This document shows positions 1 to 64,000 of a stretch of DNA of 64,000 nucleotides, piece after piece (position 1 is the first letter of the stretch; each line of letters opens with the position of its first letter). Location: the NCBI RefSeq assembly GCF_000787575.1, contig NW_012236532.1:994612-1058611 (forward strand), given 5' to 3'. Both the position numbers and the translations under genes were made by a program. The notes beneath the pieces were generated by a model that saw nothing but the letters and a program-made list of their open reading frames with translations, made no database searches and was not told the DNA's origin. This DNA comes from Acytostelium subglobosum LB1 (lineage: Eukaryota > Evosea > Eumycetozoa > Acytosteliales > Acytosteliaceae).

Positions 1-769
1 CAGTGTTGAGTTTGCATAATGAAGACTGGCGCAGGGTCAGCGAGGCAAGCGTGCCCGTCAGGGCTGAGACGGTCGACGCCGTCACTGTGAGGTTGTTGAT
101 GGCCAGCGCCAGGGGGATCTCGGCCGTCATTTGGTTGAGCACCATCTGGTCGACCTGCAGCGCGCTGGACAGGGCCAGGCGGCTGCCCTGGTTGTGTTCC
201 AGGTACGCGATCGACTTGCCCGCGTTGGCATTGGCGATTGTGATCTTGTCCGAGTTAAAGATCAGCTTGGGTGGCGTGCTGGAGCCGATTGACGTCAGAT
301 TGAGGTTGGTGGCATTGACATCGCCGTACCATGTGAGGATGGACGGCGAGCCGTCCGCCGTCGGGTTGAATATCAGCGTCAGCTTGTTGAAGGCCACGCC
401 ACTCGCGAAGTTGACCGTGGCCGCGCCGGTCACATTGATGATGCACAGGTCGGTGATGGTGACGGCTTTGTCCACCTTGAGCACGCCGTTCAGCAGGTTG
501 ATCTGGCCGTCGCACAGCAGGTTGCCACTGATTGACAGCACGTTGCTCAGCGTGAGGATGCTGGTGAGCGTGACGTCCTTGAGTGCTGTGGGGTCGAGCA
601 GTGTGATGGGCTTGTTGAGCAAACACACTCCAAGTGCGTCACAGAGAGTACAAAGCAAAGGTATGCATGCTGAGCTCACAATATAAGGTGCTCCCGTCAG
701 CAATAATATCATAAACATTGTCTTCCATATTAGTCGTCCATTATTATTTGTTGTCGTCATCGTTGTCAT
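1..769 (-). CDS. Secreted or membrane-anchored repeat protein, 5' part
   Basis: An uninterrupted frame of 256 codons starts at the ATG at 769 and runs off the left edge, so the C-terminus is missing. The first 35 residues are a Thr/Asn-rich stretch (MTTMTTTNNNGRLIWK) followed by a hydrophobic segment around MFMILLLTGAPYIVSSA, which looks like a signal peptide or signal anchor. The rest is made of short beta-prone segments rich in Leu, Ile, Val, Thr and Asn with repeated N-x-T/S sites (for example INVTG, VNATN, INNLTVT), typical of an extracellular beta-solenoid. A second ATG at 760 is also possible. Third positions are strongly G/C. I do not recognise a named family. The plus-strand frame over the same region is a mirror of this gene. 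Confidence 0.75.
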   Translation of the reverse strand, partial: MTTMTTTNNNGRLIWKTMFMILLLTGAPYIVSSACIPLLCTLCDALGVCLLNKPITLLDPTALKDVTLTSILTLSNVLSISGNLLCDGQINLLNGVLKVDKAVTITDLCIINVTGAATVNFASGVAFNKLTLIFNPTADGSPSILTWYGDVNATNLNLTSIGSSTPPKLIFNSDKITIANANAGKSIAYLEHNQGSRLALSSALQVDQMVLNQMTAEIPLALAINNLTVTASTVSALTGTLASLTLRQSSLCKLNT

Positions 770-1805
770 TGTTATCCTGTATTTTGTATTTGATTGATTG
801 ATGGATGGAAGAATGATGATGTGTGAGTTGATGGCATTGGTTGATCGATGGACTATGTACAAGTAGTTAGGCAGGGCCACAACAACAAAGAGTATTGATC
901 AATCTATGACGGCATGTCCAGGGTCACGCCCTCCTGTCTGCACCCCACATATTTGATCGACTTGGCGAGGACACGGAATCGCAAAAATCGATGAAGTAAA
1001 AGGGGTTGCAGTTGTGCGTGCTTTGTAGAAGGGTAGGTCCAAGCTGTGTTTGGGTCCAAGGCATGGACCCTTGTTGTGTAATGTGTAGGTTTGATTGTGT
1101 AGTGTGTATGTTTTATGTTGTGATTGTGAATGACTTACTTAATTTGTGTGTTGAGATAGAGATAAAGATAGAGATAGAGAGACACACTATGTATTGTTTA
1201 CTTTATTCTAACGATGGAGGAAGAAGTGGAAGTAATGGTGAGGTGATTGATTAATTGAGTTGATGGATGATATCATCAATCCACCTGTACCAAACTACAC
1301 CACTTGTTGAAGTTGGTCCTCGGACTAGAGACAGAGTGGACCTACAACAAAACTAACATGGTCATCACCCTCCCCAACATTATTCCACAAAGAACGCAAA
1401 TCCATGGATGGGAGACTTTATCAAAAGGTTAGTGATACCACCAATTACCCCATCAAACAGTAAAATATCTGTCTATGGTGTGATTGATAGATGTCACACG
1501 TCAATCAAATGGACCTGTTTGTACAAGGCACTTCTACACAGCGACACGAATCACCAAGATACGTGTTCATAATATATTATTACCATTATTATTCTTTGTT
1601 GTCATGGTATAGTCATGGTCATGAGTATGTTGATGGGATACCATCTAAGAATTGTTATTAACTTTGTGTGTGTTTGGAATTGGCGCGTAATCATGACATT
1701 GTGAGTTTGTGATTGAAGTGAGACATGTGATTATGAATGAGATTGAATGATTGGTTTGATTGAATGATTGAAGTGAATGAATGAATGAGATAGAGAGATA
1801 GTAGT
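770..1805. other. Intergenic region between divergent genes
   Basis: About 1 kb between the starts of the secreted protein and ORC1. It holds TTGATTGA-type microsatellites, a GATAGAGATA-like tract near 1155-1185, and no frame with convincing coding character. It presumably carries both promoters. I see no RNA gene. Confidence 0.6.
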
Positions 1806-4038
1806 ATGTCATTCCAACAAAGTAACAACAATAATAATAGTAATAATAGTAGTAATAATAACAATAGTGATGGCTCGACCATGACGAAGACTACAATGTT
1901 AACTCTTGGAAAGAGGAGTAGTAGAGATGCTGCATTGTTGGATATGGATGTTATCACTTCAACATCATCGGACAAACTCAATGATGATGATGACCATGAT
2001 AACGATGACAATGATGACGATGACAATGATGATGAAGATGATGATCAATACAGTGACTTTGATGGAAGGCATATTGATCACCTGGATCTACATGACAATG
2101 ATGACGAAGATGAAGAGGTAGTGGAACGAGAGGACGACGAAGATGAAGATGAAGACGAAGATAAAGAACACGAAGACGAAGATGAGGAAGATGAAGAAGA
2201 TGAGGAGCAGGACGAAGATGTAAAGGTTCAAACTGACATCAGTGAATACGAAGAAGATGATGATGTGAGCGATGATCAAGATGACGACGACGATTATGAT
2301 GATTATTCGGGAGATGATGTACATTATGTAAAAGGCGATGATGACGACGATGACGATGACAGTGAAGTGGACCTTCAGCGCAAGAGTTGGACCTCAATGA
2401 AGAGGCCAATGAAGAGGAAGAATGACGTGGTCATGAATGAGGCCACATATATCCACACCATACAACTACAGTCAACGTCTGCCAGCATTGGCAGCGACTT
2501 CCCCGACTACGACAATGCCAGTGACGACGACGACGCGACCAATGGCAACAACATCGACCATGAGGATGACGATGAAGACGATCCCGACCACCAGACCATG
2601 TCATACAAGCTTCTTTCACAGTCGCGTCCACTTGAGGATATAGACGCGTCAGCAGAATCCGACACACGATCACTCTTTATACATGCGCGTAACAATCTAC
2701 ACGTGTCAACCATACCCACGAGGATGCCCTGTCGCGAGAAGGAGAAAGACACCATTGCCAACTTCCTCGAACTGCGACTCAAGAAGGGCAACACATCTGG
2801 TGGATGTCTCTACATTGCCGGCATGCCTGGCACTGGTAAGACCAGTACCGTCAAGGAGGTCATCCGTGATCTCCAAAAGAAGCGATCATCAAACGTATGT
2901 CTGTCCACAAGTCCACGCCCTCGCGCGGAAACTCCCCACTTACTCACAATTTCTCCGTCCCGCCACACGCGCCAAACAATAGCAAGTCGAACCATTCGAG
3001 TATATCGAGGTCAACTGCATGGAGCTGAGCGATCCACATCATTTGTACATTGCATTGTATCGCAAGATCATTAAGAAGCCCCTGCCAAGGGTGACGGCTG
3101 CACATGCTCAGCAGCTGCTTCATACGAATCTGTCATCACGCGCCAAGAACCGCCCTCTGCGAATCATCCTCGTGGACGAGTTTGACCTGCTCATCACCAA
3201 GAAACAGACAATCATTTACAATCTGTTTGATTGGCCCAATCGTGCGCGATCCAGACTGGTGATCATCGCCATTGCCAACACAATGAACCTGCCCGACACA
3301 CTCCTGCCTCGTGTGCAGAGTCGTATGGGCATGCACCGTCTGCCATTCAGCTCTTACACATCGGCGCAGATCACTCGCATCGTTCGCAGTCGTCTTGAGG
3401 GCCTCGAGGCCTTTGACCAGGACGCCATCCAGATGTGCGCCATGCGTGTTTCGGCAGTGTGCGGTGATGCCCGACGTGCTCTCGAGATCTGTCGTCGTGC
3501 TACCATCCAAGCGGAGGAGGAGTACGTCCAGAAGCTGAAACAGAACGCCAATGAACGTCCAGACAAAGTGATGGTCCATCACATCGAACAAGTGCTGGAC
3601 CTCTTCTCCTCGCCCATCATCGATTCAATCAAGAGTCTATCCTTCTACGAGAAGGTGTTCCTGTACTCCATATACAAAGAGCAGAGGTCTGCTGGAGTGG
3701 CCGAGAGTCATTTTGGCAAGGTATGTCATTTGGGCCAGCAACCCTCGCCAAACCTCACACTTACACCCTTGGCCACATCAATCAATCAACCAATCAATCA
3801 TCAGGTGTACAGCAAACTCCGCGACTTTTGTTTGGACAAAGCGATCATCATACCTACACACCAGGAGGCAGAGTGGATCTGCGGCAGTCTGGGTGCAGGG
3901 CGAATGATTCTCGTCGAAGAGATCGTCACTGGCTATGACCAAATGATCAAGCTCAACATCTCTCTGGAGGACCTCCTATTCGCACTTGGTCAAGACGAGA
4001 AGTTCGCCAAGTATCTCAGCATTGAGCAACAACAATGA
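1806..4038 (+). CDS. orc1: Origin recognition complex subunit 1 (AAA+ ATPase)
   Basis: Three exons, 1806-2894, 2983-3720 and 3805-4038, give 686 residues. ORC1 is the ATPase subunit of the origin recognition complex, which marks replication origins and loads the MCM helicase. The first 270 residues are an extremely acidic Asp/Glu tract. The AAA+ domain follows: Walker A GMPGTGKT near residues 339-346, then FEYIEVNCMEL, Walker B IILVDEFDLL, the ORC1-type IYNLFDWP motif, sensor 1 IAIANTMNLP, and sensor 2 GDARRALEICRRA. A winged-helix region follows (SFYEKVFLYSIYKEQ). The IYNLFDWP plus IANTM combination separates it from CDC6. No BAH domain is seen. Both introns are phase 0; the second is 84 bases and happens to be open in frame, so a retained-intron form would add 28 residues. 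The 3' end is 84 bases from that of NOL6. Confidence 0.93.
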
Positions 4039-4122
4039 ACATTTAACTTATCATTATAAGTAATATATACTTATATTATATATCTATATTTATTAGTATT
4101 TGATTGACCAGAATTGATCAAT

Positions 4123-7100
4123 TTAGTGTTGTGGCTGGACGAGGTTGGAGAGCTTGGCACCTCCGTGTCCTTTGTTGAAGGAGACGTTCTTGACCAGCTT
4201 GCCGCCCATGCTACTGATAGCGTGTACCAGCTCAAAGATATTCAGCTTGATTTGTCCTTGCTCAACGATTGGCATTGAATACTGTGCCTTGATAGGCTTG
4301 AATGGGATTGGATCGAGAACGGCCTGCTTCCACTTCAGGCCGATCTTATCGCCTCCAACGCCATCATACTCGAATGTGCAGTACTCCTTGAACTGCTCGC
4401 TAAGCTTATTGATGTAAATCTCAACCATGTTGAGTCCTGCCTCCAAATGTCCATTCTTGTTCGCCACGCCTGACTTGTTTGTTGTTGATGATCCAGTAGC
4501 TGTGCTGCCATTCTGTGGCTTGGCAATCAGCTGACTGGCCTTAATGTTCTTGAACAATGATAATGCCTTGGCCTCAAGAGATACTTGAGTGGGTGCAGTT
4601 ACTGGGGTGGCGGTGGCTACTCTGGGCACGGATGGTGACTGGGCGGCAGCCAGAGCAGCAGCGGCTGCAGCTGCGGGCTGCAACAACAATCGCTTGATCT
4701 CTCTCTCGCGATCTGGAATGTATTGATCGTTCAGTGTGATAATGACATCGTAGTCGGTGTAGTTAGGCTCAAAGATGGTGGTCATCTCCACCTGTGATTG
4801 ATCATTGCTGTAAGCCTCCATGCAGATGTCAAGCGAAGCCTTGGCTAGCTGTGCCAAACGCTTTCTGATGCTGCCGTCTGTGTCGCGTGGGTTGACATCC
4901 TTCCACGCCACGGATGGACGATCCTTGTCTGTGGCAATGAAGAACATCGGCAGGTTGTTGGCCTGCTTCTGTTGTTGGAAAATGGAGTTGATTGAAGAGA
5001 CGTCGCCAGAGGTGAGCGAGTCGACAAAGTCCACGATCAGAGGACGCTCGGTCCACTCGAATGTGGCCAGCAGATGCAGGAATCGCAGGAAGGCAAGCAT
5101 GGGCGATGTGGGCTGGTGCGTCTGGTCGTCCTGATCGTGTGCCGCACGGGCATTCTCTGGTGTGTATGGCTTGTAGATGCTGGCCATCATCAGTTCAATG
5201 GTGGGTTGTGCGATCTGATTGGTGAAGTTGTGCGCGTAGCACCATCGGAGTGCAAGGCGTGTGGCATGGCCGTATGATGGGTTTGATGTGTGCAGTGCCT
5301 GAACAAACTTGTGATGGATGCTGGTCCTCTGCATCAACAGCACACTCTTCAGCTTGTCCTGGTGCTTGCTGGTGAGGTAGTCCAGCTCCTTGGGGTAGTA
5401 GGGGATCAGGCGGAACAGGAAGCCGTCCTGCTTGACATCGAGGTACGCGTCGGTCAGGCGTGGCTGGTAGTCCTGTTCGGTAAGCTCGCGTGCCATCTTG
5501 AGCATGAACGCGGCCTTGAGTGCGTAGATCGAGTCCACGTCCGAGGTCCAAAAGCGTGAGTCCTCAAAGTGCAGCAGGACCTCGATCACAGTGTTTTGCA
5601 TGTATGTGTCGTCCTGAGCGGTGCGCACGCATGTGTAGCGTAGTGCAGGCGACATGGCCATGTATTCGTTGATGTGTAGTGGCAACGCCAGCGACTCGAT
5701 CTTGGTGACGAGGGCCTCCTTGGCGCGCATGACCAGCAGAGTGCGGTCGTCCATGTTGGCGCTATAGAGAATCCTGTCAAAGTGACTGATGTGCGATGAG
5801 ACGTTGGTGGCTGGCACCTTAAGCTGGAAGCCAAGGATATACTTGGCAATGTCCTCTACAATCAGTTGACGCTGTCCATTCTTGGGCGTCCATGTGGCGG
5901 CCTCACGGATCGAGCCGTCCTTGAAACGGCGCAGCTGAGATTTGGGACCCCATGCCTTGCGGAACTTGTCGGCGTCCTTGTGATCGGCCGAAGGGCCCAT
6001 GTCCACCAGACGCAGCCAGTTGGTCTGGTCGAGCTGGATGCCCACATTGATGATGCGCTCGTGCGATTCGGGCAGCTGCGCGCCAAACTTCCAGACAGGC
6101 GCTGAGTGGGGCAGGATGGTGATGGTGCGGGCACGGTTGGTGAGTGCGCGGTACAATGTCCTGTACACCCTGTGATCAAAGTAGGCCTCCTCGTGGTAGT
6201 AGTCGGTTGCTGGTGTCTTCATGTCGCACTCCTTGGACAACTTCACCTTTAGGATGTAGTCCCAGCACATCAATGGCTTGGTCTTGATCAGGAAGATCTC
6301 GTCAAAACCGTCGCCGAGGTCCAGGTGGCGCAGGGCCGTGGCGGCCTCGCGTTGCAGCTCGCGGAAGCCCCACGAGGTGACGCGCGAGAAAATGTTCAGC
6401 AGGCCAGTTGGATCGAGCAGCACGACTGGATACAGCTTCTTGAAGCTGTCTGTGTACTGGCCGAGTGTGAGAGTGGAGCCCTTCTCCAACTCGAATTGAA
6501 GGGGCTTGTTGAAATCCTTGGTGATGAACACCAGGGTCATGCGGAACGCTTGGTAGGTAGACATATTGCGATTGATGCGACCGATTGAGTAGAGGTAGGC
6601 CACCAACATTGAGAGGTGGAATGAGTTGATGGTTGGGATGTTCTTGACGTGTAGCCATGCCTTGAGCAACTGGATCGTATCCACCAACACTGGTGCACTG
6701 CGTATCTTATCATTGATCAAGTTCATGTGATCCAAATACATAATATCCTCGAGGATAGCATTGTTGTAAAAGGCTGATCTTGGGATGGACTCTGTTGTGA
6801 TTGTGTTTGGGGGACGGGGGAGGGATAGGTTAGTGATCGGTGATTGGTGGAGTGATTGAATGAGTGGAATAGTTCCAGTGAGTGATCAATCTTACCGAAT
6901 GGCTTTGGTCCCTTCTTCTTGGAAGAGTCGGATGACTCGGCTGCGATAGCGGCAGCGGCGAGTTGATCGTTGTCGTTGTCTCTGTATGTGTCGACCAGGA
7001 ATGAACCATTTTGGTTGGGCTTGGAGGTGTCGTCGGTGATGATGCAGTTGGCATCAGGATTGAACTTGGTGTCCATGCGGAAGAGACTGCGCGACACGCA

Positions 7101-8301
7101 GGGGATGATGCGGATGGTGAACTTGGTGTGTGCGCCAGTGGTCGCGTCCTCCTTGGGTCGCACGACAATGATCTGTTTGTTCGAGTCTCCGCCAAAGTGC
7201 GTGAATGACACGTTGGCAAAGCGTGCGTGCTTGCGTATCTCGTTGGCCAGTGTCCACATGTACAGATTCCTCTTGGTGAAGTACTTGAAGTTGTTGGCGT
7301 CGGTCTTGCCGATGCTCGTCTCGGGTATCTCCACGATCATGTCCACATTAGGATTGGACTTGATCACTGTCTTGATCATATAACTTCCACCAATCTCCAC
7401 ATTCAACGGCTTGCTAAATGCCAAATCAATATTCTCTCCAACAATATCCATTATCTTTACGCTCTCAATCATGTTGCTAAATACGTTGACCTAGTGTATG
7501 AATGAATGGTGTGAGTGAGTGAGTGGGGGGGAGGGGGGGCTGGGGCTGGAATAGTTCCATAGATTGATCATCACATACTGTTTGATCAGGGATTGATTCA
7601 ATTATGGTCTTGAGCTCAAAGAGTGCAGACTCGAGCGCTGTGGTCTTGGTGAAGTTGACTTTGAGCTCTTTGAAGAACTCGGCGATTTGGAGTCTGAAGA
7701 GATTGGAGTTGAATAGTTCGTGTGTCTCACGGAACTCTTGCATCTCCTCTGATGTGACGGCGCGTGATGTATCGGTTGGTGTGCTGGACTTGACAAACAG
7801 ACCCCTGTTTCTTGGGTTCTTGGCCTCCTTGTCGACGGCAACATTGATTCCACCGACAGCTCGCTCACTATCATCCATCATATTATCATCATCATCCATT
7901 CCATCGATATAATCATGATCATCTGGTAACTCTGTGTCATCGTCCATCACATCATCATCATCATCACTATTATCATCATCATTATCATCACTATTATCAT
8001 CATCATGTTCATCATTATAATACTTTGATTCATAAGTATAATCCTCATCGACATCATCATCATATCCACCTCCCAATGCCATTATAGAGTCTGTGATTGA
8101 TGTTTCATTGACTACATTCTAAATATACATAAATATATGTTAATATCATTCATTCAATCAATCAATCTATCATTCAATCAATCATACCTTTGTCTTCTTC
8201 TTTGGTTGATCTATGTTGCTAACAACTTGTTTCTTTGATGTTGTTGCTGATGTAGTTGTCGCAACAACCTTTGATTGTTGTTGCTTTCTCTTCTCTACCA
8301 T
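4123..8301 (-). CDS. nol6: Nucleolar protein 6 (Nrap/Utp22), ribosome biogenesis
   Basis: Four exons, 8301-8188, 8118-7579, 7490-6896 and 6791-4123, give 1305 residues, somewhat longer than animal NOL6. The protein belongs to the Nrap/Utp22 family, part of the small-subunit processome in the nucleolus. Diagnostic stretches are VGGSY-like text after the acidic N-terminus (IGGSYMIKTVIKSNPNVDM), YLDHMNLINDKI, LLKAWLHVKNI, ISTY/MSTYQAFRMTL and DPTGLLNIFSRVTSWGF. The N-terminus is Lys-rich and then strongly acidic (Asp runs between about 8070 and 7860). Residues near 690-720 hold an Ala-rich linker. Splice phases all agree (0, 0, 1). Introns 2 and 3 both carry the TGGAA-N3-TTCCA inverted repeat. 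The start is 280 bases from the divergent MMAB gene. Confidence 0.92.
6865..6877 (-). repeat. TGGAA-N3-TTCCA inverted repeat, NOL6 intron 3
   Basis: In the sense of the transcript it reads TGGAACTATTCCA, 18 bases after the donor, followed by CACTCATTCAATCACTC. Function unknown; one of eight perfect copies in the window. Confidence 0.8.
7547..7559 (-). repeat. TGGAA-N3-TTCCA inverted repeat, NOL6 intron 2
   Basis: Sense strand TGGAACTATTCCA, 19 bases after the donor, followed by a C-rich run and then CACTCACTCACTCA before the acceptor. Identical core to the copy in intron 3 of the same gene. Confidence 0.8.
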
Positions 8302-8580
8302 GTCTGTCTATATACTATATTATAGTTGTCAATGTCAATGAATGAGTGATTGACCATCATAATACTCGACCCCAAACAATACTTCCCTCGTCTCTCGTCT
8401 TTCTTCCAAAACACTCACTTTGATTTTTATGAATTAATTCAAATATTAATCGAAGTTCCCACATCCATAATTTCAATACAATCCCATAATCTAAAAAGAT
8501 TCATGTTATTCAAACTCGTCAAACATTATGTTCAAGTTGAATAAACGACACTATAATAGATCTTTACATATACACATACA
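8302..8580. promoter_or_regulatory. Shared divergent promoter region, NOL6/MMAB
   Basis: A 279-base AT-rich gap separates the two ATGs, so both genes must start transcription from it unless they have distant upstream exons. A 64-codon open frame inside (8350-8544) lacks coding character. No specific factor site is claimed. Confidence 0.4.
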
Positions 8581-9363
8581 ATGAGTGACGATAACAACAA
8601 TAATAATAGTATTGAAGAGACTGGAGATGGAGAACATATAAAGAGAAGTAGACTTTATACAAAGACTGGTGATAAAGGATACTCTTCATTGTTCAATGGT
8701 GAGAGGAAACCAAAAGACGACTCATTCTTTCATGCTCTAGGTGCAATAGATGAGTTGAATGCTACTTTAGGGTAAGCATATCAATCTATCATTAAATCAA
8801 TGAATCATAATCATACTCATTCATATTCATTCATACTCATCATCACAACAGTGTTGCTCTAGAGTATTGCATTGCGGATGGTAATGGATTGCAAGAGTAT
8901 ATTGAGAAGATACAATCATTGATGTTGGATATTGGTAGTTGTTGTGCTACACCATTGGACACATCAAAGGAATCACATTTGGCAAAGACACGCTTCAGTG
9001 ACAAGCATGTCATTGTACTCGAGTCATGGATTGATCTATTGGATTCCAAACTACCTCCCTTGAAGAACTTTATTGTACCAGTATGTTAAGGATGCTCTGC
9101 ACTCTGATTGAACGAATGATTGACCATCCATATCCAATATATAGTGCGGCGTTGGACTGGCTAGCTCACATCTACATGTTGCACGCGCTGTGTGTAGACG
9201 TGCGGAGAGGGACATTGTGAGTTTGTCTAGACACCAGGTGATTCCAGAGGATGTGGCCATCTTTGTAAACAGATTGAGTGACTTCTTGTTCGCGGCCTGT
9301 CGCTACGCAGCCATGAAGAGTGGCAAGTCCGAGTCGATCTGGAAGAAGAAGGACTTTAACTAA
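8581..9363 (+). CDS. mmab: Cob(I)alamin adenosyltransferase (PduO type)
   Basis: Three exons, 8581-8771, 8852-9080 and 9145-9363, give 212 residues, near the size of the PduO-type core. The enzyme transfers the adenosyl group of ATP to cob(I)alamin, making the cofactor of methylmalonyl-CoA mutase. The ATP-binding signature is intact: [17 protein letters not shown] at the N-terminus and [14 protein letters not shown] near the C-terminus, followed by [16 protein letters not shown], nearly the same as animal MMAB. The loop usually PGG or PSGG before that helix is PCGVG here. The N-terminus is short and acidic (MSDDNNNNN) without an obvious mitochondrial presequence, although the family normally works in mitochondria; a further upstream exon is possible. 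Intron phases are 2 and 0. The 3' end lies 49 bases from the convergent DTW gene. Confidence 0.93.
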
Positions 9364-9412
9364 GTCCACATCCAGCGCGAGATGTATATACATAATACAA
9401 TCAATCAAACAT

Positions 9413-10630
9413 TTACTTGACCACTACAGCAGGCTTGTCACCTACCCATGTCTTGCGCTTCACTCCATCCTTGTTGCCATTCTGTAATAATAGTTGATCG
9501 ATCATTATACGGAATGAATGGATCAGTTGCTGACAGACCTCTTCGCTCTCGCCAATGTTCTTCATGCCCAGGACGGCAGCCTCCAGCGTGGATATCCTGT
9601 CGACTGCTGGCTGTTTCCTCAGAGCATTATACATTGACTTTAACTTCTTGTCGCCAAACGTTAACCTGACACGCTTGATATCATCGGGGATGTGCTTGGC
9701 CAACTTCTTGGCCTGGCTCCATGTTCCATCCAATATGATCATCGTCAACTGAGGTAGCTCCGCCAACACTTGCTCATCCAATCTAATATCTCTCAATGAG
9801 TCTGAGATTGATATAATGTCATCATCATCATCGTTGTCTTGGTCTTGTGTTGCCTCGTCGTCATTGAGTGTTTGTGTGGCGGGTGTGGTCGTGGTCGTGG
9901 ACTTGGCCTCGCGATGTAGATCAATGTACTCTGAGATGTCGATTGAGTCTTGTGTTGGGAACAAGACAAAGCAACGACTATGATCGCATGTCTCAAAGAA
10001 CTGTTTGAGCGCCAACTCATCCTCCTCGATACCCATCACCAACAACTTTGATGTCTCATTGCCATTGCTTGGGTCCAACAAGTTGAGGGCAGGTCTTGCA
10101 CCAAACACAGCCTTCTTCTTCTTTGCAACTTCTCCACCTTCAGCTAGTTGAACTTGTTGTTGCGATTGTTGTTGTTGATCATAGTAATATCTATTTGATG
10201 ATAATGTTATAAGCTTGCCAGTGTTGCTAACTCTTGTCCACTCTTTGTGATGGAATAGTGTGATGTAACGATGTCTGAGTGAGAGTGGCGTCAACTTGTT
10301 ACAGATGCACAATGATGTCAAGAACCAACAGTTTGTACACTTTGAATGCTCGTGTAACATATCCAACAATGTCTCTTTACGTTGATTAAAGAATGCCTTT
10401 CCAACATCCCTATCTCCATTATTATATTGTTTTCTCTCTATCTTTGTCTTTGTATTTATCTTTGTCTTTGTCTTTGTTGTCTCTGTTGGTGTCTCTGTCT
10501 CTGAGGCTGACGTCACTGTCTCTGAGGCTGGAGTCACAGTCGTTGATGTAGTGGATGTTGATGTCATTGCTCGAACAGTAGTAGTAGTAGAGTAATAAGA
10601 TGATATAATACGTATACTTAGGCGATGCAT
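9413..10630 (-). CDS. DTW-domain tRNA-uridine aminocarboxypropyltransferase
   Basis: A single exon of 405 residues. DTW-domain proteins (TapT in bacteria, DTWD1/DTWD2 in animals) transfer the 3-amino-3-carboxypropyl group of S-adenosylmethionine to uridines in tRNA. Visible features are the zinc-knuckle-like CTNCWFLTSLCIC near residues 98-110, FHHKEWTRVSNTGKLI, the signature ILDGTWSQAKKLAKHIPDDI where DGTW stands for the DTW motif, and a conserved ISTLEAAVLGMKNI helix. The N-terminus (MHRLSIRIISSYYSTTTTVRA) is rich in Arg, Ser and Thr without acidic residues and could target mitochondria; a second Met at about residue 22 would remove it. A Thr/Lys repeat (TKTKINTKTK) and an acidic insert sit between the conserved blocks. 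Assignment to DTWD1 or DTWD2 is not possible from memory. Confidence 0.85.
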   Translation of the reverse strand: MHRLSIRIISSYYSTTTTVRAMTSTSTTSTTVTPASETVTSASETETPTETTKTKTKINTKTKIERKQYNNGDRDVGKAFFNQRKETLLDMLHEHSKCTNCWFLTSLCICNKLTPLSLRHRYITLFHHKEWTRVSNTGKLITLSSNRYYYDQQQQSQQQVQLAEGGEVAKKKKAVFGARPALNLLDPSNGNETSKLLVMGIEEDELALKQFFETCDHSRCFVLFPTQDSIDISEYIDLHREAKSTTTTTPATQTLNDDEATQDQDNDDDDDIISISDSLRDIRLDEQVLAELPQLTMIILDGTWSQAKKLAKHIPDDIKRVRLTFGDKKLKSMYNALRKQPAVDRISTLEAAVLGMKNIGESEEVCQQLIHSFRIMIDQLLLQNGNKDGVKRKTWVGDKPAVVVK

Positions 10631-10955
10631 TGATCTTGTACTACTCGCTCACTCATTCATTCATTCAAACATGTCATCCAATCGATCAAACCAAAAACAA
10701 AGAATGAAGTGAGATGTGTGTTTTTGTTCCTTTGCTTGCAAGCAAAAGTGGTGGAAAACTCAAAATCCGATTTTCAATTCTGATCCAGTCATGTGATGGT
10801 TGAATCGGTGTGATGGGAAGGAAGGAAACATGTGTCTTTTCTCCTACCCATTGTAAAGTTTAAAAAACAGTACTAGCTAGCTAATTCCTTACACTATTTG
10901 TCATCAATATCCTTAAATAGTACTTTGTTCAAACAGATAATAGATAATAATAATA
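10631..10955. promoter_or_regulatory. Divergent intergenic region, DTW gene/helicase
   Basis: A 325-base AT-rich gap between two opposite ATGs, presumably holding both promoters. It contains CATTCATTCATT microsatellite and GCTAGCTAGC-like text near 10873. No defined site is claimed. Confidence 0.4.
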
Positions 10956-13900
10956 ATGAATTTCTTTAAATCATTCCTTGGTCAAGGCGGTGATCAATCA
11001 AACAAATCAACACCAACATCAACTACATCAACTACTTCAACAAAACCAACAACAACAACAACAATATCAGCATCAACATCAAGTCAAACTCTAAGTCCCA
11101 CTCTATCTCAAACTCCAACTCCAACTACATATTACCAACAACAAACAATCAAACCTCTACCTCAACCTCCATCAACTCCAACATCAACATCAACGACAAC
11201 ATCAACATTTGGATCATTCTTTCAATCAACTCAAACAAATCCAAGATCACAAACATCATCCGTAGATCAACAAACAACAACATCATCATTATTGACCAAT
11301 ATAAAGGATATAGATAACATATTGGATCAATCGATACAACTTCTAAGATATGGCCTATCACTTGATTTGTCGAATGGATCGCCAAACAAAAGACAAATGG
11401 ATGCTTTGTTAAAGAGGATAGGTTTGCCAGAGTCAACAATGTATAGAATAATAGATATATATTCACATCAACTTGTATCAAAGATGAATAACTCTAATGA
11501 GTTGTATAAAGAACTTACTCATTCCAACTTTATCCAACACTTCTCCAACATCTCCACACTCTTTAATTCAAACTCATTCAAAGATGACCTCTTTGCCCTG
11601 AGGAACACCATCACACTTTTCACACACATCACTACCAAGTAAGTTAGACCTAAGGACACTTTGCGCCAGGATGACGATGACGATGACTTACTCCCTCATT
11701 CATTCATTCATTCATTCAATCAATCAGGGTCAGTGGCGGATCGGACTCCATCCCTTTGGAACTCTTTGAGTATGCTTGGCGCAACTCTCGACATTCCTCG
11801 GATTACCAAGTTGATGAAGGAGTAAGGAAGTTGAGAATCCAACAACTTACACAACAAGAGAAGGTATATATGATGTTCTTGAGGTTGCGGTCAGGTGACA
11901 CTTGGAATCATTCCGTCCCATAAATTAACATCTTAACCCCACCCCCACTCACTCAATCATGATCAATCAATGTGTCAAACGATGAATTAGATGTTAGACA
12001 TCAATAGAGATAGGATAGGTATTAGATATCATGATCTACCTACGTATCCAACGCAGAATGACTTTGAGAGCGAGAAGTTGACAGAACAGAAGTTGTTGAA
12101 GTACGGCCCATACTCATCGTTGGAGGACTACTTGGACACTCACTACTGTTTGATGCGCGAGGATATGGTCCATCCACTACGTGAAGCAATACATTCACAT
12201 CGTAAAGGACAAAAGTCACGCTATATCCACCATGATGTGACGTTCAAAGAGGTGTCGTGCTCCAATCGCTACTTTTGCTTCAAGATCTCGTTCAACAATG
12301 CCGTGCCCAAGAAGCGCTTCGACTGGGGTCGCACGTCCAGTCTGCTGTACGGCTCACTCGTCGGACTGACCAGTGTGGTGGACAACTTTGACTACACCTT
12401 CTGGGCCACGGTCGAGGACCGTCCGTCCGAGGGCAACACCAAGGAGATAACCATCTCATTCGTCGACAATGAATTGGACTATGCCAAACTGGTCCCGTTG
12501 CTCTTCAACAACACGTTCCTGATGGTCGAGTCGCCCGCCTACTATGTGGCCTACAAGAATGTATTAGACTCGCTCCAGAACATGTACGAGCTGCCCTTTG
12601 AGGACTACCTGCTCAACTGCCAGCAGCAGTCCACGCCGCCCACATACTTGCGCGACTTCCCCACTGTGGACTTTGCCACGGCTTTCAAGAGGGTCGAGCC
12701 AAGCGATTTGCATGATGTGGGCAGGTCCTTCCCCTCGCGTCTCGATGAGCTTGACGAGTCACAGATGGCAGCCCTCAATCATTGTTTGAGAAGTGAGATC
12801 TCGCTCGTTCAGGGCCCGCCAGGCACTGGCAAGACCTTCATCGCTCTCAAGATATTCAGTCTGCTGCACCAGCACATGGCCATCAACTTGGAGGATCATG
12901 AGCGTACACCCATCGTAGTGTTTTGCTATACCAATCATGCTTTGGATTCGTTTGTCAAGGGCGTGCTCAAGGTGACCACCAACGTTATCCGTGTTGGCAA
13001 TCGCAGTCAAGATCCAGAGTTGGATCAATTCAATCTCAAGCACAAGATACAAAAGGATCAAAAGCAGTTCAACAACTACAAGAAACAAGGCAAGATTAAC
13101 TCTGGACTCTTGGATTGCATGAAAGGTATGTTTGATTGATTGATTGATGGGGTGGAACCATTCCAGCCCAAGCCCAAGCCTCAGCCAATCACCAAACACT
13201 CACTCACTCACTCATACTAGCAATGAGGACACCGATTGAGTTACAGGATATACTCAAGGTAGCAGCACCAATACACGCCAACATTCTGCGCAAACTGAGA
13301 GTGGACTTGGCCATAGCGTGGACCAAAGGAATAAGAACAAGAATGCAACATACAAGACCAATCATGAAGAAGGAGGACAAGGACTCGGACGCATCAACAA
13401 ACTTGGATGAGTATGATGAGGATGAGGAAGCCGTAGAGGACCTAATCAAAAAGAGGAAGTTTGATATGGATCGCACGAATGAGAAGTATGACAGCTGCGA
13501 CATTGGCAATGCCATGTGGATAATGGAGCAGCACTACAATGCTTTTGAAGACGAGTATAACATCCTGGATCTGAGCGAAGACAACCAAGAGAATCTCTTT
13601 AGACATTGGCAACGGAAGCATATTGGATCGTTGCTGGCAACAATGGCCACACTCAAGACTGAGCTGGACAGTGTAACCAAGATGATCCTGCGCCAGGACG
13701 ATGAGTACAGCGTGATGGCCATGAAGCGTGCTGAAGTGGTAGCCGTCACGGCAACAGGAGCCAGCAAACAAAAGGCCGTGCTCGACCTTTTGAAGCCCAG
13801 ACTGGTGATCATTGAGGAGGCGGCTGAGGTTCTCGAGTCTCAGGTTGTGGCCATCCTGCCCAAGTCCACCGAGCATCTAATCATGATTGGAGACCACGAG

Positions 13901-15316
13901 CAACTCAAGCCTTCGAACCAGGTGCACCAGCTTGGACTTAAGTACCGATTCAACACATCACTGTTCGAAAGGATTGTCCGCAATGGTATTGGATGCAAGA
14001 CACTATCGATCCAGCGTAGAATGGTTCCAGAGATATCAAGGTTCATCAAGCCCATATACAGTCGCCTGGAGAACCACCCATCAGTATTGTCACGTGCCAT
14101 CGATGACAATTGTACATTGATCAGGGGTATGCCTTCCAACATCTACTTCCTCACACATACCAACCCCGAGGACAGCAATGAGAATGCTTTGAGCAAGGCC
14201 AATGAGTTTGAGGCCAAGTTCGTGGTCAAGCTTGCCGAATACCTCATCAAGAACAAGTACAAAGCATCCAACATCGCCATCCTCACACCATACATGGGCC
14301 AACTCAAGAAGATCAGGGACCAATGCCACAAGACCGGCCTCCGCAATGCCCATCGCGACCTGACAACAATGACGGTGGACATGTTCCAAGGCAATGAGAA
14401 GGATATAATCATTCTATCTTTGGTGCGATCAAACACGAACAACTCATACGGCTTCCTGTCGATCCAGAACAGAATCAATGTGGCCCTGTCCCGAGCGAGG
14501 AATGCCATGTTCATTGTTGGCAACTCCACTTTGATGAAGAGGGCCAACAGTCTGTGGGGCAACCTGATTGACACGTTGACCAAGGAGGAGAGGATTGGAC
14601 CATCTCTCAAACTTCCATGTCGCAATCATCCAGGTGAGGCCTACGAGATCAAGTCTCACAAGGACTTTGACAGCATACCCAAGAACAGAGGCTGTAACAA
14701 GCAATGCAAAGTGCCACTTCTTTGTGGCCATCCTTGCGCTAGCATGTGCCACTACGACCAACATATCCATCAGACAATGGAGTGCAAGTCGTTGTGTAAC
14801 CAGGTTCAGGACTGTGGACATAAGTGTGAGGCCAAGTGCCATGGCGCGGGCGCGACTGCCACCCCATGCCCACCATGCCGCCAGACAATCAAGTTGGTGT
14901 TGCCAGACTGCAAGCATCAGTTTGAGAAACAATGCTCATCATCACAAGACGACCAGACGATCAAGTGCAATCAACCATGTAAGAAGCCCCGACCAGATTG
15001 TGGACATGTGTGCAAGGCCATGTGTGGCAAACACGAGTGCGACCTGATCAAGTGTCTGGAGAAGGTGCCCTTCAAACTTCCATGTGGGCACTCGACTCAC
15101 AAACATTGTGGCGATGCCAAGTCCTCGGAACGATGCAAAGTCAAATGTAAAGTAAGCATGACTTGTGGACATGTCTGCGACGCGCCCTGTACAAAGCACA
15201 CGATTGGCGCCAAGGACAGCCATCCAAAGTGCAAGAAGTGTCCAAAGCCTGCACCTGAGGGCACTGTTGCGGCGGCAGCTGCTGTCCAAGACACGCCAGC
15301 GAGCCCACCATCCTAA
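10956..15316 (+). CDS. ZNFX1-like SF1 helicase with NFX1-type zinc fingers
   Basis: Four exons, 10956-11638, 11728-11863, 11991-13125 and 13221-15316, give 1349 residues. Residues 1-110 are Ser/Thr/Gln/Pro-rich low complexity. An Armadillo-like segment is followed by a UPF1-class superfamily 1 helicase: Q-motif LDESQMAALNHCL, Walker A GPPGTGKT near 548-555, Walker B with EEAA near 850-853, GDHEQLKPS, SIQRRMVPEIS, TVDMFQGNEKDIIILSLVRS, and motif VI VALSRARNAMFIVGN. The C-terminus holds repeated NFX1-type fingers (CGHPCASMCH, CGHKCEAKCH, CGHVCKAMCG, CGHVCDAPC). This order matches ZNFX1 and fungal Hrr1-type helicases, which act with small RNAs and Argonautes in germ granules or heterochromatin. 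That role here is inference. Phases 2, 0 and 1 all agree. Introns 2 and 3 carry TGGAA-N3-TTCC-type repeats. Confidence 0.9.
13153..13165 (+). repeat. TGGAA-N3-TTCCA inverted repeat, helicase intron 3
   Basis: Reads TGGAACCATTCCA, 27 bases after the donor, followed by a C-rich run and CACTCACTCACTCACTC before the acceptor. A one-mismatch copy (TGGAATCATTCCG) lies in intron 2 of the same gene at 11903-11915. Confidence 0.8.
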
Positions 15317-15403
15317 ATAAAGATTGAATGATTGATTGATTGAATGGATGATTGTCGAACGCTCATTTAATGTTTAGTTGCTTGGCGTTTGTTGTCGTCA
15401 TTT

Positions 15404-17791
15404 TTAAGTCCTCTTTGATCCAATCTCAATACGGGACAACCGTTTTAGAGGTGTCTTCAGAGGCAGGAGGTTGGGGTTGTGTGGCTGCTGCAGCTGTTGT
15501 GGTTGTTGTTGACTATCTACAGGTAATTGCTTGAGATGCTGTTGTTGTTGCAGTTGCTCCTTGTTCTGTTGGCGCCAGTAGAACGTACGCGTCTCGGGTC
15601 CATTCTCCAGGATCGAGATGATCTTGGTGACCTTGGAGTTGAGCGCAATGTCCAGCGCAGTGCCACGCTTGGAGATGATATTGATGTTGGCATTCTTGTG
15701 AAGCAGCGTGGAGACGACGCATGGCCGACATGCTGTGACCGCGTAGTGGAGCGGTGTTTCGCCACGCTTGGACAATGCGTTCACATTGGCGCCCTTGTCG
15801 ATCAGGAACTTGATCATCTCCTCCTCGTCGACGCCTCTGAATGCAGCCGAGTGCAATGGTGTCTCATTGTGGCGATTGCCAATGTTGATGTCCAAACCCT
15901 TGTCAAGCATCATCTGGATGACCTCCTTCCTCTTCTCTGTCAGTGGGTGTCGCACCAAGTAATGTAGTATCGATGCTTCATCCTTATTCTTCACGGTCAC
16001 ATCCACACCTGTCACCGATAACAATGCCTTACATATCTCAGTGTTGCCTGAATGTGCGGCGCAATGAAGCGGAGCCCATCCATTCTCGTCCAACATGTTG
16101 ATCATGTGTCTAATGATGATGAAGATGATTCCAGAGTTAGTAAGTGGGAACTTGTGATTGATCGATCGATCATTCTTGCGCTGTCATTATACGTACGATT
16201 CAGTTTGTAATATCTTCTCGACGGCAGCGAGATCATCCGAGGAGACTGCTTGGTGCAGCCTGGACTTGCCATCGTCCTGCACTTTGCTGACCTTCTTTTG
16301 GGTGACCTTGAAGTTCTGTGTGTCTGAGAGCGACTTGTCAATGACCTCGGAGTAGTCCTCGGTGTCGGCCGGGTTGTCCCAATTCTCCACAACGGTCTTG
16401 AGCTCATTCTCAATCCTGGCGAATGTGTTGACGACCAGGCCACTCACGGGCACAATATGCATCTCGACCTCGTTGGTCGAGCCCTCCAACCGCGCCATCT
16501 CGGCGAGGTACTTGAGGTCCTTGAGAAGATCCTCGGTCCAATGTACAATCTGTGGCTCGCTGCCTGCTTCGCGCATCTGCTCCCAAGCGGCCCAGGCGCG
16601 CTCTGTTGTGAACTCGTCGAGCGGCACCTTTAGGTGCTCGCTCAGAACGACGTGTGAGCGTGCGATAAAGTCATCGATCACAGGGTAGATCAGCTCGCGC
16701 AGCTCATTGATGATGGGCCGCGGTGAGTTGAGGAACTTGTTGGACTGGGACAGCTGTGGTCGGTTGTTGCCATCAAACATCGTGTTGGACGAGTAGTAAT
16801 CGTCGCGGCTGCTGCTAATGCTACTGCTCGCGCTGCTACTGATGCTGCCTACGCTGCTGTTGAATGTGTTGGTGTCGGGCGAGAGCGCCATCGAGATGTC
16901 TGTGCAGCTTGTGTTGGGGGATGAAGGCGCGCCGTCTTCGATTGTGATGATCTCAATGACGTGCTCCTTGGGGTCGAGGATCTTTTGGATCAGGATCAGG
17001 TTGTTGACGACGTCCTTCATGTTGGCGGGCGGCTGCTCGATGTAGTTCTCGGGCACGGCGGTAAAGTTGTAGCCGCGCTCCTCGAGGAATGCATGTGTGC
17101 AGGCGTCGATCTTCTTGTGCCACCAATCTGTCATCTCGTCCTTGGTGGCGCCGTTCAGAATGTTGCGCGACTCTAGCCGCAGCTGATCCAGCATGAGGTC
17201 GCTCTCGCCCAGGAACTGCTTGATCTTGCTGCGTGCGATCGCTATTTGATTGTTGCCGTTCAGGTCGGACATAGACCGCTCATACTTTGGCATGAAGAAG
17301 AGACGCGTGTCGATCTGGCCGAGGTAGTTGTCGATCTTCTCAGTCATCACCGTCTCGATCTCGCGGTAGATGGGGTGGTTAGGCTCGTCGCAGATGCGCG
17401 CAAGGATGTCCTTGGTGGCCTTGACCTTGGCCAGGTCGAGAAGCGTGATGCGCTGGCTGTCCTGGAACAGCGACATGTCGATGCCCAGCGACGACAGGTG
17501 GTTGACGATCAGCTGCTTGCTGTCCTCGAGCGTCTGGGCAAAGAAGCGGTCGGTGGGGTGGTAGACCAGTCGCTCAAACATGTTGTAGTCCTTGAGCGAC
17601 TCGAGCGTGTGTTTGTTCAGCAGCAGGATGTCCTCGATGCCCACGACCAGCTGCTCGATCTCGTCGGCGGCGAACCAAACGTTCATTGTGTTTGGCGTGC
17701 GCTCGCCAGTGAACCTGACAAACAACGCGCGTGGTTGGAATGGCTTGCGAGCCAAGTATTCCTGGATTGTGATACTGTTACATGAATGCGA

Positions 17792-17827
<36 letters not shown>

Positions 17828-19050
17828 GGCTGATGAAGATGAGTTTGATGATGATGTTGACCCAACACTGTTGCCATTGCCACCCTGCATGTTGCCGCCC
17901 TTGATGTTACCGCTGCCAATGAGTGAGTTGGCGGCGGGCCGACGAAGACCCTCGGGGAAGCGGACTATGATGATGTCGCCACGCTTGACTTTGTCGACGC
18001 CGCGCAAGATGGACGCGTAGCGACGCACGGCCTTGGCCAACTGATCGTTGTCCGTTAGTGAGCTCCAGTTGATGATGTTGACGAGGAGTTGCTCGCGGTT
18101 GGTCGAGATGCTTGTTTGGAAGTAGGACTGGTGCTCCTCGATGTTGGTCTCGCCCAGCGAGTTGTTCTTGCAGGCGCCAGTCAAGTTGAGGAACTCGTAG
18201 TCGCGAGACAGCTTGTTCAGGAGGTCGTCGCTGGGTATCAGGCCGACGACGCAACTGTCGCAGTCGACGACATAGGTGGTCAGGTGGTCGATCAGCTGGC
18301 GTGCTGCATTCATAAAGTTGCGCTGCTCGTCGACGCCCAACAACTCGATCGTCCTAAGATACAGATGCAACAATGACAAGCAATGTTGTATATTCTCCTC
18401 GCTCAACGATGTCTTTGTCTTTATAATTCTCTCTTTGAATATACTAGCCATCGACATCTGTTTCACTGTCCTCATATGATGTATTGCATTGAGGCATGGT
18501 GATAGTTGGTCCTGTGTAGTGTAACATTGAATGTGAGTGTTAGTAAAGAGTGTGTTTCCGTGTTTCCGTTCGTGTTTCCGCGGCCACACTCTGTTTCCGT
18601 GTTTCCGTGTTTCCACGCGGCAACAGACTACAACAACTTTGTGATATTGTTATAACATACTTGAAAGAGGAAGAATACTGAGCTGTAGGTTTGATTCATG
18701 TCTTTGGCATTCCTGAACTTGTTGTTTGTGAGTGTGTCAAACTTGCCAGCAGATGTAGACTTCTTTGGCAATGATGGTAGTGAAGGTAGTGATGGCAATG
18801 GTAGTGATGATAGTGATGATAATGATGGCATTGATGATTCTTTATAACTTCCACCACTATTACTACCTGTATTATTATTATTACTTGATGATGATGACGA
18901 GGATGACGATGACGACGATGATCCAGCTTGTAACTTTGCAGACAATGGTTTTGGTATTGGTAATGTACACAGATAAGTGAACATATCATTTACATTATCA
19001 ATGAACTTCTTCTCCAACTTATCAGCCTTGACGTTGGGAAGGCTCGCCAT
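15404..19050 (-). CDS. Large ankyrin-repeat protein
   Basis: Three exons, 19050-18661, 18511-16197 and 16109-15404, give 1136 residues. The N-terminal 130 residues hold a Ser/Asn linker. The middle is a helical region without a family I recognise; it contains AARQLIDHLTTYVVDCDS, a Gln run near 17800 and a Ser-rich insert near 16800. The C-terminal third contains at least four ankyrin repeats: SRLHQAVSSDDLAAVEKIL, GWAPLHCAAHSGNTEICKALL, NETPLHSAAFRGVDEEEMIKFLIDKGANVN and GETPLHYAVTACRPCVVSTLLHKNANIN. The tail is Gln-rich. The second intron falls inside an ankyrin repeat and the phases (0, 2) fit only with the GTACGT donor. The protein is probably a cytosolic scaffold; no catalytic domain is seen. 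The 3' end is 87 bases from the helicase stop. Confidence 0.85.
18550..18617. repeat. Degenerate TGTTTCCG octamer repeat in an intron
   Basis: On the plus strand TGTTTCCG occurs about six times in two blocks separated by CGCGGCCACACTC, within intron 1 (18660-18512) of the ankyrin gene. It differs from the usual TGAT/CATT microsatellites and is locally GC-rich. Confidence 0.75.
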
Positions 19051-19638
19051 TTTGTTGTTGTTGGTGGTGTGTGAGTGTGTCGTCTGATTGATTGATTGAT
19101 CGAGTGTCGTCTGATTGAGTGAGTGTGATTGATTGATTGATTGATTGATTAATAAATATGTTGTTTGTGATGTTAATGATGGTGATACAAGCTCAAGTTA
19201 GAACTATGTTTGACTGATGATAGATAGAGATATAACTTTATCTTTATCTCTATCTCTTCTTATAATATATATATGAGTTGAATGAAATGAATGGGACCAA
19301 TCAAATGAATAATCGTAAGTGTAAAACAGTTGATGCTGCAACTACCAACCTGCAGATGGTACCAAGAAGGGAGGGTGGTCGCCTCCAGCCCTGCATGATA
19401 TTTTGAAGTTTCATCCAAGCGATCGATCGCTAACCACCAGCGTCCTTCCATCAAAAACACTTCAACACGCAACCCCAACTTGACAATCAAAGTGTTTCAA
19501 AGGAACATTCTTGGTCTTTCGTCCTAGGAAATGACACAATGTCATCACATCAATGGTGTATGTGGAAACTACGCGGTGACAGCACTGCGTATGTGGGGGC
19601 ATATGCAGGTCATAGTACTATGACCTGGCCTCAACCCT
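19051..19638. other. Intergenic region between two minus-strand genes
   Basis: Promoter side of the ankyrin gene and 3' side of the TBC gene. It contains TTGATTGATTGA arrays at 19085-19150, TATCTCTATC repeats, and the 22-base palindrome listed separately. No coding frame is credible. Confidence 0.6.
19606..19627. repeat. Perfect 22-base palindrome
   Basis: The core AGGTCATAGTACTATGACCT is its own reverse complement and the flanking C and G extend it to 22 bases. It lies 11 bases past the TBC gene stop codon, so it is probably in that gene's 3' UTR. It could form an 8-9 bp RNA hairpin or be a dimeric protein site. Confidence 0.85.
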
Positions 19639-22600
19639 TTATAGTATATCTCTGTAATTGTCTCGCATATCAGAGGCACTCCGCAGGAATGAATCCAATT
19701 GATCCTTTGGCAGTATGTCAGACTTTTGAAGATAGGTAACTAGTTCCATGAAGCCCATATTCAACAACTCGGCACTCCAATTGGACAACAATGTGGCGCA
19801 GAAGCATATGTGCAGCACTGAGAATCCCTCACTGTTCTTATCGCACATATATCTATCCCATAACTTGATTCCAGTTTCCTATATTTGTTTGATTATTTGA
19901 TTGATTGAGTGATTGAGTTAGTGAGTGGATTCAAGTGATTGATTGATCGGGTAACATACGAATGACATCTCCCTGATCAAGAAGCAGACCATCCAACGGA
20001 ATGAGAAATGGCTAAAGTCAATGTCATGTTTCTTGAAGTGATTGTATAACTCCTCTGTTGACGCGAGTAAGGACATGGTTAGTCAAGGGATGGGATGGAT
20101 ACATGCATTACCAGCTCGCCCACAACACATAACATACCGTTTGACTCCTTCACTAGAGACTCGAGCTTCTTCATCATTCCTTCGGCGGGCAATCCACAAC
20201 CAGTGTTGGCGGCGTATGACTTGACAGAGTTCATGAGATGACTGAGACACCAGAAGATGTCTGCCTCAACTCGTGATAGAATGTCGTATCGATTGGTGTC
20301 CAGCAGTTCTTTGACGCCAACACCATCGCCCAATGTCTTGACCAAGTTGAATTGTAAGTCTGCCAGTGGGTCCAGTGATGGATACGTCGGGTTACGATCT
20401 GTGTTATACTGCTGCAGTGCATCCGATAGGAACACGATGAGGAATGGACATATCAGGTCATTCAGACCCTGGAAGTATGACACATCCTGGTTCTCATTCG
20501 ACCAAACAACCAATATCCTCTCGATCATCTTAGAGTTGAGGTAAGGGGTAAGAATAAGGTTAGGGCAAAGGTCGTGGGCGAGGACACGCCAGGACACATA
20601 CCTGTTCAATGAACTTGATCTCAAACAGATCGTAGAAGCCGTCGGGTCGCGTTCGGATGACATCGATGTGTACTTGTTGCACAAGATCATTGAACTTAAC
20701 CTTATCGACGACTGATTGATAGATGTTGGCAGTGGTATTCCAGAGATCAGACACGTTGTTACGCAGTTTGATGCCAACATTGATGTCAACATCATCCAAC
20801 TGGTATAGTTTGTAATCGTTATAATATTTCTTGATCAGCATTCCATATTGCATTCGTTTGTTCTGTAGCACTGCATGACGATTATCGACGTTGGCCGGCA
20901 TGTACCCGGTCATGAGCATCCAGGACTGTGCGCGGCTCGCATCTGTGAAGCCGTAATGTGTGCCCAGCAACTTGACAATCTCCACGTTGACCACGGGCTG
21001 CTCCAAGTGCCACTGAATGTGCTGAGAGATCTTACAGCGATCGCCGCTCTCATTGAGGTACTGCGTCAGGTCACGGTACTGCTCGTCGCTGATGGGCGTC
21101 GACTCTGAGTCGTTGCCGCGTGTCACCACGTCTGGCAGCGATATTGAGATGAACTGAATGATTGATGAGAGCTTATTGTACAGGGGTTGTGTGCCCGATC
21201 CGCCACTGTTGGACAGGCCGCCACTGCCTCGCGAGTTGGACATGCTCTCAGAGTAGGGCAGGGGTGGCAGGGGCTTGAAGCGTTGCAGGGATATGTCCTG
21301 GCGGTTGGCGCTGCTCCTTAGAGAAGGGTAGTGCGAGGCGGAAGATGGCGAGGAGTAGTCGCTGGACGAGGAGTAGGCGCCGTCCGAGCTGGACAGATAC
21401 TCGTAGGAGACGGTCTCGGTGGAGCTGGCGGCAAAGGAGTCTTCGCCTCCCAACTTAGGATATGGGCTGATGTCGAGCAGAGGCATCGAGAACATTGAGC
21501 GCTCTGATCGGCTCTGTTGCTGTGACACCTGATTGAGCAGAGACGACTTGTATGAGAGGTGGAGCATTGGTGTTCGACGTTGTGTGGGTGTGCCCTGCAA
21601 AGGTGTTGCTGGGGAGGTCGCATAAGTGTCCGAGCTGGGCATTGGGAGCAAGTGTTGAAGGTCCAACTGTCGCAGCTCTGGCGTCAACAGCTCATAGCTG
21701 CTTGATTGATGTGACGGTGGTGGAGTTGATGGCATGGGCGCCACGACCACGCGGCTGCCAAAGTCATCAAAGTTGAGGTCCACCAACAGTTGCTCACTCT
21801 TTTGTTCGACGAGTGGCGCGAGGATTGATGTATTGGTCGCGGGTGAAGTGGACAGTGACGTGGAGACAGATGGCGGCTCGGAGAATGATGAAGCCGGCAC
21901 CTTGCCCGGTGTCGGTGTCGTCGATGCCGATGCAGCCGGCGACGAAGACGTCGGTGTTGAGTTGGAAGACGATGACAAATTTAGAATAGACTCGACAGTC
22001 GAGTTGTTCTTGACGTTGGTAATGACCTTGAACAGCTTTGACTTGAGTGGGGAGGCCGAGATCTTGTTTGAAATGTTGCCAAAGCTTGTGCCCAGACTGC
22101 TGGCCAAGCCCCTGGGCTCCAATGTCGGGGTGGATGGTGTCGAAGCCGAGTGGAATCGCTTGTGTGAACGCGCTGGTATTGGTGGAGGCACGCTGATTGA
22201 TGGTGAAGTTGACGACGACGAGGTGTTGGTCGTAGTGATCATAGTGGGTATGTTATGAAGTGAACTGTGTAGCGATGGGCTGGCACTGTTGCCACCGCTG
22301 TTGCTCTTGGGCTTGGCATTGCTTGGGAGTTCTGAATGATCGTGATCAGTGAATATCGATGAGTTGGACACTGACAATGGCGGAGTTGTGCCACCGCCCC
22401 TTGCACCCTGATAATATGAAGGTGGAGTGAAACTTGTTTGTGATTGTGATTGTGATTGTGATTGAGTAGTTGTTGTTGTTGTGACATTGTTGTTGTTGTT
22501 GTTGTTGAAGTTATAAAGGTTACGAGGACTGGCTCCATGTTGTTGTTGACTATCGCTTATACATTGGTCGATCAAGTCTTTGTTATAATATATGTATGGT

Positions 22601-22758
22601 GAAGATGATGATGAGGGTGCTGCAACCTCCTCAGTATCAGCACCGTCCATGTATACCTCCTTAGTCTCCTCTACAACGGTAGTAGAAGTGGCAGTTTCTA
22701 GACTATTGAGTGATAAAGATTTGAATAATGTTGTTGATGATTGTGTCTCGTCCATCAT
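19639..22758 (-). CDS. Rab GTPase-activating protein, TBC1D22-like
   Basis: Four exons, 22758-20602, 20528-20138, 20054-19960 and 19878-19639, give 960 residues. Roughly 530 N-terminal residues are disordered (Ser/Thr/Pro/Asn runs, short SH3-like proline motifs such as VPPPIPAR). The TBC domain occupies about residues 615-945. TBC proteins speed GTP hydrolysis by Rab proteins in membrane traffic. Both catalytic fingers are present: Arg near 702 in IDVIRTRP and Gln near 739 in YFQGLNDL. The order GYMPANVDNR, IDVIRTRP, ILVVWSNENQDVSYFQGLNDL, EADIFWCL and ELYNHFKKHDIDFSHFSFRWM matches TBC1D22. Phases 0, 1 and 0 agree. A second intron inside conserved ESNEELYNHF was placed by homology. Confidence 0.9.
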
Positions 22759-24306
22759 TGTATCTATATTATCTCTATCACTATCTATTGTTCTATCTTT
22801 ATCTCTGTTGGATGGTGTACTCAGTGCAATGATGCACCCTTAAACATGTGTTGACCTGGCTTTAACTAACCTCCTCTCTCTCTCTCTCTATCACTCTCTC
22901 TTATTATTAAGTAATATTACTTCTTATAATTATTATAAGTATGTGTTTGACTGTCAGACTGACTGTGGACTCACTAACCAAGTTGATGAATTAGATTGAA
23001 TGAGTGGATGGATGGATGGATAGTTGTGTTGGTGTTGGTGTTGTTGGTCGAAGTGAGTGTGTGTGAGAAGTGTGGATGTGTGTGTGAGTGAAGAGTGTTG
23101 TTATTGGTTGGATGTGGAATGTCGATCGTTGGTTGGTTGGTCGGACAATTAAGAGTGTGTGTGTTTGATTGAGTTAGTGTGATGGATAAATGGATATTTG
23201 ATTGACTGACTATATGACTGGATGACTGACAGGATGGATGGAAGTAATTAGAGACAATGTCTCCTTACAATATATGATGTATCTGTTGTTGATGCTTTGG
23301 TATTAATGAGTTGTTCTATTATTGAATAACAAATTAATGTCACTCATTCTACAAGATGCATCTCATCTCAGTTTCATGTGGTCCAACTAAATCATCGATG
23401 TCAGTTAGTTTTGTGGATGAAACCAAACAAAACGATCGATTTGAGTGGTGGTCGTGTGTGGTTGCGTGTGGGATATCAGGACCTAGACTTGCAAACCAGG
23501 GTCATTTCTCTCACTTCTCAAAGATTGTTGTTCACCTACAAACAAACAACAGATAATGAACAATATCTAGAGATATGATTCAATTCATTGACAGACATAC
23601 AGAGAAATTGAGAATAAACTAATTGGTGTAGTTCGAACATTAAATTGATTGAAGTTCGTGGTTCGAGTCATATTCTTCAAAAATGATTTGTTTGCCAAAC
23701 AAACAAACAAACCCTACGAAATTTATTTTATTTTTTTAATGTTGGGATGGATGTGTGAGGGCCAGGGCGAAAGAGTGATGAACACACTTCACTCCTATTG
23801 ATACTCAAAGACACACACACGCCAGGCGCAACTCTGTCTTTCTTTTTTGTTTGAGTTGAGCAATATCACCAACCCTACGGCTGAGGGCTGAGCATCATTC
23901 ATTCATCATTCATTTCATTCGTCAATACATAGCATTTATACATACATACTGCTTTGTTGTAAAGTATGTATATTTATACATTATTTACATTCATTCGATC
24001 ATTCAATCATTCATTGGATCATTCATTCAGCTGATCACGGGATATTTTCATTCAATCATTCACTCATTGATTGAAGAGTAGTCCCGCGACACTACAATGA
24101 TGCGATGCGATATACAGATATAATGGAGTTGGCGATAACAAGAAATGAACATGATTGATATTGATATTGATAATGAATGAACGAATGAATCATCGATTGA
24201 TTGCCCAACAAGTATACTAATACACAGAGTTCATTCATTCATTCATTCATTCATTCATTCAGATACACTGTAGTTATATTTTCAGATACTTATATAGACA
24301 GCAAGA
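22759..24306. other. Intergenic region between divergent TBC and OSCP genes
   Basis: About 1.5 kb. It contains CTCTCTCTCT, GGATGGATGGAT, TTGTTGGTGTTG and CATTCATTCATT microsatellites and short open frames without coding character. A tRNA-like stretch near 23610-23680 was rejected. Both promoters presumably lie here. Confidence 0.6.
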
Positions 24307-25688
24307 ATGTTCTCCCGTTTGATTACTAGATCACTCACCTCATCCCGTCGTGTTGCCTTGTCCAACAAGGCCACCTTCAAGCCAATGGTACGACATCCAT
24401 AATCAATCAATCAATCAATCAAACTAGCGACAAAGGCGATGACGACGACATGTCCACAAGACTATTGCGATGATGAACAAACAGCATAGGCTAATACACC
24501 ATAATCAACCAATCAATCACATTTACAGGGAAGCTCTGTCTTCTACTCAACAAAGAAGGCAACAACTACTGCCCCACCTCCCCCACCTCCAAAGTCGGGA
24601 AGACGTGAGGACGAGGCTGAGGAGCTCGAGAAGTTCGATACCGAGGCAGAGGTCCCACAGAGCGTCTTGAAGGAGCTCGAGAAGTCCCGCGCTGCCCAGA
24701 AGCAGCAGTACCAGGACATCGTCGCCAAGCTCACCGAGACCACCGAGGAGTCAAAGGTGTCGTCAAAGAAGTTTGAGGTCAAGCCAACCATCGCCATCAC
24801 CACCGCATCAGGCAAGGTTGCCCACGCCCTCTTCTCGATGGCTTCGCAGGCTCGCAGTCTTGCCATCGTCGGCAAGGATGCCGATCTCATCATCAAGGCC
24901 TTTGAGAAGATCCCCTCGTTCAGAAGCACCATCGAGGAGCCAGAGGTTGAGGTTGCTGACAAGCAGAACCTCATCGACTTCTTCATTGCCTCCATCCCAC
25001 TCTCACCAATCGGAGAGTTCTTCCTCTGTAAGTTCATCACTTGCTGACTTGACTTGACTTGATTGATTGATTGATCGACTGATCGACTGACACTCTCCCC
25101 TCTCCCCAATCAATCACATGACTGACAGACTACATGGCCAATGAGAACAACTTCAAGAACATCCTCCCAGCCTTGTCTGACTACAAGCGTTTGGTTGCTT
25201 CACTCTCAACAGAGATGACCGTTAGATTGACCATTGCTCGTGTATGTATTATTAACATCAACTTGTTGCCGCGCGCCACTTAACATAGCTGACACGCCAC
25301 ACACCCGCCACACCCTCAACTACCAACTTCCAATATCCACAAACAACAACAGGAGTACAATGCAAAGGAGAAGGAGCAATTGGAGCTCCAGATCAGATCA
25401 TATTTCACAGAGGACACTCAGATGTCATTCATCTACACCGTCGACCCATCGATCAAGAGTGGCTACAAGGTCGAGTCCCCACTGCTCAACCACAACGCCA
25501 CCCTGTCCGCCGCCATCCATAAGGCCGAGCGCGAGGAGAACGCCCTCTTCACCGAGTTCTTCAACGAGTTGAGACACGCCGCCATCACCGACACTGCCGT
25601 CTGGGAGAAGCAGGAGTTTAAGGATAAATACTTCTCCTTCGATTCAAAGGCCTACGAGGAGAGCATCGAGAAGGAGCTTAAGAAGTAA
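24307..25688 (+). CDS. Mitochondrial ATP synthase OSCP/delta subunit
   Basis: Four exons, 24307-24387, 24529-25027, 25129-25241 and 25353-25688, give 342 residues. OSCP joins the F1 head to the peripheral stalk of ATP synthase. The start MFSRLITRSLTSSRRVALSNKATF is a typical mitochondrial presequence, encoded mainly by its own exon. Residues about 125-340 match the OSCP/AtpH layout: a helical N-domain (ASGKVAHALFSMASQARSLAIVGKDADLI), the central NFKNILPALSDYKRLV and LSTEMTVRLTIA segments, and the C-terminal beta part FIYTVDPSIKSGYKVES, equivalent to the VDPSILGGMIV signature of animal OSCP. An additional Pro-rich and charged region of about 85 residues lies between presequence and OSCP domain, making the protein longer than the usual 200 or so. 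Phases 0, 1 and 0 agree. Confidence 0.8.
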
Positions 25689-26119
25689 TAAGGTTGTGTT
25701 CCAGTGCCAGTCAGTTAATCAGTCAGTCAGTCAGCAACACTCACTCAATCAATCTCAATCACCATTGCTTCGTTCGACACATGTCAATGTTTACATTATA
25801 CCATCAACTCCGTCAAGCTTAACATATCAATTGGTCGTGGCAGGTGCTAGCTAGCAAGTCTAGTCCATGTCAGGCCAACATAATAGGCATCTAATAATAC
25901 AATAATACATTATATATACATACATCGACCTCATTAATTCTCTTCATTCATTCATTCTCTTCATTCAAACATATTCATTAGGTCCGCGACCTACCGACTA
26001 ATATTGCGTTGCCTGTTGCCTGTTGTTGCTACTGTTTATTGATCTCTATAATATATACATTGAACAGCAAGTGTGTATGATCGTGCGCTTGATACATGGG
26101 AGGTGAGGGGACAGTCTAT
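25689..26119. other. Intergenic region, convergent genes
   Basis: AT-rich 3' flank of two convergent genes, with CAGTCAGTCAGT and CATTCATTC repeats. No gene seen. Confidence 0.6.
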
Positions 26120-26557
26120 CTATGAATGATGTTGCAGTCGATATTGTTTGAATGATCGGAATAGGAAGCCAGCGATACCGGCGAATATGCCTGTGCAGAA
26201 CTCTTTGAATAGGTGATTGGAGAAGCTGTACCATGACAGTGGCTTCTTCTTCTTCTTGATGACGGACGATGATTGTGTAGTGGTCTGGCGAATGACATTA
26301 GACTGCGATGCACTCGCCGCCGCCGGATAATGATGTCTATAGTCAAAGACTGCATCTGCATCTGGTTGTTGTTGTTGTTGATGTACATCTATATTATAAT
26401 GATTATTGCTACTATTATTATTATTACTACTGCTGCTGCTAAAGTTACTGCTTGTACCATATCCACCAATATTATGTAATCTACGACTGTCGTCTCTTCT
26501 TATTCCCAGCTCTTGATAGAGCTCATCAATCTCGCTATCGTCAACGCGATGATTCAT
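26120..26557 (-). CDS. Small protein with C-terminal hydrophobic helix, unknown function
   Basis: A single exon of 145 residues. It opens with an acidic helix (MNHRVDDSEIDELYQELGI), continues with Ser, Asn and Gln runs, and ends with a Lys5 patch followed by a hydrophobic segment LFKEFCTGIFAGIAGFLF and a basic tail RSFKQYRLQHHS. This is the layout of a tail-anchored or single-pass membrane protein with a Gly-rich helix. No family is recognised. The ATG is the first in frame after an AT-rich gap. The low-complexity middle is ordinary for dictyostelids and does not argue against a real gene. Confidence 0.55.
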   Translation of the reverse strand: MNHRVDDSEIDELYQELGIRRDDSRRLHNIGGYGTSSNFSSSSSNNNNSSNNHYNIDVHQQQQQPDADAVFDYRHHYPAAASASQSNVIRQTTTQSSSVIKKKKKPLSWYSFSNHLFKEFCTGIFAGIAGFLFRSFKQYRLQHHS

Positions 26558-27192
26558 TCTCTCTCTAATAAATAATAACTAACTAACTAACTAACAAGTG
26601 AGTAAGCAAGTAAGTAAGTATGTGAACAAGTGTAAGTGTGTGAGAGTGAGATAATGAGTGTTGTGAATGAATGAAGCTCCCACTTTGTTGAGCTTTTGAC
26701 CTTTGATTTCAAAAGAAGACAAACAATCGTTTGTTGGACATGGGCTTGTTTCAAGTTGACACTCAATGTGTTGACATAATTACACAGTGACTTTAAAGGC
26801 ATCATCTCTAATCATTGACAAACATTAAAATATTATCATCGATAATAGTAAATACTATTATATCATATCTAATAACATGTTTCTTCCATCAAACTTACCC
26901 TTGCCTTAACTCTACCCTTGCACTAATCTTGCCCTAACCTTATCTTTATTACCCTCGCTCTCATTGTTCAATTGATAACCTATGACAATGATTGTGGTGA
27001 TAAATAATAAATTAATAATGTAAATGGGAACTTGGTCCAAATGACAAAGTCTAAATCAATCCCGATACTGCACTAAATTTCGTCGTTCGGTTGCCGAACA
27101 CACATGGGTGCTCATGTCATTCATTCACAAAGTATCTACACTTCATTGCGCATACATTACACATACATACATACATATATATATAATATACA
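26558..27192. other. Intergenic region, divergent genes
   Basis: 635 AT-rich bases between the small membrane protein and SAICAR synthetase. Contains GTAAGTAAGTA repeats, a run of TTACCCTTGCC-like pyrimidine-rich text near 26895-26960, and ACATACATACAT next to the purC start. No gene seen; no PurE-like frame. Confidence 0.6.
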
Positions 27193-28098
27193 ATGACTAT
27201 CCCAACCAACTTTGATATAACAGACGTCACATTCGTAGCCCAGGGCAAGACCAAGTCCATCTACAAATTCAATCAACATGACCAGTATGTGTTGGTCGTG
27301 TCCAACTCGTCGATCACTGCCGGTGACGGCGCCAAGAAGGATGAGTTGCCAATGAAGGGCATCAACTCGACCACCACCACCTGCAACAATTTCCGTATTA
27401 TTCAGTTGGCGGGCATCAACACACATTACGTGCGTCAGGAGCAGAACAACAGCTTCATCGCTCAGCGCTGCTCGATGATCCCACTCGAGGTGATCGTGCG
27501 TCGCATCGCCACCGGCTCCTACATCAAGCGCAACCCTCAGATTGCCGAGGGCACCAAGTTCAACACATGCATCGTCGAGTTCACCTACAAGGACGATGCC
27601 AACCACGACCCACTCGTCTCCATCGATGACATCCTCGCCATGAAGATGAACATTGGCGGTCACGCCATCGACACCACAGTCCTGGCCACCATCAGTCAAG
27701 TTGCCATTCAAGCCTTTGAGGCTCTTGAGCGTGCATGGGCTTCGACCGATGTAGTTTTGGTTGACTTCAAGGTATATGTCACTGGAACTATTCCACCCCC
27801 ACCCCAACCCCACTTACTCACTCACTCAATCATATAATAGGTCGAGTTTGGTGTTACTACTGATGGCACTATTATATTGGCTGATGTCGTTGACAATGAT
27901 TCATGGAGAATCTGGCCAAAGGGAGACAAGACACTGATGAGAGACAAGCAGGTCTACCGTAACATTCCACTCCAGGCTGGTGGCCCCACCACCAACACTC
28001 TCAACGAAGAGCAGACCAAGACATTGGTCGACAACTACACTTGGGTTGCCAACGAGACCTTCAAGATGGTCGACTTTGCCATCGCCAACAGGAAGTAG
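27193..28098 (+). CDS. purC: SAICAR synthetase (PurC domain only)
   Basis: Two exons, 27193-27771 and 27841-28098, give 278 residues. The enzyme condenses CAIR with aspartate using ATP, giving SAICAR in purine synthesis. Conserved features are VAQGKTKSIY (family GKTK), ITAGDGAKKDELPMKG, IPLEVIVRRIATGSYIKRNP, EFTYKDDANHDP, VDFKVEFGV across the splice, and ILADVVDNDSWRIWP. It resembles the SAICAR domain of animal PAICS more than bacterial PurC. In animals the chain continues into a PurE carboxylase domain; here it stops after MVDFAIANRK and no PurE-like sequence follows in the next 690 bases. The 69-base intron is phase 0 and carries the TGGAA-N3-TTCCA repeat. Confidence 0.94.
27783..27795 (+). 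repeat. TGGAA-N3-TTCCA inverted repeat, purC intron
   Basis: Reads TGGAACTATTCCA in the sense strand, 11 bases after the donor, followed by a C-rich run and CACTTACTCACTCACTCA before the acceptor. Confidence 0.8.
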
Positions 28099-28794
28099 TG
28101 TAACGTTATGGCAATGGACATCGAAGTTCCAATTTGTAACCACAACGAAGTGTTTTCCACAAGTAAAATTACTTTTAATTTTAATTAATTGTTTGTGTTT
28201 GGGTGAGTTGGTGTGGGTTGGTTGGGGAACGGAGTGTTGTTGTGCTTTGACTTGACGGAGTGTATCATTAACGAAGTGTATTCCCATCTACGAACTAAAT
28301 AGGTAAGTTAACGGCGACGACGACCATGTCAACGACGAAGGAGAGATGGTAGCGGAGGTGAAGTGAAGATGAAGATGAAGGTGCGTAGAGGTTGGTTGAA
28401 TGGGCAATGCTCATTACTGTTTGATTGATTAATGTGAATGATTGAATGATTGATTGAATGATGAATGAATGATCGATCATATACTCATCGTGTCGCGCGA
28501 ACTAGAGTAGTCGACATTCGATGTTGTCTCATTCCCCGATGTTCATGAAGATGGGAAATGATGTCTTGTCTTGTTACATGTTGATTGATGAACTGAACTC
28601 ATACTAACTAATCATCACCTTCTTCTTCTTCTTCTTCTTCTTCTTCTTCTTCATCTCATTCTCCCCATCAAAGACCTGATAACGTCGTGACGCCCGCTCT
28701 CACCTACAATTCCCCGACCAGCGCCGACATCATCATTGCCCCAATAACAACAACAACAACAACAACATCAACAACAAAACCAATAATATATATA
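28099..28794. other. Intergenic region upstream of zinc transporter
   Basis: Contains an uninterrupted CTT microsatellite at about 28618-28652 and an ACA repeat just before the transporter ATG. An in-frame ATG at 28687 precedes the chosen start, but the text between looks like a 5' UTR. No gene seen. Confidence 0.55.
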
Positions 28795-30321
28795 ATGAGC
28801 TCCAACAAACTTATTGACCTTGGCTCAGACGGAGAACCCTCCCCTGGCCAATCGAGCATTAGTAATAATATAGAGCATGACCAAGACCATCATGACCATG
28901 ACCACGGTGCCCACGGACATAGCCATTCCCATAAGAATAAGGATCACAAACATAAGGAGCATAAGGAGCATAAGCATAAGGACCATGACCACGACCATGA
29001 CCACAAGCATAAGGAGGACCATGACCATGAGCACAAGGAGCACAAGGAGCATAAGGAGCATAAGGAGCATAAACATAAGGAGAAGCATGGACATGGCCAT
29101 GGCCATGACCACGGAGCCCACGGCCACAGCCACGGCGGAGAGTCGCCCAAGCCAGGAAGTGCCATCCTGTCCGAGAGTATCGAGGAGGAGGACGACCACC
29201 ACGGACACAGCCACCCCGGCGGCGACCATGGCCACAGCCACGGTGGTGGAGAAGTCCACGGCCTGCTGACTGGCGATGAAGCCATCAAAGAGATGGACAA
29301 GAAGAAGAAGGCCCGCTACGCCCTGATGCTGGCACTCGTCCTGACCACCATATTCATGGTTGGTGAGATTGTTGGAGGATACCTGTCCAACTCGCTGGCC
29401 ATTATGACTGATGCCGCCCACTTGCTCACCGACATTGGTGCCATGTTCCTCAGTCTGTTTGCAATGTGGCTGTCCACCCATCCACCTACATCATCCATGA
29501 GCTTTGGTTTCCACCGTGCCGAGATCCTTGGTGCTCTTGCCAGTGTCCTGATGATCTGGGCGCTCACAGGTGTGCTAGTCTACGAGGCCATCCTGCGTGT
29601 AATCCATCCACCCGATAACGTCGACGGCAAGATCATGTTCATCATTGCCTCGTGCGGTCTGTTCATCAACATCCTCGACGCCATCATCTTGCACTACGGA
29701 GCTGGCGGCCACGGCCACAGCCACGGCGGCTTGGACCACGGTCACTCTCACGGCGGAGCCCCAAAGAAGAAGAAGAAGGGCCTCAACATCGACCTTGGCA
29801 TGACCGGCGAGGACAACAAGGACATGAACATCAACGTGTACTCAGCCTACATCCACGTCATCGGAGACTGCTTCCAGAGTATTGGAGTTATGGTGGCTGC
29901 CGCCATCATCTGGATCAAGCCCGAGTGGAAGATCGCCGACCCAATCACCACCTTTATCTTCTCTGGCATCGTCCTGTTCACCACTGTCAAGCTGCTCCGT
30001 CAGAGTCTTGGCGTGTTGATGGAGGGAGTGCCATCGGGCATCAGTGTAGCTGACGTCCAAGAAGACCTGACCCAGCTGCAGGGTGTCAACGAGGTGCATG
30101 ACCTGCACATCTGGTCGATCACCATCGGCAGACCCGCACTGAGTGTCCATCTCATCGTTGGCGAAGGCATCATTGGTGATGAGGTCCTAAAGTCAGCCAA
30201 GTCCATGCTACTCAAGACACACAACATCGAGCACACTACCATTCAAATCGAGATCACCAACAAGGATTCCAACCTTGCATTCTGTAACGATCCTTGTCCA
30301 GCACCAAAGGCCAAGAAGTAG
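28795..30321 (+). CDS. His-rich zinc transporter, cation diffusion facilitator (ZnT)
   Basis: A single exon of 508 residues. CDF/ZnT proteins export Zn2+ from the cytosol into organelles or out of the cell by proton exchange. After a short N-terminus comes a cytosolic tract of about 110 residues made of His with Lys, Asp, Glu and Gly (HKEHKEHKH, HGHGHDHGAHGHSH), then six predicted membrane segments starting at RYALMLALVLTTIFMVGEIVGG. Metal-site residues are intact: HxxxD-type pairs in DAAHLLTD (helix 2) and HVIGDC (helix 5). A second His loop (GHGHSHGGLDHGHSHGG) lies between helices 4 and 5, as in ZnT2/3/4/8. The C-terminal domain contains VHDLHIWSIT. The ATG at 28795 is preferred over an in-frame one 108 bases earlier because of the UTR-like text between. 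Confidence 0.93.
   Translation: MSSNKLIDLGSDGEPSPGQSSISNNIEHDQDHHDHDHGAHGHSHSHKNKDHKHKEHKEHKHKDHDHDHDHKHKEDHDHEHKEHKEHKEHKEHKHKEKHGHGHGHDHGAHGHSHGGESPKPGSAILSESIEEEDDHHGHSHPGGDHGHSHGGGEVHGLLTGDEAIKEMDKKKKARYALMLALVLTTIFMVGEIVGGYLSNSLAIMTDAAHLLTDIGAMFLSLFAMWLSTHPPTSSMSFGFHRAEILGALASVLMIWALTGVLVYEAILRVIHPPDNVDGKIMFIIASCGLFINILDAIILHYGAGGHGHSHGGLDHGHSHGGAPKKKKKGLNIDLGMTGEDNKDMNINVYSAYIHVIGDCFQSIGVMVAAAIIWIKPEWKIADPITTFIFSGIVLFTTVKLLRQSLGVLMEGVPSGISVADVQEDLTQLQGVNEVHDLHIWSITIGRPALSVHLIVGEGIIGDEVLKSAKSMLLKTHNIEHTTIQIEITNKDSNLAFCNDPCPAPKAKK
28867..29140 (+). repeat. His-codon tandem repeat tract
   Basis: Within the zinc transporter, short units such as CATAAGGAG and CATGACCA repeat with few changes, coding HKE and HDH repeats. 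The near-identical unit CATAAGGAGCATAAGGAG recurs at about 28953 and 29050, so length is likely to vary by slippage. Confidence 0.75.
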
Positions 30322-30701
30322 TTAGTAGTTAGAGTAGTATAAGTAGTATTAGTATATTCATTCAATCATTTAATCATTCAATCATTCATTCAACATGCTC
30401 ATTGTATGAGTATGACTCTCTCAATCCATTAATATCCACCAATGTTATTATAACTTTCATTCATTCATTAAATCAATATACCTAGTACTGAACATGTGTC
30501 ATGTTCAGTCAGGCTTGTTAATAACTATCTCGTATCTCTTGTCCACTTGTCATTGATTGACAACTAACTTGTCAACTCATTTCGCGAATCTCTTGGAAAT
30601 GAGTGTTGACTTTGAAGATGAAGTTGGGGCGCCAAGTTTGAATGAAAGACACAATCAATCAATCAAATAATACATGTACATAGTAGAAGTAGAAGTAGAG
30701 G
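30322..30701. other. Intergenic region, tandem genes
   Basis: AT-rich 3' flank of the transporter and promoter side of EME1. It has ATTCATTC arrays, CATGTGTCATGTTCAG near 30491 (an imperfect inverted repeat) and GTAGAAGTAGAAGTAGAG next to the EME1 ATG. No gene seen. Confidence 0.55.
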
Positions 30702-32407
30702 ATGAAGAATGATGATGTTATATCATTGGACGATGATGATGATAATGATAATATAGATCTGACAACAACATCATCAACGACATCATCTTTAAAGACTACA
30801 TCGACCTCGTCGACATCAAACAGAAGTACGAACTACAACAACAACTATAATGGCAACAACAGCAACAACAGCAACAGCAGTAGTAGTGTCAATTACAATG
30901 GCAATGTCAATGTCAATGGTGGCACCAAAGTCAATCAATACAATAGTTTATCAGAGATAGATGACTCGCTGTTTGATGAAGACATGGACTTTAGTGGTAT
31001 AAAGACAACATTCGAGAGAGATGATACCATTGGCTCAAAGAAGAGAAAGAATAGAGCAAAGACTACTGATGTGTCTGATCGTTTGTCAGACTCAAGGCCA
31101 ACAAAGAAGAACACGACCACAACTATATCATCATCATCAAGACCCAAACCACCAACCAAACATAAAGAGGCACCAGATGGTACATTGTTATTAGAGGATG
31201 ATGATAATGATGGTTACCATGTTGATGATGACAACGACAACAACAACAACTACAGCAACAAGGTCAATCTCGACGACGATGATGACCAAATTGATGCAGA
31301 CAATGATGATCCCGACTTCATCCCAGCGCCGCAACCAAAGATGACAAAGAGACAGGCTGCGGTCAAGGCCACCGCACCCAAGAGGAAGGACACTCGTGCA
31401 GAGGCCAAGCGATTGAAGGAGGCCAACAGGAAGAAGAGCAAGAAGGAGTCCATGGGCGAGATGAAGATGGTAATCGACAACAATCTGTACCAGCGAGCAG
31501 AGACTGGCGACCTTATGTCAATCGTAGACGGCAAGTCCAAGTGGACTTTTGATACGAGGAGTGCGGACTTGCCCATCCAGTACTCGATCATCTGGAAACG
31601 CGGCCATGAAGAGCCGTTCAAACAAGAGGACATCATCATTCTCAAGTATCCAAACGATGTTTTGTATGGTTTTGTCGAGTCCAACACGCTCGTGCAGACC
31701 ATATCAAGCATCGTCGAGGCCAATCCCAATAAGCGACTGATCCTGTTGGTCGAGGGACTGGACATGCATCTCAAATCAGTCTCCCAGCAAAAGGCCAAGA
31801 CTGTCAATTCGATTCTCAAAGGCAATGGCAACATTGGAGACATCAATCCTCCTGAGGTCAAGAAGTTCTGTTCAAGGCAAGACTTTGACAAGCTCTTTGT
31901 TGAGCTACAGGTAAGTGGCCACAATCAATCAATCATGGAACACTCCAATCAAACACTTGATCACTAATATGGAATGATTCCATCCAGTTTAAATACTCAT
32001 TGATGATCAGAGTGCTTGGCAGCAGGGAGGAGTGCGCTCTCTATTTGGTCAAGTTGACAGAGACTATTAGTCAGATTCCATACCGCGAGGACACTTCCAA
32101 GTTGTTCCAGGGCTTCTGTTCGGACGCCATAAAGAAGCGCTCGAAGGACCCCAATCAAATATGGATCAATCAGTTAGTGACGATCAGTGGCGTGTCTCGT
32201 GCCATCGCCAGCACGATCGTTATGAAGTACCCGACCATCCAATCACTCTACAAAGACTACTTCAAATCCGACATGAACGAAAAGAGTCGAATGATGATGC
32301 TCAAAGATCTCAAGCTGGATTCAAGTCAGAAGCGTCTCGGACCTGTCCTCTCCACCAGGTTGTATAATATCTTCTGCGGTAATGATCCAAATAAAATTGT
32401 TCCATAA
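30702..32407 (+). CDS. eme1: EME1-like subunit of MUS81 structure-specific endonuclease
   Basis: Two exons, 30702-31910 and 31988-32407, give 542 residues. EME1 is the non-catalytic ERCC4-fold partner of MUS81; the pair cuts stalled forks and recombination intermediates. The N-terminal 230 residues are acidic and Asn/Ser-rich with a long coiled-coil-like Lys/Arg/Glu segment (KRKDTRAEAKRLKEANRKKSKKE). The ERCC4-like domain follows (IDNNLYQRAETGDLM, IILKYPNDVLYGFVESNTLVQTI, LILLVEGLDMHLKS), then tandem HhH-type helices (LVTISGVSRAIASTIVMKYPTI). The catalytic ERKxxD motif of MUS81/XPF is missing, which fits EME1. The intron is phase 0 and ends just after a TGGAATGATTCCA repeat. Confidence 0.82.
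31970..31982 (+). repeat. TGGAA-N3-TTCCA inverted repeat, EME1 intron
   Basis: Reads TGGAATGATTCCA and ends 5 bases before the exon, directly at the acceptor CATCCAG. A shorter relative TGGAACACTCCA is at 31936-31947 in the same intron. Location close to the acceptor differs from the other copies. Confidence 0.75.
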
Positions 32408-32472
32408 TCTATAATTCAATCAACTTCGTTCATTCATTGTCCTGTCGTGTCGTAGTCGTCTTGATTGATCGA

Positions 32473-33499
32473 TTAGAGCTTGGCAGCACCTTGTGGAATG
32501 ATCTCGGCGATGGCGTTGGTGAGGGTGTATCCCTCTCTCTCGAGCACTCTTGATTGAAGCACGACCTTGTTGTCGGCCACCTTCCACATCTGAGTCTGAA
32601 TGGTCTCACCTGGGAACACATGCTTTGAGAATCTGACGCGAAGACTCTTGAATCTCTTTGGATCGTTGTTGCAGAAGTGCTCCAGTACTCCTCTCGCGGC
32701 GTATCCAAAGCTGCACAGTCCGTGCAGGATTGGTTGGTCAAAGCCTCCGATGGCACTCATTGATGGATCGGCATGCAGTGGGTTCAAGTCGCCACCGGCC
32801 AGTCTGTAGAGCAGTGCTTGATCCTTGGTGGTTGGTTGTGTGTGTACAGCGTCGGGGTTCCTCTTGGGGATCTCGACGGGCTTCTCAGATGGGCTCTTCG
32901 TGCCGCCACGAGCGCCGCGGAGGAACAGTGAGAACTGGTTGAATACGATGTCTTGGCCAGTCTGGGCATCTCTGGTGATCGAGTCGACGATCAACAATAT
33001 TCCCTTGCCCTTATCGTAAAGGTTTGATATCTTTGAGGTGGTGATCAGCTTTCCTCTCGTGGGGATTGTACCTCTGATCTCCAAGTACTGCTCTCCATGT
33101 AACAACTTCATTGGGTCGTATTCCAATCCCTCGATACCCTCAGTGACCAAACTCAACAATACCTTGAATGGGAATATCACTCCCTACAATGTATTTGTTC
33201 GTTAGTACATTCATTCATTCAATCTCGCGATCTTTCGTTAACAACATACCATTGATGGGATGGCAGAAAAGTCATCAGCACCTTCATAAACAAACTGGAG
33301 GTTCTCTTTGCCTGCTCCAATACCCAATGCGTACAAGGCTACATCTTTCTGTACAAGCGAGTGTCAGTCAGTCTGTCAGTCAGCCTTTGAATGGTTGGGC
33401 GGTAGTACGACCTCAACTCACCTCTGTGATCTCAGTCTCGATTGGGACGAACTTATGCTTGAGTGCCCTCTCAACTAATTCTTGGTTGTTGGAAGTCAT
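32473..33499 (-). CDS. mfeB: Peroxisomal enoyl-CoA hydratase 2 (MaoC-like)
   Basis: Three exons, 33499-33422, 33348-33250 and 33183-32473, give 295 residues. It hydrates trans-2-enoyl-CoA to (R)-3-hydroxyacyl-CoA in peroxisomal beta-oxidation. The N-terminal half has the decayed hot-dog fold (KDVALYALGIGAG, FVYEGADDFSAIPSM, VIFPFKVLL). The C-terminal half has the intact hydratase 2 motif: YRLAGGDLNPLHADPSMSA followed by PILHGLCSFGYAARGVL. The last three residues are AKL, a peroxisome targeting signal of type 1. In animals and fungi this domain is part of a multifunctional enzyme; dictyostelids are known to have it as a separate protein (mfeB), and the present gene fits. Introns are phase 0. 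Its 3' end is 65 bases from EME1. Confidence 0.92.
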
Positions 33500-33759
33500 T
33501 GTTATTATCTGTATACTATTATTATTACAAGTAGATTAATGTTATGTTTGAGTGTTGGCAACAATGGAAGATATTGCCTTGAATGAATGACCCTTTTCAA
33601 TTTCCAAACAATCATACATTTCCTTTTTAGTCAAATGTTCAGATCTTGAATGACACGACTCTGATGCCGACATTCACCCGAACATCATCTTCATATTGTT
33701 GTTAAGTTGTAAAGTGAAGAGATACACCTCAGTACATTCAATCATTCATTCAATCATTC
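33500..33759. promoter_or_regulatory. Divergent promoter region, mfeB/FKBP
   Basis: 260 AT-rich bases between two opposite start codons with no other coding frame, so both promoters probably lie here. No individual factor site can be defended. Confidence 0.4.
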
Positions 33760-35012
33760 ATGTCAAGTGTACAACCACAACAACAACAAGAGATCATAAC
33801 TCAAGATGGAGGAGTAAAGAAGCTATTGATTAGAGCTGGGCTCGAGTCTGAACCACAACCAGTCGATGGCAATGAGGTAGTCAGTAAGTTAACCAGTAGA
33901 CTCATACACATACATGTCTCAGATACTAATGAATGAGCGCAGTTCATTACAATGCAAAGAGAATCGATGGATTGATGTTTGAAGACACGAGAGCATTGAA
34001 TGGACATGCTTTTAAGTTCATTGTTGGTCGTTGTACTGTGCCTGGACTCAACTTGGCTGTAAGGTCAATGAGGTTGAACGAGTTGGCAACATTTACAATG
34101 CGATCAAAGTACTGCTTTGGATCACTTGGTTATGGCACTGTCGTCCCTCCCAACTGCTCATGTATATACGAATTGGAATTGATCTCTGTGCGTACATTGC
34201 TAGACATCTCACACGATCAATCATCATCATCATCATCAACATCAACAACAACATCATTGTTAAAGGCTATTACCAAACATAGTACAAGCGATGATCGTCC
34301 AACTTATGAGTCAAGAGTTGTTGTATCATACAAGTCAAAGTTGTTGGATGATGTTGCGAATAACAACATATCAAGAGAACGTTATGAATACGTCATTGGC
34401 GAAGACAGAACAGTACCATTGGTATTGGATACGATTGTACAGAGCATGGGTCGCGATGAGCAATGCACAGTTTACATCACATCAGGCGACAGCAAAGCAC
34501 TGCCCTCTGAGCTCGAGGTTACTCTGCACTCATTCAAACGCCCGCCTCAGGTCAACTTGTCGAGCTACCCTGTGGACGAGTTGTTAAAGATGGCAATGGC
34601 AAGAAAGGATATGGCTGCCGAGCTATTCAAGGCCAAACACTTTGAGTTGGCCATTCGCAAGTATCAACGTGCCATCGATATCCTGGTGCAGGGAATGAAG
34701 GATCGCAAACATGACGCAGCCATGGACGAACAGTGTCGCGCGATGCGCATTCAATGCACGGTCAATCAGGCAGTGTGCCATCTACAACTATTACAATGGA
34801 GTCAAACAATCAGCAAGAGCACAGATGCACTGAGACAGCAGTCTGGCAACATCAAGGCTCTGTTCCTTCGCGGCAAAGCACATCTAGCCATGCACGAGCA
34901 TGTCCAGGCCAAGCGAGACTTTGAGTCAATACTTCAGCGCGATCCAAACAACACCGAAGCCAAACAACAACTGGCCAGCATCGGTGGCAAAACAGCAACA
35001 ACAACAAGGTAG
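33760..35012 (+). CDS. FKBP-type immunophilin with TPR repeats
   Basis: Two exons, 33760-33883 and 33943-35012, give 397 residues. The FKBP domain covers about residues 14-150: ITQDGGVKKLLIRAG, VVIHYNAKR, FEDTRALNGHAFKFIVGR, FTMRSKYCFGSLG and IYELELIS. Against FKBP12, active-site Asp37 is Glu, Trp59 is Leu (PGLNLAV) and Tyr82 is Phe, so prolyl isomerase activity is doubtful, as in FKBP38, FKBP6 or AIP. A Ser/Thr-rich insert follows. The C-terminus has about three TPR units (AAELFKAKHFELAIRKYQRAIDIL; CTVNQAVCHLQLLQWSQTISKSTDAL; IKALFLRGKAHLAMHEHVQAKRDF), which in this family bind the C-terminus of Hsp90. Role as an Hsp90 co-chaperone is inference. Intron phase 1. Confidence 0.88.
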
Positions 35013-35133
35013 AGCATAAAGGTGTTGTTGTTTGTTCAATTGATTGAAGGTGATTGTTTATTGGACACACATGGACAGGTTTAAACCTGGCCTTGAGCAG
35101 CAGGTGGAGGGCATGTTGTTCAACAGGTACCTC

Positions 35134-36644
35134 TTACTGCTTTGGTGGCTGGAAGTGAGAGTTGCACTGTTGCCAGCACTTCCAGTAGTCGTCGTCGATG
35201 TAGTTCTTGTTGGCATATTCTGAGATGCCGAGGATGAGCGACGACTCAAACATAAAGGCAAGAGCGACGTCGGGGATCTTGGTGGGCTTCTGCTCGGACT
35301 TGATGGCGGCGTTGAATGTGTCGGCGTCGGGACCGTGTGGGGTCATGAACGAGTGGAGGCTTCCACCACCTGGCAAGAAGCCCTCTTTCTTGGCCTCGTA
35401 GACGCCACGAATCAGACCCATGAACTCGCTCATACAGTTGCGGTGATAGTATGGTGGACGGAAGGTGTTCTCCTGAACCATCCATCTTGGTGGGAAGATC
35501 ACAAAGTCTGCTGCAGCAACACCTGGCTCATTAGTTGGTGCTGTCAACACTGTGAAGATTGATGGATCCTGATCAAGGTATAGCAAGCAATGACGCGTGC
35601 GCGTAGATGTTAGTTGATTGATTAATTGATTGATATAGTTATGGACTCGCGAGATTACAACATACCATGTGATCAAATGTTACAGAGTTAACTGCACAGA
35701 AGAGGTTAAGGTCGTACTTGTAGGGACAGTAGTTTCCATGCCATGCGACGACGTTGTAAGGGGAGTTGGTCTGGGTCGAGGTGAAGAGCTTGCCTCCAAA
35801 CTTGTTGATCTTTACATGGTTGCACTCACGCTCCTCAAAGGCAGCCACTGGCGAGAGGAAGTCGCGTGGGTTGGCCAGTCCGTTGGCGCCGATTGGTCCG
35901 AGGTCCGGGAGACGGAAGTGCGAGCCAAAGATCTCGAGGATGTAGCCACGGCTTGGTCCGCTGACGTTGACCGAGAAGACGATGCCGCGCTGGATGACGC
36001 AGATCTCGCCCGAGTGCACCTCGAGGAAGCCAAACTCTGTCTGAATGTCCAGCGTGCCCTGCTGGGGCACGATGAGGAAGTCGCCGTCCGAGTTGTAGAA
36101 CGACTTGTCGCCCATGCTCTTGGTGGCCGTGTAGATGTGCACGGCAATGCCATGGCGCACTGAAGGATGGCCTGCGCCAGCAATCGTAATCATGCCATCA
36201 ATAAAGTCGTGCTCCTTCTCAGCAATTGGGAATGGCTTCCAACGCAACTGATTTGGATTGATCGTATCATAGTTGCTTGTCATCAATGTTGGTTGAGTGA
36301 ATGGTACCAATGGTGTATGTACAACTGATGGGCGTATCCTATATAACCATCTGTTTCATTCATTCATTGCAATGTATGAGTATGAGTGTCTGTCGCGGCC
36401 TCGACATGTCGGAGTCGGAGTTGAGGTGCACTTACGATCTTTGTTGAGTGGCTCTGGGTACGGTGAATGCATTGCCAGAGAGTTGTTCGGCGTAGAGTCC
36501 GTAGGGACAGTTTTGAGGAGTGTTCTGGCCATAGGGCAGTGAACCCTTGATTGCCTCTGACTCGAATGTGTTACCGAATCCACTCTGATACTGATACTTT
36601 GAAGGTCTTTGAGTGAATGGTGGTGTAGATGATGGATGTGACAT
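35134..36644 (-). CDS. hgd: Homogentisate 1,2-dioxygenase
   Basis: Three exons, 36644-36436, 36350-35666 and 35568-35134, give 442 residues, the family's usual length (human 445). The iron enzyme opens homogentisate to maleylacetoacetate in tyrosine and phenylalanine breakdown. Family blocks are [72 protein letters not shown] and FNAVNS-like [11 protein letters not shown]. The iron ligands are all present: His and Glu in [12 protein letters not shown] and His in [10 protein letters not shown]. Intron phases are 2 and 0. The gene is convergent with the FKBP gene (121-base gap). The start at 36644 matches the family N-terminus. Confidence 0.96.
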
Positions 36645-38579
36645 CTTTGTTCAAATGATACAACTTATAAGTATTTGTGTAATATGTGTATATGTATATG
36701 TATGTTGATTGATGAGTATGTAAGTAAATGACGTGTGAGTGATGGAAGATGTTCCAATGCTTGTAGAATCGTGAAGATAATGAGAGTATGAGCGGTTTGT
36801 GGAAGAATCCTGTCAAAGTCAAGAATGAAATTTCAAAATAATAAAATTGGCCCGATATGGAGGAGAGGATCACAATCAAGTCCCTCGTTTCCCAACAAAA
36901 ACCAATCACATCACAACAAACAGCGTGTGTCACACTTGAGACAAAGCAATGCAAAGAGTTTATTTACATATTCCCATTCCGATACCATCATAATACCAAT
37001 ATTGATGATTATCCAAAAGAAAGTTGATTGATTATTACCTTGTTGTACTTGAAATAAATTATAATTGGATGATGATATTATTGAGGTACTACTACAGCAA
37101 CCATAGTTTTTGAAAGATGAATGTTAATATCCACAGCCTCTAATCTTTCCAATTTTTGAAATATTATCTATTCATACTAGTCAATAAATAAATATTAAAC
37201 TAATAATAATATAATTCAAACTTACTTATTAACATTTTAATTAATATCACACTGATGAATAGATAGATAAAAAGTAGTAATAATAAATTACATCCATCCA
37301 GACTTATTACTCATCGATCTTTTCATTTCTACTTCACTAGACACTCTCATAAGGATGTACCTTACACTCTCACACAATCAATCACAGTTATTACACTTCA
37401 ACTACATCATCCGACTACCGATCTTGTAAGTATTGTTATAGTTGTCCAGTGGAAATACATTATATCGGTGATACTATGTATGTATTCATGACAGTAAACT
37501 ACATTGAATTCAAAGTATTGATCATATATATTCGGATTTATTATACAACTTGATTTATTAATTGATATATTGAATGATGGATAGAAATGAAAGATTAGAA
37601 TGAACTTCATATCGACCTTGGTACAATTCCGGACAATGAGAGCTGAATTATACTTCACCAACTGGTGATACTTCATTGATCTATAATAATCATACTATGA
37701 ATCCTTACATTATATTACACATTTCCATTTTAATCTAGATCAAGTTTAAATAATCCCCTCATTCCCTCAAGTGTTTCAATCAATGAACTGTCTGTACATA
37801 GTATTATTCATTATTGAGGTTGTTGAAGATCAGCTGGATATTCGAAATCAGTATATCACTTGATGATGAAGTCTATCGAATTCGAAGGGGCGTAGATACC
37901 CCACAATTTCATTGGGGGAATGAACAGGGATATTATTACTGATGGATCGACACAAATATTGGATGAATTGGTGAGGTGAAATACTAAGTGTGTGATTCGG
38001 AGGGTAACAAGATGGTAACAACACATCTATGAGAGTAATTGGGTGAGAGATGAGTATGACCATTAGTTGATTCCGACCGGATATTAGGGGATCAAAATAT
38101 ATTTAAACGATGAAAAATATCCTTCAACTATATATATTCATACTCAATCAAACAATAATAATTAAAAAACTTAAATAATAATAATAATCATGTTAATTAG
38201 TATGTATAAATCTGGAAAATAATAAAGATTAATAATATTAACACTTACCTGATTTAGACAATATTTCCAAGATTGGCTCCATCTCATCACTAGGCACCTC
38301 AACAAAGAATGGTAGTATTGTTGCAGGTAGTGGAAATGGAATCCAACAACAATCCAACAACAAGACTAGTGTATTTGGTTATTATTTATCCTTTTGCTGG
38401 TATACTTGCCAGAGGCGCACTTGATATCGCTGCTGAAGTCAACTAAATCCATCATCCATATTCCAACCAATAATATTTATTATTATCAATCACAATGTAT
38501 AAATTTATATATCCCAATTGAGGATCAGACCAAATACTAAATATATATATATATATATATTATTATTGTAATGGGGATG
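36645..38579. other. Long AT-rich intergenic region
   Basis: About 1.9 kb, clearly more AT-rich than neighbours, between two minus-strand genes. It has scattered short open frames on the minus strand (37407-37676 and 37848-38063) that I cannot join into a gene, a TATATA run near 38541, and one exon-like stretch listed separately. It may be a decayed gene plus promoter sequence. Confidence 0.5.
38249..38365 (-). other. Possible orphan exon
   Basis: On the minus strand a 117-base open stretch begins after a CACTAG acceptor-like site and ends at a strong GTAAGT donor. It reads as a hydrophobic stretch (LLLDCCWIPFPLPATILPFF) followed by VEVPSDEMEPILEILSKS. No start or following exon can be fixed with confidence; one candidate continuation after a TATATAG acceptor reads VEGYFSSFKYILIP then stop. 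Probably a gene remnant or an exon of an unplaced gene. Confidence 0.25.
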
Positions 38580-40290
38580 TCAAATGAGTAACCAGTGTTG
38601 GTCATCTTTATGAGACAATTTACATCCATCACAGGATGGGTTTGCGGGACACTGGTGATCCTGATGAAGATGGATTTTCATGACGTCCATTGTTTGGAAA
38701 TACTCCAAACATCCATTATGAGGGCATTTGATGATGATAATTTTGATGATGTCCTCTACATCTGCATAATCATCTTCGTCATCATCATCATCATCCACAT
38801 CATCATCATTATTATCAACACGCTTGTATCTCTGACATGCATCACATGCTTGTCCATCGCAGAGAGGATGTGCAATTTTTGGATGCCCCTTTGAAGTGCT
38901 GACCATCATGAACAGGTCGCAAGATGTGTGTGGACACTTGATCAGTCCCTTGGCAAGGAGCATTTTGATTGACTCGGTGTCTTCTGGTGCTGCCCGAAAT
39001 CTGGTCGTACGATACGCCCACAGGTTTGGACAGCTGGCGTATCTCATCGAGCACAAATGGTCCAGCCGACAGTGGTTGCACAGATACTCGACGGTTGTAA
39101 ACATTCTGGTGCAGCCCTCATGTCGACAACTGATGTTGTGTGTGGACTGAGGCAAAATGACGTTGGCGGCATTCATGGCAACCGCCAGACGCTGACAGCC
39201 CTTGCAGGTGGGGTGATCGTCGCACTTGCGTCCTCGATGGTCCTTCTGATGGTTCAACATGTTAACCATTGTCCTGAACCATTTGTGGCACTTTGTATGA
39301 ATGCATTTGATCAGTCCATCGTCCTTTATCATCTTGGCTGAGTTGGTGTCCGTTGTCGCCACCTGGAAGAATCTGACGCGATATGCCCGCTGGTTTGGAC
39401 AGCTTGCATACGTGCGAGTGCACCCATGCACATTTTTGCAATGTACGTGGAGCGCTGTGACTTCCAATGAGCAGTTGTCATGCAGACAACGTTTTTTATC
39501 CATCTTTCCACCTCTGCCTTGACCCTCGCCATCCTCGTCTTCCTCCTCCTCATCCTTGCGTCGATCCCTACGCTTGCGCTTCAGTGTTTCGGTTGATTTG
39601 GCTGGCTTGTTACCGCGTTGGCAGCCAGGACAGCTGTCTGGATTGGAGCATTCGTGGGCCACACGATAAATATGTGCAGTCTTGCCTTTGTAGGTCGGGA
39701 AGTATTGGCCACATTCAGTGTGTGGACACTTGGTGAATCCATTTGCCAACATCATCTTGATTGAGTCGGTGTCGTCGGGTCTGGGCACGAATTCCCTGGT
39801 GCTCGCCAAAGGATGGGTCAAGTGTATGCTCTGTGTCGTCCGGCGACGTACTGAATCCACAGATGCGATAGGCTCGAAGGTTGGGACATGACGCGTATGT
39901 TACTTTGCAACCATGATCGTATTTGCAATGAACCTTTACCTTGTAAGGATCACAGTATGTAGCTGTGTACCCATTATGAAGACAGTTGTACTTCCTATTA
40001 AGACGATGATCAGCCCTGATACTACTCATCCTCTCTGAACTTGGTGATGTGGTGGTCGTTGTGGTGGATGTAGTTAGAGACTCTTCATCATCATCGTTGT
40101 CCTCATGTGGTGACTCTGGAGTCACATCGCCAACATCATCGCTGCCGTACTCCTCCTCCTCTTTGCAAATGACATGATGTGGAGGTGCTTGTCTTATTCT
40201 TGGGTCTGTGTTCGTGTCATCATCCTCCTCCTCCTCCTGCTCCTTTACTATGATTACTTGTGCTTGTGTCCTCCGCACTCGTTTGGACAT
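38580..40290 (-). CDS. Alternating Cys/His zinc-finger-like repeat protein
   Basis: Two overlapping minus-strand frames, 40290 to about 39850 and about 39795 to 38580, form one protein of roughly 550 residues. The N-terminus is acidic (EEEEDDDTNTD). The rest alternates two modules. Type A: C-x-H-x2-C ... H-C-x4-H-x-C ... YASCPN-x2-AYR, seen three times. Type B: KCPH-x2-C-x3-F ... H-x4-H ... C-x2-C-Q-R, seen four times, a C2H2 finger with an extra Cys pair. Each A module is joined to B by a D-T-x-S-x-KM linker. The frame change at about 39850-39795 falls in the linker between A1 and B1: both frames carry a PDDT there. A short intron is likely, but the strong GTACGT donor at 39851 is out of phase and only a weak GTCGCC donor fits; an assembly error is possible. 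The first A module lacks its second Cys. Start is the MSKRVRR Met. No named family is recognised. Confidence 0.7.
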
Positions 40291-40463
40291 GTTATATGTT
40301 CCCTCCTTCCCTCCTCTCTTGTCAATGTTATTAACTGTATGAACTAATGAATGAGTGGATGAATGAATGAATGAGTGAGTGGTCCAACTCTGTTGTGTGA
40401 TGTGCACATAATGTGGGTTGGCCCCTGGATTCGAATCCGGTTAATTTATGGGATGGATGACCA

Positions 40464-42788
40464 TCATTTATTGACATGAAGCTTGAACATTGACCTGAGC
40501 TTGGTGTAGTGATTGACGTTGATACGACCAATTAAACGAAGATGATCGAATAGACTGGTGTTATGCTTGAATAGATATTTGGCATCCACTTGACCTGAGG
40601 GCTCAATCGATTTGATGTACTCTAGTATTATGTCCCACGTCGACTCGTGCACATGATACAGTTTGTCGGTCCTGTTCTCCACCATCCTCCACACGTCCTG
40701 CGCACAGGGCTTGACTTGCTCCAAGAAGTACTTAATAACTTTGTGCTGATTGTTATATATCGCCAACTTGATGTACTTGCACTCGCTGTCCAACTGCGTG
40801 CTCAGATATCCATTCTCCACAATGTATCTTATCAGCTCCATGTTGCCATTGATGAACGCTTCGTGCATCAGATCAAACATGAACGTTATCTTTGAGCGAT
40901 CGGCTATCTTGTTGAACAGCCTGAGGTCGCCAGTCTGTCCACAGGTCGTCCAGGACACGACTGAGAAGGCCTCCTTGCGATTGGCCAAGATGAAGTCCAC
41001 CACATCGTCCTGCAGGCCAATCACCGCATTGTCCAACGCCTTGTTGGACGTGTAGAAGCAGTCTGGATGCACGCGATGTATCTCCCGGACCGTGTCCAGG
41101 AAGCCGTAGTAGCAGGCGCATTGGTACACGCGTGACAGGTCCTCCTCGCCCAGACGACTGCCGCCTGTGAGGTAGTTGGACAACTCGCTGTAGTACTTGG
41201 CCACGTTGTAGAGGTAGACCTGGTCCGCGCCACCCGTCAAGATTGACGCGTCAATGAGCAGCAGGTCAAGCATGGCAATGTCATTGTTGTCCAGAACTGT
41301 GTTCAAGATGCTCGAGTCGACTGTGATGCGCGCACTTGCCATGTGGTAGCGGACCATCTCGACGCTGCCTCGCTTGATTGCCATTTCCAGCGATCGTTTG
41401 TTGAGTGGCACCGCCATCTCATGATGCAGGTACTCGAGGACGGCCAGTGATCCAGCCTTTGACGTCAGGATGTTGTGGCTATTTGAACCCGCGGCAGACT
41501 TGTTGGCGCGGGTATCTTGTGGTGCCTGTTGCTGGACCAGCATGAGATGGTCGACCGTGGATGTCTTGCACAGACGCACAAACACCCTGTGTAGGTCATC
41601 CTGGAGCTCGCACTCCAGACAGAACTTGACAACATACTGAGTGAATGGGAGTGAGCGACAATGTCGCTTGAACATCCGGTCGATGGCGGTGCTTGGCCTT
41701 TTGTCAAGGTAGTTTAGCGACAGTTCCAAGAACACGAGCAACAGCTCCTCCTGCTCGTCGAGACTCGCCAGTCGCGACTTGACCTTGGTCATGCACGTGT
41801 CCAATGATACATGTCGACTAGTTTCCGATTCAAGATGACAGTTGACCAAGTACTCGATGGCACGGAGCTGTGCCACCCCCTTGATCGGATGTCTGAAGCA
41901 GACATCGAGATAGATCTGAAAGTCCACGAGGTTGGGCTCAATCTTGCCAGACGTCATCAAGTATTGAAGCAGTGGTGGGTCGTTGTCCGCCGCCTGCATT
42001 GCATTGAGTAGCATCCTGTATGCCCCGCCAGGGACCACATGTATGCGCTCGAATATCAATCTTATAACAGGGGCGTGCCGTGACTTCAACACAGCGTTGA
42101 CAATGTTGTCTTGATAGGGCTTGTGATGACGACCGAGTCGATCCAAGAGGAATGTGATCATGGCCAAGAAGTCGGGTGGGGGCTCGACGCGGCCGCCATT
42201 GATTGCAACCTGATCCAGCGCCTCAATGATCGATTGTAGAGCAGTGTCCTGGCCGATGGTGGCCGACTTGGAAGTGCGCATTTGTTTATAAAGCTGGACC
42301 ACGACGTTGAAGCGATGAGCTCGCGCGGCAGCCTCCACAGCGTCCTTGAGCTTGGCGTATAGTGGGCCTTGATGATGTGCCGTCGATCGACTAAACAACT
42401 CTATCACTGCTTCTATGCACTCAATCGGTGCATCTTTAGCCATGTATCCAAGTGATAACTCGGTGAATCTTAATGGATCACCTCTTTTCTGTAACTTATA
42501 CATTAATAATGAGTAATAACCATTTAAACATAACCAATCTACATCGTTGCATTGATGATAACGTCGTGATTTGATTGGTAACACTGGAAAGGAGTGATAA
42601 ACTGCCAACTTATGTCTTGGTGCCACCATCTTTGCCACTGCATTGCCCAATGCAAACAAGTTGGCCTGTCTAACATATGACAATATATGTCTAAGTATAT
42701 ACTTATTATAAATTACTAATGTCACTGCGTTCGCAACCTTGATTCCATGATCTCCATCATTTGTCTTTGTTGATGATGTTGTTGACAT
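40464..42788 (-). CDS. Ankyrin-type helical repeat protein, dictyostelid family
   Basis: A single exon of 774 residues. It opens with a Ser/Thr tail and YNKYILRHILSYVRQANLFALGNAV, an F-box-like helical start, then HQCNDVDWLCLNGYYSLLMYKLQ and a long series of about 30-residue helical pairs such as GSLAVLEYLHHEMAVPLNKRSLEMAIKRGSVEMVRYHMA and ALDNAVIGLQDDVVDFILAN. These look like diverged ankyrin repeats. Large families of such proteins with an N-terminal helical domain exist in dictyostelids; function is generally unknown, possibly substrate adaptors. No catalytic motif is seen. The Met start follows a CAT-rich AT gap. Confidence 0.75.
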   Translation of the reverse strand: MSTTSSTKTNDGDHGIKVANAVTLVIYNKYILRHILSYVRQANLFALGNAVAKMVAPRHKLAVYHSFPVLPIKSRRYHQCNDVDWLCLNGYYSLLMYKLQKRGDPLRFTELSLGYMAKDAPIECIEAVIELFSRSTAHHQGPLYAKLKDAVEAAARAHRFNVVVQLYKQMRTSKSATIGQDTALQSIIEALDQVAINGGRVEPPPDFLAMITFLLDRLGRHHKPYQDNIVNAVLKSRHAPVIRLIFERIHVVPGGAYRMLLNAMQAADNDPPLLQYLMTSGKIEPNLVDFQIYLDVCFRHPIKGVAQLRAIEYLVNCHLESETSRHVSLDTCMTKVKSRLASLDEQEELLLVFLELSLNYLDKRPSTAIDRMFKRHCRSLPFTQYVVKFCLECELQDDLHRVFVRLCKTSTVDHLMLVQQQAPQDTRANKSAAGSNSHNILTSKAGSLAVLEYLHHEMAVPLNKRSLEMAIKRGSVEMVRYHMASARITVDSSILNTVLDNNDIAMLDLLLIDASILTGGADQVYLYNVAKYYSELSNYLTGGSRLGEEDLSRVYQCACYYGFLDTVREIHRVHPDCFYTSNKALDNAVIGLQDDVVDFILANRKEAFSVVSWTTCGQTGDLRLFNKIADRSKITFMFDLMHEAFINGNMELIRYIVENGYLSTQLDSECKYIKLAIYNNQHKVIKYFLEQVKPCAQDVWRMVENRTDKLYHVHESTWDIILEYIKSIEPSGQVDAKYLFKHNTSLFDHLRLIGRINVNHYTKLRSMFKLHVNK

Positions 42789-43065
42789 TTATGTGTTTGT
42801 GTTGTATTACATGTAGTTGAGTAAGATTAATGAATGAATGAATGAATGAATGAACAATGTTGTTGTGTGATGAAGTGTTGTGTAGTGGTCCTGAAAGGGA
42901 CTTCTTCAATGAAGTCCAAAGATTGAAGTGTGTGCTGACCTGGTTACCACACTTACATCAAGATCAATCCAAAGGGGGCAAGTCAGATGATCTGATTCGG
43001 ATCTTGATCATTCAAAGATATATATAAGGTGAGCCAAAGTCTCACAAAATTGATCAATCAATCAC

Positions 43066-43078
43066 TGGAACTATTCCA
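43066..43078. repeat. TGGAA-N3-TTCCA inverted repeat, intergenic copy 1
   Basis: Reads TGGAACTATTCCA on the plus strand inside CAATCAATCAC...ATCAACC. Not in any intron I can place. Confidence 0.8.
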
Positions 43079-43116
43079 ATCAACCATTCTCGTTCACTAT
43101 TCACTCAATCAATCAC

Positions 43117-43129
43117 TGGAACCATTCCA
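43117..43129. repeat. TGGAA-N3-TTCCA inverted repeat, intergenic copy 2
   Basis: Reads TGGAACCATTCCA on the plus strand, 51 bases after copy 1 in the same flanking text, giving a tandem pair. Confidence 0.8.
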
Positions 43130-43198
43130 ATCAATCAATTGATCCATCGATCATTGATATTATAAAGTTGATTTAATATATTGTTTGTAGGGTTTTGT

Positions 43199-44495
43199 TT
43201 ATTCATCATCCTCTTCCTCCTCCTCGTCGTCCTCCTCGTCATCATCCTCATCATCATCGTCTTCATCATCTTCGTCATCATCGGAAATATCTGGAAGGTC
43301 TTCGTCTCCGCCAATAAATAAACTCTTGTCGATGTTGTTGGCCAAGGGCTCGCTGTCGTCCACGGCAAATTCGCTCGACTGCACATCGATGGCCAGGTCG
43401 TCGTCGATAAACAGATCTGGATTATATACAAACATCTCTCTTCCACTCATCGATGTCTTTCCAGCCTTGATATCTGCCGTTCTCTTCTCCTCGGCCTCAC
43501 GCGCCATCTTGGCCTTCTGCTCAAGCTTGTCCTTCTTCCACTTGGTGAACGTCTCGAGCGTCACGGGCGTTGTGTTGGTGAGCTTGGCGCGCTCCATCTC
43601 GATGATCTCCTCCAGGGGGATCTCCTCCTCCTCCTCCTCCTCCTCCTTCTTTGTCTTCTTCTTCTGGAGCACGTATCCGGGGGGCAGACAATGCTGGTAC
43701 ATGCACTTGTCACCGCCGTTGGGACACTCCCAGAACCAGCCGTACTTGCGGTCCTCGATGGCCTCCAGGAAGAACTTGCACACGATCGCCGTCTTTAGGT
43801 TCTTGTTCTCTGTTGTACGCTTGTTGTCAATGACCTTCTTGAGCTTGTCGTCGTCCCACGTCTCCATGTTGTCGGCCTTCTTCTCGACCTTCTCGTCGCC
43901 ACGACGGTCGGTGTAGATATCGAGCTTGGTGTCTCTTCTGGCCACGGCGAGATCGTGAGCAAACTTGCACTTGCTGCCCTTGGCGCATTGCGCGCCCTGC
44001 TTGAAGAACTCGCAAACAATGGACTTGGGGTCGACTCCCAATGGTACCTTTGGTTGAACAATCGATGGTCTAAGAATATCTGCCAACTCCTTCTTTGCCT
44101 TCTCAGCAAGTTCCTTATCCTTCTTTGCCAATTCAGCCTTGTGATTAACCTGTGTATATCATATCATATTGATTGATTGATTGATTGAGATCAGTCTTCA
44201 TTGTCATACTTTGATTGATTGAATGAATGAATGAATGATTGATTGGATGAACATCCTGGATGGTCCACTCGCTCATTCAATCATTCATTCGATTCACTTG
44301 TGATTGATTGATTGATTGATTGATTCTTACCTTCTTCAAGTTGACATTGTTGCTGACTTGTTGCTCGACATTCTTGACGAATTGTGCAACCTTCTTACTC
44401 TTGTTCTTATTCTTCAGACCAAAGGTCTTATCCTCGATCTTTTGTTTCTTCTCCTTCTCGAGTCCCTTTTTGCCTGTTGCTGGCTTTGGTGGCAT
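43199..44495 (-). CDS. zc3h15: Zinc finger CCCH protein 15 homologue (DRG regulatory protein 1)
   Basis: Two exons, 44495-44331 and 44149-43199, give 371 residues. ZC3H15/DFRP1 (yeast Tma46) binds and stabilises the translational GTPase DRG1 and associates with ribosomes. The N-terminus is highly Lys-rich and contains DKTFGLKNKNKSKKVAQFV, the family hallmark. Two CCCH fingers follow: C-x8-C-x5-C-x3-H in CEFFKQGAQCAKGSKCKFAH, and CKFFLEAIEDRKYGWFWEC ending in CMYQH. The DRG-binding region contains LEEIIEMERAKL and TLETFTKWKKDKLEQK. The C-terminus is an uninterrupted Asp/Glu tail of about 45 residues. The intron is phase 0. Confidence 0.94.
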
Positions 44496-45018
44496 CTTAT
44501 TTTGTTTAAAATGCTACTTTTGGTAGAGTACTCTGTATTATGTTGATGGTGATGCCTGTATATATATAATAACAAACAACTTATTTATATATATAATGTA
44601 CACAACACAGATATAACAAAGGAATGAACAAAGTAATAGTGAATGAGCATTTGAGATTGGTGAGTGTGCCCCTCCCACCACAATGCTGAGATTAGCGATG
44701 AAAAACAGAAAAAATTGGTCGTTTTTGTTGTCGACCTCACCATCATGTCTTGGAAGTTCACTCGCTCGTCCAACTTGTCAAGCGACGGAGGTATTTAATG
44801 TATAATGGATAATGTCTATCTTCCAGTTGCAATATATGATTACTGGATGTGGATTGATGACCAATACAAGGTCGCGAGATTATTGATTGATTGATTGATC
44901 GGCTGACTGACTCGCGAGACTTTGTGCGCCAACAAGAGGAAACAGATGTTAGAGTTGTTGTGACACTTTGGCATTGAATATCCATGATGTGAACAGAACT
45001 GATAGGGACGAGATATGT
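44496..45018. other. Intergenic region, tandem minus-strand genes
   Basis: Promoter side of ZC3H15 and 3' flank of the HIT finger gene. AT-rich, with TTGATTGATTGATTGAT near 44883 and TATATATAT runs near 44565. No gene seen. Confidence 0.55.
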
Positions 45019-45629
45019 TCAAAGAAGCTTCTTTGGCGTGAGTACTCCATCGGTAGTGATTGAGAGGTTGTCTAATGATCCAATGGTTGCCAACATCTTG
45101 AGTACAAACTCATTGAACTCTGGTATTGTGTTACGATAGTGATCCAATCTTTGTATCTTTTGTTGTTCATCTTCAATATCATCAATCTCCATTATAAGTT
45201 GACGTAATTCATTATGTCTTGTTGATGTTTGTATATAAGTTGATTGATCCAACATTGCAAACTGTTCATCCGTCACCTTCTTAAAGAATGTACCTTGTTG
45301 ATGATATTGACTAAGTCCATTATGTTGTTGTTTATCATGTTGTTTATCATGTTGTTGTTGTTGATCTTGTTGTGTGTTTGATTTATCATGTTGTTGCCTC
45401 TGAAGTGATTGACAGGTATCTGATTGATTGTGTTTAGTTGAACATGATGATGAACAACTAATGTTTGATTGTTTGATTGATTGATTGGTTGATTGTTAGT
45501 CCACTGCCTTCTTGACATCAATCAATCAATTGACTATACATACTACTTGGTCACTTTACATCTTGGACATGTGTATGTTGCTGGACCTTCATTACACACA
45601 GTACATCTTAATGTTGGTGTGTTGCTCAT
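45019..45629 (-). CDS. HIT-type zinc finger protein, ZNHIT3-like
   Basis: Two exons, 45629-45544 and 45457-45019, give 174 residues. The zf-HIT domain is split by the 86-base intron: the first exon gives CTVCNEGPATYTCPRCK and the second gives YCSSSCSTKH, completing the two interleaved zinc sites (CxxC, CxxC, CxxxC, and H). The phase-2 junction rebuilds the conserved Tyr, which fixes the acceptor at 45458. A Gln/His/Asp-rich linker follows, then a C-terminal helical half (MLDQSTYIQTSTRHNELRQLIMEI; FVLKMLATIGSLDNL) that resembles the ZNHIT3 tail. HIT-finger proteins take part in box C/D snoRNP and chromatin complex assembly; ZNHIT3 acts with NUFIP1. Dictyostelid identity of the partner is inference. 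The frame is open upstream of the Met to 45818, but that text looks non-coding. Confidence 0.85.
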
Positions 45630-46268
45630 TGATTGAATGAATGAGTGAGGGTCGAGGGTTGTTAAGTTGAGTGAGTCTTGTGATGATAGGTGTCTAAGTT
45701 TAGAAGCAATATCTCTTTGTTCGTTCGATTTCTTTTGCCCAGGGAATAAACAATCAAACAAATATGTCGTGTCGATCAGTGATATAATGGGGGTTGGGAT
45801 TGGAGGTCTGGTTCCCAATGTCTCTATCTGTATTACCTATTTAAGGTTTAGATGATGGCATTCAAACTAAAGTGTTGTGTTGTCTAAGTGAGATATCTCT
45901 ATCAAAGTCGTATCTAGTGTATCTAAGTTGGTGCATCATCAAGAGGGGTAATGTCGTCTACTTGGCCCCCATTGTTGAGCTGAATGAGCCGAATCTAAAG
46001 TCCGAGTCCATTTCAAGTGACCAGAGTGTGGTTGGGGGATGAAGTGTTGTAAGCATAGGGGTATGTTGGTCTTTGCTAATCTACCCCCTTCCTGTCTGCC
46101 CCCTAAGTGTTTGCATTCATTAATCCAAGCAACAATTGAACTTGTACAACTTGTTACTTAAGTGTTGGTTATAAAGTGTTGACATTGTCTTATTTATATA
46201 ACTTTAGTAATACACATATATATATATATTCATATTATATATACTTATAATAATAATAACAATATAAA
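45630..46268. other. Divergent intergenic region, ZNHIT3/S1P lyase
   Basis: 639 bases with promoters for both genes presumably inside. It contains a C-rich stretch CTACCCCCTTCCTGTCTGCC near 46082 resembling one near 927-945 (CCCTCCTGTCTGCACCCC), and TATATATATATTC near the lyase start. An open frame reaching back to 45818 is in phase with the ZNHIT3 exon. Confidence 0.5.
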
Positions 46269-48008
46269 ATGAGTCAAATCATTAAATATACCAATGAGGC
46301 ATTGGACAAATACCAGCCATCAACTATCGTCGCTGCCACTGCTGCAGTCACAGCCGCATCCCTACTTGTCTTTACAACTGTTAGTGATAGAGGTACATAT
46401 ACATATATGATTGATTGAATAGAATGAATGAATGAATGAATGAACTAATCAAACATAATCAAAGACTTCCAACAGAATATAAAGAGAAAGTTATTCTCTG
46501 CAGTAAAGAATGTACCAGCTGTAAAGAAGGAGATTAAGAAGCAGAGAGCAAAGGTTAAGGAGGATTTGAAACAATCGTTCGAGACTGATACTAGTAACCC
46601 TCACTTTACTCTGCCAGAGAGTGGAGTTGATCATAGTGTGATCTTGCATCAGATGAGTCAGTTGATGACCAAGGACGAGGAGAAGTGGAGCAACAGCAAG
46701 GTCAGTGGCTGTGTGTATCTGGGCGAGCGCGAGCACACCGAGCTGCTCAACCAGGCCTACTCGATGTTCTCGCTGTCCAACCCGCTGCATCCCGGCGTCT
46801 TCCCCAGCATCAGAAAGTTCGAGACAGAGGTCATCGCCATGGTCGCCAACATGGTGAACGCTCACCCCAAGGTCGTCGGCGCCATGACCAGCGGTGGCAC
46901 GGAGAGCATCTTCATGGCCGTCAAGGCCTACCGCGACTTCTACAAGGACAGGATTTCGCGACCAGAGATCGTCGTGCCTGTCACCATCCACGCCGCCTTT
47001 GACAAGGCCTGCGGCTACTTGAACATCAAGATCGTGCACATCCCACTGGACAAGGATTACAAGGTCGACACCAAGGAGATGCGCAAGGCCATCAACAAGA
47101 ACACCATCATGATCGCCGGTTCGGCCGTCAACTTCCCACACGGAATCATCGATGACATCCCCGAGCTGTCCAAGATTGCCAAGGAGCACAACATTGGTCT
47201 TCACGTCGACGGCTGTCTCGGTGGTTTCGTGCTGCCCTTTGCCGAGGAACTCGGCTACGACATCCCCGTGTTTGACTTCCGTCTGGACGGTGTCACATCC
47301 ATGTCGATCGACACCCACAAGTACGGCTACGCCTCCAAGGGCACTTCGGTCGTGCTGTTTGGCAACTCTAAGCTCAGACGCGCAATGTACTTCACCGTCG
47401 CCAACTGGCCCGGCGGTATCTACGCCTCGCCAACCATGCCAGGCAGCAGACCAGGCGGTCTGGTCGCTGCCTGCTGGGCATCGCTCGTCGCACAAGGTCG
47501 CGGTGGCTTCAGATCCAAGATCAAGCTGGTCATGGAAACCACCAAGAGGATCATCACTGGCCTGCAAGCCATCCCCGAGATCACAATCATTGGCACACCC
47601 AAGGCCATGGTCATCGCCTTCACCGCACAGAACATCTTCTACATCAACGACCTTATGTCCAAGAAGGGCTGGCATTTGAACGCCCTGCAGCTGCCCAGCT
47701 GTCTGCATCTGTGCGTCACTGCCAAGCACATTGGCATCGACGAGGTGTTCATTCAGGACCTCAAGGAATCAATTGCCGAGCTCAAGTCAATGGACAAGTT
47801 GCCAACAGACGGCAAGGCACCAATCTACGGAACAGCTGCATCCATTCCAGACAGAGACATGGTTGGCACTTTGTTGGCCGACTTTATCGATGTACTTATT
47901 ACACCAGATCAGAAGCCAGCTGTTGCTGCCGCCGCCGCTTCAGTGGCCGCAGTTCAAGAGCAACAACCAGCACAAGAGCAACAACCAGCCACTCAACAAC
48001 AGCAATAA
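46269..48008 (+). CDS. sglA: Sphingosine-1-phosphate lyase
   Basis: Two exons, 46269-46392 and 46465-48008, give 555 residues. This PLP enzyme of the ER membrane splits sphingosine-1-phosphate into hexadecenal and phosphoethanolamine. The N-terminus has a luminal stub and a membrane helix (TIVAATAAVTAASLLVFTTV), then the basic IKRKLFSAVKNVPAVKKEIKKQ. Family blocks: KVSGCVYLGEREHTELLNQAY, NPLHPGVFPSIRKFETEVI, MTSGGTESIFMAVKAYRD, LHVDGCLGGFVLPFAE. The PLP lysine is in SIDTHKYGYASKGTSV, near residue 327. The last 25 residues are an Ala/Gln/Pro tail not typical of the family. sglA is the D. discoideum name for this gene. The phase-1 intron acceptor follows ATCAAAG, which keeps the frame; another AG nearby does not. 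Confidence 0.95.
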
Positions 48009-48608
48009 GCGAGAGACTAATACATGAGTATAGCGCGAACATACACATAGTTTAGAAGGTAGTCACATGTACACAAATAAACTACCTCAACCAGGCAGAG
48101 GTGTCATCGGACATCTTCTTCATACCCGACATCATCACTATTATCATCATCATCAACTACTATCTTTGCGGCAATATAATTACACACTACCATCTAAAAA
48201 GCCGGCTGTTCAAATCAATCAACCCCGAACAACATCAACACTGTAAGTAAGATCATAATCACACTAATAGTATTTAGAATAGAACAAGGAGAAGTAGGTG
48301 AAGTGGAGTGGTACTTTGTTTCCCACACTCTGTGAGTTGGAGCCTGCAAAGGAAGCCCACCCCAAGACCACTTACCCCCACGCCCGACACTGAGAAGTAT
48401 CTTGATCAAAACAAACAAACACACACACATCTTGTGGGCCAATCTGCCGACAAAATTTCACACACACACTAATCGGATCACTGATTTGCTGTTTGAGTAG
48501 TCTGGTGTTCTATTACACTCATAGATCATTCATTCATTCATACATTAATAATAATAATATTATCAAACAGATAAATATATATATATATACACACACAATC
48601 AATCAGAA
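48009..48608. other. Intergenic region, tandem plus-strand genes
   Basis: 3' flank of the lyase and promoter side of the phosphoesterase. Contains GCCGGCTGTTC near 48200, ACACACACACAC, and an ATATATATATATAC stretch next to the ATG. No coding frame is credible. Confidence 0.55.
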
Positions 48609-51007
48609 ATGAAGACGACATTTTTGATCGTGTGTTTGGCAATAATGATTGCTGGATCGATCGCCAGTAATGTTTTGAAGAATACGGTTGAGAACACTGA
48701 TGATGTCGCAACAACAACACGTGTGGCCAGCCCAGAGCTGTGCATGTGTGAGGACAACGCAGCCAAGTGTGGCCATGCCATGGACTCAAGTGTCTGCTTT
48801 GGCCTGTTCAGCCACCACCTCTACCAGTGCGTGACCAAGGGACATCGTCCAGTTGCCAGATACGAGTGCGAGCACGGCTGCCAGACCTACGCTGGCTCTG
48901 ACGACGCATGCATCCCCAAGGACACCTCGTGCACATGCCCAGACACCGCCGACCACTGTGGCGCCTACCTCATGACCCAGTCGGGCAAGAACTGCAGCGA
49001 GCTGGACCCAACCGCCATTTACCAGTGCTCTGGCGCAGGCCGCTACCCCGCCTGGAGGTGGCAATGCAAGAACGGCTGCACACAGAACGGCGTTGGCAAG
49101 AACGACACATGCGACAAGGGTGAGCCCAACGTCGTCGGTCTGACCAAGATCAAGCACATCGTCATATTCATGCAGGAGAACCGTGCTTTCGATAACTACT
49201 ACGGCACAAAGGCTGGTGTTGCCAACTTTGCCGACCCCAACGTGGCCGTGATGGAGAACGGCAACCCAATCTGGTACCAGCCGGACAAGAACTCGCCAGA
49301 CACACACAACGGCCAAAAGTACGCCCTGCCCTTCCAGATCCACGGACCAAAGGCCGGCTGCACTTCCGGAGGTACCAACGCCTGGGAGCAGAATCACGCC
49401 GCCTGGAACCACAGCCATGTCAACAACTGGCCACAAGGAAACAGTGTCGCCGCCATGGGTTACCTCACCCGCCCCAACCTTCCATTCTACTTTGAGTTGG
49501 CCGACCAGTTCTCGATCGCCGACATGTACTTTGAGTCGGTGATGACCTCGACCAACCCCAACCGTATAGTGTTGTGGAGTGGCACCATTGACGCACGTGG
49601 CGAGACCATCCGTGGCCCAGTCACCGACAACCAAGAGTTCCCCTTCCTGCACTGGGAGACCTACCCCGAGATCTTGGAGCGCGCTGGCATCTCATGGCAG
49701 GTGTACCAGGGCGAGGACAACTTTGACGACAACGCCCTCCACTGGTTCGAGCAATACAGACTGGCACTCCCAGAGTCCAAGCTGCGCAAGAAGGGTACCT
49801 CCTTCCTGGGCCTTGAGAAGTTCTACGAGGACGCCCTCAACGGCAACCTTCCCGCAGTCTCCTGGGTCGTTGGTCCAACTCAATTGAGTGAACATCCAGA
49901 CAACGGTCCAATGGCTGGCCAGTGGCTCACCCAACAGGTTGTCAACGCCGTGAAGAACTCTTCAGCCTTTGACAGCACCGTCCTCATCGTCAATTACGAC
50001 GAGTCAGGTGGGTTCTTTGACCACGTTGTTCCTCCCATCTCTCCAGTCGGCACCATCGACGAGTGGACTGTTTCCGACTTTATCAAGGACGAGCTCAATC
50101 CAGTCGGACCAGGCTTCCGTGTGCCAGCATTTGTCATCTCACCATGGTCCACTGGCGGTGTTGTCTTCACCGAGCCAACTGATCACACATCAACTATCCA
50201 GTTCATCGAGCAATGGTATGTCATGTCACCATGCCACCACCATCATCATCATTATCATCATCCAGACCAGTCCACTAACACACTTACTCCCCCACCCACT
50301 CAATCAAATCAATCAAATCGATGATACACAGGGCTATTGCCAATGGATACAACCCAAGCGAGGTGATGAGCCCTTTGATCTCATCATACCGCCGCAACAC
50401 AATGTCCGACTTTACTCACGCTTTGGACTTCTCTGTGACCAACACCAGTGTTCCAGACACTGCACCAATGCCCATGCCATCACAGGGCCCCAACGGCGCC
50501 TGGAACCCAACGACCGAGTGTGAGGCCCTCCCAGGCAACTACACCACCGTCCCATACGGCAACCAGTCATTCCCAATCGTCGAGCAAGGTTTCCTCAAGG
50601 TGCGTGGAAACAACCCAGGCATTGGCAGAACCTACGTCTTTGAGCTGGTTGGCAGCGGCATGGCTATGCAAGCCGACGTCGCCGACAACATGACCATCGT
50701 TGCCCAGCCATCAGTGGCCAAGGACATCACCCTCCAGCAGTTTATCATGCGCGTCAGCGCCTCCAACTATGGCTACAACATTGTGTCCTCCGATGGACTC
50801 TGTCTGTCTGGCGCCGGCAAGCTGATGGACTGCGAGCATGGCGACAACTGGTTGGTACAGGATATGATGAATGGTGAGGGTTATGCCTTCTTCAACATCC
50901 CAACCAGCCAATACCTCTACTTCAACTCTTTGGCAATGTCATTCGATCTCACTGCCCAGATCACAACCACCTGGACTTTGTACTCTGTCGTGCCAAACAA
51001 CTATTAA
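48609..51007 (+). CDS. Secreted phosphoesterase of the phospholipase C/acid phosphatase family
   Basis: Two exons, 48609-50215 and 50332-51007, give 760 residues. A clear signal peptide (MKTTFLIVCLAIMIAGSIAS) is followed by two tandem Cys-rich modules, about residues 38-100 and 101-165 (CMCEDNAAKCGHAM...CEHGCQ and CTCPDTADHCGAYL...CKNGCT), each with eight or so cysteines. The catalytic domain starts at KIKHIVIFMQENRAFDNYYG, the metal-binding block of PlcN-type phosphatidylcholine phospholipases C, and continues to LIVNYDESGGFFDHVVPP and VPAFVISPWSTGG. In bacteria and plants such enzymes hydrolyse phospholipids or phosphomonoesters. The C-terminus (about 560-760) has a beta-rich region like the PLC C-terminal repeats. 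Several N-glycosylation sites are present. It probably acts in lysosomes or outside the cell. Phase-2 intron; its CAC/CAT run is not coding. Confidence 0.88.
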
Positions 51008-51145
51008 TCCAATCGATTCGAATCGAATAAATAATTAATTCCCCGACCTGTCTGGTTGGCCGGTCAACCCACCCTTAATGGTTCGATCGATAGTGTTCCA
51101 GGAATACATCACTGGAACAATAATAAATATTATTTTATTAACCTC

Positions 51146-52093
51146 CTACTGTTCTACCAAATCGTACTTTTCATTAACTTTTTGGAAGTTAGATCTGTTG
51201 ATGAAGTAGTTCTTTGTCTTGTCAAGGAAAAACTTAGAGAATAATTCGATGGCATCAAGTAGACTTGTACATTGAACTAAATGTGTTTGACCGACTAATT
51301 GACCTCGTCCCCATCGTGTCCAGACATAATACATGTTGTCACTATCCACCAACAATTGGACTATGTAGAACTTGAACATGTCAATCACTCCAGATTCCAT
51401 TCTTAGTGTAGCATTGTAGTATAATGTTCCATCATTATAAATATGTACCTATAACAAAAGTTCAAAGTTAGGTTACCTTTGTTTGATTGTTTGATTGATT
51501 GAATGAATACATATACATACAGGCTTTGTAGAAGTGAAATTGATATCAACTTGGTCTCCAATGTAAATATTATTGGTCTTTGGAACTGGTTGTTGGAGCA
51601 TTGGAGTATCAATTGTTAAAGGTTTAGGTTGAAGATCTTCATCCTCAGCCCTATTGAGGCATGAAGTAGCTCTTGCTGAAGCCTTTTTGCGTCCAACTGA
51701 AGTTGGAAGAGGGATACTTTGAACAGGATTTGTAATATCTCTCCTTCTTCTATTGAGTTCTTCTTGTAATGTTTGAATATGTAATTCAATTGTTGATGTT
51801 GACATATGAGCCAAACTAATATCCATTGTAATACATCTTTGTTCACTTGTTTGAGGTAGTATTGAAGATGTAAATAAGGATTGATCCAAGGGAGTAGACT
51901 TCCTTTGCGGAGTGAATGATTGAATCAAGTTGTAGGCAATACCATGAGGGAATCCAAGTGATACCAGACCATCAACATTCTGACCTTCAATGTATGCAAC
52001 ATCAATGAACTCTCTATCAATGATATCCATCACTGGATGAAACAAAGGGACATTCAATTGACAAGTATGTAAATGATTCTTGATAATCTCCAT
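51146..52093 (-). CDS. WGR-domain protein without PARP catalytic domain
   Basis: Two exons, 52093-51521 and 51448-51146, give 291 residues. The N-terminal two thirds is helical and unrecognised (MEIIKNHLHTCQLNVP, FIDVAYIEGQNVDGLVSLGFPHGIA, a basic coiled segment LQEELNRRRRD and SVGRKKASARATS). Exon 2 encodes a WGR domain: VHIYNDGTLYYNATLR, MFKFYIVQLLVDSDNMYYVWTRWGRGQLVGQ and a helix AIELFSKFFLDKTKNYF. The WGR loop in PARP1/2/3 reads 5'-phosphate DNA ends and passes activation to the catalytic domain. No ADP-ribosyltransferase domain follows; the frame stops 15 residues after the WGR domain. An upstream exon cannot be excluded, because the frame stays open before the chosen Met. The gene is convergent with the phosphoesterase. 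Confidence 0.75.
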
Positions 52094-52611
52094 GATGATA
52101 TGTATTTGTTTGATTGAATGAATAAATAAACATCTGTTTGTTGTCGACATGAAATATAACATTGTTGTTGCCAACTTGTTGGGGCATTCCAAGAATATCT
52201 TCCAAGAAGAGATATGGTTGTCAACAAGACATGGACACGAGCCAATTGAAGGAATGGTATTAATGTACCGTGCAGGGTTTATTAAATAATAAGGAGATGT
52301 ATGTAACAGGGATGGATGGATTGATTGATTGGGAATAAATAAATATATAAGTAACCGGTCGAGACGGACGATTGGTTGATTGGATTGGTTGATTGGTTGT
52401 GATTGAAACGGGGATGTTACACTGCTGCTACTACTCTTGGGGAGGAATGAAGACTGGGGAGGAGAGGGGCGAAGTGTAAGTGGAAGTGGAAGTGGAAGTG
52501 GAATTGTACGCCAATGGACTTGACTTACTTGATGGCAAGGCTGAGATTTGATTGATTGATTGATTGATTGTGATGGATGGATGGGGAGGATGGGAGGGAG
52601 GTACACACTCA
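52094..52611. other. Intergenic region, tandem minus-strand genes
   Basis: An open frame in phase with the WGR gene runs through here but is full of microsatellite-like text (GGAAGTGGAAGTGGAAGTGG near 52481, TTGATTGATTGATTGATTG near 52550), so I treat it as promoter/5' UTR. Confidence 0.5.
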
Positions 52612-54420
52612 TCATTGGTGTTTGTCGACACCAAAGCTTGGATGGGAGTTGGATGACTGTTGACCGAGATAGACTGGGTGGGGCTGGTTCCAGGGCATGC
52701 TGGGCATGTGGCCCGGGTGGTCCAGATGCTGGTGGTTGAACTGGGGTGGCCAGCCTTGAGGAGCGTTGAACTCGATGTTGTCGGTTGGCAGGGGAATCGA
52801 TGGCAGCAAAGATGATGGTGATGTTGATCTCTTGGCGACGATCGAGTTCCTGTTGACTCCGCTACCACTACTACTGCCACTGCTGTTGTTGCTGTTGCTG
52901 TTACTGCTGCTGCTTGGTGACTTGCTCTTCTTGACTGAGACGTGTTCGCCGGACGCGGAGGAGGAGCTGGGGCTCGAGTGCGACACACCATCGGGGTGGC
53001 CAGTGCCGCCCATGGTGGGCGAGTAGGGACTGCGTCTGTTGCTGTTCTGGCGGTTGAGCGCGTTGATGTTGTGCTTGCCATTGTTGTGAGCGTAAAAGTC
53101 GACAGAGCGGCCCTCAAAGGTGTTGCCTTCCTTGGACTGGGCGGCCACAACAACGCACAGCCTCTTGGACAGACGCGCCAGCTTCAGCTCAAACTCGAGC
53201 GCAGACTGGGGCGATTGGCCGATCGATGGGTATCTATATACACGCACGGACTCGACCGAGAGGCCCTGGGGGTCGGGTGGTGGCAGCTGGGTGGTGTGTC
53301 CGGGCGGAAGCACAGGTGAAGGATTCTGTGAAGGCGGCGTGACCGATATGGACACAGAGTATGGTGAAATGGCAGATGATGGTGGCGATATCAATGGCAG
53401 CACGTTGCTTTGCATTGGTGACTGCGTTGGCGACTGGGCCGGCGAGGAGAGGGAGAACGACGAGGGTGAGGGTGAAGAGGTGAGACCTTGGATAGTGTGT
53501 ACAGATGAGTTGTTGGATGTGGTAGTGGGCGAGGGCGACGATGCCGAGGCAGAGGTGGGACCGCCACCAGTAGTAGAGGACGATGTGGACGAGGAGCCGG
53601 CCGTCTGTGAGGTGGAGGTAGTGGACGATGTTGGTGAGCCGGGCGTGCCGCCAGAGGCAGAAGCCGAAGCTGAGGCCTTCTTGGCCGTCTGGAGGTCCAG
53701 GAGTGCGACCTGAAGGCCGACCTTGGTCAGCTCCTGCTCGCTATGTACAATCATTTTGATTCTCTTGCCCTTGCCCTCGGTGACACGGATCTGGTCCGAC
53801 ACGTTGATGGGCACCCAAGTACCCTTGGAGCCGCGTGGCTTGTGGTAGAGATCGATCTTGATGGAGCCCTCGATGCCCATGCTCTGGTAGTTGGCGGGGA
53901 GGAACGATGGCGACAACGAGGGGTAGTGGTGAAGCTGGGGCAGCTTGTCGTGGTGCACGCCTGGCAGCAAGTCGTGCTGGGGTGTCGAGTCGTGTTGGTA
54001 GTAGTACTGCTCGCCCGCCTGCTGCTGTGGCGATGGGAAGAAGATTGGTGCGCCTGGCACGCCAAACTGATTGAACGTGCGCTGAGGCCATTGAGGCGAG
54101 GCCGTCAGCTGACGCGCAGGGTTCATTGAGTTGGGGCCTGCGCCATCCAGAGCGCCGGGGAACGCGCTGAGGGTCTGAGGGAGGTTGCGTTGATTAAAAT
54201 ACACTCCGGCCATTTGATGTTGCTGGTGCTGGAGGTGCGATGAAGCCTGGTCGGGATGCGGGAGACCGGGGTGGTGCGTCGACGATGTGCTGGAAGTCGA
54301 GGTGATTGGATGTGTGTCGTCGCTGGAGATGCTGTCCGAACTGGATGATATGCGGGAGTAATATGGCTCGCTACGGGAGTAGTGCTCAATATTGGCCTGC
54401 TGGTGTTGTTGCTGCTGTTG

Positions 54421-54471
<51 letters not shown>

Positions 54472-54888
54472 ATGTAGGTCTTGGTACTTGTTCATAAATA
54501 CGTGGTTATCATGGAGAGGCGAAGCGAGCGGTGAAGATGGAGAGCTTGGCACAATGTGGTAGTTGTTGTTGTTGTTGTTGTTGTTGAATGAGTGATGGTG
54601 ATGTTGTTGTTGTTGCTGGTGATGATGTTGTTGCTGGTGTTGATGATGATGCTCAGACTTGAAGAAGAGGGTCTGTTGAGGCTTGCCTGCTGCTGCGGAT
54701 TGTCTGATGTGATTGTTGAGTGATTGAAGGTGATGATGGTGATGGTACGTTCCATTAGTATTTGATTGATTGGCGTTGCCACCAATTAGTGGCGGTGGCA
54801 AAAGGACTGCATTGTTGTTGCTGCTGTGGTGGAGGTTGTTGGCAGAGCCGCCATGGTGATGATTAAAGTGGCCTCGACTGATGTTCAT
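52612..54888 (-). CDS. cudA: CudA-like transcriptional regulator
   Basis: A single exon of 758 residues from the Met at 54888 (an in-frame Met at 54972 would add 28). CudA is a nuclear DNA-binding protein of dictyostelids needed for culmination and prespore gene expression, with a remote link to STAT DNA-binding domains. The N-terminal third is His/Gln/Asn homopolymer (HHQHQQQHHHQQQQQHHHH; a pure CAG run). The conserved core spans about residues 310-560: GSIKIDLYHKPRGSKGTWVP, VSDQIRVTEGKGKRIKMIV, ELTKVGLQVALLDLQ, then after a long Ser/Thr/Pro insert SVRVYRYPSIGQSPQSALEF and LKLARLSKRLCVVVAAQSK. The C-terminus is Ser-rich and Pro-rich. Assignment rests on memory of the conserved core and on size; a paralogue is possible. 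Confidence 0.6.
54427..54468 (-). repeat. Pure CAG (plus-strand CTG) repeat, 14 units
   Basis: Fourteen uninterrupted CTG triplets on the plus strand code Gln in the CudA-like gene, flanked by mixed CTG/TTG units that extend the poly-Gln on both sides. Prone to slippage. Confidence 0.9.
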
Positions 54889-57800
54889 TGTTTCAAGAGT
54901 CTCGGATATGTGTGATTTACAAATACAACAGTGATAAATGTGAGTGAATGAGTGTGATGTGGGGGTGATCAAAGTCGGGTTTGATTGGTGTGGGGTGTGC
55001 GATCAATGGGGTGATCAAGCGCGGGAAAGGGGTGGGTGGGTGATCTTAGAATACAAGTTATAATTAATGGGATTACTGTCAAATAATAATAATAATAATA
55101 AATTAAATAAATAATAAATAAATAGAGAGAGATAATAATAAATAATAATTAAATAATAAATATAATAAATAATAAATAAATAAATAATAAATAGGGTGAT
55201 TGATGGATATTCTTTTTGGGTGCGTGGATGGATATGTTTGGTCGATCGTCTGTAAAGTGATCCTATATCATTTTGTTTCACAAGCCTAATGTCGTTGTTG
55301 TGTCTCTTTGGCAATCAATCCTTTGGTTGGTTGGACAAAGCAAAGAAGGGGTTTTGAAGGCAAGGTTGGGGCAATGCAAGGCAAGGCAAAGATGATATTA
55401 TATCCTTTGGGATAACTATTATACAAATTTCCAAATAATCACTCCACTCCCTTAATATTATTATTGTTGTTGTTGATGATGTTGATGGATGTTGTTGGCT
55501 GATGTTGGGAAATGGGTAGTTTGTTGTTGTGATAATGGGACCGGATGGAATGTTGTTGTGGACTTGGGGATTTTTGTTTTGGATAATTGTAGTTTCCAAA
55601 GTGACTGTAGCTGGTTGGCTTGCTTGCTTGCTTAAGAGCAAAGTATGATAAGAAATACAAAACACAATAAACAACAACAAACAACAAGAACAAGAATAAG
55701 AAGATAGTACAACAGGATGATGATTGTTGGATGTTGGATGATGGATGGATGCTAGCATCACCAGCATAGCAGCGCAGTAGCAGTGATCAATCACCATTCA
55801 AGTTTGACTTCACACTCCCTCTCACCCACTCACCCATTGGATATACATGTACACGCCCGAGCGTGATGGTGATGGTAACCAAAGGGGGCGGGCTGGCGGG
55901 CGGGGTTGTTGTTGATGATGGATAAGAGATGGATTGATTGATTGATGGGATGGATTGATTGATTGATTGTATAAGTGTTGTCGCGCTCCCAATGAATGGG
56001 GGAGGGGTTGATGATATCATCCATAAAGAGAGGGAAGTCGACGATGGCAGAGTGAGAGCGAGAGAGGTGTTCGAAAGCAGAGATGCTGATATGGAAGTCA
56101 AAGCAAAAGCATCAACAACATAACATTGATTACGATCAGCCAATTCTGTGTGGATGACTGGCTGACTGACTGACTACCAATGGCGGTAGTCCACCTTTGT
56201 CAAGTGATCTCAAGTGTTATAACACATATATATGTGTGTTTGTGATGTGATGGATGTGTGTGATGGGTGTGATGGAGTGATTTAGTGAGTGTGATGAAGT
56301 GCTGGATGGGGGGGTGATGTCTATTCGTTTTCCAAAAGAAGCAACAATCACATACACCCATCCATCACCGGTGTCAGTGTGTGGGTACCACCCCTTCGAT
56401 TGATATGGATAGACGTGTGAAGATGGTGGTAGATTGATTGGGAGTGGGTTGGTTGGGTGATGATCAACATGATGATCAAGTTGCCTTTTCCTGTTGTTTC
56501 TGCTTAATATTTGTTGCTGTTGTTGCTGCTGCTGCTGCTGTTGTTATTGCTTATTGCTACTGCTAATGAATGATGATGGTGATGACCTCGCACATTCACA
56601 ATCACTCGACTGCTATCTTCTATCTCTCTCTCTTTATAACATATACATATATAACATTAACACACTCACTATCTCTATCACTATCACTCACTATAATAAT
56701 AATTAATTAAAGGGTTATATGTATATATGGTCGATGGATGGATTGATGGATGGATTTGGCAAGTGTGTAGGCATGTGAGTTGACATTAGGCGAAGCGTTT
56801 GCCAAACAAACACACACTAATAAACCTAAATTGAACCACCGACTTGTCGGCTGGCGATAGTGGTTGGTGGTGTGGCTGATGGAGATGGAGGTATTGATGA
56901 TGGAATGGATGGGATGGGATGGATGGACTGAGAGTGATCGGCTTTGTGTGTGTGATTCCTTTTCTTACCTTTTATAAATATATCGTTTCCTGGTAGGAGG
57001 AAGTACCTAAGAAGGGAAACACAGAGAGAGAGAGAGTGTTGGTTGTGATGACGTGTTAGTTCCTGTTCTTATTCTTATTCCAATTCCTTGATGCTACTAT
57101 TGCTGCTGTTATTGTTGTTGTTGTTGATTCTATTATTATTATTGCTCCAGCTGAATAAACTTTAACTAAGGGTATGTCAAGGGTATGTAGAGAACTAATG
57201 TAAGTATGATGGTGATGATCTTTGACATTTGGTCAAGGAATGATGATGGGCACGGCGTGCCGCGGGTAATTAACCAAGGGCTTATCCCACCCCCACACCT
57301 CCAAACTCATCAATCAATCAATCACAATGAGTTTGCGAACAGGGGGGTTGATTGGGCATGCCTGGGACCATGACTAGTGTTTGGGTCCTTACCTGTATGC
57401 TGGCTGGGAATTGATAAAGTCCACTGATCATACAAATAAATATATGTCTATCTGTATCTCTTTTTGTATCTGTAATGGTGTAACGGTTAGAGTAAACAAT
57501 TGGGCCTGCGAGAATGAGTGTGTGTGTAGTATTTGGTTGTTGGAGATGTTGACTGTTGGATGTTGTTTGTTGTTGGGTTGTTTTGGTTGCCTGGAGTTGA
57601 GTTGAGTTGAGTTGTTGTTTGTGGAGAGATAGATAGATAGATTAGGAAGGGTATTAGAGTATTGGTTGATGTGTGTTTATTGGAGACACGAGGAAAGAAG
57701 AGAGAGTGAGAGAGAGAGATTGAGAGAACAGTGAGAGTGGCCATGATTGGGCCTTTGCCTAGACATTAATCATCCGCCACAGACACACCCACCATCATTG

Positions 57801-58320
57801 AGAGCAATCATACACGCGGAAACACACAATTTTACACTGAACTTATCAATAAAATAAAAACAAATCAACAATCAATAATATCTTCAGACTTGGGAATGGG
57901 ACAGGCGCGACCGGATGCAATGATGAGGGGGTAAGTGGGTGTGTGCCTCCCAACCACGCCCATCCAATCAAATCATCTGATTGCGTGGTGAATGGGTCAA
58001 CATTAAGTGTGGGTGGTTCTGCTCGACAGACGGTCGTCGGATTGGTGGGGGTTGTGTTGGCAGGGCTCGAAAGAACATATTATTGATCAATAATATCCGA
58101 AGAAAGGTTGATCACTCTTCATACAACCTTCGAGTGGTAATCAATCAGATCGAATGTTCATGAATGAATGATGGACAGACGTCTGTCTCCAACAGCTATG
58201 AGCGGGGGATGATCAGTGAGTGTTTGAAAACAGTGAGCAGAGTGGGGGGTAATGAATGACCATCAGATTCTGATTGGATTGATTGATCATATGATCATTT
58301 GTTGTTGTTCATTCAATCAA
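54889..58320. other. 3.4 kb non-coding region upstream of CudA-like gene
   Basis: The largest gene-free stretch of the window, between the CudA-like start and the 3' end of the myotubularin gene. Contains AATAATAAATAAATA arrays (55077-55195), many GATG/GATT microsatellites, CTG/TTG runs near 56515 and 57095, a GCACGGCGTGCCGCGGG stretch near 57251, and AGAGAGAGAG tracts. Open frames within are not coding-like. It may be a large developmental control region. Confidence 0.55.
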
Positions 58321-61300
58321 TCAATGTCCATGTACATTGCGCCAGTGTCCATAGTACTCTTTCCAAAGGCCAAGACTCATAGTGTCGATAGACAAGATAT
58401 CTTCTTGATTGTTGACTTGGTATTGAGCATTGCGATAATGTGTCGTGTGTTGGTTCAGGTAGCTCCAGAGACTGGGTGTGCGACTGCGCAGGTCATTGTT
58501 GACGCGCTCAGCCTCGCTGTCAAACAGGAACGTGCCAAAGCGACAGGAGTATAGGTGGTGCACAATGTCCTGCAGATACTGCGTGTTGAACTCGAACTTG
58601 CTGGCGTGCTGGCGCATCACCTGGTAGACGCAGTCGATGAACTGCACAAAGACGGGCGCATGCTCGATGGTGTGCTCATCGCGCGAGCCATGACCAATTC
58701 GCGACTCAAACTTGTGGCCAAACGACAGCCACTCCTTCTCGATCAGGCGCTGGAAGCCCAGGATCGTGCGGTACTTGGCGTCCAGGATCAGCTCGGCCAG
58801 CGCGCACAGCTGGCTGGTGCGGTCCCAGCCGTCCGAGCAGTGGACAATCACCGACGACTTGTAGAAGCGGATCGTGTCGACAATCTCCACGACGCCAGAG
58901 AGGATGGCGCGGATGTGGCCCAACCACAGCTCGGTGGCCTTAGCCATCTTGGCCTGCTGGCGCTCGGGTTCGCGCTCAAACATCACCGCCTTGGATAACT
59001 TGGTCTGCGCGTCACGCATCTTGTGGATGTTCTCGATGCCCAGGAACTTGAGGATCACGTTGTTGTACGTGCCCTTGGTCGAGCCTTCGTAGCCCATGCC
59101 CATGACCTGGTTGGCGACGGCGTTGATCTGTGGTCGCGCGTCCAAGATGTACACCTTCTCCGACAGAAGGTTGGCCAGACGCACGCACTCCACCAGCTTC
59201 TCGTCCTCAAAGCATCGCTTGCCAGTCACACCAATCACTGGCTGTGAACAACGTATGATCACAGGATGGTCTTTGGCACTCTTCCAGACCACTGCCGGTA
59301 TGCGACCCTTTGATCTAAATGATGCTATGTTGATCAGTTCCAGATCAGTGATCTTCTTGGGCACGACCAATGATGCTGGATAAGTTGGCGAGTAATAATA
59401 ATCATTGTTGAAGTCTGATATCCTCCAGCTCTCATTCGGTATTCCCATGCGCTTGTACTCCTCTATCGGGTTATATACATCCCATCCCATACCTATCAGT
59501 GGCTCTGTATCCAGTGATTGATTGATTGATTGATTGATCGAGTGTTAGTGTCGTTGTCCACAGGCCATGCGAGGACCATCCAGATGGTCTATGATTGGAC
59601 ACATACCAGTGTTGCCAAAGCAATAAAGTTTGGGATACTCCAGGAATATGAGGTTCTCGAATATCTCGTATAGTCTGGCGTTAGCCTTCTGTTGCGTTGA
59701 TCCAGGTCTATGTGTGTTTGAGAGGTTGGTTAGTCCATGAATTGACTGGTATGATTCCAGACAGGACAGGACACTTACAGATGCATGAATCGTACTCGAT
59801 GGAAGTCCTTGCAGCGTATCTCAAACGCGTAGTATTTGAGGTTGTCCGGCGTGAAGCCTGTGCACTTGACAATGCCCTTGATGCTGCCGAGAACGACAGA
59901 GACGCCGTCCAACTCACACTTCTTGGATTGCTTGTTGCCAGTGTAGTAGGGTGTGAAGTGCAGACGGTAGTTGGTCAGAGTTATCCTGCCAATAGTTCCA
60001 GAGTTCTCGTGCATGTGAATGATGCTTTCGCTAATATATACAATCTCCTCGCTGCCCATCAGAGCAAAGTCGCCCAACTTCTGTTTGTTTCTATCTGCCA
60101 GCACCTTGGCCTGCTGGCTGGAGCTGAGTGATGAAGACAAGCTGGCCGATGATGACGCGGCCACATTACTACTCTTTGGATTGATCCTTGATAGTGAGAG
60201 GAATCTCCTCTTACTCATCGTCGTCGGTGTAATTGGTGTAGGTGCAGTTGATGTTGGTGTCGTGGTGGAAGTTGTGGAGGTTGGGGTTTGTGTTGGTGCG
60301 GGCTCATCCAAGTCCACTTGATGTTGTTGTTTCTGTTGCTGTTGTTCCTTGATCTGAAGCTTGATGTGCTCTGGAGATAGTACAGTCTTGTACGATAGTG
60401 TTGCCTCCAATAGATTGATCGTCTCCTTGTTCAGTTTGTTCTTCTCAGTCTTGAATTGATTGATTGATTGAGTGAGTGGAATAGTTCCAGCCAAGGTCGA
60501 ATGGGAGGGATATACTTACACCTTTGTTGGTGGATGAGTGATCGACTTGCCATTCTTGATCATTGATGCATACGCGGAAGCTGTTGGCCAACTCCTTTTG
60601 GAGGACCATGTTGGCGGCTAGGGACTTCTTGACACTTAGTGTGGATGTGCCAGATGCATTGAGCTTGGGCGCGAAGCTACGACCAAGTGACATGGTTGGA
60701 GCAGGTGGTGGGTTTGGTATATTTACAATGGACGACATTGATGTGTTGTTGTTGTTGTCCGTGGTGCTGTTGTTGGCTGTAATGCTGCCTGGCAAGGGGA
60801 TGATGCTCTCCTTGTTGATGGTCTCCAGCCATTGGTTCAATTTGAACTCGGACTCGGAGCAGAGATAGTATCGCTCGACATTGTTGTTGATCATTTCGTC
60901 GTCGTCTGGTCGAGCACTGGCGCAAGAGAATGGCGATGCCGAGGGCACAGCCATGGGGTGATGAGCGCCAGCCGAAGTCTTGCGGGACATGACGTCAGGC
61001 CCATCAATCTGAACTTCAATGCACAGTTTGTCCAATGTATGCACAATCTTGGCGCGACAGTCGCGTAAGGGGATCACACCCTTGGCCTCGGCATACTGAT
61101 CACGTGTCCTCCAATAGAACAGATTGGAGTTCATCGCCGCAAAGTACATCTTGGTCCACTGACGCACCTTCCTGTTGGAGATGGGCTTGGCACGCTGTAT
61201 CAGCAGGTAGAGATAGCCTTCGCGTGATGGGTTGGCCAACGTCTTGAGCGACGGAGAGAAGTTGGGGTCGAGGAACACCTTGAGGTTGCGTGACTGCTTG

Positions 61301-62967
61301 GCCTGCACTGACTGGCAGATCTCGGTGAGGAACGCCTGCAGACACTCCATGCGATGCTTGATGAATGCTTCGTCCATGTTGCCAATGTACTTCTTGGAGG
61401 GGAAGTCCACAGCCGACAGCGACGGCACCTCTGTCTGGATCTTGAGAGCGAACGCGCGGAAGTGTTTGTAGCGTCGCACGATGCTCCATACCAAGTCATC
61501 GCTGCGCACATTGATCACGTATACCGTGTATGACTTCTTGGCCGTCTGGACCGTCTCGCTGGACTCGATGGTCAGCGAGAAGTCGGACTTCTTGTCGATG
61601 GGCACTAGCAATGAGTTGGAGTAGTGCGATGGGCTGACGAAACGCTTCGAGCTTGCCAGGCCACCACAAGTTAACGTGCCTGTGAACACACCCTGTGGCT
61701 TCTGCTGCAGAGGAGCATCCTTCTCAGACATGAGCTTGGCCGCCTCAATGCTACCCATTGTCCATGCACGATTGATCAGACTCGACTTTGGTATCTTTGA
61801 TCGATCGGATATATTACGTTCTGTTACTGCCTTGCCATTGTCATTGTTGGTGTCATTGTTGTTGTTGTTGTCGTTGATTAATTGATCTAGTAGCAGTGGT
61901 GAGGAGTCTTGTGCAGTACCACCATTGAGTGATGGGGACGATGGTCCAGACTTGGGTGTGGTGGGCGGGTTGCCAGTGGCAGCCTCGGCGTCAGGTTGGG
62001 TCACCACTTCCAAACCATCCAAGTGTGGCGGAGCAGTAGCGCCATTTGTGTTGGCGCCGCCATGATTACTGCTGTAGCCACTATGTTGTGTGGACGATGA
62101 TGTTGATGATGGTGGCGGAGTAAATTGATCGATTGATTGCCTCAATTGAATTGCGGTGCGTACGGCAAACCCTATCTCCACCTCACGCTCTCCATTACCA
62201 TGATAATGGTGATGAGGATGTAGATGAGGAGTTGACTCTGCGATAGTATTACTCCTTGGCTTAAACATCGAAGTTGTTGTTATGACCAATGGCTCATTCT
62301 TGAATGACAAATGAAGATGAGACTGAAGCTTATGTTGAGGTTGGGGCAAAGGCATGATCTCGTTGACATCCATAGTGTGTTCAGTTGATTGATTGAGTGT
62401 ATCTTGGACAGCCACAATGTCTTGTTGAGTCTGCCCAAGTCCAAGCTCAAGCTCAAGCTCAAGCTCAAGCTCAAGCACACGACCACATGGTGGACTATCC
62501 ATCTGCTGTAGTTCGCTCTGTTTCCGATCGGCATCCAATTGAAGTTGTTGCATGTGTTGTTGTTGTTGATGTACAGATGTGTGCAACTCTTCAAAGGACA
62601 TTGAGAATGGTAGGTTCTCAAGTCTGTTCATATACTTGGCGTCATTATAATCGAGTGAAGTAGATGATACCTCTGAAGTCGAGGTCAGAGTCAACGATGA
62701 TTTCCTCTGTTGTTGTAATTGTTGTAATTGTTGTTTGTTATTAATCTTTTGTTGTTGGAGTTGTTGAAGTTGTTGTAGTTGGGGTGGTAGTTGAGGTGGT
62801 AGTTGCGGACCATCATCCTCACTACCAACAGTCATTGTAGCCGTGTCTACACTATTTGGTAAACTTGAAGTGTCCGCCGTCAACATTGGGAATGGCATAT
62901 ACAATGAGTGATCGATTGATTCACAACTATAATCATCGTCATCATTGGACTCACTTGGGTCCATCAT
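58321..62967 (-). CDS. PX-PH-GRAM-myotubularin phosphoinositide 3-phosphatase
   Basis: Four exons, 62967-60520, 60449-59779, 59707-59607 and 59504-58321, give 1467 residues. Myotubularins remove the 3-phosphate of PI(3)P and PI(3,5)P2 on endosomes. Order: a disordered N-terminus of about 460 residues (Gln runs, LELELELE repeat near 165-176); a PX domain about 465-575 (RRYKHFRAFALKIQ, FPSKKYIGN); a PH domain about 582-735 (REGYLYLLIQR, MYFAAMNSNLFYWR, NQWLETINKE); a helical linker; a GRAM/PH-G domain around 940-1040 (ITLTNYRLHFTPY, IEIRCKDFHRVRF-like FEIRCKDFHRVRFMHL); and the phosphatase (GWDVYNPIEEYKRMG, GRIPAVVWK, P-loop HCSDGWDRTSQ with Cys near 1296 and Arg near 1302). The CX5R site is intact, so it should be active. 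Phases 0, 2 and 1 agree. Introns 1 and 2 carry exact and near TGGAA-N3-TTCCA repeats. Confidence 0.92.
60477..60489 (-). repeat. TGGAA-N3-TTCCA inverted repeat, myotubularin intron 1
   Basis: Sense strand TGGAACTATTCCA, 30 bases after the donor, followed by CACTCACTCAATCAATCA and the acceptor. A one-mismatch relative (TGGAATCATACCA) is in intron 2 at about 59748-59760. Confidence 0.8.
62444..62479 (-). repeat. Hexamer repeat coding Leu-Glu
   Basis: The plus strand repeats AAGCTC about six times, coding the LELELELELE segment of the myotubularin protein. A pure hexamer tandem, likely variable in length. Confidence 0.8.
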
Positions 62968-63388
62968 TGTAATCTATATCTATATCTATGTACTGTAAAT
63001 GTATCTGTATCTGTATCTGTATGAATGTATGTGTACAAAGAGGTAGTGGAGGGTAGTTGTAGTCCAATGAGTTGGTAATGGTGGCCCTACATTGAGTCCA
63101 TCTGATTCAATCATACCCATACCAATACAAATGGGTTGAATGAATGTGTTGCCATCTTGTGATAGCCCCCATTCACCACCCAATGTCGTTAACGACTATT
63201 TGTGTGAAAATATCACATCATTGATGGGGTGAGCCTGGAGTGGGAAGACCTGAAGTGGGCCTTGGACTCCAACCCCAGCCCCCATCACTCACGGACCGAC
63301 ATGTCAACTAATTGGGTATTGTGTTTTCAAAGATTGATTGATTGATCGATTAATTATGATTGATTAATTGACGAAGTATGATGATCAT
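62968..63388. other. Intergenic region, tandem minus-strand genes
   Basis: 421 bases upstream of the myotubularin start and downstream of the syntaxin stop. Has TATCTGTATCTGTATCTG repeats and TTGATTGATTGATCGATTAATTATGATTGATTAATT near 63330. No gene seen. Confidence 0.55.
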
Positions 63389-64000
63389 TTATTTGAACTT
63401 TAAGATTAAGATGAGTCCGAGGACTGATGCCACAACAAATAGTATGAGAGCTAACCAACAAGACTTGGAACGTGATGATTTCTGATATTCATCGGTAATC
63501 TTAAGTTCTACATTGGCCGCTGCAGTGTTCTTGATTGTATCATTGAGATGCACTTCAATATTGTCCAACATTACACCTTGTTCAATGACCATTGTTGAGA
63601 GATACATGAATATCTCATTGAGTTTCAATCAATGATTTCTCNAATCTTACGAATACCCTCATCACGCTCTTGAATCACCTTGTTATGATACTCCATATCA
63701 TATTCCAATTGTTGCATCTGTAACATTTGTTGTCTTCTACTGTCCTCTGTCAAACTCTGAGTTTGACTATCATTATTGTTGAAGTAATATAATGGTTGTT
63801 GTTGAGGTAGTTGGCTATTGTACACTTGGTAGTCACCACTTGTTGTCCTTGTTAGACCTAGTTGTTGATGTTGTTGTTGAAGGTGAGGAGATGGTGCTTG
63901 AGGCAAGGGTGTAGCCTTCTCCTTCTTGATGGCGGATTGAGCTTGGTCCTTGAATTGTTGAACCGAAGTTTGGTACTCTTTAATCAACTTTTGATATTGA
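63389..64000 (-). CDS. Syntaxin (Qa-SNARE), 3' part, with an ambiguous base
   Basis: The reading runs in from the right edge (QYQKLIKEYQTSVQQFKD) and stops at 63389, covering the end of the N-terminal helical domain, a Gln-rich linker, the SNARE helix and a C-terminal anchor. The SNARE helix reads YDMEYHNKVIQERDEGIRKI, then NEIFMYLSTMVIEQGVMLDNIEVH with the zero-layer Gln in IEQG, and the anchor is CWLALILFVVASVLGLILILKF. Between these blocks lies an N at 63642 and a change of frame. Family comparison suggests the missing piece reads EKSLIET, obtained if the N is dropped and one base about 20 further on is dropped too, so I regard this as assembly error in an intact gene and not a pseudogene. 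Syntaxins drive membrane fusion; the subfamily is unclear. Confidence 0.78.

What the first reader, a model, noticed from the sequence alone, without database searches (positions are those of the whole stretch)
6865..60489. A 13-base inverted repeat, TGGAA-N3-TTCCA, recurs in introns of unrelated genes
By eye I find eight perfect copies: 6865, 7547 (NOL6 introns 3 and 2), 13153 (helicase intron 3), 27783 (purC intron), 31970 (EME1 intron), 60477 (myotubularin intron 1), and a pair at 43066 and 43117. Near copies lie at 11903 and 59748, also in introns. With ten fixed bases, chance alone predicts well under one copy in 64 kb. In five of six introns the sense strand reads TGGAAC(T/C)ATTCCA, and four share a layout: donor, TTGATTGA-like text, the repeat, a C-rich run, CACTCACTCA, acceptor. 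This looks like introns derived from a common mobile source (introner-like), or a conserved intronic hairpin or protein site. I know of no described element of this kind in dictyostelids.
Basis: partly seen in the sequence, partly recalled or inferred. Interest (0 to 1): 0.75.

Follow-up and report, generated by a model that had tools for sequence, protein, structure and literature searches.

The report
Palindromic 13-base tag in amoeba introns
A 13-letter DNA palindrome recurs about 1,500 times in this social-amoeba-like genome, mostly inside introns as far as sampled, and looks more like a maintained landing site for a protein than a leftover of a jumping intron; which protein reads it, and to what end, is not known.

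Summary
All eight copies are present (0.13 expected). The 30.7 Mb genome has 1554 copies against 41 for the reversed pattern; the refined form TGGAAYYATTCCA has 1341 against 3. Of 53 distinct copies examined, 41 lie in introns predicted by a home-made gene model that masked the motif, 9 in its noncoding class, 3 in exons. Two exonic copies are FNIP protein repeats, a coding coincidence. Spacing is exactly 3. Introners are not supported: no end repeats, no full-length similarity, though motif introns are somewhat more alike than others. An RNA hairpin is not supported at arm pair 4/10 (A-U 1341, G.U 164, A.C 259, G-C 45), with a small excess of G-C left unexplained. Permitted centres are YYA and, less often, its reverse complement in the sense strand, which fits duplex DNA read by a dimeric protein. 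The intron preference is then the puzzle, so a role in the transcript remains a close rival. No printed description was found in the searches listed.

The parts
6865..6877 (-). perfect dyad, sense TGGAACTATTCCA, in predicted NOL6 intron 6792-6895
   Evidence: protein matches human NOL6 on both sides, but this junction falls in the gap between the two aligned stretches
7547..7559 (-). perfect dyad, sense TGGAACTATTCCA, in NOL6 intron 7491-7578
   Evidence: the alignment to human NOL6 runs through this junction
11903..11915 (+). one-mismatch copy TGGAATCATTCCG in predicted intron 11864-12056 of the ZNFX1-like helicase gene
13153..13165 (+). perfect dyad TGGAACCATTCCA in helicase intron 13126-13220
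   Evidence: AAA_11 match 303-659 spans the junction at aa 428
27783..27795 (+). perfect dyad TGGAACTATTCCA in purC (SAICAR synthetase) intron 27772-27840; the protein aligns to 4ja0 without a break across the splice junction
31970..31982 (+). perfect dyad TGGAATGATTCCA in predicted intron 31911-31987 of the EME1-like gene
43066..43078 (+). perfect dyad TGGAACTATTCCA, between two predicted minus-strand genes
43117..43129 (+). perfect dyad TGGAACCATTCCA, 51 bases from the former
59747..59759 (-). one-mismatch copy, sense TGGAATCATACCA, in predicted intron 59708-59778

Best explanation
The 13-mer (consensus TGGRAYYATYCCA) is a maintained, sequence-specific site read in double-stranded DNA by a dimeric protein whose two halves each recognise TGGRA. 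It is placed mostly in introns, usually between donor and branch point, where it costs no coding sequence. I infer that the bound protein acts on the gene from inside the transcribed region, for example as an intragenic regulatory site or as a roadblock that slows polymerase near the splice sites. Shown: the enrichment, the exact spacing, the intron location in the sample, the near independence of the arms at one pair, and the two-strand set of centres. Inferred: selection, the protein, its dimer form and its effect.
For: Enrichment 1554 against 41, and 1341 against 3 for the YYA form. Spacing of exactly 3: 14 copies in 264 kb against 0 to 3 at every other spacing from 0 to 30; among 5-3-5 inverted repeats in introns TGGAA has 10, the next ones 3. 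Introns: 10 of 14 copies in 264 kb (introns 13.8% of sequence), and 31 of 39 distinct copies in other loci. Arms vary nearly independently at pair 4/10: 1341, 164, 259, 45; expected double 31.7, odds ratio 1.42, Fisher p 0.06. The ratio 259/164 = 1.58 equals the C/G ratio of introns, 1.58. Single changes at these two symmetric positions make 423 of about 673 net transition variants, the remaining about 250 being spread over the other eight positions and multiple changes. Sense-anchored centres are YYA 32, TRR 6, other 3 of 41; TRR is over-represented among the nine non-YYA (p 0.00044 or 1.5e-5 by background used).
Against: A promoter-type factor should favour intergenic DNA, yet 41 copies are in introns against 9 in the larger noncoding class (p 4e-10 or less). 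YYA is commoner in sense than intron composition predicts (32 of 38, p 0.0025 to 0.004), and +3 is C in 25 of 33 intron copies: both are strand-specific. The G-C double at pair 4/10 exceeds expectation by a Poisson test (45 against 31.7, p 0.015), a hint of pairing. The isolated hairpin forms in the predicted fold of 16 of 29 copies. A second arm pair, 5/9, was not informative (8 against 8). Four of the six TRR centres are TGA, the least asymmetric kind. No first-intron preference: 3 of 10 listed intron hits against 37% of all introns. No candidate protein: a TEA-domain search was empty, but so were its 14 controls.
Confidence: 0.42

Rival explanations
1. It is an RNA element of the pre-mRNA: UGGAA-YYA-UUCCA, as a small hairpin or as bound single strand, that helps define the short introns upstream of the branch point.
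For: Intron preference; CTAAC lies downstream of the motif 15 times and upstream once in introns up to 300 bases; sense bias of YYA; donor-linked matches YYA 242 against TRR 122 genome-wide; +3 C; hairpin in 16 of 29 predicted folds, median pair probability 0.74, mean 0.51; G-C double above expectation by Poisson (p 0.015).
Against: A.C variants (259) outnumber G.U (164) and G-C (45) at pair 4/10; wobble-keeping and wobble-breaking variant totals are about equal after subtracting perfect copies and controls (326 and 347). Much of the sense bias is intron composition (1.62:1); the uncorrected donor-linked count is not significantly above it (z 1.8; 3.6 after my correction for chance donors). 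Reverse-complement centres are tolerated in sense. Motif introns do not have weaker donors or fewer CTAAY branch points.
Confidence: 0.33
2. The motif introns descend from a mobile intron (introner-like) family; the 13-mer is what has been kept while the TCAN-repeat remainder slipped and decayed.
For: Stretches on both sides of the motif are more alike than background: upstream 11.4 against 9.5, downstream 19.5 against 12.3, 0 of 40 resamples each; downstream also after matching TCA density (19.7 against 17.4, 0 of 60); TCA in phase at +2 and +6 (14 and 11 of 33); slightly longer junction duplications (p 0.004) and AG exon ends in 11 of 31 against 40 of 241.
Against: No full-length alignability, no terminal inverted repeats (p 0.44), donor-to-motif distance 7 to 206, several copies in one intron with differing centres, both centre orientations, copies outside introns. 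Junction duplications are 0 to 3 bases in 29 of 31, and the background set contains false introns, which weakens that comparison.
Confidence: 0.12
3. No function: the motif is a by-product of TCAN-rich simple sequence or of the FNIP coding repeat.
For: Motif introns are rich in TCA (median 0.102 against 0.047 per base); two exonic copies encode FNIP repeats.
Against: In 264 kb, introns away from TCAN tracts carry the motif nearly as often as those near them (2.31 and 3.38 per 10 kb, 5 copies each). The motif contains no run of TCAN units. Exons hold 3 of 53 copies by the model, plus L006 (FNIP) and probably 13793 of the joined stretch (open frame) among the 9 'noncoding' ones.
Confidence: 0.05

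Closest known systems
Introner elements (Micromonas, Aureococcus, Amoebophrya; PMC7789003, passages seen)
   Same: A repeated sequence shared by introns of unrelated genes, with inverted repeats
   Different: In Amoebophrya the inverted repeats pair the two ends of the intron and come with direct repeats at the junctions; here a 13-base dyad lies inside and the rest is not alignable
Palindromic binding sites of dimeric DNA-binding proteins (recalled kind)
   Same: Exact half-site spacing, dyad symmetry, near-independent tolerance of the two halves
   Different: Such sites usually lie in promoters (recalled); these lie mostly in introns of any rank
Intronic splicing enhancers (PMC2481429, PMC1877881: search listing and abstract starts only)
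   Same: Short sequence enriched in introns
   Different: From what was seen those are animal splicing motifs; a 13-base dyad of this copy number was not mentioned in the listing
Highly iterated palindromes of prokaryotes such as HIP1 (recalled)
   Same: One palindrome in great excess across a genome
   Different: Those are also common in coding DNA (recalled); this one is rare in exons

Membership tests
Introner elements | Near full-length sequence similarity between introns at unrelated sites | tested here: not met
   similarity is modest and largely TCAN-rich text, with a small excess after matching
Introner elements | Terminal inverted repeats and target site duplications | tested here: not met
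   end complementarity as in background (p 0.44); junction duplications 0 to 3 bases in 29 of 31, slightly above background (p 0.004)
Introner elements | Lineage-specific intron gain | not testable with these tools
   No relatives of this genome are held
Conserved RNA hairpin | Compensatory change between arms | tested here: not met
   odds ratio 1.42 (Fisher p 0.06, Poisson p 0.015) at pair 4/10, with A.C far above G-C; pair 5/9 uninformative; three pairs not tested
Conserved RNA hairpin | Stable fold | tested here: inconclusive
   formed in 16 of 29 predicted folds
Dimeric DNA-binding protein site | Fixed half-site spacing and sequence | tested here: met
   14 at spacing 3, at most 3 elsewhere; genome counts
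Dimeric DNA-binding protein site | Used equally on both strands | tested here: inconclusive
   both orientations occur in sense, unequal beyond composition in the sample
Dimeric DNA-binding protein site | A protein that binds it | not testable with these tools
   No binding data; TEA-domain search empty with empty controls
FNIP coding repeat | Motif lies in FNIP coding sequence | tested here: not met
   Two of 53 copies (L003, L006) were scanned and are FNIP; 41 are in predicted introns

The most novel reading that the evidence does not exclude
A genome-wide intron tagging system: about 1 in 23 introns (10 of 230 predicted) carries a site for one dimeric DNA-binding protein that sits on the gene body and couples transcription to splicing, a kind of control for which the searches here found no description in amoebae.
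Probability: 0.15. Interest if true: 0.82.

Novelty: new variant of a known kind. Interest (0 to 1): 0.6.

Why it matters
A 13-base dyad 38-fold above its reversed control, about 450-fold in its refined form, concentrated in introns of unrelated genes, points to an intron-based regulatory layer in a compact protist genome. The prediction is concrete: one protein, one site, more than a thousand introns. That makes a link between gene-body DNA binding and splicing testable in an amoeba.

Tried and rejected
Introner reading: tested by similarity, end repeats and junction duplications, not supported, with the small excess likeness told above. Hairpin reading: tested by genome counts of arm variants, not supported at the one informative pair. 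TEAD-type factor (half-site resembles the recalled CATTCCA site): family search empty, all 14 controls empty too, so uninformative. Weak-splice-site compensation: donors equal (p 0.25), acceptors slightly better (p 0.007), CTAAY in 45% against 43%. Rfam at gathering scores in the window: no match. Strict sense orientation, as the window alone suggests: weakened by genome counts 242 against 122. These are matches, not copies: one copy can match twice (C35:347988 and 348004) or on both sides, and some of the 122 must be chance GTATGT words. My correction to about 232 and 92 is rough; it rests on 18 ACATAC and 5 GTATGT words in 20.8 kb of intron. In one search the 'antisense' rows are wrong because the script did not complement Y; one search replaces them. 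The pairwise test counted masked letters as matches; replace it. The gene model masks the motif when decoding, not when training; it has no RNA evidence behind it and misses some exons. Literature searches; six text forms of the 13-mer were searched and three papers hold one of them, unrelated by title (listing only).
Full report
The observation. All eight perfect copies of TGGAA-N3-TTCCA are in the window at the stated places; 100 shuffles give 0.13 on average and never more than 2. With one mismatch there are 14 against 2.9. The window is part of a 30.7 Mb genome in 56 contigs, which holds 1554 copies; the pattern read backwards has 41. Restricting the centre to YYA (on either strand) keeps 1341 copies against 3.

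Where the copies are. No annotation was available, so I trained a small gene-finding model on 264 kb (the window and the 200 kb before it) and masked the motif when decoding, so that it could not itself call an intron. The model predicts 230 introns, median 88 bases. Of 14 perfect copies in that stretch, 10 are in introns (13.8% of the sequence), 3 in the noncoding class and 1 in an exon. One of the 3 noncoding copies (13793 of the joined stretch, in L017) has an open frame through it and is probably exonic. In 35 other fetched loci, taken in listing order from small contigs (C2 to C17) and chosen only for holding the motif, 31 of 39 distinct copies are in predicted introns, 6 in the noncoding class and 2 in exons. 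So 41 of 53 are intronic. As a check on representativeness, 12 of 53 have GTATGT within 30 bases upstream on one strand or the other, YYA and TRR centres only; genome-wide there are 364 such matches for 1554 copies: 23% both times. Homology supports several junctions: the purC protein aligns to 4ja0 straight through the 27772-27840 junction; the NOL6 alignment runs through the junction of 7491-7578, while that of 6792-6895 falls in a gap between two aligned stretches; the helicase AAA_11 match and, outside the window, a RhoGAP match span motif introns.

Exonic copies. L003 and L006 carry the 13-mer in FNIP repeats, where GGA-ACC-ATT-CCA or GGA-ATC-ATT-CCA reads Gly-Thr-Ile-Pro or Gly-Ile-Ile-Pro. 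This is a coding coincidence and a warning against reading the raw genome count as introns only.

Anatomy. The spacing is exactly 3: 14 copies, with 3 at spacing 4 and 0 or 1 elsewhere up to 30; among 5-3-5 inverted repeats in introns the next commonest arms have 3 copies against 10. At other spacings a few GATC- and TTGAT-type dyads reach 4 to 6 copies in introns. In introns under 130 bases the motif sits mostly in the first half (24 of 29 positions are below 0.52), and CTAAC is downstream of it 15 times against 1. It occurs in introns of any rank. The 3' flank tends to TCA in phase at +2 and +6 (14 and 11 of 33) and C at +3 (25 of 33). Motif introns are richer in TCA and C than others.

DNA or RNA. 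Three tests. First, arm pair 4/10, genome-wide with YYA centre: A-U 1341, G.U 164, A.C 259, G-C 45. If pairing mattered much, A.C should be rare and G-C common; instead the two arms vary nearly independently (expected G-C 31.7, odds ratio 1.42, Fisher p 0.06). The excess of G-C has a Poisson p of 0.015, so a weak pairing effect, or a mixture of subfamilies, is possible. Second, wobble-keeping and wobble-breaking transition variants are about equally common: 1728 and 1824 in total, which leaves 326 and 347 after the 1341 perfect copies and the controls of 61 and 136. Third, with the intron strand known, centres are 32 YYA, 6 TRR (four of them TGA), 3 other. TRR is the reverse complement of YYA; a reader of RNA has no evident reason to favour it over other triplets, a reader of duplex DNA has. 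Against this stand the intron preference itself and the sense bias beyond composition in the sample (32 of 38, p about 0.003); the genome-wide donor-linked counts, 242 against 122, are above composition only after a rough correction (z 1.8 before, 3.6 after). TRR copies with NTCA downstream number 141, so flank and centre are not one rigid oriented unit.

Selection. Single changes at positions 4 and 10, which are equivalent under the dyad, make 423 of about 673 net transition variants; the other eight positions and multiple changes share about 250. Neutral decay would not single out two symmetric positions. One-mismatch copies are not rare, though: 24 with YYA centre in about 310 kb, 15 of them transversions, several at the outer positions 1 and 13 (the part of that script not affected by the fault told in Tried and rejected). 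I therefore take selection as likely, not proved.

Origin. Motif introns are not copies of one intron: similarity outside the motif is modest and largely TCAN content, though a part remains after matching. End repeats are absent, junction duplications are short. I give an introner-like origin about one chance in eight.

Literature. The searches and 62 of the held open-access library showed no description of this motif. Of the papers found I saw passages of PMC7789003; of the others, listings and abstract starts only. Most subscription papers are not held, so this is a limited statement.

Verdict. A real, strongly enriched, intron-centred dyad. Best reading: a protein site in duplex DNA used from within introns; the RNA reading is close behind. 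The deciding evidence is experimental.

Noticed in passing
L003:1021-1962 (-), L006:1229-1813 (+): FNIP repeat proteins encode the same 13-mer by chance of codons (G-T-I-P, G-I-I-P), which adds exonic copies to the genome count.
   Followed up: yes
introns of the 264 kb stretch: TCAN tetranucleotide runs are strand-biased in introns: 2750 bases in sense against 1095 of TGAN; ACTAAC, the likely branch point, is well above expectation (68 against 29).
   Followed up: partly
C18:78548, C40:610996 and C52:978588 of G000 (listings): The palindrome TTTCCAAAAAAGGAAA (first two places), resembling MADS-box (CArG) sites by recall, and a related one at the third, lie between a GTATGT and the motif. The first was absent from the 264 kb stretch.
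   Followed up: no
C35:214638 and 220991; C42:628493 and 636267 of G000: Identical donor-to-motif stretches at two nearby places each, probably duplicated genes, useful for testing conservation of the motif against its flanks.
   Followed up: no
L001 (C2) and L049 (C17): The same intron region, 241 of 241 identical, on two contigs: assembly redundancy or a recent duplication, so genome counts include some doubles.
   Followed up: partly
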